Positions 1-64,000 of a stretch of 64,000 nt of DNA are shown in pieces (position 1 is the stretch's first letter; every line of letters begins with the position of its first letter). A program made the translations under genes and the position numbers. The notes under the pieces were generated by a model. It saw nothing but the letters and a program-made list of their open reading frames with translations. It searched no databases and was not told the DNA's origin. Source of the DNA: Norana najaformis (taxonomy: Eukaryota; Annelida; Clitellata; Crassiclitellata; Hormogastridae); contig OZ029916.1 of NCBI GenBank assembly GCA_964023275.1, positions 46,627,749 to 46,691,748 on the forward strand, written 5' to 3'.

Positions 1-235
1 GATAAAGAAGAAATCGAAGAAGAATTCTTAAAAGAAGAAGAAAAATGGAAGAAAAAAAGAAGAAGATGGTGATGATAATGGTGATGAATTAGATAGATAG
101 AAAGAACGAAAGGAACGCGATGACTTTTATTAAGTAAACTGTTGTGATTTTCAGGTGAAGAGATATTTGTCGTATAAAAGAGCCTTTTTAAGCAACAACA
201 TTAGTAAGCATTAGTAAGTCTGTTTGTTCAATACA
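1..235. other. Left edge of unit A, purine-rich lead
   Basis: GAAGAA-rich low-complexity DNA, then a stretch matching 42779-43003. No gene seen. The match fixes the 42.8-kb offset between A and A'. Confidence 0.7.
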
Positions 236-740
236 GCTGGGTTGTTGAATTCTGGTCCCATTATGCTAACCTTTGGTCGACTTTGGGACGGCAACTTTTA
301 GGGTTCGTTTACCTGGTAGCCACCATTAAGTAGTTGATCATATTGTAAACTGTGAGAGGAACTTAGCCGCATGCAATAAGCAAATTGCATTGTTAAAGAT
401 CCTTTCAAGCTCTTACGATATGATCCATATGGAGCCCGAACTGAAATTTTTAAACCGCCATTTGATTACGGCAGGTGCGTTTTTATGAAACCTGGTTCGA
501 CTGAAGTATTTGAACCCATGAGCTCAACCGGGATTCTTAGAGACGCCATTTTTAGTTTCTAAGTCCAGACAAGGCCAGCTGTTACCTTGAAATATGTTTA
601 CCATCTGGGCCTAGAGTAATTCGATGCGTTTGATTTTTCAACAGAATCAGCCCAGACACTATTTTCAGAAAGTTACAATTGGTGCGTTCAATATGAAAGC
701 TGCCGCTCTAAGAATACAAAGCCCACTTGAATATAAATTA
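236..740 (+). repeat. Unit-boundary direct repeat, copy 1
   Basis: Begins GCTGGGTTGTTGAATTCTGG and is related along its length to 16636-17260, 43004-43520 and 61437-61990. These four copies flank units A and A' in direct orientation. Confidence 0.65.
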
Positions 741-1820
741 TAGTAGGACAAGAAAACAGGTTTCAATACATGCATTTATGGGCTTTTGTTCTGCTGCATA
801 TCATCGCAAGCAACCACCATAGACGCCTACATAAACTTTTACACCGTATGACAAAAACTGTTCTTCTTAAAGTTCTCTGCCCCCGGGTCAATGACGAGCC
901 CCAGATTTGTACACTAATTTTAGTAGGACAAGAAAACAGGTTTCAATACATGCATTTATGGGCTTTTGTTCTGCTGCATATCATCGCAAGCAACCACCAT
1001 AGACGCCTACATAAACTTTTATACCGTATGACAAAAACTGTTCTTCTTAAAGTTCTCTGCCCCCGGGACAATGACGAGCCCCAGATTTGTACATTAATTT
1101 TAGTAGGACAAGAAAACATGTTTCAATGCATGCATTTATGGGCTTTTGTTCTGCTGTATATCATCGCAAGCAACCACCATAGACGCCTACATAAACTTTT
1201 ATACCGTGTGACAATTATTGCTCTTCTTCAAGTTCTCCGCCCCCGCGACAATGCCGAGCCCCAGATTTGTATATTAATTTTAGTAGGACAAGAAAACATG
1301 TCTCAATACATGCATTTATGGGCTTTTGTTCTGCTGTATATCATCGCAAGCAACCACCATAGACATCTACATAAACTTTTATACCGTGTGACAATTATTG
1401 CTCTTCTTCAAGTTCTCCGCCCCCGCGACAATGCCGAGCCCCAGATTTGTATATTAATTTTAGTAGGACAAGAAAACATGTTTCAATACATGCATTTATG
1501 GGCTTTTGTTCTGCTGTATATCATCGCAAGCAACCACCATAGACATCTACATAAACTTTTATACCGTGTGACAATTATTGCTCTTCTTCAAGTTCTCCGC
1601 CCCCGCGACAATGCCGAGCCCCAGATTTGTATATTAATTTTAGTAGGACAAGAAAACATGTTTCAATACATGCATTTATGGGCTTTTGTTCTGCTGTATA
1701 TCATCGCAAACAACCACCATAGACGCCTACATAAACTTTAATACCGTGTGACAATTATTGCTCTTCTTCAAGTTCTCCGCCCCCGCGACAATGCCGAGCC
1801 CCAGATTTGTATATGCTGCA
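741..1820 (+). repeat. Six-copy 180-bp tandem repeat
   Basis: Units start at 741, 921, 1101, 1281, 1461 and 1641, each opening with TAGTAGGACAAGAAAACA. Because 180 is divisible by three and the unit has no stop in one frame, a 323-codon ORF of 60-residue repeats arises (770-1741). It closes when the sixth unit has a T-to-A change giving TAA. A' has a single unit at the same place (about 43520-43700). The ORF has no recognisable domain and is probably not a gene. Confidence 0.88.
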
Positions 1821-1859
1821 TGCGTCAAACTTGAATAAGCATCGGCGAAGCAGAGGCTT

Positions 1860-1960
1860 TGAAATAGCGTCGACTGACAAGAAAGCCAACCGAAGGTTGT
1901 TGCTGTAGCGACTGCCATCATTGGTGATCGCGATTTCCCGCCTGATTAAAAGGCGTAGCT
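1860..1960 (-). pseudogene. Relic of a VWDE exon 15 in the spacer of A
   Basis: On the minus strand it reads RREIAITNDGSRYSNNLRL, against [11 protein letters not shown]...NSLQL in exon 15 of B. At DNA level the shared core is TGCCATCATTGGTGA on the plus strand, with flanks also alignable. The A' counterpart at about 43800-43890 is more eroded. It looks like the remains of an older gene copy. Confidence 0.5.
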
Positions 1961-2559
1961 TTAAGAGTAAAATCTGTAAATTATTTAGCCAGAACTCTAA
2001 AACATCTACTGTATTGCAATATACCACGGCCATATATATGTGTCTGTTGTGTAGCAATTATAGTGGTCTGCAGTCAGAGGTTATAGTGGTAAATTCAAGT
2101 AGCAAGCGAAAATTGTGTGGCGTAGACACTGTTTGTGTATATCTCTTCAAGAGTGTCTGCTCATTTCAGACCTTACTTTTAAGAGTGTCTCAAGTTATTG
2201 AGTGCGTATGTGTGTGTGGATATGCGTGTAGGCCATGTTTATGTATGTGCAGAGTGTATTATATGCATGCACGTACTTGTGCATGTTTTGCGTGTGTGTG
2301 TTTGCCTGTGCCAGTTCTGCAGCGTCTAAATAGTCTGTATCGCTTTGAGTTTGGAACAGCTAATATTGTTAACTTCTAATGCGCCGGTGTCTAATGCACA
2401 ACCGGTGGCTGTAACTGATGTTATTTTTCCGCCTACGAGGTTCCAAATAGCGCCTGGCCGAATCACATCCGAAAAACGCGTAATTTGTCAACGTTACCAG
2501 GTCACGAAATTTGTTTTCAAAAATGAAACGATGTCATCATAGCCTGCGTGACTGGACGA

Positions 2560-2960
2560 GGAGGGATGGGATTCTATGGTGTACCATTGAGCCTCAGATT
2601 CAAGTACTTATGTGCACAGTCTTCGGTCGGATGGTGGTCTCGGGGGAGGAGAAACGACGACAGTCTTTGGAGTGGCCTCGATCCTCGGTCGCGGATGGCC
2701 GTTTAACCTGCCGGGAGGCACACGGCAAATGCCTGTTCTATTCAGACTTGGAGGATCGATGGATATCAGGACCCTGCGACATCTGCCATCGATGAGGGAC
2801 TGCTGGGTGGTAATGTTATCAATTCAAATGCATTAAGGTTGATAGACCTGATGCGTCGGAAAGTTTTATTGTTTGGATTGGGGACGAGGAGATAACTCAG
2901 CATCGAGCTTGGTGAACATAAGATGGTGACCAGAGGGTAAATTGGGTTCTCAACTGAGGA
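2560..2960 (+). other. Conserved spacer block of unknown nature, copy in A
   Basis: Matches 44465-44870 closely. Two overlapping plus-strand frames are open in both, one ending CLFYSDLEDRWISGPCDICH before a stop, the other with MPVLFRLGGSMDIRTL. No domain is recognised. It could be an exon of another gene, an old repeat, or chance. Confidence 0.3.
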
Positions 2961-4090
2961 TTGGTGACAAGGAAATCAGGCAGAGGTGATGACTAGAGTT
3001 TAGATCAGGAACATGGTGGTATCCGTGAGTGGTGAAAGAACATGCTGGATCAGACTGAAGGCCCTGATGGAGAAATGAAACTGGGAAGCACGTCTATCAG
3101 AAGGATAGTCGATGTGATTGTTGAAATAACCAGTGAGTACAACTTCATGAGATCTGGTGATTACTGTACAATAGAAATTTTAAATCCTCGAGAAAATCTC
3201 CAGGTTTAACAGAGTTACGCGATGCTGTAGATAGACGTTCTAGAAAGTAAGTTTAGAAGTAGGTAGTTTCAGAGTGACAGAAGACGTTTCGAAGAAAGTG
3301 ATGAGTGACGCACTAATCATTGCATAACTTATTAATTAACCTACTGAGAACAATAATAGCATAAAACCAAAGCATTTATCTCACTTGTATTCGAATTTTA
3401 AATATTCGTGATCGATATATCTGATAGCTAATTCAACATTATCCCGATTCATAATTTTAATGACATAGTTGCACATTATCTACTAACTATTAGTGTACAT
3501 GTTTTAAGTTGAAAACAAATAAACTGCTATGGAGTTGCTATACTATGTAAAATGCTATATTAATAATGACATGCTAGCAAATTGCAAAAGGCCTATTAAG
3601 CTACTATAATACAAAGCATTGTTTGAATGTTCCTATTACTGTCAGAGTCCCTTTTAGCCGATTAATGTGAATTATTGTGAGCGTTGATCAATGATTTACT
3701 AAAAGCTACCTACTTAATTATTTCCATATTACTTTAACATCAACAGTTTTAAAACAACCTTACACTAAAAGAAGCTAACAAAGCAAATATGTTGTCCGGA
3801 TCAGTACTTATTTTTTTAATTAAACATTGGCCCTGATTTGTGCTAAGGGTTAAGTCTTGTTTCGGGTGATGATCCGTTTCCTTAGGGTTTAAGCAAAAGC
3901 AGAAGCGAGCTTGAACAAAAATACGATAGCAACGATGATGATTCCGACGTTCAAGGCATTATTGTGGAATCACTTGGCGCATCATTTTCTTTTAACTTCA
4001 TTCCTATTGGAGAAATAACATTTCAAACATTAGCGTATGCTGAATGGCATCAAAATATGTGTGTATGTATGATGTATATATTTATGTATG

Positions 4091-4121
<31 letters not shown>

Positions 4122-4280
4122 CAATCTATGCATAGATTGTTTAATTTGTCACCGATGGCTACATATTTTTTGTTAAATACTATTTGTATGTGTGCGTGCA
4201 TGTATTTGCGTATATATATATATGCGTATGTATGTGCGCATGTGTGTATGTGTGTATGTATGTATACCTATGGACGTACA
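2960..4280. other. 3' flank of unit A
   Basis: AT-rich DNA with no gene seen. From about 3310 it is also related to the 3' flank of B (from about 22196) and of A' (from about 45230). It ends in ATGT and CATA microsatellites at 4044-4380, where exons 15-16 were lost. Confidence 0.6.
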
Positions 4281-4380
4281 TAAATAGACATGCATACATA
4301 CATACATAAATACATACATACATAAATACCAACATACACACTAACATGCAAACGTGCACACACACAAAAACGTACATAGA
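4044..4380. repeat. ATGT then CATA microsatellites at a deletion junction
   Basis: Runs of ATGT (4080-4265) are followed abruptly by runs of CATA (4290-4335). In A' the two runs are separated by about 0.93 kb that holds exons 15 and 16. Confidence 0.8.
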
Positions 4381-4506
4381 TTATTGTTCATCCTTTTGCT
4401 ATTCTGCTATCAATGTACTTACATTGGTTACTCTGCATGAAAGCTTCTGCGACCTGTAGAAATTCGTTGCAAAGATGGAAATCTCTGAGCAGAAAGAGGT
4501 TCGGAA

Positions 4507-4576
4507 GTCACACAAGGAACCCTTTCGGAAGGAGATCAGATCTCTGATCTCCTTCCGAAAGGGTTCCTTGTGTGAC
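4507..4576. repeat. Perfect 34-bp inverted duplication inside exon 14 of A
   Basis: Arms 4507-4540 and 4543-4576 are exact reverse complements with a 2-nt spacer. B (24509-24672) and A' (47288-47451) have only the one arm. The exon grows by 27 nt and stays in frame, adding nine codons between the EGF end and the FRKGSLCDF stretch. Confidence 0.9.
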
Positions 4577-6421
4577 TCAGTGGCGTCGATGGAGCAGTCT
4601 TCTCTAGCAAACCCTTTACAAACCAATAACAGGCTGTAACGCGATTCTTTTATCAATGTTCTTTGGCGTCTATTTCATGTATTCCTGCGTACTTTTAAGT
4701 TAGAACCGGGAGTAGATATTGTAAAGATTGTGAGGAGCTCAGGCTGGACTGTCCCACTGATGACCAAGGGTGACAAGTGCCCCAGGATGGATGGATGAAT
4801 GGATGGATGGATGAATCGATGGATGGACAGATGGATGGATTGAATGAAATGGACATATTTTAGGAAGGATGGATAGAAGGATGGCTGGAGGGACAGAAGA
4901 ACGGACAGAGGGACAGTGATAGAGAGTCAGAGACTGAGAGACAGGAATCGAGAGATTCGGGAAGCTTTATCAGTTTCTCACCGTCATTGCAAAAGCACGT
5001 TCCATTGCTACAGTTGCCGTTTCCGTTGCACTGACTGGGACAGACTAAGGAAACGACGTTTTCGAGGATAACTTCCTCCGGCTTTTTAACAGACGATCCA
5101 TTGGTTACCACTGAGTTTTCCAACTTATGGACGCAAATCGTTTGGAATGAACCGACTCTGCCACTCGCAGCCACGTTGACATCATCAGTTATCTACATGT
5201 ACAAGACCGATGCCACGACTAATTGAGGTGAATTAGGTTCACATATTTGAACAAATTAATTTGCAACCATTGGAACTTTTACGTAAACTGTAAAACTGCA
5301 AATAGTATCAAATGAAGTATTTCGATACATGCGTATCGTAGTTGTTCGTTAAACTCATTCTATAACACATGTTCACTTTTAAGGTGCAAATAGAACTACA
5401 ATTTCATATGAAGTGTTTTTGTTAAAAAACGGATTCATACAGTATAATACACAGGCCTGCAGTTACATTGACCTACAGTACAAATAAAGGCGAAATCATA
5501 GTATGATGTTCTTTTGTCTGGCTTTCTATCATCTCTTCGTGTAATTATTATTACTTAGACTGCTCTGCGAAATATGTTGTACTGGGGGCTGAGCTACAAT
5601 GGAATACACACACATATAATGACAAAAAAAGAGAGGGAACATAAACCGCAATAAAATCCTTCAAGAGAGCTGCGATACACATTTTCAAGCCCTGACTCAG
5701 GAAAACTAATCTAGCTGCCTGAATTAGATAAGCTTTGAAGTTGAAACCAAATCTGAAATGCCGCCCCGTTGTAAATATGCTGATGCATGGAAAAGGTACT
5801 GAAAGGCAAATAGCGACATTACTGATAGTAAAGGTCAGTACTGTGATGAAAATAGCTAAAAGAAAATACTGACCAAACACATGACAGCCCTTATTAGAAC
5901 TGCAAGGAAAACTATGAAGACTGATTAAACGCTTTGCACGTCTTTTAAATAATTCTGTATATTCTGTATTATATTCTGTATTGCCTTGTTAATAAGCGGT
6001 TGGAAAACCCTACTATTCCACTGGGGTATTATGTTGTCAGGGCGGGAGAACAGCAATGGAGTTTTATTTAAGATGCGGCATCAAAATGTACAGTTATCAA
6101 TAGGATTAAGATAATTTGCGTACCTATTGCTTTCAATTTCATCCATACCTGTAGATCTGAAACGCAGCTGGCGATTATTGCCTCTATGTTGTTGGTGATT
6201 CGATCTTTACACAGCTGATAGACAGGCGAGCTTTCCATCTTAGCCTGACACTTGCGTTTGGCCTCCACTTCGGTGATTCCACTCGCAGTTGGCCAGGTTA
6301 GCGTCACATTGACACCATGTTTCTCGTCGAACTGTGGCTGCGGAATATCAGCCTTCGTGATTATCAGTGCTCTTTTCGCTTCTGTTAGATGTGCAGTTTC
6401 AATTTGCCTTTTTCTTCTGCT

Positions 6422-6424
6422 TTA
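6422..6424 (-). other. Nonsense codon in exon 12 of unit A
   Basis: TAA replaces the CAA (Gln) of A'. The frame stays open to the exon end afterwards, so this is a point change rather than decay by indels. Confidence 0.8.
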
Positions 6425-7679
6425 ATTTGCGTTTCCACCGCAATTTTTTGTGAAGTTCGTTTCGAAGTTGTCCGTGACGGTGGATGGGTTGACGTTACGG
6501 GTCTCACAGGCAACCGGTGTGCTGCCTTCGCAAGAGCAAAAAATGGGGAGCGTTGCTTCCGTGTCGACGCATTCGATTTGGTAGATATGGCCGTTGAGGA
6601 AACTTTTTTCCGGTTTCAATCTAGGAAATTATAATTCAAGTGCATATGTACACTCCAGAATAGTCATCATATCAACTTTTCTTGGGTGTTGAGCATCAAT
6701 CGACGGCAGGTTAACCAGTTTTTAATGAACACCATCATCGTGTAAGCTAGTGATTAGCGTCTTCGAGATGCTTCAAAAGGCGCCATATAAATGTAAACAC
6801 ACATATTGTTATGGCATTGTTCTAGCGTTGTAGAGTATTAATATTTTTTCATCAATTATCCAAGGCTCGTACGCAAATTATAAGCGAGTAACTTACATTT
6901 TAAGTACCTTAGTTTAGGCGCTCAGTAAGTCTACCGATACGAACATACACTCTGCATCAAAAAGTAAAGATGCCATATCATACAGTGGAACCTAAGACAG
7001 GCGCTCATTTTCCGCTTTTCGGCCTCTTAGCCGGAATTGAATGAATCCCAAGATTCTTGATAGATCCAGTAATTCGCAGGACTTGATATTCATTTCCCGA
7101 TTTACGTTAGTACCAATTTCGAATGTGTAGCGACAGAGATGTGCGTGCAATGAATATCTCGAGGGTCGTTACGCAAAATCCGCTCAGCAGGTGCCAACCC
7201 GCAACCGTTAGATCATACAGCCACATGCTACAAATAGATCACCTTAACGCGCATATACTGCGCAGGTTGAACTACATATACACAAATATATACCTACGTT
7301 CCTGCATAAGTATCAACCAACAATATGAAGATTCGTATTTTTTATTTCAAGATAGTAAATAATACATATTTATTCAAGGATAATGGGAAAGCTATTAAAA
7401 ATTTGATAGATGCGTTGTACAAGAGAATAGTCGACACCTGTAGTTGTTGCTATAGGCTTCAGGTGTTGTGTCGTCTGAGATATCGCCGTTGTAATTACCA
7501 CAAAGCCCGGATGTCTTGTTGAAGTCTTCGCTATTCACATAAACGTAGATGTCAGCGGAGATGACTGGGCCATTGTGATAGAAATAGTTGATTGTGACAT
7601 AAGCACCTGATGGCATCGTTATCTTGAGAAGCACACAAACACACAGAAATACTAATTATTTAGTGATCCAGAGTCTAAC

Positions 7680-8085
7680 GAGGATACAATGAAATCTAAA
7701 CTAAGGACTTCTATAGCGCCGTTGTCGTAATGCTAAGGCGTCAATCGATGGTAGAATCAACTGAAATCGTAGTAAAAATCATGAACCGTTGAAGAGGACA
7801 TGTTGAATTGCGATAAGTCAGATATACCAGAACTTAGGCTACGTTGAGTGAGCAATGTGAAGCAGATGAGCCCTAAGTTTAGACGTGAAGGACATCCAAG
7901 TATTGACTCAACGAACAGAACTGGGCAGCCAATTCCAAAGCCTTGGACCAAATACCGAGAACACTCAAGAGCTTAAAACCGTCCTGGTACGAGGAACATC
8001 AAGTGTGACAGTGTCCGCTGATTGAATGTAGATGCGCTATACAAATTTGCGATTATCATTACAATCACATATTACTTCAAGCCTT
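7680..8085. repeat. LINE- or SINE-like 3' end next to exon 10
   Basis: Ends with GATGCGCTATACAAATTTGC and an ATTATCATTACAATCACA tail just outside the exon 10 donor. The same element sits in A' (50520-50918) and, diverged, in B (up to about 29900), so it predates the duplications. Confidence 0.45.
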
Positions 8086-8284
8086 CTTACTTTGTACTCG
8101 TTGCCACTGTTGGTGATTGTAGATCCTGGGACGTTCTGGTCTTTGAGATACGTGATGGGTGTCGGATTGTAGTTGGGTCCCTTGCAGGCGTTGGCAACCA
8201 AAACGTTGTTTCCCTCCCTCACGGCCACAGCGCAGTTGCAACTCACAGCCCAACACTTGTGCTGGCGTACGTGCACCTGCGCAC

Positions 8285-8780
8285 AGTACGGCAATAGTAA
8301 TAGTAACGGTAATAGTTATTTAGTAACAGTGACAGTATTAGTAACAGTATTAGTAAAAGTTTTAGTAATAATTACAGTAATAGTAATAATTATAGCAATA
8401 GTAATAGCAATAGTAACAGTTATAGTAATGGTAGTAGAAAGAATAATAGTTTAAGCAATAGTAGCAGTAATAATATTAGTAGTAGTTGCAGTAAGAGTCA
8501 CTGTAATAGTATTAGTAAAAGTAATAGTGATAATAACAGAAAAGGTAAAAATATTAGCAACAGTAAGAGTAGTGGTAATAGTAAATGTAAAATTAATAAT
8601 ATTAGAAATAGTAATAAAAATAGCAACAGTCATATCATTAATAATAGTGAGAGTAATAGTAAAAGTAATGGTACCTTTCATATTATTACTAGCAGTAATA
8701 GTCACAGTAACAGCAATAGTAAACGTATTGGTATTATTAATAGTAAGAGTAATGGTTATTGTTATAGCAATAGCAGTGGC
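8285..8780 (+). repeat. AGTAAT/AGTAAC-type satellite in intron 9 of A
   Basis: About 500 bp of degenerate GTAATA/GTAACA repeats directly upstream of exon 10. The matching tract in A' is 51118-51640. B has only a short trace near 30700-30750. Confidence 0.85.
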
Positions 8781-11700
8781 AGAAGCAAAGCAATAATAGT
8801 AGTCGTGCTCAAAATTATATAGCTTTCGGTGGGCATTAGGAATTTCAACTGGACCTATCCTAGAATGCTGACCTCAAAGTTACGTGAAGTACTCTTGGTC
8901 AAAACGAAATCACCTTCCGTGAAAAAATGGCAATACCTGGAAACAAGTTATAGGCCGACAAGATACTTATATATGTATGATAGCATTCAGACATTAGATA
9001 ACCACAACTGTTAAGAATAGTCCAGTGGTTCAGTTGCTAATTTTATTGTAGATATTAAGATATTATATCAGATATTAATATTAGTCAAGATATAATAGAC
9101 TGTCATAGTCCGTCCACATGTATGTTGAAGTCCATTATATTCACAATGAAACAGCCCCATTGTGTGCATGTCTTCTTGAATAGCATTTCGCCTATCGGTG
9201 CAGATTTTTCAATAAATAGCGATGAATGTGAAACACATGTCAGCATATGATACCCCTTACTGTACATTAAATTACATAGACTTATGTAGGTGGAAAAGTT
9301 TAGTGGCATTGTTAATGCGATGATGGTAGGCACAGTAAAGCTAAGCCTGGTTAGTTTTTTGGATGAGTTGGAATACCGTGCCATCTGACACCCACTCTGC
9401 CTCCTGTCCTTAGCTGGTTGGCAAATGAGTACGAACGCTGGTCGAGAGGTTGAAGAGTTGACCGTTTGCTGGAGGCCGTATTTGTGACTCACCGGAATGA
9501 TCATTCGATCTATGGAGAATGATTCTGAGGATGTTCCACAGAAGAATGTACACTTGCTGTTAATTACATCCTTACGCTTCTTAGGATTTTCTGTCATCGC
9601 TTACAAACAAGTATGCCTACTTTACCTTTGCGGTTCTGTGATGGGCGTCGAAATTCGAAGGAAGTGTTTTAGTCTACAGTTTTCCTGTAAGGTACGCCAT
9701 CAAAAATTCAAAATTTATGTAAAATGTTATTGAATCATGGACATAACCGGGCATAGCTTTACTGTTCAGGAATAGGTGTTAAAAGATTTTCAAATTGCAG
9801 AGGCTATGAAGTCTTGAACTAAATCAGATTCGAGGACGTATTGAGGATGCTATCGAACACTTAAACCCACTTTTTGTCAAATGTTGTGATGTGCGGATCT
9901 CCGACTGACGCACACTGAGCTGTTACTGAAGAGTCCTTGATGGTTGCCTACAATGAATCCCTTATGTACTAAGGCACCAAATGAGACATGAGCAAATCAA
10001 CATAACAAAATGATAATTCGGACTTTGAGACCTTTACTAACCTTAATTTGACTTCTTGTTTCTCTAACCTGTTGGATTTCAACAATGCTTTCCCAAAGAA
10101 TTAAGATTCTATGACGGCTTCACTAAAAGTGGCCATGAATTGTTGCCTTGTGCATTATGATGATGGCGCAATAGAATCAGTAGATTCGATTAGGTGAAGG
10201 TTAGGCCTATATTTTCTATTGGTATTCGGGCATCATCATATACAAATCGGACCCTAACAGGCGTACTCGTTAGACTTTGCGGGAAGTGTATGATAATTCG
10301 ATAAGAATCCCAAGTACCTCTTGATCAAACTGGAATTTAAGGTACCTAGCGAACATGTTGATCGCGTTCTAGCATACGTAATCACAAGGACAGAAATTAT
10401 TGATTGAAGATGCTATAGTGTGGTGCGATAGTTTGACTATTAGCTTTGTTTCAGTAGACGCTATAACAGGTTTTATGAAGATGCTAGTAAGGATTGATAA
10501 CTGACATTTCCAATAATTTGCAGTGGTTTGTAACAGATGAAATTCTTCGAGACAACTTAATGGAAAATTCTTGTACGCATATGATACCCATATGTGCATA
10601 TGTGTTGTTAAATGGTATGCAATGTTACGTTAAATTGTGATTTATTATGTTACTCACTGGAATTTCTGGAAGTGTGTAGTTATTCCAGAGGAATTCGTTA
10701 TACGTAGTGATCGGATTGAATCGGATGACGGAAGACCGTCGTTTAACTCCGGGGGTGGTCACTGCTTTGATCTTCAGCGTTCGCAGCTTCGTTTCCGACT
10801 GCAAGCCTCCGAAGTTCATGTTGCAGTTAGAGACGCCGAGTCGATCATCCTTTGGAATGTCGGCCACGGTGATTGAATATGCGCAGCTCGTCCGCTGGTC
10901 ACTTTCAGGACACGAGATCGGAACAGTCGCTTTGAAGTAGAGGTTCAGAGGAGGAGATTTCTCGTCTATTACGATTGGGGGGTTGGTGAACGAACCCTTG
11001 GTGTTGTCCTACAAACGCATGCATACATGTATATCTCGCGAATTTAACCAACTCATAGTACGCGAAGAGTGTATGTCGAGCGTACTTATGCCATCTGGGA
11101 CGGATTCGCACAATACGCCCCACACTTTCGAGTCAAGTCGTTACAACCCTGACACACACGTATTCATACTAACTAGGATTTATTATGGCAAATATTTCCT
11201 CACGCTTAACTCTTTTCCGCATTAACCATTTTAAATGCTGCGGCTCGTCCGATAGCCGTTTACCTAGATTTCTTGTGGGATGAACACTATTGGTTACCAA
11301 TGCAAAAACAAATTGAGTTTAAGATATTAATTCCATGCTTAATTGTCTTTATGAATGCATGCTTACAGTCATATCTTCTTAGGAGCTCTGTATCTGTGTC
11401 GCGTCTATCCATCGCCGTTGATCTATTAGTCTTGGTTCTGATGTGCAAGGTTACCTGGTTTGTTTCCTGCGAGAAATCCAAAGTCCATCATAGAAGCTAA
11501 GTTGTGGTCGATCCAATCTTTCTGGAATAGGCTGCCTAGCCACCTAAGACGTGAGTTATTTCTTTACTTCCCTTCGACACACGCTTCAAAATCAATGTCT
11601 ACACGCATCCAATCAATGTTAGTGATATAGTTTGTGGCTCAACATAAGATGGAGTTAAATGGTGTTGCCATGTAATCAGTTACATATGTGCACTACATTG

Positions 11701-12519
11701 CATGAAAAAAGTATCAAGTATTTGAGGAAGAGACGAAGAACGGTCCTCATTTCTTTACTTAGACATTCAGACGTCAATGGACAATTTTAAAGGTTTTGGA
11801 CACGAAGCCAGTGAGTGCATTGCAGGACTTGCCGTTATACAATACATCACAATACAGCCGTTCAGTCACCGAGTACAACGACACTAGATATTTTATCCGT
11901 ACTGTACTGTAGTTAAATCCGACAAAGTATGTCCTGTTGGCTTCAAGATTCGTACAGCTCGACTTCTTTACGCCCTTCCAATAGGGTCGGACCTTGCAAC
12001 CAACCTACAATTTGAGCAGCATGCTCACCGTGAAACATAGTACAGTAAGTCTCAGTAAGAAGAATTTGTTAAAATTAAAATTTATTTGCGGTTAAGTCGG
12101 AGGTAAAGTTAGAAAAGCGAGGCAAAATAAAGCAATGTAAGGCCAGGTTAAGCAAGGTAAGAAAAACATCTTTGACTGAATATTGTTGTGCATATCTTTA
12201 TAGCCTTACCGATAACCATCTTCTAGATTCACAGTCCATTCATTCATCATCAATTCATCCATCCATTCATTCATGGTACTGCATGTGAAATTTTGAGCAT
12301 TATAAAGACGCGACAAATAGACAAAGTCTACTTTACGATACAACTGAAATTTGGTAGTGTACTCATACAACAGTCAGAAGTGCACATTGACGCTTGGCAG
12401 CAGAAAATATTTGGAACCCTAAACACGCTGTAAGAGGGAAATATTCACTTTAGAGCGAAATAAAGTCTCTGTTAAATATGAAGACGCATTGCTCGAATAT
12501 TAATCACTGTCTACTTTGT

Positions 12520-12740
12520 AATAAAACTGAAATTTTGGCTACTACGTCCCCATATGAAAGCTGAAGTGGTCATAATATTATGAACCGTAAACAGACTGGA
12601 AGAGATAAGTATCCATCTAAGAGCAAAAGATAGTTTCGGTAAAAGAGTCGCGCGAACATTGAGAGGTAGACAGTTCCAAATGTTCTTACCAGTTACCAGA
12701 GTTGGCAAAAACAAGAACAAGATATTTTCAAGAAGAAACA
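12520..12740 (-). mobile_element. LINE ORF C-terminal remnant in an intron of A
   Basis: Minus strand reads TLVTGKNIWNCLPLNVRA followed by a hydrophobic stretch, like the end of CR1/L2-type LINE ORF2 (VxGxxxWNxLP). A copy lies in A' at 55140-55360, so it was present before duplication. Confidence 0.5.
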
Positions 12741-12848
12741 TACATTTCAGAAAAGAACATGCTTCTGCCATTGATGTAAGATCTACAAGGCAGGAATAAT
12801 GTTGGCGTCTATAAGTCTTACACGTTTTCCCATTTCACCCTTCAACTC

Positions 12849-12851
12849 TTA
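12849..12851 (-). other. Nonsense codon in exon 5 of unit A
   Basis: TAA stands where B and A' have AAA (Lys) in the WSKEL stretch, nine codons before the exon end. The rest of the exon is open. Confidence 0.8.
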
Positions 12852-13991
12852 CGACCACAGTCTAACGTTGAGGTTGGATCCGTCTGTTATTTTCGGAGCC
12901 ATGCTGTTCACTTCCTTTCCGTCAAAGGTAAAGACGACCTCAAACTGTTCTCCCTTCGCCAGGTTATCCGGATTCGACCACTTGATGTTGCAAGCAAAGA
13001 AGAAATCTTCGTATGGTTGTCCAAATTTTGTGGTCTTTTTTACAATGACTGGTCCTTCAAACTCCGCGCTCGTTAGGTTAGAACAAGGAGCTGAAACGAC
13101 GTATAGGTGACAACTGCCAAAATATCTTAATGTTTGTGTGTCTGACACCATGTCTGTCTACGCTGCTATCTCATATATCTAAATAAGTGCAACTTATGAT
13201 AAGTTTTAAATATATCCTGCGCTGTCTCTTTTGTAATAATACATATTCAGTGAGAGGTGTTCTAGATGGACAGTAAAACTCACGAGAAAGAGTAATACCT
13301 TATATTCCACGTTGCCTTACGTCAACTGCTATCTCTTCAACCTTCTGTGACTTGTCTGAAACTGCCCTAATTGCGAAGTTTCACGTATGTAAGACAAGAG
13401 GATAGCTAGAGCGACTGCAGTGAATATTCCAAGAGCTGAACGATGGTACCCGGTAGATCCAGAACCACGTGTTTGAGAACAATTAAAAAAGCTTTGCAAC
13501 ATGACGCATTTCTGCTGCACACTGTAAGGAGACATAGCTTAGGAAAGAAAAGCGCAACGGCACGTAGTCGATACAGCTACACTCATTTGAGTTCTCGCCC
13601 AGAGAGACACACATGTCTGTATGGCAAAGACAAAGACTTAGAGCGATAAAGAAAGAACGTGCGAAAAATAGACAGAATATGACACAGAGAAAAAGATAAA
13701 GACAGATGTAGACAGCAGGGAGATAACGAGAGAGAAGGATGGTGGCACGTGAGGAAAGAAAGAAAGAGAGTGGAAACAAAAAGAGTACAGAAAAATGGAT
13801 AAATAGAAAGAAATAGAGAAAGAGAATAGAGAGGTTATAGAAAGGCACATGGAGAGAGACAGTTAAAGACAGACAGACATGTATATAGATACAGACAGTA
13901 AGAGTAAAAGGATGATCGACTCCTTAATAGTTGTGTGGCCCAGAACAGTGAAGGAGTTGTTGCTCGGGCTAACACAGAGAATATGACAGCA

Positions 13992-14470
<479 letters not shown>

Positions 14471-14879
14471 ATGCAAGGATACATGGATGAATGGATGCAT
14501 GGATATATGGATGGTTGAATGGATGGATGCATAGAGACAGAGAGAGAGAGTCGTGCTATTCATACTTGTACAAGTGTTGCTGTTTGGGTTGGAAGTGGTT
14601 CTCGTCTTACATACGAGGGCGTCTCCAGCGCAGTAGGCCATGTTGCAGTTGGGTGGTTTCTTTAGGCGATACACGTAGAAGTCTTCGTCATCTTTAGATG
14701 CTGCGATGCAGTACTTGGAGCTGATGGTTGCCTTCCAGCCTCCGCAACAATCGTTTGTGTTCGTATCATACGAACAAACGTCGAGGTTCTTTGGTCCAGG
14801 ATCCTGTGCTGCAGTACACAAAAGTACCTACCGATGGAGCTCCAAGATATCCACATACAGTATATAACAGTTAGTTATT

Positions 14880-15175
14880 AACAAATCACCAGTGTCGTCA
14901 TCATCAACGATATCATGAACAACATTGTCAGTAGTATCATAAGAATCAGTCCCCTCAGTATCATGATTGTTTTCATCGTCACCATCATCTTCATGATTAT
15001 CGTAACCATCATTGTCATTATCATCATCCTCATTATCACGAACTTCTTCTTTTTCTTCATAATCTTAATCACTGTAACAATTTTCATTTTCATCATCGTC
15101 ACTAAATCATCACTAATCATTTATGATTCTATATCGTCTCATCGTTGTCGTCGTCGTCATCATCAGCAGCAGCAG
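14880..15175 (+). repeat. CAT/ATC-rich low-complexity tract, intron 3 of A
   Basis: Degenerate ATCATT/TCATCA repeats. The A' counterpart is 57340-57625 and a diverged one in B is at 37930-38265. Confidence 0.75.
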
Positions 15176-15323
15176 GAGGCTGCATCATGCTGCAAGTAGA
15201 TTGGTTGTTGTTGCTACCTGTTGGATGTGTGCCATTCACCCAGATGGGTCTTTCAGTGCCGCATTTTAATCCAGTCACACATTTGTCATGGAGACGGTAC
15301 GGAGGCAGAACGTCAAATCGATA

Positions 15324-15326
15324 TCA
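15324..15326 (-). other. Nonsense codon in exon 3 of unit A
   Basis: The minus-strand codon is TGA where B and A' have TGG, the Trp of the D8C WYRF motif. The frame is fixed by the phase-1 junction from exon 2. It would cut the product after about 58 residues. Confidence 0.8.
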
Positions 15327-16454
15327 CAGATCTGAAATAAAAATTATTGTTATTATTATAATTTATTTATTTATTTATTTATTTTCAAAAATAAACAAAG
15401 TACAAGAATGCAGTCCAAACAAAATCAATACAGTTAAAACAAAAAGTGAAAATACTGATGACTCATTACTACTTTTCACATGCAATTCATGGATTTTTCA
15501 CTGGTTCAGACAATATATTCCATTGGATATGAATTATCGAATTGTAGTTCCAGGTCAAAGTCTGGATAAAAGCGGAGGTTGACGCTATTTATCATCGTTA
15601 TGGCGCAACGTCGTTAAACAGCAACTACAGAAAGACCCGTGTCATTTTAATTATATTATGTTAGGCTATGATATGCTAATATACTATGTCATGTCACGTA
15701 ACGTCGTGTCATTGTGTGGTATGTTACGTCATTGTTATGTTATGTTGCGTTAATGCAATTCGTAGCGTTGCTTACTTTCATCGATGTCATTGTCGCACAA
15801 GATGACGTCATTATCGATGTCGGTGTTATAGCGTGCGCTTCGAGTTTCGCCTTTTACGACCTTGTACCCAACGCAAGGGTCACTTCCTGCTCCTTCACCC
15901 AAAGTCAACACTAGGAACGAAACTGCACCGCACCAAAATTATCCATACGATGAATTACCATGTGATGTAAAGTATGCAAGCGAAAGTAAAATTAAACTTT
16001 TCTGTCTTAAAATTAAACTTAAAATAGCGCCTATAAAGTACTTCTCAAATTCAGATTGGACCTCTGACTCCATAGATTTCCAAGCATGCATCAGAATGCA
16101 TGTATCGGGCGGCTTTATATATCGCCTTTTCAGTAACTTTCTAACTGGATTACAAATGCTTCACATCTAGTTCGAATACACAAAACAATACCATTTTATG
16201 AAATACTATGATGAAAAGTACTATTATGAGTCTAGACATTTAAAATAGCGCATTCAAGTATATCTGAAAAATCGTCAGCAGCCACATTGTAAGAAACTTC
16301 TGTAAGATTTGTTTCTACCTACCAAGCGCTACATATAGACGACGCGATGTCTATATCACATACTTATACTTACCTGTCAATAGAAACAGGAACATGCTGA
16401 TCTGTTTCGACAAAAGTCACAGAGAATTCTGATGTGGAACACCAGTATGAGGCC

Positions 16455-16462
16455 TTTAAATA
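16455..16462 (-). promoter_or_regulatory. TATA-like box of unit A
   Basis: TATTTAAA on the minus strand, 60 nt upstream of the exon 1 ATG, inside a block shared by all three units. Spacing fits a TATA box with a start site about 30 nt upstream of the ATG. Confidence 0.45.
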
Positions 16463-16635
16463 CGCTCAGAATTCGCATGTAGTAGAGGAAGGGGTGGTTT
16501 CTAGGCCACATTGCAAAAAGAAACAAGAAGTTGTTACAAGCAAGCTTGGTAAACTATAGATCTGAAAATGAGAAAATGAAGTCCTTATCGTACTTGGAAA
16601 CATAATTCGCGTAAATGTTCTTATTATTCCATGAA

Positions 16636-17260
16636 GCCGGGTTGTTGAATTATGTTCCGTTATGCCTACCTATGGCCTACTTTGGGCGATAAATTTTAGG
16701 GCATCTTGACTCTACCTTCTAGCTAACATTAAGTAGTTGATCACATTCTTAGATGTGAGAGGAACTTAGCCTCGTGGAATAAACAAATTGCTTCCTTAAT
16801 GATCCTGTTGAGCTATTGCGATATAACCCCTTTGGAAACCTGAAATCCTAAAAGCGATATTTGATTATGATAACTGAGTTTTAAGAATCCCGGTTGGACT
16901 GTAAGCATGTAATAGCATGAGCCAAACGAGATTCTTAGAAACCACAATTCAAGTTTCGAAATCCAGACTAGGCCAGCAGTTACATCGAAATATGTTTACC
17001 ATAACTCGAACTATTCTGGGTCTAGAGCTATTTGATGGCTGAATCAACAGAATCGGCCCACACACTTGGACTGTTTTATGAGAGTTACAGTGGTGCAGGC
17101 AATACGAAAGCTTCCGCTTTAAGGATTAATAGTCAACTTGATTACTAATTATAGTAGGAAAAGAAAGCAAGTTACAAAGTATGCATTTATGGCCATTTGT
17201 TCAGCTGTATAACAATGAAGTCAAGGCGTCCTGCATAAGCTCTGATACCGTGTGGCAATT
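16636..17260 (+). repeat. Unit-boundary direct repeat, copy 2 (between A and B)
   Basis: Starts CCGGGTTGTTGAATTATG and follows the same order of blocks as 236-890, including TATAGTAGGA and GCATTTATGG. It lies just above the A promoter. Confidence 0.65.
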
Positions 17261-18929
17261 ATTGTAAACAGATAATATAATTTTATGATGCTTTTGATAT
17301 TAAACTCCTCAAGTTCGGTCACGATTCAGTGTCTTGGTGCAATTATGTATGTAGGTACGTATGCATGTATGTATGTAAGTATGTATGTATGTATGTATAC
17401 ATGTATGTATGTATGTCTGTGCGTTTGTCTGTATATATGCATGTATGAATGCATGTGCGTATTTATATATGTTTGCATGCATCTAGTCATTCAATATGGC
17501 GCCTTTACAGTATGTCATTGACTGACACTTCTTCGCAAGTGGTTGAGGACGCAGCGTCTGGATATTCCTCAAGCCACCTGGTCTCTTCAAGGCAGGCCTT
17601 CGTCAGCTTCATGCTGATTGGGCGTAGAACCTATCCGTAGTTGTCATTCGACCCTATTCCAAAGCATGTGCTTCTCCGATGCATCGTCGAATCCGACGCA
17701 GTCTGCATATGTAAGTATGGCGCTCGACAATGTTCGTGCTGGAATCAATCTATACGTTTTCAGGTCGATCAATTCAAAAGACCTTTGGACTTCGGTGATA
17801 TCTAAACAAAAGCTGTACCCTACAAAGCACACTCAGTCCAAAGAAGGCAAGATATAAACTCCGAAGGATTGGCTGAGGGAGTGACCCATGTTTATGTCAA
17901 GGCGGTTACATCAGAAGGGCCTTTGCAGGACGAAATTAGGATATGGAGGGCTGTTTAGTGTTTCTTGTTGAGAAATGGGCGTATATTAAGTGTGCAGAGA
18001 TGAACGAAGGATGAGACGATAGGGCATGAATTTGGGTAAACGTCCCGCATCACAAGAGGAGGATGGTTGGAAATAATTTCTTTTGGTCGAAGATGGCGCG
18101 AGGTGTTCTTATAAAATGAGCCAGTGAAATGATTAAACAGTTCGGCTGTAGCGGTTATGCATGGTGTGTAGGAATGAGGGACGTATGGATATTCCGTGGA
18201 AGGCTATACAGCGTAGGCTGAAAAGGAAGAGACAGAGTAGTAGTAGTGGTAGTAGTAGTAGTGGTAGGAGGAGGAGGAAGAGAGTTGATACATGCATGAG
18301 ATGTTGTCAAAGTTGGTTGGCAAGAGCGTAGACTAGGAGTTAAAACAAAGGGTAGAGACGATAGGAAAATATTAGGATTTAAGACCACTAAGAAGAGTTA
18401 AAAGACACGAAACGAACTCACTATGTCTGAAGATAATCCCAGGTAAAAACTGAGGCCGCGATATCAGAAGAGACTCCAAAATTTTAGCAAATACACATCG
18501 CAAAAGAACGCGCCGCGCATCTGCTGACTCTCCTCGTTACTCTTTTTGCTGCGGCTTCGTTTGTAAAAATGTTTTGTCCTATTTACGACTGTGTAAATAC
18601 AGTTTGCGTGGGCTTTGATTTTTCCGCTTACTAAAATATTGTTTCGTATCATATTTTGCTATCAAGGCAAAAGGACACTTTACAATTCACCTCACAACGT
18701 TTGTCAAAAGTGTGCAAAGTCGCCTCTGTCGTCTTCGCCTCTGAAGAGATTTGACACCAGATAGAGGGGGGGGTATAACTGAGGCTGACTTCCTGGCCTG
18801 GATTCATGGAGGTGTTTTCCGGTCAGTTTTATAATTTTCTGAACACCACGCGAAAAATTCCAAATCGAGATCTCTCTGTCTCTCCGTCCCTATCTCTCGT
18901 CTCTCTCTCTTTGTTCCTCAAAACATATT

Positions 18930-19080
18930 CTACTTCTCGGTCAGTCAGTCAGTCCAGTCATTGAGTCAGTCCAGTCAGTATCTGTCAGTCACTCAGTCAG
19001 TCAGTATCTGTCAGTCAGTCATTCAGTCAGTCAGTCAGTATATGTCAGTGTGTCTGTCGGTCTGTCTGTCTGTCGGTCTG
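18930..19080 (+). repeat. CAGT microsatellite above A
   Basis: Tandem CAGT with ATCTGT interruptions. The A' counterpart is 63735-63870. Confidence 0.9.
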
Positions 19081-20479
19081 TCTCTTTTTCCTGTATTGTT
19101 TATACGCATCTGCGTCTTTCAGTGCTTCTGTGTGTATGTGTGTATTTATGTATGAAAGTGTATATGTGTGTATATGTATGTAAGAATGTATAATGTATAT
19201 ATGTATGAACGGATGCGTATCCATTTGTCTATATCTGATGTATTTCACTTGCATATCTGTCTGTATGTGCTTGTCTTTCTATGTGTACGTGTATGCATGT
19301 TTGTATATATGCATATATGTGTTCATGTCTGTTCTATTTCGCTTGCATATATAAGCCAGTTGAGTGCTTTTGAAATGTAATAACACACATGAATGTGAAG
19401 TTAAGTTAGAGGAAGAATCTAGAAATAGGAAAGTGCGCATCCTATCTTATTAAGTTAGAGCGCCACAAAAGTCATTTAAACTGAGATGCAGTTTGCTCTT
19501 GAATGATTGAACCGATACTCACTCTGTTATCTAATCTAATCTGATCTGATCTAATCTAATCTATAATGCTCTTAGCCATTCTCATGTTTTCAGTAGCACT
19601 GTCTTCAGAAATGGATGATAGAATGGATCGATAGTCGTCGCTTTAGGTAAAATTGAGGTCAAAATCATGATCCGCTGGGAAAGCCCGTCGAAATCCGATA
19701 AGTTATGAAAACTTAGAACAGGCGAAAGTATAAAAGGGAGCTGAAACACATTAAAGAAGCGACATAAATGCGGAGATGAGCTTTGAATTCACAGCTTGAC
19801 TTACGACCATGGTGTGATTTTTGCCAGACAAACTATGCCTCCTAGTATTCTGGTTATCTGTAGAATCTGTCTAAACCAGGCATTACTCCTAAATGGGTGA
19901 CTTTTGCCCTGGTTCACCTGTTGCGACAACTCAACAGAGGTCGCACGTTGACGGGAATAGTAACGCAGAGACTTAGTAGGAGTATCATGATAGGACGAAT
20001 ATTCTGATTAATGCTCAACCATTTACTGGAATGTTTGGCAATCAGTTGAATGAAGGCAGCTAGGTTGTTTTTGTTCAAGGTCTTCCTCCCTATCCGCTGT
20101 AGTGTACGTTTATAAGAAGTGGCTTAGATGTAGATAAACTAACTTAGAGATGAACATTGGGAGGTCTGTTGAACATTTGAAAATATTTAGCGTTGTAGAA
20201 ATCCTAAAGAAGAATGGGAAGAAGAAGTAGAAGGAGAAGAAGAATAAAAGTGAAGGAGAATAAGAAGAAGGAGAGTAGTCCTAATCCGATGAATTAGTAC
20301 TGAGAGACTTCCACGGGCATGGAGTGTTAGTGACTTCATGTTTCTTGACCCCGGCATATCAAGGCGATCTCACTCCAGTTCGCTCACTCTACGCCTGATA
20401 TTCCCGCTGACCATGCACAGTCAATGTACTCATTGTCTTGAGTTCGCTAGGTGGCGCAAAAAGAAAGAGAAATCTGAAA

Positions 20480-20570
20480 AGAAATATCTGCCCTGGAGGG
20501 TTTTTGAACCTTCGACCCGTTGATTGATAGCTCTACATGCTAACTACTCTAGTCTGTCGCGCATCCCGTA
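20480..20570 (-). repeat. tRNA-like segment, probable SINE head
   Basis: Minus strand has an A-box-like TAGTTAGCATG and a B-box-like GGTTCAAAAAC about 30 nt later, followed by CCTCCAGGGCAG. A convincing tRNA cloverleaf could not be folded by eye, so a tRNA-derived SINE or tRNA relic is likelier than a tRNA gene. Confidence 0.35.
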
Positions 20571-20699
20571 GAAATGTGTTGATTTCGATTACTTACGGTC
20601 GCTCTACAGAGGTATAGTCGATATGGATTATGCATACTTTTTGGTATTCATTCATTAATTTATTTTCATTGATTGTTCATATAACGCGCGAAAAGTTAC

Positions 20700-20790
20700 A
20701 CTGAGTCTGCTCAACGGGCTCGAACCTGCAGTCGTTGGATAACAGACTCAAAAGCGAACAGGCCACCGTGGCTAAAAAAATTCACCGTGC
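20700..20790 (-). repeat. Second tRNA-like segment
   Basis: Minus strand has GCCACGGTGGCC and a B-box-like GGTTCGAGCCC. Same interpretation as the neighbouring segment. Confidence 0.35.
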
Positions 20791-21339
20791 CGCATCTGGT
20801 TTTGACTCTCTTGTGTGAACTTCTTTGGCGCTGAAACTAAACAAACAGCATCGGTCGTAGGACTTGATTTGATATAGCGCCGGCGATACCCTATAAATAT
20901 AAATGTAAAACCGAAATCTTTTTGCGTCACACGAAAGCGGCGTCAGAGAGACCAGCTACTTTTACGACGCTTTTCAAATCAAGCTTGTGTTCTTTGCGCA
21001 GATTTTGATTGGCACCTATACAAATGTAGGTAGGATGCTCGCAGACATAAAGCATCGCATGGTGTCTGCTGAGATATCTAGACCTGAGGGAGATATAACA
21101 GTGGCAATAAAAAGTTAGAGAGGAGGGCGGAAGAGGAAAGGGAGATGGGGAGGGAATGAAAAAGAGATAGACAGATAGAAAGAAAGACAGACAGATGGAT
21201 AGGGAAAAAGATATAGAGATAAACAAACAGAGATCAAACCCTACTTACTAAACAGACTAAGCAGCCAATCAACCACAAACCTAAACTAATTGTTATTGTT
21301 GAGAGATCATTCCTTAACTATAATAATAATGACAACATA

Positions 21340-21390
<51 letters not shown>

Positions 21391-21600
21391 TGTAGTAATA
21401 GCAATAATGATTATAATAAAAATTACAATAACAATAATACTTAATGTCGTAACTAGCGCTAACGTAGTTAGGGCCTTGAATAACATCTCTAACTACGGCG
21501 CTATATAAATTTTGAAATTATAAGTACGGATACAAAAAGTCAACAAACCCTACGATTATTTGCCTAGGGCTGAGTTTGTGTTTTTTTTGTATAATTGTTA

Positions 21601-21726
21601 TGCCATTATAATTTCGTATATAGGCGATATATAATGTCTTCTGATGCCTTCTTTTCTGATGGTACCATCAGTAAAGAAGGCATCAGAAGACATTATATAT
21701 CGCCTATATACCTAATTGTAATGGCA
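21601..21726. repeat. 63-bp-arm palindrome
   Basis: Two arms of about 63 bp meet at GGTACC (21661-21666) and differ at about four positions. The right arm runs directly into the LINE fragment at 21735. Short pieces of the arm (AAGAAGGCATCAGAAGAC) repeat once more at 21744. Confidence 0.9.
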
Positions 21727-21734
21727 AAACAATT

Positions 21735-22070
21735 ACATCACAAAAGAAGGCATCAGAAGACTGAGGCTTTTGAGTTATGGGTATGGCGTAAGATGGAGAA
21801 GGTCAACTGGACAGAGCACAAAGCAAAAGAAGAGGAGCTTCAACAGGTGGAAGAGAAAACATTTCCGATGACTACAATTAGAACGAGACAGAGGAAATGG
21901 ATTGGACAATTAATGAGAGGTGATTCCCTTCTGTGAAATATCATAGAAGGAAGAAAGGAAAGAAACGAAGAGGAAGGACGAAACAAATGTTACTAGACTG
22001 GATGATGGAGGAAGGAGGCTTAACAACGTCAGGAATGGCGCCATTGCACGTTCGAACCTGCCCTGGGGCA
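21735..22070 (+). mobile_element. LINE reverse-transcriptase C-terminal fragment (RTE-like)
   Basis: Plus strand reads EAFELWVWRKMEKVNWTEH, then TIRTRQRKWIGQLMRGDSLL, then after a stop and a frameshift KKRRGRTKQMLLDWM. This is the familiar C-terminal end of RTE-type LINE ORFs (RxxxWIGHxLRGDSLL). It is broken. Confidence 0.75.
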
Positions 22071-22195
22071 AAGAACTTGAAGAAGAATAAGGCGATATAT
22101 GAACCAAAAAAATTATCCACGTCGATTTCCTCCTGTACTGATTCGCGCAACAAAGCTGGCTTTGGGCGTTGCTAAAAACTCATGATTACGATTAC

Positions 22196-23480
22196 ACTGA
22201 CGCATCAAGCATTGCATAGCTTACTGACTGATCCTTTTAAACAATAATAGCATAAAAACAAAGTTTATGTTGTTACTGTATTCCAATTTTAATATTCATG
22301 ACCAAAATATTTGACAGATTCTGCCGATTCATAATTTTAATAATATATAAGAGAATAATATCTACTAACTGTTAGTCTACATGTTCTAAGTTGAATACAA
22401 ATTTCTTACCAATTAAATGCTATGCTAAAATGCTGTATAATAAATGATCTATTATTAAACTGCAAAAGGCCTGTTAAGCTACTATACTACAGCGCATTGC
22501 TTGAATACTCCTTTTACTGGCAAAGTCCTTTTTTAGCTGATTAATATGAATTGTCGTCAGCGTTAGTCTGAAGTTAATAAAGCTGCCTTCTTAATTATTT
22601 CCATACTACTTCAGCATCAATAATTTTAAAGTAATGTTACATACACTACAAGAACCCAGCAAATCCAAATAAGATGTCCGAATGAGTTCTTATTTTTTTA
22701 TTAATAAGTGGCGCAGACTCGTCCCAAAGGTTAAGTCTTGTTCTGGTGATGATCTGTTACTTTAGGCTTGAAGATAACAGCAGAATCGACATTCAGCATA
22801 AAACACGGCAATAAGGATATCGATCCCGACGTTCAAGGCATTACTGTGGAACCACCTTGCACATCATTTTCTTTTTAAATTCATCCCTATCGGAGAAAAA
22901 GCATATCAAACATAAGCATCTATTGACCGACATCAATGAATGTATGTATGCATATATGTCTATATGTTTCTGCGTGTGTATGTATGAATGAATGTATATA
23001 AATGTGTATGTTCGTGTGTTTGTATCTATGGATGCATGTGAATGTATGCCCGTATGTCGATGTGAATGCATATATGTAGGCATGCATGTCTAATTTTGAA
23101 GAGGTTGCTACATATTCTTAGTTAAATACTATTTGTGTATGCATGCATGTATGTGCGTATGTACGTGCATAGATATATGCGTATGCATGTATATGTAAAT
23201 GTATGTTGGTATGTATTTAATTACGTATGTGCGACTGTATATATGTATGAATGCATGCCAGTGTGTGTATGAATGCATGTATGTGTGCATAGTTGCACGC
23301 GTGTGCGTATGTGTGTGAGCATTGATGTGTGCATGTATGTATGTATGTATGTATTGTGTTATGTATATATGTATGTATGAGTGTATGGTTGTAGGTTATA
23401 ATGTACATGCGTGCATGATTTGTAAGCATCTATGTGTATGTTTTCATGTATGCAAACATGGATCTTGAAAAAAGTAAAGT
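22196..23480. other. 3' flank of unit B
   Basis: Related to the 3' flanks of A and A' from about 22196. It is AT-rich, then holds ATGT-type microsatellite at 22934-23440. No further VWDE exon was recognised. Confidence 0.6.
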
Positions 23481-23484
23481 AATC

Positions 23485-23616
23485 CTACCAGTAGTCAGCG
23501 AGTTCCCTTAGTCTCGCATCCATCCGATCAAATTCACCAGGCGGGATGCAGACTTGGCAAGCACACGCAGATGAGTCTGATGGGAAGCATCTGCCATTAC
23601 TCACACAAGTTTCCGG
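23485..23616 (-). CDS. VWDE-like B exon 16 (last visible exon)
   Basis: 43 codons, [24 protein letters not shown], ending ELADYW and then TAG. The TAG overlaps a possible donor (CTG/GTAGGA). The stop may therefore be real, or the exon may end at 23489 and splice to an unseen exon. A' shows the same ambiguity with a better donor (CTG/GTAAGA, exon 46275-46402). Confidence 0.65.
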   Translation of the reverse strand, partial: PETCVSNGRCFPSDSSACACQVCIPPGEFDRMDARLRELADYW

Positions 23617-26600
23617 CTAAACAGACAGCGTTACCCACTTTTACCGTCTTATCTAGAAATTCAGATTCGTCATGTATTTCTTATATTCTAACATGAAGTT
23701 CCTAACACTTCATGCGCATGTGAGCCTGTCTCGTTTAGCTGACTGTTGTGCTCCCTCTTTTGCAAATTTTGTCTGTCTTCTTTTTTACAATCCATTTTCA
23801 GATAATATTCGATATCAAATTACTTTATATATTAAATCACTCGAAAGCAGATTAAATTTGATTAGTTTGTACTCGGGTCACCTCAGATTAGTAAGCGTTT
23901 TTTAGATCTGGAAAATCACACCAAATTCGGAAATAGATGAAAAAGAGATCTTTCGCCTTGTGGATACAGCCCAATAGATAAAGAACTAAAGAAATGAAAG
24001 AAATAAGCAGGTACCTTCAGGCTGCAGTTACCGTCAGGGCGACAATCCTGACATTTGGAATCATAGACAGTCAACTGGAGGCTGTTGGTATAGAGAATGC
24101 CATCATTGGTGAGAGCTATCTCCCACCTGTAGAACGGTGCCGGCTCAACCTCCGTATTCGGTTCAGTGTCATTCTTTGGCCTCGGGTCTAAGATACTGTT
24201 CACATCTGGAAGTCCACATCTTACCTCTCCATTTGACAGGACAGAGCCGGTGTAGTAGAACTGTCTTGATTCACCAACCTAAGCATACATGCAGACAACT
24301 TTCTAAACTTACCTAATACGTACTTACACATCTATATACATTTATAAATACACATACATGCATACAAACATGCATACATGCGTACATACATACATACATA
24401 GATACACAGACACAAAGAAAACGTACATGCATTCTTGAAAAATGGGTCTAAAGTAATGCAATAGAGTTATTGATCATACTTGTGCTATTCTGCTATCAAT
24501 GTACTTACATAGGTTACCCTGCACGTGAGATTCTCCGACCTGTAGAAATTCGTTGCAAATATGAAGGTCGCTGAGCAGAAAGAGGTTCGGAAGTCACACA
24601 AGGAACCCTTTCGGAAGGAGATCAGATGAGGAGGTTCAGTGGCGTTGATGGAACAGTCTTCTCCAGCAAACCCTTCACAAACCAACAACAGACTGTAAAG
24701 CGATTCTATGAACAAGATCCTTTGTAGTCTATTTCGGGAAGCTGGCTATTTTCGGGGATGATAGGTGTACCAGGATAGATGGATAGGCCTACAACGTACA
24801 CATGGATGGGTGGATAGGTGGATGAGCAGACTGAAGGACACGCAGACACTGAGAGAAACAGAGACAGACAAAGACAGACAGAGAAAAAGTGTCAACAAGC
24901 TTTATCTTTTTCTCACCGTCATTGCAGATGCATGTCCCATTGAGACAGTTTCCCTTTCCATTGCACTGACTGGGACAGATATTGGAAAGGACGTTTTCGA
25001 GGATAACCTCCTCCGGCGTTTTAACAGATGATCCATTGGTTACCACTGAGTTTTCCAACTTATGGACGCAAATCGTCTGGAATTCATCGACTATGGTACC
25101 CACAGCCGCGTTGACACTATCAGTTATCTACATGTACAAGACCGATGATACCATTAATTGAGTTAAATTAGGTTAATTTACTTCAACAAATTAATTTACA
25201 ATAACTGAAACTTTACGTAAACTGTATAACTGTAAATTATATCAAATGAAGAGGTTTAATACATGCATATTGTCATGTTGTTAGTTCAACTCAAACTATA
25301 ACACATGTTGACTTCTAAGTAGCACATAGAACTACAACTTCATTTAAGTAAGTAAGTAAATATATTCTGTGTATTCAGTCTTATCTCTCCTCCCGCTCTT
25401 TCTCTGTTAAAACTTCGGAAGCCTCTTCTTAGTCATTCCCTCTCACTTGCGGAGTCCCACAAGGCTCCGTTCTTGGACCTCTTCTGTTTATCCTTTACAC
25501 TACCCCACTCAGTTCACTCATTAAAGCATCCTCCGTTGACCATCACCTCTATGCTGATGGGTCTAAAGATCGTCTTCTGTGCGTGGTTAAACAAATCACC
25601 TCTTGGATGACACCTAATCTCTTATGCCTGAACCCATCTACAACTGAATTCATACTTATAGGCCTACGTGATCAGCTTAAGAAAATTCCTGACCCCTCTA
25701 TCTCCCTCAGCCTAGACTCTGCCTCCATCCACACCTTTAATACTAACGCTTCTGTCCGCAATTTGGGTGTTATTTTCGACCAGAACCTTACTTTTTCTGA
25801 TCATATCACCCATATTTTCCGCTTCTGCTTTATGCATATCCGCGACCTTCGCCGAATCCGCCCTATGCTTGATTTCAAAATCGCATCTACCAATGCCACA
25901 TCCTCAGTACTGACACAACCCAGATTAACCGCCTTCAAGCTATCCAGAATGCTCTCGCTCGTGCTGTCACCAAAACCCCCAAACACCATCACATCACCCC
26001 TGTTCCCAAATCACTGCACTGGCTTAAAATACCAGAACGAATCGAGTACAAAGTCCTATCGCTTACCTACAACACACTTCAATCTTCCCAACCCTCCTAT
26101 CTTCGTCAGTTATTTACAAATACAACAGCTTCGCTCAACCCGCTCTTCTTCTGCCCTAACAATTCTCCGCCCTCCAGTCACCTCATCCTTAAAATTTGAT
26201 AATCGCTCCATAGCCAAAGCTGCCCCACCACTCTGGAATAAACTCCCCCAGAGCTGCGACAGTTTTCTGACCCATCATACAAACTCACCGATGCTCCACC
26301 GCTTGCAATTTCTGCTTCGGCCTTTCACTCTAAACTCAAAACATTCCCCTTCCACAGATACTATCCTGACACCCCTTCTTCCTCTTATCTGTCTCTGCTC
26401 TCCAACTCCAAACATCACCCACCGTAGCTGCCACGCTGTCTCTCTGCCTGACTCTTGGATCTTGACCCGGAACCGAACCCTTTTGCCTATAGATTTTGTT
26501 TTGACTGAGCGCCTGTGAATAGGCTGGTCCCCGCGGCGCGGTTTTTGTTGGGCGCTGTAGAAATCTTGGAATTACGATTACGAATTACGATTACGATTCT

Positions 26601-29600
26601 TTATTAACCAATGGCTAATCACACATCGGTTTACAAGTATTTAAGAACACAAGAAAACTTAATATGCATACTACATCCTAATAATAAAACATTTACGCGT
26701 TAAATTATCAGCGGGAGGAATAATACGATCTTGGGTGTGGGGCTGTAGGGAATAAATGAGGGTTTTAACTGGTGGGAGTAGCTGATGTAAGACACGATTT
26801 TGGTTTTTCATGATTGTTTTAAAGAGACGGCTATGTCACAGAGTTCATCGAACGTTGGGGACTCCCTAGGAAGATAGTGGAGACGCGCAAGTTTCCGCAT
26901 CAAAGCCTGGAGCCGAGCCCTAGCCTGTACCCCAGCATAGCCCCACCACATGGAAGAGGCGTACAGCATCATGGCCAGTGTTGTGGCTCGGACAACGTCG
27001 TTGAGCCGAGGGCCAGTGAGGCCAAGAGCTACAAGCATTCGTATGGCATACAAAGACTGACTAGGGTAACACCCAATATTGTCACCTCTGGTATCCTGGT
27101 TAAACCGGGAATCACATTAGGTTAAATTATTTGCTGATTTCGCATTCTTGGCCGGTGAATATTCATTTCACATGTCTTTTAATGATTAAGTTTTAAGTGC
27201 CTTTTTTAAAAAACGGATTAACAGAGTATAATACAAAGGACAGGCCTGCAGTTACATAAACCTACAGTACAAATAAAGGCGAAATCATAGTATGATGTTA
27301 TTCTGTCTGGCTTTCTATCATTTCTTCTTCGTATGTTGTTACACAGACGGCACTGCAAAATATGATGTTTGGGGCTGAGATACAATGGAATACACCAAAG
27401 GATCACACAATATAAAATGAAACTTAAATCGCACGAATCTTTCAACAGAGCCGCGTTACAAATTTTCAAGCCCTGACTCAGGAAAACTGATCTAGCTGTG
27501 TGAATTAGATATGCTTTCAAGTTAAAACCATTTCTTAAATGCTGGCCCTTGCAAAAGTGCTGATGTTTGGATAGGATTTTGAACGCCAAATAGGGCGTTA
27601 CGGACAATGCAGGTCAATACTGTGGTGTAAGTAGGTTCCAGAAATGCTGGCCAAACTCAGAGCAGCCCTTCCTTAAAACCCCAGGATTTGTGTTATGAGG
27701 TCGGGAGCACTTCTATGAAGTTTTCTTGAAGAGGCGTTATATAAGTATTCAATTATCATTTGCGAAGCTATTGCTTGCAATTTCAGCCATACCTGTAGAT
27801 CTGAAACGCATCTGCCGATTATAGCCTCTGTGTTGCTGGCGATCCGATCTTTGCACTGCAGATAGACAGACGAACTTTCCATCTTAGCCTGACACTTGCG
27901 TTTGGCCTCCGCTTCGGTGATTCCACTTGCAGTTGGCCAGCTAAACGTTACATTGACACCGTGATTCTCATTGAACTGTGGCGGCGGAATATCAGTCTCT
28001 GTGATTATCTGTGTCCTGGCAACGTCGCCTGTAATTGCGTCTTTATCGCAGTTTCGTGTGAAATTGGTTTCGAAGTTGTTCGTGACAGTGGATGGGTCGA
28101 CATTCTGGGTCTCACAGGCGACCGGTCTGCTGCCCTCACAAGTACAAAAGTTGGGCAGCGTCGTTTCCGTGTTAACGCATCTGATTGGGTAGATGTGGCC
28201 GTTGATGAAGCTTTCCTGCGGTTTCAACCTATATAATTATTAATCACGTGGATATGTACTTTCTGTGTGGTATGGTGCAATTTATATAGCTCCGCGGCAG
28301 CGAGCTACTTTTTTTACAATGTTAATTGTCAGCTCAAGTACCAACGGTAAGTAATAGATTTGCAATTGCCTTTTTGAAAGTGTGAACACTTTTGGTCTCC
28401 TGAACAAATGCCGTAGGACAGTTCCACACACGTGGGCCAGTCACCCGAAAGGTCCTGTAGCTTATTTTAGTTTTAATTGCTGGCATGAAAATATCGGGAG
28501 GCTTTCATAACCGCAGCGACTGATCCCAGGGCGTTATGATAACGGCGGTATAGAAGTCACAAGATTAGACTAGATTACTGTAAAATAGTCTATTATCAAC
28601 TGCTATTATATTCGACATTTCGTACCCCACTATAAATAATTACTGTGGTACGTTTGAGAACCTTTTTAGGCGCTCTATAAATCTACCGATACAAATGTAG
28701 TTTACTCCACGAAGTTATATTGTAAATATATGTAACTATACACGAACTTTCTACATAACTTGTATATCGTAATCCTGAACTCGAAAGTTTCAGTATACTG
28801 AGATGAGTAGTAACCTGGATACGAGCAAGAGTGAGAAAACAGGATGATCGGTGTGAGTGGATGGTTAAGATGGTCCGCCATTGGAGTAATTTAAGGACAG
28901 GAGTGGTATGATAAAACTATGGTGTCCCGGGGTATTAACTTGCGATCAAGCTACTGCACTAGCTATCCAAAGTTGAATACATGTGACTAATGAATGTAAA
29001 GCACCTGTAGTTGTTCATATTGGCTTCCAGTGTTGTCTCGTCCGATGTATCACCGTTATAATTACCACAGAGCCCGGATGTCTTGTTGAAGTCTTCGGTA
29101 TTCACATAAACGTAGATGTTACCGTAGTATATGCGGCCACGGTCGCTGTCACTAGCGCCAGAGTCTGTAAAGCTCATTGTGACATAAGCGCCTGATGGCA
29201 TCGTTATCTTTAGAAACACGAACACGCAATCAACATGTGTTCATCGATTTGTTGACGCATCAATTTACAGAGTTAAGTGAATGAATGAATGAATATCGCT
29301 TTTTCTCAGTTTAACCGTTGAAGAAAAACCAGGTTAATCTCTTCAACGGTTTATCAAATTAAACAGACATGAGCCATGATGTTGGTATAATCACAGTAAT
29401 CTCGACTTTATTACCTCATATAACGCCTTTGTAAACTTATAAAGAGCCCTTCTAGCTGCAGGTATGTGTCACAGGTTTAGAGTCATGACTTCAATTTTTA
29501 TGGGATGCCAGTAGATAACTTAAATGATAACAGTTCATACTTTGAGCTGTTTTTCACCTATTTAGATTCGATCCGGGACCCCCGCAGTTGAGCAACCCTC

Positions 29601-32264
29601 TTCCCCATAGTTAAGCAATTGGACAAACTAGTTTTCCTTCTCTCTGATGCGCAAGGCGATCTCCCCGTTCCCTCAGCCTGAACATCCACTGTGCAGCATA
29701 ACAACTTTGATATGGTCGGTTCGTCTTTCTACAGTAAAGGCCCTTGGTCTTATTTAGCTATTTCCCGTAAGGGTTTAAACCCATTTCGTTCGATCGTGGT
29801 TTCGTTTAAGTTTTTTGGTCTGGAGCGCCTCTGAGAGTTTCTCTTAAATAGGCCGTATACAAATTTGCATCTACAATTACAAATACGGTTGCTTTAATCC
29901 CACTTACTTTGTACACGTTGCCACTTAGAGTGATTGTGGCCCCCGGGACGTTCGGGTCTTTCAGATACGTAATGGGAGTCGGAGAGTAATTGGGTCCTTG
30001 GCAGGCGTTGATACCCAATACGTTGTTTCCCTCTCTTACGGCCACTGCGCAGTTACAAGCCACAGACCAGCACTTGTATTGACGTTCGTGCACCTTCACA
30101 CAGAATAGCAAAACACATCGCAGTAGCAATAGTTTATATTTTGTAAATAAATCAAAAACCTGTGCAGCGCCACTTGAAAAGAAACTAGTCGGAGGCAATC
30201 TCTACGCCAGCCTACATAAATGATGTTGAAGTTCGACAACACAAATCTAATCAATTCATTGACAACGCAAAGTGAATCGAAAAGCAAACCCTGTTATGAT
30301 TACTCGAATGTCACCAGTGGCTGGCTTCTGCACACGCTTTAAGCCCAGCCAACGCGTTCTTATCCATAGTTGGTTGTTGACAGCATGTCCAAAGTTCCTG
30401 GACCTCGTTGCATCGAGGATGAGGAACGATGATAGGAAATATTTGCGGCGATCCAGGCACACAGTTGTCTCACAGTGCAGCAATTTATCAAAAGTTAGAC
30501 AAGACACTAGTATATACAGTACAGCTCTGTAAATGGATGATCCGTTGTATCATCTACATCTTCTGGAAATTGTGTTGTTTCTGGCTATCGCCAGCGCTAT
30601 TTCACAGGTGCTGGACCATCCCTTAGGTATTCTATACCTCTTCAGCGTCGTGGACTTTTTAACGGGACATTGTGAGATACTAGAGTTGTACCGTAAAAGT
30701 AATAGGAAAATCAAAGTAATAGCAAATTCCAATAGGAATAGCAACAATAGCAATTTTCAAAAGCAATGGCAATTATCAATTTTTTAAACTTTCTGTGCAT
30801 TATAGGACTTTCAACTAGACCAATTCTTGAATACTGACCTCAAAGTTACGCAAAGTACTTTTGGCCAAGACGAAATCTCCTTCTATAAAACTATCGTACT
30901 TTCTACAGACAAATTCAACAAATTCAACGTATTTGTATGATGACAGGTATAATATGGCCCTTAAGAATATAGTATTCAAAATATTAAGAATATTATAGTC
31001 CACATATTAAGAATGAAATGGACTCAATTTTAGCACATCTATATTAAGCAGACTTTCGCCAGACAGAAGGGGCAGCATACGTGAAATACCAAGTCATCTG
31101 GATTCCACTCAGACCTTCGTCGTTGTTGTTCGGTAAATGATTACTACGGCTTATTGGGAGTTTAAAATGGTGTCCTGTCGTAGAGTTACTCTGGTCGTGT
31201 TTGCGCTTCAGCCGAATGATCCTTCGACCTTAGGACTACGCTTATGACGAGCATCTGCAGATATATCTAAACAAGTGTGTCATTTTGAGCTTATGAAGAG
31301 TTCCTATAGAGGTATGAAAATGGAAAGAAGGTTTCATAAGTTTTTAAATTTGAATATCGTAAACGATATGAATTGGCGAGATGCTAGAAGAAAAGCAGCC
31401 CCTCAAGCTAATCCCTAGAGGCAGTCATGGGTATTCCTATCCAAAGCGGGAGGCCGGTCATCTCCCTTGACGCCTAATTTTCCCATCGGAAGTGTTCGGT
31501 TACTGTATTCGTGTTATATTTTGGCCAAGTTTGCTAAGGATTAGCTGAAGAGAAATCTGCAGAACGTTAAGCTAGGATTTAATAACATTCTAAGACATGG
31601 TGAAGATGGTCTGGATCGCTGAAACTCACTTTTTATCAAATGTTGTAAGGTGTGGATCTGTAACTGACGAACACCAAGATGTCTGTGAAGAGTCCTTGAT
31701 GGTTACCTAAAATAAATTATTCAGGCACACATGTCCTAAATAAATAACTCAACTGGATGGAACAGATAATAACAATAGTAACAGAAGTATTAGTAAATTA
31801 GTAATAGTTTAGTAGTAATCGTAATAATAACAGTAGCAGTAGTAATCCCCATCCTTATTTCTGCATTCATTATGCGCCACTATGTTAATCATGAAGCGTC
31901 GACTTTGAGTAGATGTGAGTGAATGACATGTTTAAGGCCCTCACACAGTGACAGCCTTACAGAAGGCTCAAACCGGTACTTTACAAGTTACGAGTGATCT
32001 AGCCAATCGGCTTAGGTGTTGACGATGACAGAGATGAAGATGATGATGATGATGACGATGATGATGAGTATGATGAAAAAATAATAATAACAATAAACAT
32101 TAAATTGATCATCATCGTCGTCGTCGTAGTCATCATCATCAAATTCGAACGGTTTCCGCTCAAATTTTTCAGATTACGGGACAACAACCCCAACGACAAT
32201 AGTAATAATAGTCATAACATTTAAATTATTTTTAATTGTCCAAGAAACCCTAGCATGTATAAAA

Positions 32265-32321
<57 letters not shown>

Positions 32322-35300
32322 GGAGGATGTCACTTCTTAAGCGTCCTCACCGGAATTTCTGGAAGTGTGTAGTTATTCCAGAAGAATTCCTTATACGTTC
32401 TGATTGGATTGAATCGGATGACGGAAGAGCGTTGTCTAACTCCGGGGGTCGTCATTGCTTTGATCTTCAACTCTCGGAGGTTCTTTCCCGTCTCCAAGCC
32501 TCCGAAGTTCATGTAGCAGTTGGATACGCCGAGACGATCATCCTTCGGAAAGTCGGCCACGGTGATCGAATACGTGCAGCTGGTCCGCTGGTTGCTCTCA
32601 GGACACGAGATCGGAACAGTCGGCTTGAAGTAGAGGGTCAGAGGAGGAGATTTCTCGTCTATTACGATTGGAGGATTGGTGAACGAACCCTCGGTGTTGT
32701 CCTACAAACGCATGCATACATAAATATCCCGATAATTTAACCATTTCATAGCACAGGAAGTGTGTATGTCTAACGTGGTGATGCCATCTGCGTCAGATTC
32801 ACGGAATACCCCCTCGATTACAACTGAAGCCGCTACAACCCTGACGCACGTATTCATGGGAACAAGGGTTTATTTTTGAAAATATCATAAACTCAGGCTT
32901 AAATCGTTCTCACATTAAGACGCTAAATTCCATTTGAAAAGCTGCATCTCGTCTGATAGGCGGATTTTCTGGTTCTGAGCATTAATCTAGTTTCATGTGG
33001 GATGAACAAATTGGTTATCAATGCAACAACACAATGAGTTTAAGAGCTTAATAATTATGCTTAATCACCTTGCAGGCTATATATGTATCCATGCACGTTG
33101 GCAACTTTTCTTAGGGGCTATATATCCCTGTCCCGTCCATATCTTGCTGCTAAACCCTTTGTCTTTGTTCTGCTGCGCAAGATTAACTGGTTTTCCCCTT
33201 TGCACTACCCATCCATAGTCCATCGCAGAAGCTAAGTTGTGGTCGAACCCATCTTTTTGGAATAGGCTGTCTAGTAACCTACGATGTGAGTTCCATCTCT
33301 GCCTTAATTCCATGAGCCTTTGAAAACCAGTCTCAACATGCATCTACTTTGTTCTTAGTTAAATAGTCTGTGGCGTATCATATCACGAAGGTAAGATATT
33401 AGCTCTATATAATCCTTTACAAACGTGTACAACCCTACATAAATAAAGTATTCAGTATCCGATAATGAGACGAAGGGGAGACCCTCATTTTCTTTACTTA
33501 GGCTTTTGAGCCAGCAATAGACAATTTTCAAGGTCCTTGACAAGAAGCTTGTACGTGTAACGCAGGACTTGCCATAATTCTTTGTATAACAATACAGACA
33601 TTGAGTCACTGAGAAAAAAGACGCCAGGTATTTTGTCCTTACCGTACTGTAGTTAAATCCGACAAAGTATGTCCTTTTGGCTTCAATGATCTTACAGCCA
33701 GATTTCTTCACGCCCTTCCAATAGGGTTGGACCTTGCAACCAACCTACAGTTTGAGCAGCATGCTTACCGTGATTAAAACGTAAGTCACAGTAGAAAGAA
33801 CTTGTTAAAATTTAACAAAAATTTCGGTTACATTTGAAAAATTAGGGCAATTCAAGGCAAAATAAAGTTACAAGATAGGGCCCGATCACATTTAGATTTG
33901 CAGACTCTCTTTCTGAAAATAGATGATTCCTGTTCCGTACTACCCTCGAATGTAGTTCGTGACCTTGGTGTCTTTTTGGATAGCAAACTTTCCATGTCTC
34001 ACCATATTAGCTCCATATCTAGAGCCTGTTTCTTCCACCTACGACGGATACATCAGATTAAACGCTGTCTTAATGAGCATTGCTTTCATGTCCTAGTTCA
34101 TTCACTTATATTATCCAGAATTGATTATTGCAATTCAGTGCTTTTTGCTTTATCTAAATCTACCCTCTCACCGCTTACCTCTGTTATGCATGCTGCAGCT
34201 TGCCTAGTTAAAAGCCTTGGCCCTCGAGATCACACTACTCATTCTTTACAACAACTTCATTGGTTACCCATTCAGGCCCGCATATCTTTCAAAATCTCTC
34301 TATTTATGTTCAAAATTATGTCAGGCTCTGCCCCGTCCTACCTGTCCTCTCTAGTTAAACCTTGTAATTCCACTGAGTCCAAAAGAAGATTGCGTTCGGC
34401 TTCAAAAGGGGACTCTGAAGTCAGAAGAGTTAACCTACAGGTTGGTAAAAGAATGTTTGAAGTAGCTGGTTCAGCTGAGTGGAACTCTTTACCTGAATCT
34501 ATTCGAAGATGCTCTTCAATAGATAATTTTAAATTAAAACTTAAGACTCATTTATTTTCTCAGTACTATAACTAATTATTATGTTGTAACGCGTCCTTTG
34601 AGTAAGACATTGTTTTATTAAGACGCATTATAAATATAAGTTGTATTATTGTATTATAAAGTAAAACAAGGTATATTAAGGTTAAGCAAGGAGAAAAACA
34701 GCATTAGATGAATACTGTTGTGCCTATCTTCAATGTCTTTTAGATGGCCATCTTGTAGATGCATAGTTCATTCACTCATTCATTCACTCATATTGCAGGA
34801 AGTGGAAATTTGGAGAATTACGAAGATGCATAGCTCGAATGTTAGACATAGTCAACTTTACATTCCAGCTGAAATTTGGTAATAACAGTCAGAAGCTCAC
34901 TTGACGCTTGGCAGCAGGAAATATTATGCACAATAAACAGGCTGTATTCAATTTAGAGCGAAGGATTGTCTCGGTTAAAGAGTCGCGAACGTTATGACTT
35001 AGAGACTTCCAAATGGTTGGAAGAGTTACCAGAAGTGGTCAAAGACCAGGCGTGTACCAGGAATAAGACACTTTCCAGAATAAACATACTTTCAAACAAT
35101 ATGCTTCTGCCATTGACGTAGAGATCTATAAGTCAACACCAGTGTTGGCGTACATGTATATAACTCTTACTCGTTTTCCCATTTGACCCATCAACTCTTT
35201 CGACCACAGTTTAACGCTGAGGTTGGATCCGTCTGTTATTTTCCGCGCCACGCTGTCCACTTCCTGTCCGTCAAAGGTAAAGGCGACCTCAAACTGTTCT

Positions 35301-38300
35301 CCCTTCGTCAGGTTATCCGGATTCGACCACTGGATGTTGCAGGCGAAGAAGAAATCTTCGTATGGTTGTCCGAATTTTGTGGTCCTGTTTACAATGACTG
35401 GTCCCTCAAACTCCACGCTCGTTAGATTAGGGCAAGGAGCTGAAACGATGTCCAAGTAATATCAGCTGAAATGTCTTTGTGTTTTTGTGTCTGTCTGCAT
35501 GCCTGTCTATGTTGTTATCTCATGTATCGAAATAAGTGCCACTTATAATAAGTTTGCCTAATAAGCGTGCCTGGAACAGCCTTCCAGCATCCATTCAGAA
35601 GTCCAAAAGTGTGAACCTCTTTAAAAACAGTTGAAATTATATTTACTATATAACTCTTAGTACTTGGGCTGACTTTTTGTATTGTATTGTATTTGATAAC
35701 TTATATAGCGCTTCGTACAGAACAAACTACTCAGAGACGCTGCCAGCATGAGAGCCACTGAGAAATAAGAACGTCTTTAAACAACGAGTTGACTGGGCTC
35801 TATCACCAACAATGACCCTTGCACGAAACGATTGCAGAATTTCTTTCCATAGAGAAGGCCCAACAACAGCAAAGCCCTCTGCTGCGCATGTGAGGGCTTA
35901 ATACGACGAACAAATAGATCCAACGGTCTAGAGACCGTAAAGGACGGGATGAAATACTAGAGTGTGGAGGCCGAATAAGATCACGAAGATATTTTGGAGC
36001 CTTGCCCATGCGAGCTCTAATTACCAGTGACAAAAGTTTAAACTGAATACGAGATTGGATAGGAGCCAATGAAGTTGCTGAATGATGTAATCAGAGATAT
36101 GAGAGAAACGAGGAAGACGTGATATTAGCCTGGCCGCAGAATTTTTTAGAACTGATTGAAGGGAAGACAGCCGATACTTAGGCAAACCAGCAAGTGCAGA
36201 GTTCCAGTAATCAATGCGACAGCATAGTATGGCATGAATCATAGTGGTAAAGACAGAAAAAGAAACTTTTGACTTTGTAAAGCACCCTAGAAGTTGCCTG
36301 CTACTCACGATGCTATATAAATTGTCGTCATTACAATTACATTTACAATTACAATTAAAATGTTTCTTACTGTGCATCGTTTAGAATAGTACAGATTCAG
36401 TGGGAGGTTGTTCCAGATGCACTGTGAAGTTGGGAGAAATCATAATAACTTATCTTCTACATTGCCTTACGTCACCTGGTATTTCTTCAAACTTCCGTCA
36501 CTTGCCTGAACCTGCCATATACTGTAATTGAGGAGCATCTCATGAATAGGATATAAGTTCAACAATAGCGAGTGCAGTGAATCTACCAATAGCTGGAAGA
36601 CATTACGTAGACCCAGAACCTCGTTTTCGAGAACAGTCAAATAACATTTGGAAGATTACGATGCTTTTTTGCTGCGCACTCTAATCAGAAAACCCCAGTA
36701 CAGAAAGGGGCAACACTTCATCTTGGAAACAGCTACACTCACTTGTGATCGCACTTAGAGACAGACACGTATATCTGTATTACAAAAACGCAGAGCACAG
36801 AGAAATAAAGAAAGACAGAACGTGTAGCAAAGATAGAGAATAAGTCAATGAGTAAAAGATAAAAGTAACAGAAAGAGGGATAGAACAGAGAGATGAGGAG
36901 AAATAGAATGAATGTGGTAGGGGAGGACAGAAGTGGAGAAAATGAGAAGAAAAAAGAGTAGAGAAAGAAGGAGATAGACAGAGAAAGAGAGGACAAAGGC
37001 AAAGATATTGTAGTAGGCACTTTAACTTCCACACAGCTAGAGAGAGAGAAATCAGCACACAGACAGACATGTACACAGACAGACAGGCGGAACAGTGTGG
37101 CCCAAAACGGCGCATAATTTGTATTTGGGTTGTGACAAAGAATACGTATGTTTGAGATAGAAAGACAGATAGATAGATAGGTAGACAGTTGGGTGGATTG
37201 ATGGATGGATGTATTGATGGATGATTTGATGGATGGGTGGGTGGGTGGATGGATAGATGGTGCGATTGACGAATAGATAGGTATGATTAACAACATCTCG
37301 GAGGGAAAATATCTGCCGTTCCTTTACTCAGTGACTGAATGGGTGGATTGATTGATAGATGGATCAATAGACAGATAGCAAATTGATGAATGGATGGATT
37401 AATCAATGGATGGAAAGAAGGAAGGAAGGAAGGATGGATGTATGTATGCAAGGATGGATGGATGGATGGACGGATGGATAGATGGATGGATAGATGGATG
37501 GATGGATGGATGGATGGACGGTCGGATGGATGGATGGATGGATAGACGGAAGGATGGATGGATGGCTGGACGAATGGATGGATGGATGGGGTTGGAGACA
37601 GAGAGTTTTGCGGTACATACCTGTACAGGTTTTGCTGTTCGGGTTGTAAGTTCCCGTCTTACAAACGAGGGCATCTCCAGCGCAGTAAGCCATGTTACAG
37701 TTGGGTGGTTGCTTTAGCCGATACACGAAGAAGTCGTCGTCATCTTTAGATGCTGCGATGCAGTACTTTGAGCTGATGGTTGCCTTCCAGCCTCCGCAAC
37801 AATCGTTTGTGTTCGTATCATACGAACACACGTCGAGGCTCTTTGGTCCAGGATTCTGAGCTGCAGTACACAAAAGTATCTACCGATGGAGCTCTCAGAT
37901 CTCCATATATAAGACATCACGGGTAGTTATTAACACATCACCATCGTAATTGTCGTCATCGTCGTCGTAATCAACTTTGCTAATGGTATCATAATCATCG
38001 CTAATGCAGTGTGATAATTGTCTTCATTGTCACCTTCGTCATCATGATTATCATCAACATTATCATCATTATAATAGTTATATAATAATCATAATCTTTT
38101 TCATTTCTTCTTCATCTTCTTCTGCTGTTGTTTCTTCCTCTTCTTCACAATCTTCATTACAATAGCCGCCTTCACATGATGTCTAATTAATTACGAAACA
38201 TCATCAACATTGTCATTATCATCATTTGTCACCATCATCATCATCGTCATTAACACCATCATCAGGCTGCATTATGCTGCATGTGGATTGATTGCTGCTA

Positions 38301-40358
38301 CCTGTTGGATGGGTGCCATTCACCCAAATTGGTCTTTCAGTTCCGCACTTTTCTCCAATTACGCATTTGTCATGAAGACGGTAGGGAGGCAGAACGTCGA
38401 ATCGATACCAGACATCTGAAATAAATATTACATGTATACTTATTATATTTCTACGTTCCGAGGTACATTAGGGTCCCTCAGTGCTTAAAAACTCATTGGA
38501 GAAGATCGACAACATCTGGAACGGCCACTACTCGTCAAGTTCTGCAACACAGAAATTGTGCCCAGGAAAGGAACTGCGTTGCAGCGCTGGATTGTCAATG
38601 CCAAGCGTTGAAAGAGATATGTCGTCTGTTTTACATCTCCAGAGGCATTACTGAGGCTCCGTCCCTAAATTATGATGAAGGTCATGCCATCATTATTTAC
38701 GGGACCGAGGATCCCGAAGATCAGAGGGACAAAGTGGTAAATGGTAAGAAGTTGGCTGCATTTCGCGTTTTGCGCATCGCCGCCTGTTCAGCTGTAGCAC
38801 CCGCAAGTCACTCAAGTATTAGGTATTATTATTATTATTAATATTATAATTATTTATTTTTATTATTAGAGTTTCTAATAATATTATTATCCTGTCAAAA
38901 ACAACAATTATAAAGTGAATAAATCGCCATCAGTCCTCGGCTCCCTTGAGGTTTCCAAACGTATTATCAATATTTTTTTAATTTTTATTATTATTTATTT
39001 TTTTAATTATTCGTAGAAATGTTTATAGAAAAAAACCAGTCATAACAAAATGAAACAGTACAGAAAAAGGTGAACGTGCTGATGACGCATAAGCAGCTCT
39101 ATCAAGATTTTATGCAATAGAGAGATATGAAGTAAATAAAATAAATGATTTCTCCGAGTTTAACCACTGGGGCAGACATGTCGAACTCATGCTCTCTGAT
39201 CATCATCGGTGCTCGATCAAATATGATCATTATAATCAAACAAAAATCCCTGTGAACATATCAAATTTCAAGTCACTCTGTTGAGGGATTTTGGATTTCG
39301 TGCAGCGTGTGAATTGATCAAACTGCAGAGCGATGATGTATTGGAAATGCATTGCTAATTTTATCCCAACTGAAGATATCTTCACACATGCTGTACAACT
39401 CGCTCCTGCCCATTGGTCTTCCCTGGTTCCGACAGTCTTCTATTGAAAATACATTCTCTCATTGCATTTCGCTTTGCTCGTAGGCTTTTTCTTCTATGGT
39501 TCGTGCCTTGAATAAATTATAGTAAAAAATGTGTTGCAAATGCATTGCAATGCCTTCCCAAACCTAGCATCCGTCAATGCTTCTTGTCGGATGCTATGTC
39601 ATTTCTGGTCAGGCTATGTTATCCTACGTTATGTTATGTTCATGCAATTCGTAAGGTTTCTTACTTTCATCGATGGAAATGTCGCACAAGATGACGCTAT
39701 TATCGATGTCGGTGTTAAAGAGTGCGCTTCGAGTTTCATCCTTTTCGACCTTGTACCCAACGCAAGGGTCACTCCCTGCTCCTTCGCCAGAAATCAGCAC
39801 CAGGAACGAAACTGCACCGCACCAAAATTATTCATGCGATGAAATACCATGTGATGTAAAGTATGCAAACCAAAGTAAAGTTAAACTTTTCTATCCTAAG
39901 ATTAAAATATGTTGTATCGAGAAAGGTAAAATAGGTTATATATCACATTAAATGTGAAGCTCTGATACAGTTCTATAAAGCCTTATCGCAAATGGACCGA
40001 ACCGTTGGCTCCAGTGACTTCCAAGCAGGTTTCGGAATGTATGTACAGTATGAGAGCCCTTAATATGGAGTATTTTGAATAACTTTCTACCTGGATTACA
40101 GCTGTAGATGCATCTCATCTAGTAAGACTAGACAAAATAATACGATACGATGAATTACTATCATGTAAAGAGCTTAGGACATATCTGGGCACTTTATATA
40201 ACGCCTTTAAGTATCGCTTAAAATCTCCATTATCGACATTATAGGAAGCGTCTTTTAAGATTTGCGACGACCTTCAGAGTAGGGCTACTTGCAAGGTTAG
40301 GCCTATACAAAGTCGACGTAATTCATTTCGGCTTACCTGGTAATAGAAACAGGATCAT
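23485..40358 (-). CDS. VWDE: VWDE-like secreted multidomain protein, unit B (intact copy)
   Basis: Sixteen exons join in phase: 40358-40337, 39811-39665, 38415-38302, 37860-37621, 35439-35171, 33744-33643, 32701-32351, 31706-31630, 30902-30839, 30093-29908, 29207-29005, 28228-27793, 25127-24917, 24672-24509, 24278-24015 and 23616-23488, then TAG at 23485-23487. The product is about 993 residues. It starts with a hydrophobic signal peptide (MILFLLP then [11 protein letters not shown]). A D8C domain follows (about 24-174, with WYRF, CGT, WVNGTHP and MAYC). Next come a linker (175-415), a vWD domain (about 430-592, with [14 protein letters not shown] and GLCGNYNGD), a VWDE-type segment (592-737), an EGF module (about 788-816) and a cysteine-bearing tail. 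This order is that of the VWDE family, which is secreted or extracellular. Vertebrate members are longer, with further EGF repeats, so more 3' exons may exist. No frameshift or internal stop was found. Function in this animal is inferred only from the family. Confidence 0.82.
24015..24278 (-). CDS. VWDE-like B exon 15
   Basis: 264 nt, 88 codons, phase 0. Key stretches are [51 protein letters not shown] and DGNCSLK. The TNDG...L.VYDS.CQDC pattern is diagnostic of VWDE-type proteins. It is deleted in A and has a stop codon in A'. Confidence 0.82.
24509..24672 (-). CDS. VWDE-like B exon 14 (end of EGF module)
   Basis: 164 nt, phase 1 to phase 0. It opens with GFAGEDCS, closing the EGF module (C.C..GF.G..C). 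It continues [17 protein letters not shown] and ends CRVTY before GTAAGT. The A version has nine extra codons from an inverted duplication. Confidence 0.8.
24917..25127 (-). CDS. VWDE-like B exon 13 (first half of EGF module)
   Basis: 211 nt, phase 0 to phase 1. It encodes [32 protein letters not shown] and then [20 protein letters not shown]. The last part has the EGF spacing C.x3.C.x5.C.x4.C.x.C and is cut by a phase-1 intron inside the module. Confidence 0.82.
25395..26600 (+). mobile_element. LINE 3' half with RT motif, CR1/L2/jockey-like
   Basis: Encodes [16 protein letters not shown] and then [10 protein letters not shown], the RT catalytic YADD box with the last Asp lost to Gly. [16 protein letters not shown] follows. 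Frames shift afterwards. It ends at GGGCGCTGTAGAAATC with an ATTACG repeat tail. Dead element. Confidence 0.75.
26800..27060 (-). mobile_element. LINE-like ORF fragment
   Basis: Minus strand reads [20 protein letters not shown] then [13 protein letters not shown], like the part of LINE ORFs downstream of the RT (thumb region). It lies tail-to-tail with the 25395-26600 element. Confidence 0.5.
27793..28228 (-). CDS. VWDE-like B exon 12
   Basis: 436 nt, phase 2 to phase 0. It starts [18 protein letters not shown], has [14 protein letters not shown], then a variable charged stretch, then [16 protein letters not shown] and CVSDLQ. It is fully open here. In A it has a nonsense codon, and in A' an 8-bp duplication shifts the frame. 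Confidence 0.8.
28300..28480 (-). mobile_element. LINE C-terminal remnant in intron 11 of B
   Basis: Minus strand reads [20 protein letters not shown] and [14 protein letters not shown] before a stop. The pattern GPRVWN...VxxFKxxI is the usual end of CR1/L2-type ORF2. Absent from A and A'. Confidence 0.6.
29005..29207 (-). CDS. VWDE-like B exon 11 (end of v[11 protein letters not shown])
   Basis: 203 nt, phase 0 to phase 2. It encodes [31 protein letters not shown] and [16 protein letters not shown] is the hallmark C-terminal motif of vWD domains. B is six codons longer than A and A', with the extra residues in the [10 protein letters not shown] stretch. Confidence 0.86.
29284..29355. repeat. 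Short inverted repeat in intron 10 of B
   Basis: Arms AACCGTTGAAGA and TCTTCAACGGTT are separated by about 16 nt. A weak MITE or hairpin candidate only. Confidence 0.4.
29908..30093 (-). CDS. VWDE-like B exon 10 (vWD)
   Basis: 186 nt, 62 codons, phase 0. It encodes [25 protein letters not shown] and a Cys-Gln-Gly segment ending in GNVYK. The CNC.VAVREG motif is typical of the VWDE vWD domain. Donor is GTAAGT. Confidence 0.8.
30839..30902 (-). CDS. VWDE-like B exon 9 (vWD)
   Basis: 64 nt, phase 2 to phase 0, encoding [15 protein letters not shown] up to NFE. The acceptor is TGTAG and the donor GAG/GTCAGT. It matches the vWD pattern following the DPH motif (aromatic, Asp, GDF.L). A' has YYDFYTEGDFILAKS. 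Confidence 0.7.
31630..31706 (-). CDS. VWDE-like B exon 8 (start of vWD domain)
   Basis: 77 nt, phase 0 to phase 2, ending [11 protein letters not shown]. This is the start of a vWD domain, usually GDPH.xTFD. Units A and A' keep GDPHITTFDKK, whereas B has Thr for Gly. Confidence 0.77.
32031..32330. repeat. GAT and ATT microsatellites beside exon 7 of B
   Basis: GATGAT/ATCGTC runs at 32031-32140 and a pure ATT run at 32260-32321, 30 nt outside the exon 7 donor. Confidence 0.85.
32351..32701 (-). CDS. VWDE-like B exon 7 (linker before vWD)
   Basis: 351 nt, 117 codons, phase 0 to phase 0. It contains [17 protein letters not shown], a Cys pair region ([19 protein letters not shown]), [10 protein letters not shown] and [10 protein letters not shown]. 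The donor is GTGAGG. The same length and frame occur in A (10658-11008) and A' (53472-53822), which is strong evidence for coding constraint before duplication. Confidence 0.8.
33643..33744 (-). CDS. VWDE-like B exon 6
   Basis: 102 nt, phase 0 to phase 0, 34 codons: [18 protein letters not shown] then [11 protein letters not shown]. It has two Cys. Splice sites are CTGTAG/ and /GTAAGG. The exon is open in all three units. Confidence 0.75.
33868..34662 (+). mobile_element. 5'-truncated LINE in intron 5 of B
   Basis: Insertion relative to A, A'. It has an open stretch of 225 codons at 33898-34575: [43 protein letters not shown] and [12 protein letters not shown]. These are standard LINE (CR1/L2-like) C-terminal motifs. 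It ends with a TATAAATATAAG tail. Both ends touch ATAAAG, a possible short target duplication. Confidence 0.8.
35171..35439 (-). CDS. VWDE-like B exon 5 (linker domain)
   Basis: 269 nt, phase 1 to phase 0. It begins [17 protein letters not shown] and continues through FFFACNIQW and [12 protein letters not shown] to [17 protein letters not shown] proteins have a corresponding segment after D8C; no Pfam-style name can be given by eye. Units A and A' both have broken versions of this exon. Confidence 0.78.
35555..35690 (+). mobile_element. LINE 3' end, plus strand, intron 4 of B
   Basis: Encodes [20 protein letters not shown], then a stop and a TTGTA repeat tail. Confidence 0.55.
35691..36345 (-). 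mobile_element. LINE 3' part, minus strand, intron 4 of B
   Basis: Minus strand reads [40 protein letters not shown] and, in another frame, [14 protein letters not shown]. It ends at GCGCTATATAAG with a tail at about 35691. Frameshifted remnant. Confidence 0.75.
36730..37110. repeat. Purine-rich low-complexity tract, intron 4 of B
   Basis: AGAGA/GACAGA-rich. Its complement gives long SLSLS ORFs without domains. Confidence 0.7.
37140..37600 (+). repeat. GGAT/GATG microsatellite, intron 4 of B
   Basis: Long ATGG/ATAG repeats ending just before exon 4. The position corresponds to the GATA/GGCA/GACA arrays of A and A', so the same site has a different motif in each unit. Confidence 0.85.
37621..37860 (-). 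CDS. VWDE-like B exon 4 (second half of D8C)
   Basis: 240 nt, phase 1 to phase 1. It supplies the second half of the D8C cysteines: [40 protein letters not shown] and VCKTG. The double Cys and the PP.C..AYC end are characteristic of D8C. The exon ends with an ACAG/GTATGT donor. A GGAT-type microsatellite lies just downstream in the intron. Confidence 0.82.
38302..38415 (-). CDS. VWDE-like B exon 3 (D8C core, WYRF)
   Basis: 114 nt, phase 1 to phase 1. It encodes [13 protein letters not shown], then two Cys ([10 protein letters not shown]) and [17 protein letters not shown].xP.W and NGTHP are the recognisable core of D8C domains (uromodulin, GP2, VWDE). The Trp is intact here but is a stop codon in unit A. 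Confidence 0.82.
38445..39520. other. Unassigned insertion in intron 2 of B
   Basis: No gene recognised. It has an ATT-rich stretch (38820-39010) and otherwise unique-looking sequence. Confidence 0.4.
39665..39811 (-). CDS. VWDE-like B exon 2 (signal peptide end, start of D8C)
   Basis: 147 nt, phase 1 to phase 1. It finishes the signal peptide ([13 protein letters not shown]) and starts the mature protein with SDPCVGYKV. The pattern of a Cys-rich start, a Thr-Arg-Ser run and a second Cys (VILCD) leads into the D8C domain. Donor is GTAAGA; acceptor is GCAG. A' carries a transposon at the equivalent place. Confidence 0.75.
40337..40358 (-). CDS. VWDE-like B exon 1 (start codon, signal peptide start)
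   Basis: ATG at 40356-40358 opens a 22-nt exon encoding MILFLLP, ending in phase 1 before a GTAAGC donor. The same tiny exon occurs in A (16374-16395, MFLFLLT) and A' (61174-61195). The ATG was chosen because it joins in frame to the hydrophobic start of exon 2 and lies 60 nt below a conserved TATTTAAA in all three units. Confidence 0.72.
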
Positions 40359-40417
40359 GTCGATCAGCTTCGAGGAATGTCACAGAGAATTCTGATGTGG
40401 ACACTCTGTATGAGGCC

Positions 40418-40425
40418 TTTAAATA
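40418..40425 (-). promoter_or_regulatory. TATA-like box of unit B
   Basis: TATTTAAA at exactly 60 nt from the ATG, as in A and A'. Similarity to the A and A' flank ends soon above it, where a degenerate minisatellite starts. Confidence 0.45.
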
Positions 40426-40489
40426 CGTTCAGAAGACATTGTTAGTATTAGACTTAAGGACTGGTATGAGACACATCGTAAAAACAAGG

Positions 40490-40720
40490 GCTAGTTCTAG
40501 TTCACTGGAAAACAAAGGCTGGTTCTAGCTAGGCCATCTTCTTAGAATCAAGGGCTCGTTCTAGGCCATTGGAAAACAAGGCCTGGTTCTAGCCACATGA
40601 CGTCAAAGGGTGTTTCTAGGCCAACTGAAAACAAGAGTTGGCTCTAGGCCGCTTGCTTTGTAGTAGTGTAATAAGGGAATAGTTCTAGGCCACATCGGAA
40701 AATAACAAGAGCTGGTTCTA
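40490..40720 (+). repeat. Degenerate minisatellite above the B promoter
   Basis: Five or six degenerate units of roughly 45 bp, each with GGTTCTAGGCCA and GAAAACAAG. A single matching piece lies above A (16490-16525) and A' (61300-61335). Reverse-oriented pieces occur at about 41965-42030. Confidence 0.6.
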
Positions 40721-41374
40721 CAATAACACCTCCAAGTCAAAAGCTGAAAATTGAGAAAATAAAGTCCTTATCGTGATCCAAATCTAAGAGTTCGATGAAA
40801 TGTCCTTCTTGCATTATTTATTGGAATCGCAGAAATATTGTCAGACATGTCCACAGGTTTATATAACAGGAAATGAGTAAGCGTTGCATTTGTAAAGAAT
40901 GATTGGCTAGAATCGAAATCTTAAAGGGATAAACCGTGATATTGAGTTAAATAGCAGAAATAAAGTCAGATGGGCAACTTTTCAGAGACCGTTTCTTCAG
41001 AACGTAATTACAATGGAATTTTGGAAAAGGTTCAAAACCAATCATTTTCTAATACCCATAGTTTTTCATAATGTGTACGCAGTGTATGCGCTTAATTTTA
41101 GTTTTAACATTATAGGAATATATTTTTTAAGCAATATGTTCGCATTGAAAATTATAGTGTTTAATCGATGTTCTATGTAGAATACTTGAGAGATGAAAAT
41201 TCGTTTTATCTAGTTATAATTAATTATTTCCAAATTTGATTATTTTGTTATTATTATTATTAGTATTAGTACTAGTACTAGTACTCGTATTAGTATTAGT
41301 ATTAGTATTATTATAAGGAGTTTCATGTCGACGACGACGACGAAGATGTCGATTTAATAAAATTTATGTTCGGG

Positions 41375-41790
41375 TGAAAGATAATTTGCCTTCTCATTCA
41401 CCACCTTGTCAAAAGCTGGGCCCCGGCATTAGTGGTGTGCCCAACATTATAACCTCTCAATGGTGTATAGTTGAAGTTGGAGAACACGAGATTGTCGACT
41501 TTATTTTCATCATTCTGGGAGACAATCTCGCCTTTGGCGCGGTTAAGTTGAGAGTCCGAGCTTAGCAGATTCCTGGGCGATCAGCTGAACATCCTGGGCA
41601 ACCACATCCACACTACCTACCAGTGTTAGGTCATCGAGGAACGATATTTTCAACTCGGACTCCAGCTGTAGCAGGATTGGCTGTATTGTGATGCAAAATT
41701 CCTGGGTACCTACCGGATTACCTTGCTGGATATCCTCTTCTGATCGAAGAATATTTGATCCATGTTTTAAGAGCGGGCTGCAAGAATATG
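41375..41790 (-). mobile_element. Reverse-transcriptase relic in the B-A' spacer
   Basis: Minus strand reads RSEEDIQQGNPVG, FCITIQPILLQLESELKISF, LDDLTLVGS and, after a frameshift, LNRAKGEIVS. This matches the RT series QQGDPLG...YLDDGTLGG...K.EIV, degraded. No flanking element structure was found. Confidence 0.6.
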
Positions 41791-41883
41791 CGGCGTGAGC
41801 ATATTATTATTATAATTATTATTATTATTTCTATTGCAATTACAATTAATAATGGTGCATAAGTAACTTGACATAGAAATTGT

Positions 41884-41942
41884 TTTGTATCGTATTTGAT
41901 AACTTTTATAGCGCTTCTTAAAGAGCAAACTACTCAGAGGCG
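41884..41942 (-). mobile_element. LINE 3' terminus fragment
   Basis: Nearly the same as 35688-35745 (ATTTGATAACTT..ATAGCGCTTC, CAAACTACTCAGAG), a 3'-end fragment of the minus-strand LINE found there. Confidence 0.55.
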
Positions 41943-42030
41943 GGTAAGTTTTAAGTTCAAAGAACCAGCCCTGGTTTTCATATGGCATAGAACCAGCCCT
42001 CGTTTCTTACCATGTGGCCTAGAACCAGCA

Positions 42031-42778
42031 CTTTACACTACTCCTGACGTCGCACCATGGATCAGCCTGCTCGTGTTTGCTACTGCATGAAAGGCTTCAT
42101 GGTCCACCGCGTTTGTTTTCCGTGCCAAAGTGTGTGGGCTCATTTTATCACAAGCCGGAGTAACAACTTCAACAAACAACTACATAGACGATCACCAAAC
42201 CCTGCAATTTGATGTCGTGTTGTATTACTCCATCGTTCTGTAAAAGTTTTACAAAAATTCTGGTGCTCTGGGCATTTTTTCAATAATTTCAGTCGCAAAA
42301 TACCAGTAATCAGTAGTAATGTAGCAACAAACAACAGACCAATGACCTTTAGGCAACAGTACAGGTTTCTGCAGTTTTCAAGGAAACTTATTTCTAACCA
42401 GAAGAAGCATGCTTTGCAGCTGTTTAAAGCAAATGCGAAAATACCTTCAACAAACTAAGGCTTGCTATTATGCTTTCTGGTTATAAATGATATTAGTGTC
42501 AATCAACTGTGGTATCTACTTTGTATTCAAGTTTGAGGCTACTATTAAAGAATACCAACGACAAACGCAATGGCATGAGTCAAGACTTTGAAGCTGTAGC
42601 TGATCCCTGTTATGGAACGGACTTTGACATATTTTAAAATTTGTCTGCGAAGTAAAAGCAACATAAAACGTTACGACGAGTGGTAGAAAATGCATATTTT
42701 GGAGCAAAGATAGTTCCAAGTCCAAATTTTTGGTCGGAAGAAGAAGAAGGAGAATTCGAAGCTGGAGAATTTGAAGAA
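42031..42778. other. Spacer before unit A'
   Basis: No gene recognised. It runs into the GAAGAA-rich lead of unit A' at about 42730. Confidence 0.5.
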
Positions 42779-43003
42779 GATAAAGAAGAAATCGGAGAAG
42801 AATTCTAAAAAGAAGAAGAAAAAAGGAAGAAAAAAGAAGAAGATGGTGATGAATTAGATAGAAAGAAAGAATGAAACAAACGCGATGACGTTTATTAAAT
42901 AAACTGTTGTGTTCTTTTAATGTGGAGTGATATTTGTCGTAAAAAACAGACTTGGTAAGCAACAATTTTAGTACGCATTAGTAAGTCTGTTTGTTCAATA
43001 CAG

Positions 43004-43660
43004 CTGGGTTGTTGAATTCTGGTCCCATTATGGTAACTTTTGGTCGACTTTGGGACGGCAACTTTTAGGGTTCGTTTACCTGGTAGCCACCATTAAGTAG
43101 CTGATCATATTGTAAACTGTGAGAGGAACTTAGCCGCATGGAATGAGCAAATTGCTTTGTTATAGATCCTTTCAAGCTATTACGATATGATCCCCATTGA
43201 GCCCGATCTGAAATCTTAAATGCGTCACCTGATTATGCCAACTGCTTTTTTATGAATCCTGGTTGGACTGCAAGAATTTGATCCCAAGAGCTCAACCGGG
43301 ATTCTTAGAGACGCCATTCTCAGTATCTAAGTCCAGACTAGGCCAGCTGCTACCTTGAAATATGTTTACCATTAGTCAAACTGATCTGGGCCTAGAGTAA
43401 TTCGATGCGTTTGATTGTTCAACAGAATCAGGCCTGCCACTATTTTCTTAAAGTCACAATTGGTGCGGTCAATATGAAAGCTGCCGCTCTAAGAATACAA
43501 AGTCTCACTTGAAAATTAATTATAGTAGGACAAGAAAACATGTTTCAATACATGCATTTATGGCCTTTTGTTCTGCTGTACATCATCGCCAGCAAGCACC
43601 ATAGACGTCTACATAAACTTTGATACCGTGTGACAATTATTGCTCTTCTTCAAGTTCTCT
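43004..43660 (+). repeat. Unit-boundary direct repeat, copy 3 (between B and A')
   Basis: Nearly the same as 236-890 but with one rather than six 180-bp units. Confidence 0.65.
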
Positions 43661-44464
43661 GCTCCCAGGCAGATTCGAACGTCCAATTGCACCATTTCTG
43701 ACGTATATTAATTCCAGCCTGGAAAATTCCGAGCACCAGATTTATACATGCTGTGTGCGTCAAACTTGAAGAAGCTTCGGCGAAGCAGAGGCTTTGAAAT
43801 AGGGTCTACTGACAAGAAAGCCAACAGGAGGTTGTTGTTGTTGCGAATGCCATCAATGGTGATCGCGATTTTCCGCCTGATTAAAAGGCGTAGCTTTAAG
43901 AGTAAAATCTGGAAATTATTTAGCCAGAACTCTCAAACATCTACTGTATTGCAATATACCACGGCCATATATATGTGTCTGTTGTGTAGCCATTATAGTG
44001 GCCTGCAGTCAGAGGTTATAGTGGTAAATTCAAGTAGCAAGCGAAAATTGTGTGGCGTAGACACTGTTTGTGTATATCTCTTCAAGAGTGTCTGCTCATT
44101 TCAGACCTTACTTTTAAGAGTGTCTCAAGCTATTGAGTGCGCATGTGTGTGTGGATATGCGTGTAGTCTATGTTTATGTATGTGCAGAGTGTATTATATG
44201 CATGTACGTATTTGTGCATGTTTTGCTTGTGTGTGTGTGTGTTTGCCTGTGCCAGTTCTGCAGCGTCTACATAGTACGTATCGCTAATCTTGTTAACTTC
44301 TAATGCGCCGGTGTCTAATGCACAACCGGTGGCTGGAACTGTTGTTGTTTTTCCGGCCGACGGCGTTCCAAGTAGCGCCTGGCCAAATCACATCCGAAAA
44401 ACTTGTAATCAGTTCATGTTACCAGGTCACGAAATTTGTTTTCAAAAATGAAACCATTTCATCA

Positions 44465-44870
44465 TGGCGTGCGTGACTGGACGAGGAGGGACGGGATTCT
44501 ATGGTGTACCAATGAGACTCATATTCAAGTACTTATGTGCGCCGTCTATGGTCGGATGGTGGTCTCGGCGGAGGAGTAACGACGAGAGTCTTTGGATTTG
44601 CCTCGATCCTCAGTCCCGGATGGTGTTTTCACCTGCCAACAGGCAGACGGAAAATGCCTGTTCTATTCAGACTTGGAGGATCGATGGATATCAGGACCCT
44701 GCGACATCTGCCATCGATGAGGGACTGCTGGGTGGTAATGTTATCGATTCAAATGCATTAAGGTTGATAGAGCTGATGCGTCGGATAGTTTTATTGTTTG
44801 GATGGGGGCGAGGAGATAACTCAGTATCAAGTTTGATGAACATAAGATGGTGACCAGAGGGTAGATTGGG
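44465..44870 (+). other. Conserved spacer block of unknown nature, copy in A'
   Basis: Counterpart of 2560-2960. The frame ending in DRWISGPCDICH is kept, while the residues before it change. Confidence 0.3.
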
Positions 44871-46270
44871 TTCACAACTGAGGATTGGTGACAAAGAGGG
44901 ATCGGGTAGAGGTGATGACTAGAGTCTAGGTCAGGAATATGGTTGTACTCGTGAGTGGTGAAAGAACATGTTGGATCAGACTGAAGGCCCTGATGGAGGA
45001 ATGAAACTGGGAAGCACGTCTATCAGAAGGATAGTCGACGTGGTTGTTGAAATAACCAGTGAGTACAACTTCATGAGATCTGGTGATTACTGTACAATAG
45101 AAATTTGAAATCCTCGTGGGAATCTCCAGGTTTAACAGAGTTACGCGATGATGTAGATAGACGTTCTAGAAAGTGTTTAGAAGTAGGTAGTTTTAGAGTG
45201 ACAGAAGACGTTTCGAAGAAAGTGATGAGTGACGCACTAATCATTGCATAAATTATTAATTAACCTACTGAAAACAATAATAGCATAAAACCAAAGCATT
45301 TATCTCACTTGTATTCGAATTTTTAATATTCATGATCGATATATCTGATTGCTGTTAATTCAACATTATCACGATTCATATTTTGAATGCTATACCTGCA
45401 TATTATCTACGAACTATTAGTGTACATGTTTTAAGTTGAAAACAAATAAACTACTATGAAGTTGCTATACCATGTAAAATGCTATATTAATAATGACATG
45501 CTAGCAAATTGCAAAAAGCCTATTAAGCTACTATAATACAAAGCATTGTTTGAATGTTCCTATTACTGTCAGAGTCCCTTTTAGATGATTAATGTGAATT
45601 ATTGTGAGCGTTGATCAATGATTTACTAAAGCTACCTACTTAATTATTTCCATATTACTTTAACATCAACAGTTTTAAATCAACCTTACACTAAAAGAAG
45701 CTAACAAAGCAAATATATTGTCCGGATCAGTACTTATTTTTTTTATTAAACATCGGCCCTGATTTGTGCTAAGGGTTAAGTCTTGTTTCGGGTGATGATC
45801 CGTTTCTTTAGGGTTTAAGCAAAAGCAGAAGCGAGCTTGAACAAAAATACGGCAGCAACGATGATGATTCCGACGTTCAAGACATTATTGTGGAATCACT
45901 TGGCGCATCATTTTCTTTTAAGTTCATTCCTATTGGAGAAATAACATTTCAAACATAAGAGTATGGTGAATAGCATAAAAATATGTGTGTATGTATGATG
46001 TATATATTTATGTATGTATGTATGTATATATGTATGTATGTATGTATCAATCTATGCATAGATTGTTTAATTTGTCACCGATGGCTACATATTTTTAGTT
46101 AAATACTATTTGTATGTGTGCATGCATGTATTTGCGTATATATATATGCGTATGTATGTGCGCATGTGTGCATGTGTGTATGTATGTATACCTATGGACG
46201 TACGTGCATGCATCATAGCGTGAATGTGTATGTTATCGTGTATACAAACATCGATCTTGAAACAGTAATC
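44870..46270. other. 3' flank of unit A'
   Basis: Pairs with 2960-4280 of A. AT-rich, with ATGT microsatellite at 45985-46190. No gene recognised. Confidence 0.6.
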
Positions 46271-49074
46271 TTACCAGAAGTGAACAAGTTCCTTTAGACT
46301 TGCATCTATACGATCAAATTCGCCAGACTCGTAACAGACTTGGCAGGCACAAGCAGATGAGTCTGAGAGGAAGCATCTTCCGTCAATCACACAAGTTTCC
46401 GGCTAAAACAGATAATGGTACTGTTTTGTATAGAAATTCACATTCGCCACATTTTCTCATATTCCAATATAAAGTTCCTAACACTTCATGCGCATGTGAG
46501 CCTCTCTCGTTTAGCTTAAGAGGACTTTTTGTGTCTACTGTAGCAGTTCTTATCTTTCTTCTTTTTCTTCTTTACGTTATTAAATCTTAGACTAAATCAG
46601 ATTTAAATAATCCAAAAGCAGATTAGATTTTATTGGTTTATTAATCAGGTCATCTCAGATCAATAAACCTTTTTCAAGTATGATAATTTAAGATCAATTT
46701 CGATCATATCACATCAAATGCGGTCATGGATAAAAATAGTTCTTTCACCTTCTAGATACAGTGAAATAAAAAGAAATAAAGAAATAAACAGTTACCTTTC
46801 GGTTACAGCTACCGTCAGGGCGACACTCCTGGCATTTGGAATCGTAGACAGTCAACTGGAGACTGTTGCTTTAGAGAATGCCATCATTGGTGAGTGCGAT
46901 GTCCCACCTGTAGAACGGTGCCGGTTCAACCTCCGTATCCCGTTCAGTATCATTCTTTGGCCTCGGGTCTAAGATACTGTTCACATCTGGAAGTCCACAT
47001 CTTACCTCTCCATTTGACAGGACAGACCCGATGTAGTTGAACTGTCTTGATTCACCAACCTATACAAACATGCCCACAGACAAATCTCTAAATTTACATA
47101 ATACGTACTTACACATCCACAAACATTCATAATTAGACATAAATACATACATACACACATAAATACATACATACTAACATACATACATACAAACATACAC
47201 ACACACTAACATGCAAACGTGCACACACACAAAAACGTACATAGATTATTGTTCATCCTTTTGCTATACTGCTATCAATGTACTTACATAGGTTACTCTG
47301 CATGTAAGCTTCTGCGACCTGTAGAAATTCGTTGCAAAGATGGAAATCTCTGAGCAGAAAGAGGTTCGGAAGTCACACAAGGAGCCTTTTCGGAAGGAGA
47401 TTAGACAAGGAGGTTCAGTGGCGTTGATGGAACAGTCTTCCCCAAAAAACCCTTTACAAACCAATAACAGGCTGTAACGCGATTCTTTTATCAATGTTCT
47501 TTGCCGTCTATTTCATGTATTACTGTGTACTTTTAAGTTAGAACCTAGAGTAGATGTTGTGAAGATTGTGAGGAACTCAGGCCGGACTGTCCCACTGATG
47601 ACCAAGGATGACAAGTGCCCCAGGATGGATGGATGAATGGATGGATGGACGATGAATGACGAATGACGACGGACGGATGGACAGATGGATGGATTGAATG
47701 AAATGGACATATTTTAGGAAGGATGGATAGAAGGATGGCTGGAGGGACAAAAGAACGGACAGAGGGACAGTGATAGAGAGTCAGAGACTGAGAGACAGGG
47801 AGTGGGAGATTCGGGTAGCTTTATCATTTTCTCACCGTCATTGCAAAAGCACGTTCCGTTGCTACAGTTGCCGTTTCCGTTGCACTCACTGGGACAGATC
47901 TTGGAAACGAGGTTTTCCAGGATAACTTACTCCGGCGTTTTAACAGATGATCCATTGGTTACCACTGAGTTTTCCAACTCATGGACGCAAATCATCTGGA
48001 ATGAACCGACTGTGCCACTCGAAGCCACGTTGACATCATCAGTTATCTACATGTACAAGACCGGTGAATCAATTAACTGGGTTAAATCAGGGTTCATTTA
48101 TCTGAACAAATTAATTTGCAACCACTGGAACTTTTACGTAAACTGTAAAACTGCAAATAGTATCAAATGAAGTATTTCGATACATGCGTATCGTTGTTGT
48201 TCGTTAAACTCATACTATAACACATATTCACTCTTAAGTTGCAAATAGAACTACAATTTCATATGAAATGCTTTTATTAAAAAACAGATTCACACAGTAT
48301 AATACACAGGCCTGCAGTTACATTGACCTACAGTATAAATAAAGGCGAAATCATAGTATGATGTTATTCTGTCTGGCTTTCTGTATCTCTTCGTGAAATT
48401 ATTATTACTTAGACTGCTCTGCGAAATATGATGTACTGGGGGCTGAGCTACAATGGAATACACACACGTATATGACAAAAAACGATAGGGAACATAAACC
48501 GGAATAAAATCCTTCAAGAGAGCTGGGATACACATTTTCAAGCCCTGACTCAGGAAAACTAATCTAGCTGTGTGAATTAGATAAGCTTTCAAGTTGAAAC
48601 CAAATCTGTAATGCCGCCCCGTTGTAAATATGCTGATGCGTGGAGAAGGTACTGAAAGGCAAATAGCGACATTACTGATAGTAAAGGTCAGTACTGTGAC
48701 GAAAATAGCTGAAAGAAAATGCTGACCAAACACATGGCAGCCCTTTATTAGAACTGCATGGAAAAATATGATGACTGGTTAAACGCTTTGCACATATTTA
48801 AATAATTCTGTATATTCTGTATTATATTCTGTATTGCCTTGTTAATAAGTGGTTGGAAACCATAATATTCTACTGGGGTATTGTGTTGTCAGGGCGGGAG
48901 AACAGCAATGGAGTTTTATCAAAGATGCGGCATCAAAATGTACAGTTATCAATAGGATTAAGATAATTTGCGTACCTATTGCTTTCAATTTCATCCATAC
49001 CTGTAGATCTGCAACGCAGCTGGCGATTATTGCCTCTATGTTGTTGGCGATTCGATCTTTACACAGCTGATAGA

Positions 49075-49090
49075 CAGGCGAGCAGGCGAG
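49075..49090. repeat. 8-bp tandem duplication shifting exon 12 of A'
   Basis: CAGGCGAG occurs twice in a row; A has it once at the matching place. Exon length rises by 8 nt, and the frame after KMESSP is lost. Confidence 0.85.
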
Positions 49091-51117
49091 CTTTCCATCT
49101 TAGCCTGACACTTGCGTTTGGCCTCCGCTTCGGTGATTCCACTCGGAGTTGGCCAGGTTAGCGTCACATTGACACCATGTTTCTCATCGAACTGTGGCTG
49201 CGGAATATCAGCCTTCGTGATTATCAGTTCTCTCTTCGCTTCTGTTTGAGGTGCAGTTTCAACTTCCCTTTTTCTTCTGCTTTGATTTGCCTTTCCACCG
49301 TAATTTTTTCGGAAGTTCGTTTCGAAGTTGTCCGTGACGGTGGATGGGTTGACGTTACGGGTCTCACAGGCAACCGGTGTGCTGCCTTCGCAAGAGCAAA
49401 AATTGGGGGGCGTTGTTTCCGTGTCGGCGCATTCGATTTGGTAGATATGGCCGTTGAGGAAACTTTCTTCCGGTTTCAATCTAGGAAATTATAATTCAAG
49501 TGCATATGTACACTCCAGAATAGTCATCATATTAACTTTTCTTGGGTTTTTGAGCATCAATCGACTGCAGGTTAACTTGCGTCTTCGAGATGTTTGAAAA
49601 GGCGCCATATAAATGTAAACACACATATTGTTATAGCATTGTTCTAGCATTGTTCTAGCATTGTAGAGTATTAATATTTTTTCGTCAATTATTCAAGGCT
49701 CGTACGCAAAATATAAGCGAGTAACTTACATTTTAAGTACCTTAGTTTAGGCACTCCGTAAATCTACAGATACGAACATACACTCTGCATCAAAAAAGTA
49801 AAGATGCCATATCATACAGTGGAACCTAAGACAGGCGCTCATTTCCCGCTTTTCGGCCTCTTAGCCGGAATTGAATGAATCCCAAGATTCTTGATAGAAC
49901 CTGTAATTCGCAGGACTTGCCATTCATTTCCCGATTTACGTTAGTACCAATTTCGAATGTGTAGCGACAGAGATGTGCGTGCAATGAATATCTCGAGGGT
50001 CGTTACGCAAAATCCGCTCAGCAGGTGCCAACCTGCAACCGCTAGATCATACAGCCACATGCTACAAATAGCTCACCGTAACGCGCATATTCTGCGCAGG
50101 TTGAACTACATATACACAAATATATACCTACGTTCCTGCATAAATATCAACCAACAGTATAAAGATACATATTTTTATTTCAAGATAGTAAATAATACAT
50201 AATTATTCAAGGATAATGCGAAAGCTATTAAAAATTTGATAGATGCGTTATACAAGAGAATAGTCGACACCTGTAGTTGTTGCTATAGGCTTCAGGTGTT
50301 GTGTCGTCTGAGATATCGCCGTTGTAATTACCACAAAGCCCGGATGTCTTGTTGAAGTCTTCGCTATTCACATAAACGTAGATGTCAGCGGAGATGACTG
50401 GGCCATTGTGATAGAAATAGTTGATTGTGACATAAGCACCTGATGGCATTGTTATCTTGAGAAATACATAAACACACAGATATATTAGTTGCTTATTTAT
50501 CCAGAGTCTAACGAGGATACAATGAAATCTAAACTAAGGACTTCTATAGCGCCGTTGTCGTATTGCTAAGGCGTCAATCGATGGTAGAATCAACTGAAAT
50601 CGTAGTAAAAATCATAAACCGTTGAAGAGGACATGTTGAATTGCGATAAGTCAGATATACCAGAACTTAGGCTACGTTGAGTAAGCAATGTGAAGCAGAT
50701 GAGCCCTAAGTTTAGACCTGAAGGACATCCAAGTATTGACTCAACGAACAGAACTGGGCAGCCAATTCCAAAGCCTTGGACCAAATACCGAGAACACTCA
50801 AGAACTTAAAACCGTCCTGGTACGAGGAACATCAAGTGTGACAGTGTCCGCTGATTGAATGTAGATGCGCTATACAAATTTGCGATTATCATTACAATCA
50901 CATATTACTTCAAGCCTTCTTACTTTGTACCCGTTGCCACTGTTGGTGATTGTAGATCCTGGGACGTTCTGGTCTTTGAGATACGTGATGGGTGTCGGAT
51001 TGTAGTTGGGTCCCTTGCAGGCGTTGGCAACCAAAACGTTGTTTCCCTCCCTCACGGCCACAGCGCAGTTGCAACTCACAGCCCAACACTTGTGCTGGCG
51101 TACGTGCACCTGCGCAC

Positions 51118-51640
51118 AGTACGGCAATAGTAATAGTAACGGTAATAGTTATTTAGTAACAGTGACAGTATTAGTAACAGTATTAGTAAAAGTTTTAGTA
51201 ATAATTACAGTAATAGTAATAATTATAGCAATAGTAATAGCAATAGTAACAGTTATAGTAATGGTAGTAGAAAGAGTAATAGTTTAAGCAATAGTAGCAG
51301 TAATAATATTAGTAGTAGTTGCAGTAAGAGTCACTGTAATAGTATTAGTAAAAGTAATAGTGATAATAACAGAAAAGGTAAAAATATTAGCAACAGTAAG
51401 AGTAGTGGTAATAGTAAATGTAAAATTAATAATATTAGAATTAGTAATAAAAATAGCAAGTCATATCATTAATAATAGTGAGAGTAATAGTAAAAGTAAT
51501 GGTACCTTTCATATTATTACTAGCAGTAATAGTCACAGTAACAGCAATAGTAAACGTATTGGTATTATTAATATTAAGAGTAATGGTAATTGTAATAGCA
51601 ATAGCAGTGGCAGAACCAAAACAATAATAGTAGACGTACT
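51118..51640 (+). repeat. AGTAAT-type satellite in intron 9 of A'
   Basis: Same degenerate hexamer tract as 8285-8780, with small indels between the two. Confidence 0.85.
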
Positions 51641-54600
51641 TAAAATTACATAGCTTTCGGTGGGCGTTAGGAATTTCAACTGGACCTATCCTAGAATGCT
51701 GACCTCAAAGTAACGTGAAGTACTCTTGGCCAAAATGAAATCTCCTTCCGTGTAAAAATCGTAGTACCTGGAAACAAGTTTTAGGCCGACAGGATACTTA
51801 TATATGTATGAAAGCATTAAGATATTAGATGACTACAACTGCTAAGAATAGTCAAGTGGTTCAGTTGCTAATTTTATTGTAGTTCAGATATTAATATTAG
51901 TCAAGATATAATAGACTATCATAGTCCGTCCACATGTATGTTGGAGTCCATTATATTCACAATGAAACAGCCCCACTGTGTGCCTGTCTTCTTAAATAAG
52001 ATTTCGCCTATAGGTGCAGATTTTTCAATAAATAACGATGAATGTGAAACACATGTCAGCATATGATACCCCTTACTTTACATTAAATTACATAGACTTA
52101 TGTAGGTGGAAAACCTCGTGGCATTGTTAATGCGATGATGGTAGGCACAGTAAAGCTAAACCTGGTTAGTTTTTGGATGAGTTGGAATACCATGCCATCT
52201 GACACCCACTCCGCCTCCTGTCCTTTGCTGGTTGGCAAATGAGTACGAACTCTAGTCGAGAGGTTAAAGAGTTGACCGTTTGCTGGAGGCCGTATTTGTG
52301 ACTCACCGGAATGATCATTCGATCTATGGAGAATGATTCTGACGATGTTCCACAGAAGAATGTACACTTGCTGTTAATTACATCCTTACGCTTCTTAGGA
52401 TTTTCTGTCAACGCTTACGAACAAGTATGCCTACTTTACCTTTGCGCTTCTGAGATGGGCGTCGAAATTCGAAGGAAATGTTTTAGCCTACCGTTTTCCT
52501 GTAAGGTACGCCATCAAAAATTCAAAATTTATGTAAAATGTTATTGAATCATGGACATAACCGGGCATAGCTTTACTGTACAGGAATAGGTGTTAAAAGA
52601 TTTCAAATTGCGGAGGCTATGAAGTCTTGAACTAAATCAGATTCGAGGACGTGTTGAGGATGCTATCAAACACTTAAACCCACTTTTTGTCAAATGTTGT
52701 GATGTGCGGATCTCCAACTGATGCACACTGAGCTGTTACTGAACAGTCCTTGATGGTTACCTACAATGAATCACTTATATACTAAGGCTCCAAATGAGAC
52801 ATGAGCAAATCAACGTAACAACAATGATAAATCGGACTTTGAGACCTTTACTAACCTTACCTTGACTTCTTATTTTTCTAACCTGTTGGATTTCAACAAT
52901 GCTTTCCCAAAGAATTAAGATTCTATGACAGCTTCACTAAAAGCGGTCATGAATTGTTGCCTTGTGCGTTATGATAATGGCGCAATAGAATCAGTAGATT
53001 CAATTAGGTGAAGGTTAGGCCTATAATTTCTATTGGTATTCGGGCATCATCATATACAAATCGGACCCTAACAGGCGTACTCATTAGACTTTGCGGGAAG
53101 TGTATGATAATTCGATAAGAATCTCATGTACCTCTTGATCAAACTGGAACTTAAGGTACCTAGCGAACATGTTGATCACGTTCTATCTTACTTAATAAAA
53201 AGGACAGAAATTATTGATTGAAGATGCTATAGTGTGGTGCGATAGTTTGACAATTAGCTTTGTTTCAGAAGACGCTATAACAGGTTTTATGAAGATGCTA
53301 GTAAGGATTGATAACTGACATTTCCAATAATTTGCAGTGGTTTGTAACAGATGAAATTCTTCGAGACAACTTACTGGAAAATTCTTGTACGCATATGATA
53401 CCCATATGTGCATATGTGCTGTTAAATGGTATGCAATGTTACGTTAAATTGTGATTTATTATGTTACTCACTGGAATTTCTGGAAGTGTGTAGTTATTCC
53501 AGAGGAATTCGTTATACGCTATGATCGGATTGAATCGGATGACTGAAGACCGTTGTCTAACTCCGGGGGTGGTCACTGCTTTGATCTTCAGCGTTCGCAG
53601 CTTCGTTTCCGACTGGAAGCCTCCGAAGTTCATGTTGCAGTTAGAGACGCCGAGTCGATAATCCTTTGGAATGTCGGCCACGGTGATTGAATATGCGCAG
53701 CTCGTCCGCTGGTCACTTTCAGGACACGAGATCGGAACAGTCGCTTTGAAGTAGAGGTTCAGAGGAGGAGATTTCTCGTCTATTACGATTGGGGGGTTGG
53801 TGAACGAACCCTTGGTGTTGTCCTACAAACGCATGCATACATGAATATCCCCAGATTTTAACCAACTCATAGTACGCGAAGAGTGTATGTCGAGCGTACT
53901 TATGCCATCTGCGACGGATTCGCACAATACGCCCCTCACAACTCAAGCCGTTACAACCCTAACACACACGTATTCCTACTAACCAGGATTTATTATGGCA
54001 AATATTTACTCACGCTTAACTCTTTTCCGCATTAACCATTTTAAATGCTGCGGCTCGTCCGATAGCCGTTTACCTAGATTTCTTGTGGTAGGAACACTAT
54101 TGGTTACCAATGCAAAAACAAATTGAGTTTAAGATATTAATTCCATGCTTAATTGTCTTTATGAATGCATGCTTACAGTCATATCTTCTTAGGAGCTCTG
54201 TATCTGTGTCGCGTCTATCCATCGTCGTTGATCTATTAGTCTTGGTTCTGATGTGCAAGGTTACCTGGTTTGTTTCCTGCGAGAAATCCAAAGTCCATCA
54301 TAGAAGCTAAGTTGTGGTCGATCCAATCTTTCTGGAATAGGCTGCCTAGCCACCTAAGACGTGAGTTATTTCTTTACTTCCCTTCGATACACGCTTCAAA
54401 ATCAATGTCTACACGCATCCAATCAATGTTAGTAATATAGTTTGTGGCACAACATAAGATGGAGTTAGATGGTGTTGCCATGTAATCAGTTACAAATATG
54501 CACTACATTGCATGAAAAAAGTATCAAGTAATTGAGGAGGAGACGAAGAACGGTCCTCATTTCTTTACTTAGACATTGAGACGGCAATGGACAATTCTAA

Positions 54601-55139
54601 AGGTTTTGGACACGAAGCCAGTGAGTGCATTGCAGGACTTGCCGTTATACACTACATCACAATACAGCCGTTCAGTCACCGAGTACAACGACACCAGATA
54701 TTTTATCCGTACCGTACTGTAGTTAAATCCGACAAAGTATGTCCTGTTGGCTTCAAGATTCGTACAGCTCGACTTCTTTACGACCTTCCAATAGGGTCGG
54801 ACCTTGCAACCAACCTACAATTTGAGCAGCATGCTCACCGTGAAACATAGTACAGTAAGCCTCAGTAAGAAGAATTTGTTAAAATTAAAATTTATTTGCG
54901 GTTAAGTCGGAGGTAAAGTTAGAAAAGCGAAGTAAAATAAAGCAATGTAAGGCCAGGTTAAACAAGGTAAGAAAAACATCTTTGACTGAATATTGTTGTG
55001 CATATCTTTATTGTCTTACCGATAACCATCTTCTAGATTCACAGTCCATTCATTCTTCTAGCCACCCATTCATTCATTCATGGTACTGCATGTGAAATTT
55101 CGAGCATTATAAGGACGCGAATATTAGACAAAGTCTACT

Positions 55140-55360
55140 TTACAATGCAACAGAAATTTTGGCTACTACGTCCCCATATGAAAGCTGAAGTGGTCATAAT
55201 ATTATGAATCGTAAACAGACTGGAAGAGATAAGTATCCATCTAAGAGCAAAAGATAGTTTCGGTAAAAGAGTCGCGCGAACATTGAGAGGTAGACAGTTC
55301 CAAATGTTCTTACCAGTTACCAGAGTTGGCAAAAACAAGAACAAGATATTTTCAAGAAGA
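55140..55360 (-). mobile_element. LINE ORF C-terminal remnant in an intron of A'
   Basis: Counterpart of 12520-12740, with the same GKNIWNCLPLNVRA stretch. Confidence 0.5.
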
Positions 55361-56607
55361 AACATACATTTCAGAAAAGAACATGCTTCTGCCATTGATG
55401 TAAGATCTACAAGGCAGCAATAATGTTGGCGTCTATAAGTCTTACTCGTTTTCCCATTTCACCCTTCAACTCTTTCGACCACAGTCTAACGTTGAGGTTG
55501 GATCCGTCTGTTATTTTCGGAGCCATGCTGTTCACTTCCTTTTCGTCAAAGGTAAAGACGACCTCAAACTGTTCTCCCTTCGCCAGGTTATCCGGATTCG
55601 ACCAATTGATGTTGCAAGCGAAGAAGAAATCTTTGTATGGTTATCCAAGTTTTGTGGTCTTTTTTACAATGACTGGTCCTTCAAACTCCGCGCTCTAGAT
55701 TAGAACAAGGAGCTGAAACGACGCACAAGTAACATCTGCACAAATATCTTAATGTTTTCGTGTCTGACACCATGTCTGTCTATGCTGGTATCTCATATAT
55801 CTAAATAAGTGCAACTTATGATAAGTTTTAAGTATATCCTGCGCTGTCTCTTTTGTAATAATACATATTCAGTGAGATGTCGTTCTAGATGGACAGTAAA
55901 ACTCACGAGAAAGAGTAATACTTTATATTCCACGTTGCCTTACGTCAACTGGTATCTCTTCAACCTTCTGTGACTTGCCTGAAACAGCCCTAATTGCGAA
56001 GTTTCACGTATGTAAGACAAGAGGACAACTAGAGCGGCTGCAGTGAATATCCCAAGAGCTAAAAGATGGCACCCGGTAGACCCAGAACCACGTGTTCGAG
56101 AACAATCAAAAAAGCTTTGCAACATGACCCATTTATGCTGCACACTGTAAGGAGACATAGCCTAGGAAAGAAAAGCGCAACGCCACGTAGTCGATACAGC
56201 TACACTCATTTGAGTTCTCGCCCAGAGAGACACACATATCTATATGGCAAAGACAAAGACTCAGAGCGATAAAGAAAGAACGTGCGAAAAATAGTCAGAA
56301 TATGACACAGAGAAAAAGATAATGTCAGACGTAGAAAGCAGGGAGATAAGGAGAGAGAAGGATGATGGTACGAGAGGAAAGCGAGTGGAAACAAAAAGAG
56401 TACAGAAAAATGGATAAATAGAAAGAAATAGAGAAAGAGAAGAGAAAGGTCATAGAAAGGCACATGGAGAGAGACAGTTAAAGACAGACAGATATGTATA
56501 TAGATACAGACAGCCAGAGTAAAAGGATGATCGACCCGGTAAGAGTTGTGTGGCCCTGAACAGTGAAGGAGTTGTTGCTCGGGCTAAGACAGAGAATATG
56601 ACAGCAT

Positions 56608-56930
<323 letters not shown>

Positions 56931-58226
56931 AGCATGCAAGGATACATGGATGCATGGAAGCATGGATATATGGATGGTTGAATGGATGGATGCATAGAGA
57001 CAGAGAGTCGTGCTATTCATACTTGTACAAGTGTGCTGTTTGGGTTGGAAGTGGTTCCCGTCTTACAAACGACAGCATTTACAGCGCAGTAGGCCATGTT
57101 GCAGTTGGGTGGTTTCTTTAGGCGATACACGTAGAAGTCTTCGTCATCGTTAGATGTTGCGATGCAGTACATGGAGCTGATGGTTGCCTTCCAGCCTCCG
57201 CAACAATCGTTTATGTTCGTATCAGAGGAACAAACGTCGAGGCTCTTTGGTCCAGGATCCTGCGCTGCAGTACACAAAAGAACCTACCGATGGAGCTCCA
57301 AGATATCATCATACAGTATATAACAGTTATTAACAAATCATCAGTGTCGTCAACATCATCATCGGTATCATCAACAACATTGCCAGCAGTATCATAAGAA
57401 TCAGTCCCCTCAGTATCATGATTGTTTTCATCGTCACCATCATCTTCATGATTATCGTAACCATCATTGTCATTATCATCATCCTCATTATCACGAACTT
57501 CTTCTTTTTCTTCATAATCTTAATCACTGTAACAATTTTCATTTTCATCATTGTCACTAAATCATCATTAATCATTTATGATTCTACGTCATCGTCATCG
57601 CCGTCGTCGTCGTCATCATCATTAGCAGCAGGAGGCTGCATCAAGCTGCAAGTAGATTGATTGTTGTTGCTACATGTTGGATGTGTGCCATTCACCCAGA
57701 TGGGTCTTTGAGTGCCGCATTTTAATCCAGTCACACATCTGTCATGGAGACGGTACGGAGGCAAAACGTCGAATCGATACCACAGATCTGAAATAAAAAT
57801 TATTGTTATTATTATAATTTATTTATTTATTTATTTATTTTCGAAAATAAACAAAGTACAAGGATGCAGTCCAAACAAAATCAATAGAGTTCAAAAAGTG
57901 AAAATGCTGATGTCTCATTACTACTTTTCACATACAAATCATGGGTCTTCCACTGGTTCAGACAATATATTCCATTGGATATGCATTCCCGAATTGTAGT
58001 TCCAGGTCCAAGCCTGGATAAAAGCGGAGGTTGACGCTATTTATCATCGTTATGGCGCAACGTCGTTAAACAGCAACTACAGAAAGACCCATGTCATTTT
58101 TATTATATTATGTTAGGCTATGCTATGCTACTATGCTATGTCATGTCACATAACGTCGTGTCATTGTATGTTATCTTACGTCATGTTATGTTATGTTACG
58201 TTAATGCAGTTCATAGCGTAGCTTAC

Positions 58227-58264
58227 TTTCATCGATTTCCTTGTCGCACAAGATGACGTCATTA
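58227..58264 (-). pseudogene. Exon 2 of A', downstream fragment
   Basis: 38 nt of exon 2 (encoding the end of the segment before D8C) left of the transposon, with its GTAAGC donor intact. The rest of the exon is at 60618-60722. Confidence 0.78.
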
Positions 58265-60617
58265 CCCTGGACAACAAATTTTTACAAAGGTCATGTTACT
58301 GAAATGAAATTAGTCAGTTCTTATCAATTTGTATGTGCTGAACACGAATATGACAGTGAAAATGCCGAATTGGCTCTAGTTTTTTTGTAATCTGAAACGA
58401 AGTAATTTTATATCGCACAATGCATGCCAATAGTGATACACTTACAGTTAATATTTGTAAAAACCAGGTCATAGACTAGTTCTTAGATTTTTTTGCCTGT
58501 CTCTTGTACAGCTGTTCGGGAGCATCTCTGCGGAGTGTCCAGCAGTAGTCAGCCAACATTGTAGTGGACCATTTTCCCTGGTACCTTTGCTCCATTGTTG
58601 CGATATCTTGATGAAAACGTTCGCCGTGTTCATCACTAACCATACCACAGTTGTCAGGGAAGAAATCCAGATGGGAATGAAGGAAATGCATCTTCAGAGA
58701 CATATTGCAGCGAAATTTCTGGTACTGCTTGAGCATGTCTTCTACTAGTTCCTTGTAGTTTTCTGCCCTAACATTCCCCAGAAAGTCTGTAGACACTAGA
58801 CGAAAAGCATTCCATGCTTGTTTCGCATCACCCTCCAGCAAGTTGTTGAAGCGGTCATCTTTGAAGAGTTCTCTAATCTGAGGACCCACAAAAACTCCCT
58901 CTTTAATCTTTGCTTCGCTGAGTCGAGGGAATTTTTCATGCTGGTATCGGAAAGCTGGCGAAGTGCGGTCCATGGCTTTCACGAAGTTCTTCACCAAACC
59001 TAGTTTGATGTGAAGGGGTGGTAGTAGGATTTTGTGAGCCTCGACCAGAGCTGGGTGCTGGATATTCTTCTGTCCAACTGCCATGTTTTGTCTGGGAGTC
59101 CATTCCTTCCGCACGTAGTGCAACTCTCTTGCTCGGCTATCCCACTCACACAAGAAACACATATATTTTGTATATCCTTGCTGCAGTCCCATTAAAATGG
59201 CAACTACCTTCAAATCACCACACATGTGCCATTTGTACCTGTTATAGTCAATGGAATGCAGTAGCTGTTTTAGGTTATCGTATGTCTCTTTCATGTGGAC
59301 AGCATGCGCTAATGGAATAGATGGAAGACGGTTTCCATTGTGCAAAAGCACAGCCTTAAGACTCAGTGTTGAAGAGTCTACAAAGAGTCTCCATTCTTGT
59401 GGGTCATGAGTGATCTGTAAGGCATTCATGAGGTCGTCAATATTGGAACAGAATACCAGATTACCTTCCTTCATAAAGAAAGGTTCCAACTGCTGATGGC
59501 GCTTTCTATATGAAGTAATTGTGACATCTTCTTCTAGAAGATTCCATTGTTGGAGTCTTGATCCTAGCAATTCTGCCTTGTTTTTGGATAAGTCCAAATC
59601 ATGAACAAGGTCATTTAGTTCTTCCTGTGTTATTCTGTGTGGGGTTGATGATGCACCACAGTGAAAATCGGGATCACTGCACGCTGACGGACCAGGAGAA
59701 GAACATGTCGGCTCACCCTTGTCCTCATCAGATGAATCAAGAAAAATATATTCTGCTGGAGGTTCTGGAATAGGAAGTCCATCACCATGTGGAACTGGTC
59801 TCAATGCTGACGGAATGTTTGGGTAGACAATTGTCGACTTCTTTTGCTTCGTTATTCCACCGGAAAGAGAAGGAACCAAGCAGAAGTAACAGTCATCTAC
59901 GTGGTTGCTTTGCTCTCTCCACACCATGGGAACTGCAAACGGCATTGATGGTCTTTTGCCATTCAACCACTGTGAAAGCTGTGTTGTACATGTAGCACAG
60001 CATATATGCGGGGCCCATGGCTTGTCTTGGTCACCAACCTTGCATTCGAAGTAAGCATGACATGCCTTCTTGACTTGATAAGTGATACTTTTCTTCTGGT
60101 TGGCAAATGTCACTTCCCCACAAATGTAACAAAAGTTGTCCACAGTATTTACGCACTTCCGAGGCATTACTGTTCTGTATTGTATCTAAATGGATAAAGT
60201 AATAATAGTTTTATAAAACAGTAACTTAAACTGTCTCGCACAAAGTCTGTAATATTGTAAATGCTCAACCGTTCCGACTCGCTTTATATAGTACACTGCT
60301 GACGTCATCTTACGTCAGCAGCCGACTGGCTGTAGTTTTACATTGCATCAGAAAATGACGTAATCAACTGTGCATGATGTGTCCATGATGGGATTATGCA
60401 ATGAGGTGGAATATTACATCATTCTAGACTTATTTAGGATATTGTCGCAGTCCTACTGAATAAATTTACATGGTGAAACATAAAAAATGAACTATATGAA
60501 ATATTTTCAAAACGAGAGCCAATAAAATTTTTTTATGGTTATATTCGTGTTCAGCACACCAAGATGCTACACATTAGGGCCTTTTCCAGTCAGTAACGAT
60601 TTCTATGTTGACCAGTG
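58265..60617 (-). mobile_element. DNA-transposon-like insertion in exon 2 of A'
   Basis: The empty site is seen in A and B: GACGTCATTA in A' continues in the others as TCGATGTCGGTG. The insert runs from CCCTGGACAACA to a right end whose complement starts CACTGGTCAACA. Further in, both ends share GTGCTGAACACGAATAT (58335-58351 and complement at 60541-60557) and TTGGCTCT, so the ends form long imperfect inverted repeats. No target-site duplication is visible; about four target bases are missing. It contains one long ORF on the minus strand. Superfamily was not assigned. Confidence 0.75.
58476..60167 (-). CDS. 563-codon ORF of the inserted element, repeated invertebrate family of unknown function
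   Basis: An uninterrupted ORF starting MPRKCVNTVDNFCYICGEV. Two CxxC pairs (FCYICGE and HICCATC) about 40 residues apart look like an N-terminal zinc-binding module, comparable in style to ZAD or THAP fingers. An acidic, Ser/Pro-rich stretch lies near residues 140-175. The C-terminal part has DEHGERFHQDIATMEQRYQG and LADYCWTLRRD. Proteins with this start and this C-terminal motif are known in many copies in arthropod and other invertebrate genomes, which fits a transposon gene, possibly a transposase. No catalytic DDE triad could be fixed by eye. It is intact, so the insertion may be young. Confidence 0.72.
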   Translation of the reverse strand: MPRKCVNTVDNFCYICGEVTFANQKKSITYQVKKACHAYFECKVGDQDKPWAPHICCATCTTQLSQWLNGKRPSMPFAVPMVWREQSNHVDDCYFCLVPSLSGGITKQKKSTIVYPNIPSALRPVPHGDGLPIPEPPAEYIFLDSSDEDKGEPTCSSPGPSACSDPDFHCGASSTPHRITQEELNDLVHDLDLSKNKAELLGSRLQQWNLLEEDVTITSYRKRHQQLEPFFMKEGNLVFCSNIDDLMNALQITHDPQEWRLFVDSSTLSLKAVLLHNGNRLPSIPLAHAVHMKETYDNLKQLLHSIDYNRYKWHMCGDLKVVAILMGLQQGYTKYMCFLCEWDSRARELHYVRKEWTPRQNMAVGQKNIQHPALVEAHKILLPPLHIKLGLVKNFVKAMDRTSPAFRYQHEKFPRLSEAKIKEGVFVGPQIRELFKDDRFNNLLEGDAKQAWNAFRLVSTDFLGNVRAENYKELVEDMLKQYQKFRCNMSLKMHFLHSHLDFFPDNCGMVSDEHGERFHQDIATMEQRYQGKWSTTMLADYCWTLRRDAPEQLYKRQAKKSKN

Positions 60618-60722
60618 TGTCGGTGTTATAGCGTGCGCTTCGAGTTTCGCCTTTTACGACCTTGTATCCAACGCAAGGGTCACTTCCTGCTCCTTCACCC
60701 GAAGTCAACACCAGGAACGAAA
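60618..60722 (-). pseudogene. Exon 2 of A', upstream fragment
   Basis: Encodes [17 protein letters not shown] and the following residues as in A, up to the transposon end. The acceptor (ACGCAG) is kept. Confidence 0.78.
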
Positions 60723-61254
60723 CTGCGTCGCACCAAAATTACCCATACGATGAATTACCATGTGATGTAAAGTATGCAAACCAAAGTAAAGTTAAACTTG
60801 TCTGTCTTAAAATTAAACTTAATAGAGCGCCTTTAAAGTACTTCTCGAATTCAGATTGGACCTCTGACTCCATAGATTTCCAAGCATGCATCAGAATGCA
60901 CGTATCGGGCGGCTTAATATATCGCCTTTTCAGTAACTTTCTGACTGGATTACAAATGCTTCACATCTAGTTCGAATACACAAAACAATGCCATTTTATG
61001 AAATACTATGATGAAAAGTACTATGTATGTTTCTAGACATTTAAAATAGCGCATTTAAGTATATCTAAAAACTCGCCAGCAGCGACCTTTTGAAAAACGT
61101 CTGTAAGATTTTTTCTACCTACCAAGCGCTACATATAGACGACGCGATGTCTATGTCACATACTTATACTTACCTGTCAATAGAAACAGGAACATGCTGA
61201 TCTGCTTCGACAAAAGTCACAGAGAATTCTGATGTGGAACACCAGTATGAGGCC

Positions 61255-61262
61255 TTTAAATA
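61255..61262 (-). promoter_or_regulatory. TATA-like box of unit A'
   Basis: TATTTAAA at 60 nt from the ATG, with the same surrounding sequence as unit A. Confidence 0.45.
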
Positions 61263-61436
61263 CGCTCAGAATTCGCATGTAGTAGAGGAAGGGGTGGTTT
61301 CTAGGCCACATTGCAAAAAAAAAAACAAGAAGTTGTTACAAGCAAGCTCGGTAAACTATAGAGCTGAAAATGAGAAAATGGAGTCCTTATCTTACTTGGA
61401 AACATAATTCGCGTAAATGTTCTTATTATTTCATGA

Positions 61437-62070
61437 AGCCGGGTTGTTGAATTATGGTCCGTTATGCCTACCTATGGCCTACTTTGGGCGATAAATTTTA
61501 GGGCATCTTGACTCTACCTTCTAGCTAACATTAAGTAGTTGATCACATTCTTAAATGTGAGAGGAACTTAGCCTCGTGGAATTAACAAATTGCTTCCTTA
61601 ATGATCCTGTTGAGCTATTGCGATATAACCCCTTTGGAAACCTGAAATCCTAAAAGCGATATTTGATTATGATAACTGAGTTTTAAGAATCCCGGTTGAA
61701 CTGTAAGCATGTAACAGCATGAGCCAAACGAGATTCTTAGAAACCACAATTCAAGTTTCGAAATCCAGACTAGGCCAGCAGTTACATCGAAATATGTTTA
61801 CCATAACTCGAAATATTTTCTGGGTCTAGAGCTATTTGATGGCTGAATCAACAGAATCGGCCCACACACTTGGACTGTTTTATGAGAGTTACAGTGGTGC
61901 AGGCAATACGAAAGCTTCCGCTTTAAGGATTAATAGTCAACTTGATTACTAATTATAGTAGGAAAAGAAAGCAAGTTACAAGGTATGCATTTATGGGCAT
62001 TTGTTCAGCTGTATAACAATGAAGTCAAGGCGTCCTGCATAAGCTCTGATACCGTGTGGCAATTAATGTA
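61437..62070 (+). repeat. Unit-boundary direct repeat, copy 4 (above A')
   Basis: Nearly the same as 16636-17260, placed just above the A' promoter. Confidence 0.65.
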
Positions 62071-64000
62071 AACAGATAATATAATTTTATGATGCTTTTG
62101 ATACTAAACTCCTCAAGTTCGGTCACGATTCAGTGTCTTGGTGCAATTATGTATGTAGGTACGTATGCATGTATGTATGTAAGTACGTATGTATGTATGT
62201 ATGTATACATGTATGTATGTATGTCTGTATGTTTTTCTGTATATATGCATGTATGAATGCATGTACGTATTTATATATGTTTGCATGCATCTAGTCATTT
62301 ATTATGGCGCCGTTACTGACACTTCTTCGCAAGTGGTTGAGGACGCAGCGTCTGGATATTCCTCAAGCCACCTGGTCTCTTCAAGGCAGGCCTTCGTCAG
62401 CTTCATGCTGATTGGGCGTAGAACCTATCCGTAGTTGTCATTCGACCCTATTCCAAAGCATGTGCTTCTCCGATGCATCATCAAATCCGACGCAGATGGC
62501 ATATGTAAGTATGGCGCTCGACAATGTTCAGGCTGGAATCAATCTATACGTTTTCAGGTCGATCAATTCAAAAGATCTTTGGTGTTTGGTGATATCTAAA
62601 CAAAAATTGTACCCTACAAAGCACACTCAGTCCAAAGAAGGCAAGATATAAACTCTGAAGGATTGGCTGAGGGAGTGACCCATGTTTATGTCAAGGCGGT
62701 TACATCAGAAGGGCCTTGCAGGATGAAATTAGGCTACGGAGGGCTATTTCTTGTTGATAGATGAGCGGATATTAAGTGTGCAGAGATGAACGAAGGATGA
62801 GACAATAGGGCATGAATTTGGGTGAACGTCCCGCATCACAAAAGCAGGATATTTGGAAATAATTTCTTTTGGTCGAAGTTGGCGCGAGGTGTTCTTATAA
62901 AATGAGCCAGTGAAATGATTAAACAGTTCGGCTGTAGCGGTTATGCATGGTGTGTAGGAATGAGGGACGTATGGATATTCCGTGGAAGGCTATACAGTGT
63001 AGGCTGAAAAGGAAGAGCCGGAGTATTATTATTATTAGTAGTAGTAGTAGTAGGAGGAGGAGGAGGAGGAGGAGGAGGAAGAAGAAGAAGAGAGTTGATG
63101 CATGCATGAGATGTTGTCAAAGTTGGTTGGCAAGAGAGTAGACTAGGAGTTAAAACAAAGGGTAGAGACGATAGGGAAATAATTAGGATTTAAGACCACT
63201 AAGAAGAGTTAAAAGGCACGAAACGAACTCACTATGTCTGAAGATAATTCAAGGTAAAAACTCAGGTTGCGATATCAGAAGAGACTCCAAAATTTTAGCA
63301 AATACAGATCACAAAAGAACGCGCCGCGCATCTGCTGACTCTCCTCGTTACTCTTTTTGCTGCCGCTTCGTTTGTAAGAATGTTTTGTTCTATTTACGAC
63401 TGTGTAAATACAGTTTGCGTGGGCTTTGATTTTTCCGCTTACTAAAATTTTGTTTCGTAGCATATTTTGCTATCAAGGCAAAGGACAATTTAAAATTTAT
63501 CTCACAACGTTTGTCAAAAGTGTGCGAAGTCGCCTCTGTCGTCTTCGCCTCGGAAGAGATTTGACATCAGATAGAGGGGCGGTATAATTGATACTGACTT
63601 CCTGGCCTGGATTAATGGAGGTGTTTCCTGGTCAGTTTTATAATTTTCTGAACACCTCGCGAAAAATACAAAATCGACATCTCTCCGTCTCTGTCTCTCG
63701 TCTCTCTCTCTTTGTTCCTCAAAACATATTCTACTTCTCAGTCAGTCAGTCAGTCAGTATCTGTCAGTCAGTCCAGTCAGTCAGTCAGTCAGTCAGTATC
63801 TGTCAGTCAGTCCAGTCAGTCAGTCAGTCAGTCAGACAGTCAGTCAGTATCTGTCAGTGTGTCTGTCGGTCTGTCTGTCGGTCTGTCTGTCTCTTTTTCC
63901 TGTATTGTTTACACACATCTGCGTCTTTCAGTGCTTCTGTGTGTATGTATGTATTTATGTATGAATGTGTATATGTATGTATATATGTATGTAAGAATGT
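62071..64000. other. Spacer above unit A', copy of 17261-19190
   Basis: Same order as above A: ATGT repeats (62150-62290), the segment 62410-62650 (counterpart of 17617-17857), GTA/GGA repeats (63025-63095), CAGT repeats (63735-63890) and ATGT at the window edge. No gene recognised. Confidence 0.65.

Follow-up and report, generated by a model that had tools for sequence, protein, structure and literature searches.

Our reading of this stretch, held at a probability of roughly 0.78, is that two gene types, A and B, alternate within a VWDE-like cluster and that one A-B pair was copied in tandem, as B0 [A B1][A' B2] A''. The stretch analysed (64,000 nucleotides; the window) holds A, B (B1) and A'. 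Reading the same chromosome beyond both edges added one unit at the left (B0) and two at the right (B2 and A''), and the unit order in the assembly is B0-A-B1-A'-B2-A'', three A/B pairs with all six units on the minus strand (Table 1). Further left lie a B-like unit broken off within E5 and a B-like remnant that keeps E11 and E1 only. The family also includes an inverted unit and a 5'-truncated B copy. Within the cluster, exon 5 occurs at 15 places on the minus strand between 46.29 and 46.74 Mb of C4.

Table 1. Features of the window and of the array around it (position 1 is the first letter of the window; negative positions lie to its left).
Feature	Positions	Strand	Details
B0	-19278 to -4909	minus	B-like; left of window
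B0-to-A spacer, right part	1..3305		includes the B0 5' flank block at 235-800
180-bp unit, six copies	727..1814		in B0-A spacer; the corresponding site, 43509-43669, has about one copy
A, self-comparison match	1-19189		matches A' 42779-64000
Unit A gene	4423..15331	minus	E1 15331-15218 to E11 4613-4423; exon mapping
A-to-B spacer	15818..23484		comprises the 5' flank of A (block 16635-17264) and the 3' flank of B; between A' and B2 its counterpart is 60618-68169
B (B1) homologous span	22198-40434		colinear with A 3306-16471 and A' 45230-61271; self-comparison
Unit B1 gene	23485..38415	minus	14 exons, 936 codons, single terminal stop; exon mapping and domains
B-to-A' spacer	38416..45229		affinity switch at about 45043-45048, read as junction of the latest dimer duplication
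E12 and E13 segment of A'	46204..47143		shared with B1; A lacks it through a deletion of about 940 bp at about 4277
Unit A' gene	46271..57787	minus	14 exons; exon mapping
Insert private to A'	58265..60617	minus	2.35 kb, imperfect inverted ends, near A' 5' flank; absent from A and B
569-codon ORF in A' insert	60185-58476	minus
B2	exons 68170-82540	minus	95-99% identical to B; right of window
A''	101247-112990	minus	A-like; right of B2

Each unit is a VWDE-like gene. In B1, whose exon limits were picked at AG/GT to keep the frame open and whose N-terminal exon(s) were not found, Pfam profiles matched VWD (PF00094, 36.3 bits; cut-off 22.9), one stretch of EGF (PF23106, 29.3 bits; cut-off 24.3) and D8C (PF23283, 39.2 bits; cut-off 27). 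VWDE has a D8C domain at its N-terminal side, and in the PDB this domain led to uromodulin and GP2 chains. The frames beginning with ATG that were listed ahead of E1, for A and for B, included none recognised as a conserved first exon. As VWDE is described in the portion of PMC9117669 drawn on here, the units resemble it in having VWD and EGF domains and no TSP1 (not among the Pfam families listed for B1 with E no higher than 0.1); they differ in the single EGF stretch of the modelled part, in the lack of a recognised signal peptide exon and in forming a multi-copy cluster.

Self-comparison of the window aligned A with A' (Table 1) at an offset of 41.9-42.9 kb, rising to 44.8 kb past the insert in A', with similarity running to both edges of the window. 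The initial annotation had described an A-B-A' array whose similar copies are not adjacent and whose middle unit is the more diverged, and both points were borne out. Identity of A and A' is 94.9% over 16,779 ungapped columns, a count made without microsatellites (A 8293-8773, 13991-14466 and 18936-19084, and their counterparts), A 891-1809 (most of the 180-bp array), the A' insert and the 940 bp of A' absent from A. At the 7,468 columns common to all three units it is 95.6% for A-A', 78.7% for A-B and 78.6% for A'-B; B stands about equally far from A and A', at about 78.7%. The match of 19-21 kb that had been reported between A and A' does appear in the window, but this length is what the window holds, and the repeat found is the entire A-B pair, about 42 kb long. 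No Rfam match reached gathering scores in the window, and a bacterial-code scan of it returned no tRNA.

A B-like unit had been predicted from the raw sequence about 3 kb to the right of position 64000, just past the edge, and was then found there: the left edge of A-B homology (A 3306, B 22198) has its counterpart in B2 at 66830, 2.8 kb past the window, and the last exon lies at 68170. The contents of the window by themselves could be explained if only A and its flanks had been copied across B; for the assembly this is refuted by the B-like unit following A', which is of similar age, and the A-B spacer was copied too (no break above about 150 bp), so that the probability of such a copying is close to nil.

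Over 40,201 aligned bases, both spacers included, [A B1] and [A' B2] diverge by 4.74%; all 21 windows of 2 kb lie at 3.0-8.0%, the last three (39.1-45.0 kb, in the spacer) at 5.8-6.6%. Values of dS were 0.066 (0.046-0.091) for A-A', 0.075 (0.056-0.095) for B1-B2, 0.094 (0.069-0.119) for B0-B1, 0.109 for B0-B2, 0.120 for A-A'', 0.124 for A'-A'' and about 0.30-0.33 between A and B types, all calculated with exon limits from before the correction in A'' and B2 (few bases affected); the intervals of B1-B2 and B0-B1 overlap. The continuing array, the similar dS of A-A' and B1-B2 and the low divergence across the pair therefore fit tandem duplication of an A-B dimer, one of two origins that the initial annotation had offered. 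The other, conversion between A and A', does not account for the A-A' likeness by itself, because B1-B2 and the spacers would then be older, and they are not.

Conversion has left probable traces nonetheless. When sites private to A'' are counted in windows of 500 columns, the variance of the counts is 13.8 times the mean, against a highest ratio of 2.07 in 300 shuffles; the windows at A 8.1-12.3 kb contain 23-85 such sites and those at 6.5-8.1 kb contain 2-8. Private sites are patchy above the shuffles also in A, A', B0 and B2, but not in B1. Because divergence is patchy in five of the six units, gene conversion was probably a secondary process. That it made A and A' similar with no recent dimer duplication is most improbable, for their likeness continues at a similar level across both spacers and all of B1-B2, and this even divergence over the 40-kb pair speaks against an origin by conversion only, which was rejected. 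A test within the window for conversion in which B was the donor and A or A' the recipient gave no sign of it, and sites that B shares with only one of A and A' are unclustered (143 vs 138; 148 runs, 141.8 expected).

A similar picture could come from the assembly, if [A B1] and [A' B2] were two haplotypes of a single locus set in tandem. Such an artefact would likewise look like a 42-kb (approximately) tandem duplication whose members have similar ages, and its joint in the spacer would have the same position. The alternation, however, is independent of it: B0 (5.6-5.9% from B1/B2) and A'' (8.5-8.9% from A/A') are further copies, at most one pair could be haplotypic, and unmerged haplotypes could account for the youngest pair only. 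The haplotypes would moreover differ by 4.7%, with a dS of about 0.07 and both A alleles dead by different lesions, which amounts to very high heterozygosity; such levels are seldom met with, some sea squirts being a known case. We regard the artefact as unlikely.

If one A-B pair was copied in tandem, the likely route would be unequal crossing over between the homologous B-A spacers flanking the pair, an event that would leave a hybrid B1-A' spacer. That spacer has a significant change point at 45043-45048 (chi2 51.6, matched by 0 of 2000 shuffles). To its right the sequence is like the B0-A spacer (87 vs 18 sites), and to its left it leans weakly to the B2-A'' spacer (236 vs 183 sites), while pieces at 40230-43660 have no preference between the B2-A'' and B0-A sides. 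The spacer is thus likely a hybrid with its junction at about 45.04 kb; beforehand the junction had been expected near 43.7 kb, and it was found at 45.0 kb. In the 5' flank block (552 ungapped columns), 93 sites group B0 and B1 against A and A', the two alternatives having 1 and 0. The ORF of the A' insert matched no Pfam family above cut-off and had no relative in viral contigs.

We infer that a cluster of tandem VWDE-like genes included the two diverged types, that an older duplication produced an alternating B-A-B-A order, and that one A-B pair, about 42 kb long, was duplicated in tandem at a later time. The older event was not clean, because B0 is nearer to B1/B2 than A'' is to A/A'. The exon tree joins A and A' at 100%, and rooted sites among the A types favour the same pair (70 against 25 and 18; 5,692 columns kept), with no preference within E11-E9 (13, 14 and 12). 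The B1-B2 grouping is not secure: the six-unit exon tree has it at 59%, and the eight-unit tree, to which the inverted unit and the B copy truncated at its 5' end were added, does not recover it. At 74% that tree separates B1, B0 and the truncated copy from a group of B2, the inverted unit and the A types, a result that counts against joining B1 with B2. Rooted sites among the B types divide 32, 27 and 15, and within E10-E9 they favour B0 with B1 (19 vs 7 and 2).

Both A and A' are pseudogenes, and they have no lesion in common. In A there are three premature stops, E11 carries a 27-bp insertion, and E12 and E13 are missing; A' has three premature stops and three frameshifts (E2, E3 and E9). 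An E4 frameshift apparently common to both is gone with an earlier donor site, our choice, where the B frame stays open. Apparent lesions of A'' and B2 (E2, E5, E11, the 10-bp end of E12, and E6b in B2) were exon-limit errors, and with corrected limits the frame is open in B0, B1, B2 and A'', thus in all three full-length B units and in one of three A units. After the copying, A and A' would thus have been inactivated separately while the other four stayed open. Selection on B might keep up the alternation, the pair being copied, the A copy tending to be lost and full-length B staying open, but we think this improbable, and its odds were lowered slightly because the B-like unit broken off in E5 and the B-like remnant further left show losses of B; that the A units would then serve mainly as spacers and conversion partners is just as doubtful.

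The mechanism itself is well known, tandem block copying being an established way for gene families to grow. The array is like the higher-order repeats of satellite DNA, in which a block of several short monomers is copied and not a single unit, so that nearest relatives are not neighbours; unlike those, it is built of genes with several exons, and its dimer recurs at a period of about 42-55 kb. It also resembles the silkmoth chorion locus, where, in the part of PMC4639761 used here, two related gene types are paired in a long tandem array, duplication and gene conversion are invoked, and stop-codon pseudogenes occur among intact copies along with a small reverse-orientation group. Late chorion genes are, according to that same part, short and paired head-to-head with a shared promoter region (three classes, with 8, 15 and 21 pairs), unlike the long VWDE-like genes, six on one strand, of which three pairs were read (PMC4639761). 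The cluster offers a datable case of gene family growth by two-gene block copying: copies of several generations still follow one another along a single chromosome, and separate mutations have already killed two of these copies.

In a self-comparison of the window, unit A (1-19189) matched unit A' (42779-64000) at 94.9% identity over 16,779 aligned columns. This figure excludes the bulk of a 180-bp array, stretches of microsatellite, the 2.35-kb insert in A', and 940 bp absent from A. The match extends to both edges of the window, so the window gives only a lower bound on its length. The unit between them (B, or B1) was colinear with both, and 7,468 columns common to the three gave identities of 95.6% (A-A'), 78.7% (A-B), and 78.6% (A'-B), in agreement with the initial annotation of two similar units separated by a more diverged one. 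B agreed with A only at 143 sites and with A' only at 138, balanced and unclustered (148 runs, 141.8 expected); thus, conversion of A or A' by B was not detected at B-sharing sites among the three-way aligned columns in the window. Between exons E3 and E2 of A lies a long tetranucleotide microsatellite (13996-14466; consensus AGAC), and the matching place in A' holds a GATA array (56608-56932).

Each unit contains one minus-strand gene. Fourteen joined exons of B gave 936 codons and one terminal stop; exon limits were picked at AG/GT to hold the frame open, and this fit is therefore not independent. The same limits, transferred by alignment to B-like units B0 (left of the window) and B2 (right) and to A-like unit A'' (right), kept the frame open and placed AG/GT at all internal splice junctions. 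In the B product, Pfam families D8C, VWD, and EGF (one domain each) scored above their cut-offs, and the D8C part matched uromodulin and GP2 (PDB). Judged from sequence, the gene resembles VWDE; according to one account (PMC9117669), VWDE proteins have a von Willebrand domain, lack TSP1 domains, resemble another protein chiefly through EGF repeats, and are expressed in vertebrate blastemas. No exon for the protein start was recognised upstream of the modelled exons, so the protein is only presumed to be secreted. Inside the B1 gene, 25433-26518 (plus strand) is a reverse-transcriptase-like open reading frame just under the Pfam cut-off (28.3 versus 29.6 bits).

Flanks were read from C4:46560001-46760000 (chromosome contig C4), which contains the exact window sequence at C4:46627749-46691748, and exon mapping gave the order B0 A B1 A' B2 A''. 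A second B-like unit had been predicted about 3 kb past position 64000, and the counterpart of the left edge of A-B homology was found at 66830 (2.8 kb past), which bears out the prediction. On the left, the four gene-upstream blocks (552 ungapped columns) had 93 sites pairing the first copy and the B block against those of A and A' (alternatives, 1 and 0), and further short colinear pieces link the B block to the B gene; from this grouping, the first copy is expected to flank, on the upstream side, a further B-like gene immediately beyond the left edge.

Units outside the window and gene-upstream blocks (window coordinates; values below 1 or above 64000 lie beyond its edges)
Feature	Coordinates	Basis
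B0	-19278 to -4909	exon map; 88.6-100% to B by exon
B2	68170-82540	exon map; 95.0-99.3% to B by exon
A''	101247-112990	exon map
Gene-upstream block, first copy	235-800	
Gene-upstream block of A	16635-17264	
Gene-upstream block of B	43002-43642	
Gene-upstream block of A'	61437-62015	

Across the genome (608 Mb, 17 contigs), an exon 5 probe found 16 places (E up to 0.001; 16/16 candidates scored), 15 minus-strand ones at 46.29-46.74 Mb and a single plus-strand one at 47.18 Mb. All are on C4, and the window is therefore part of a local gene cluster of about 450 kb. Also seen were a B-like unit ending inside E5 followed by a diverged unit (-79761 to -69897 and -65815 to -50829), a B-like remnant with E1 directly adjoining E11, as after internal deletion (-29386 to -28766), and, right of A'', a remnant with only E2 and E1 found (119197-119824). 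A 65-bp E12-like piece lies in the B-A spacer outside the gene models (1880-1944 and 43815-43879) and recurs beyond the window at 97368 and 98606.

The closest pairing of dimers was [A B1] with [A' B2] (4.74% difference, 40,201 aligned bases), in line with the initial proposal that an A-B dimer recurs about every 42.8 kb. Difference was 3.0-8.0% in every one of 21 2-kb windows, with the last three (spacer) at 5.8-6.6%. [B0 A] and [B1 A'] differed by 5.39%, a comparison whose A half also figures in the one above, and the remaining pairings by 6.00% and 6.78%. Synonymous divergence was 0.066 for A-A', 0.075 for B1-B2, 0.094 for B0-B1 (interval overlapping that of B1-B2), 0.109 for B0-B2, 0.120 for A-A'', 0.124 for A'-A'', and about 0.30-0.33 between types. 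Rooted sites of the A types favoured (A,A') by 70 to 25 and 18 (no preference in E11-E9: 13, 14, 12), as did the exon tree (100%). For the B types, evidence on branching was mixed: rooted sites were 32, 27, and 15, E10-E9 favoured B0 with B1, and the six-unit exon tree gave (B1,B2) 59%, while the eight-unit tree joined B0 to a truncated B copy lying farther to the left (100%) and set B2 apart from B1 (74%). This last result slightly lowers our confidence in tandem copying of [A B] between B0 and A'', to which we assign a probability of about 0.78, and very slightly raises that in conversion.

Such copying would leave a hybrid B1-A' spacer, and we stated before the test that its B side would be like the B2-A'' spacer and its A side like the B0-A spacer. 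Of the single change points, the best fell at 45043-45048 (expected near 43.7 kb; chi2 51.6, reached by 0/2000 shuffles), with 183 sites like B0-A and 236 like B2-A'' to its left and 87 and 18, respectively, to its right. Affinity was clear on the right and leaned only slightly on the left, where pieces at 40230-43660 showed no lean (47 versus 39, 71 versus 69). As both flanking spacers are of the B-A kind, unequal crossing over between them would be a natural route.

Conversion between A and A', the alternative raised initially, is a very improbable source of their likeness. Five units exceeded their shuffles (300) in the variance-to-mean ratio of unit-private sites per 500 columns: A'' at 13.8 (shuffle maximum, 2.07), A at 10.45 (owing to a single 500-column stretch with 57 such sites close to a microsatellite), B0 at 7.74, B2 at 6.92, and A' at 3.82. 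The ratio for B1, 1.70, fell within its shuffles. Local mutation rate can be the source of part of this patchiness. About 0.44 Mb past A'', an inverted unit (C4:47172001-47192000) with an open frame looked mosaic. Its E6 and E6b were clearly A-like, E5, E7, and E8 leaned slightly to A, and most of the other exons were closer to B, a pattern that suggests exchange between types. Taken with the patchy private sites, this makes conversion a likely secondary process in the array rather than what produced the A-B-A' pattern.

B0, B1, B2, and A'' had open frames up to the normal stop, with a 99-bp in-frame internal duplication in E12 of A'' (101770-102132). A had premature stops at codons 2, 198, and 601 and a 27-bp insertion in E11, and lacked E12 and E13; A' had premature stops at codons 142, 720, and 868 and frameshifts in E2, E3, and E9. 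None of these lesions was common to both. The E11 insertion of A is embedded in 35 bp (4543-4577) that repeat E11's own sequence in inverted orientation, as after a template switch. The insert private to A', near its 5' flank (58265-60617), had imperfect inverted ends and a 569-codon minus-strand open reading frame with no Pfam family above cut-off; at its edges, 4 bases of the empty site were not found and no target-site duplication was seen. dN/dS was 0.56 (0.38-0.87) for A-A' versus 0.25-0.41 within the B type and 0.32-0.42 across types; as the intervals overlap, the values suggest, but do not demonstrate, that A and A' were first under constraint and then decayed separately.

The youngest pair could be two haplotypes of one locus placed in tandem by the assembly, which we consider unlikely; three A and three B copies, at least 4.7% apart within type, are not all explicable in this way, so only that pair could be so explained. 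Among the cases compared, the closest described is the silkmoth chorion locus, where one account (PMC4639761) reports tandem A/B gene pairs, pseudogenes, conversion, and a reversed group. The present array differs in having long genes on one strand, and its general working is alike.
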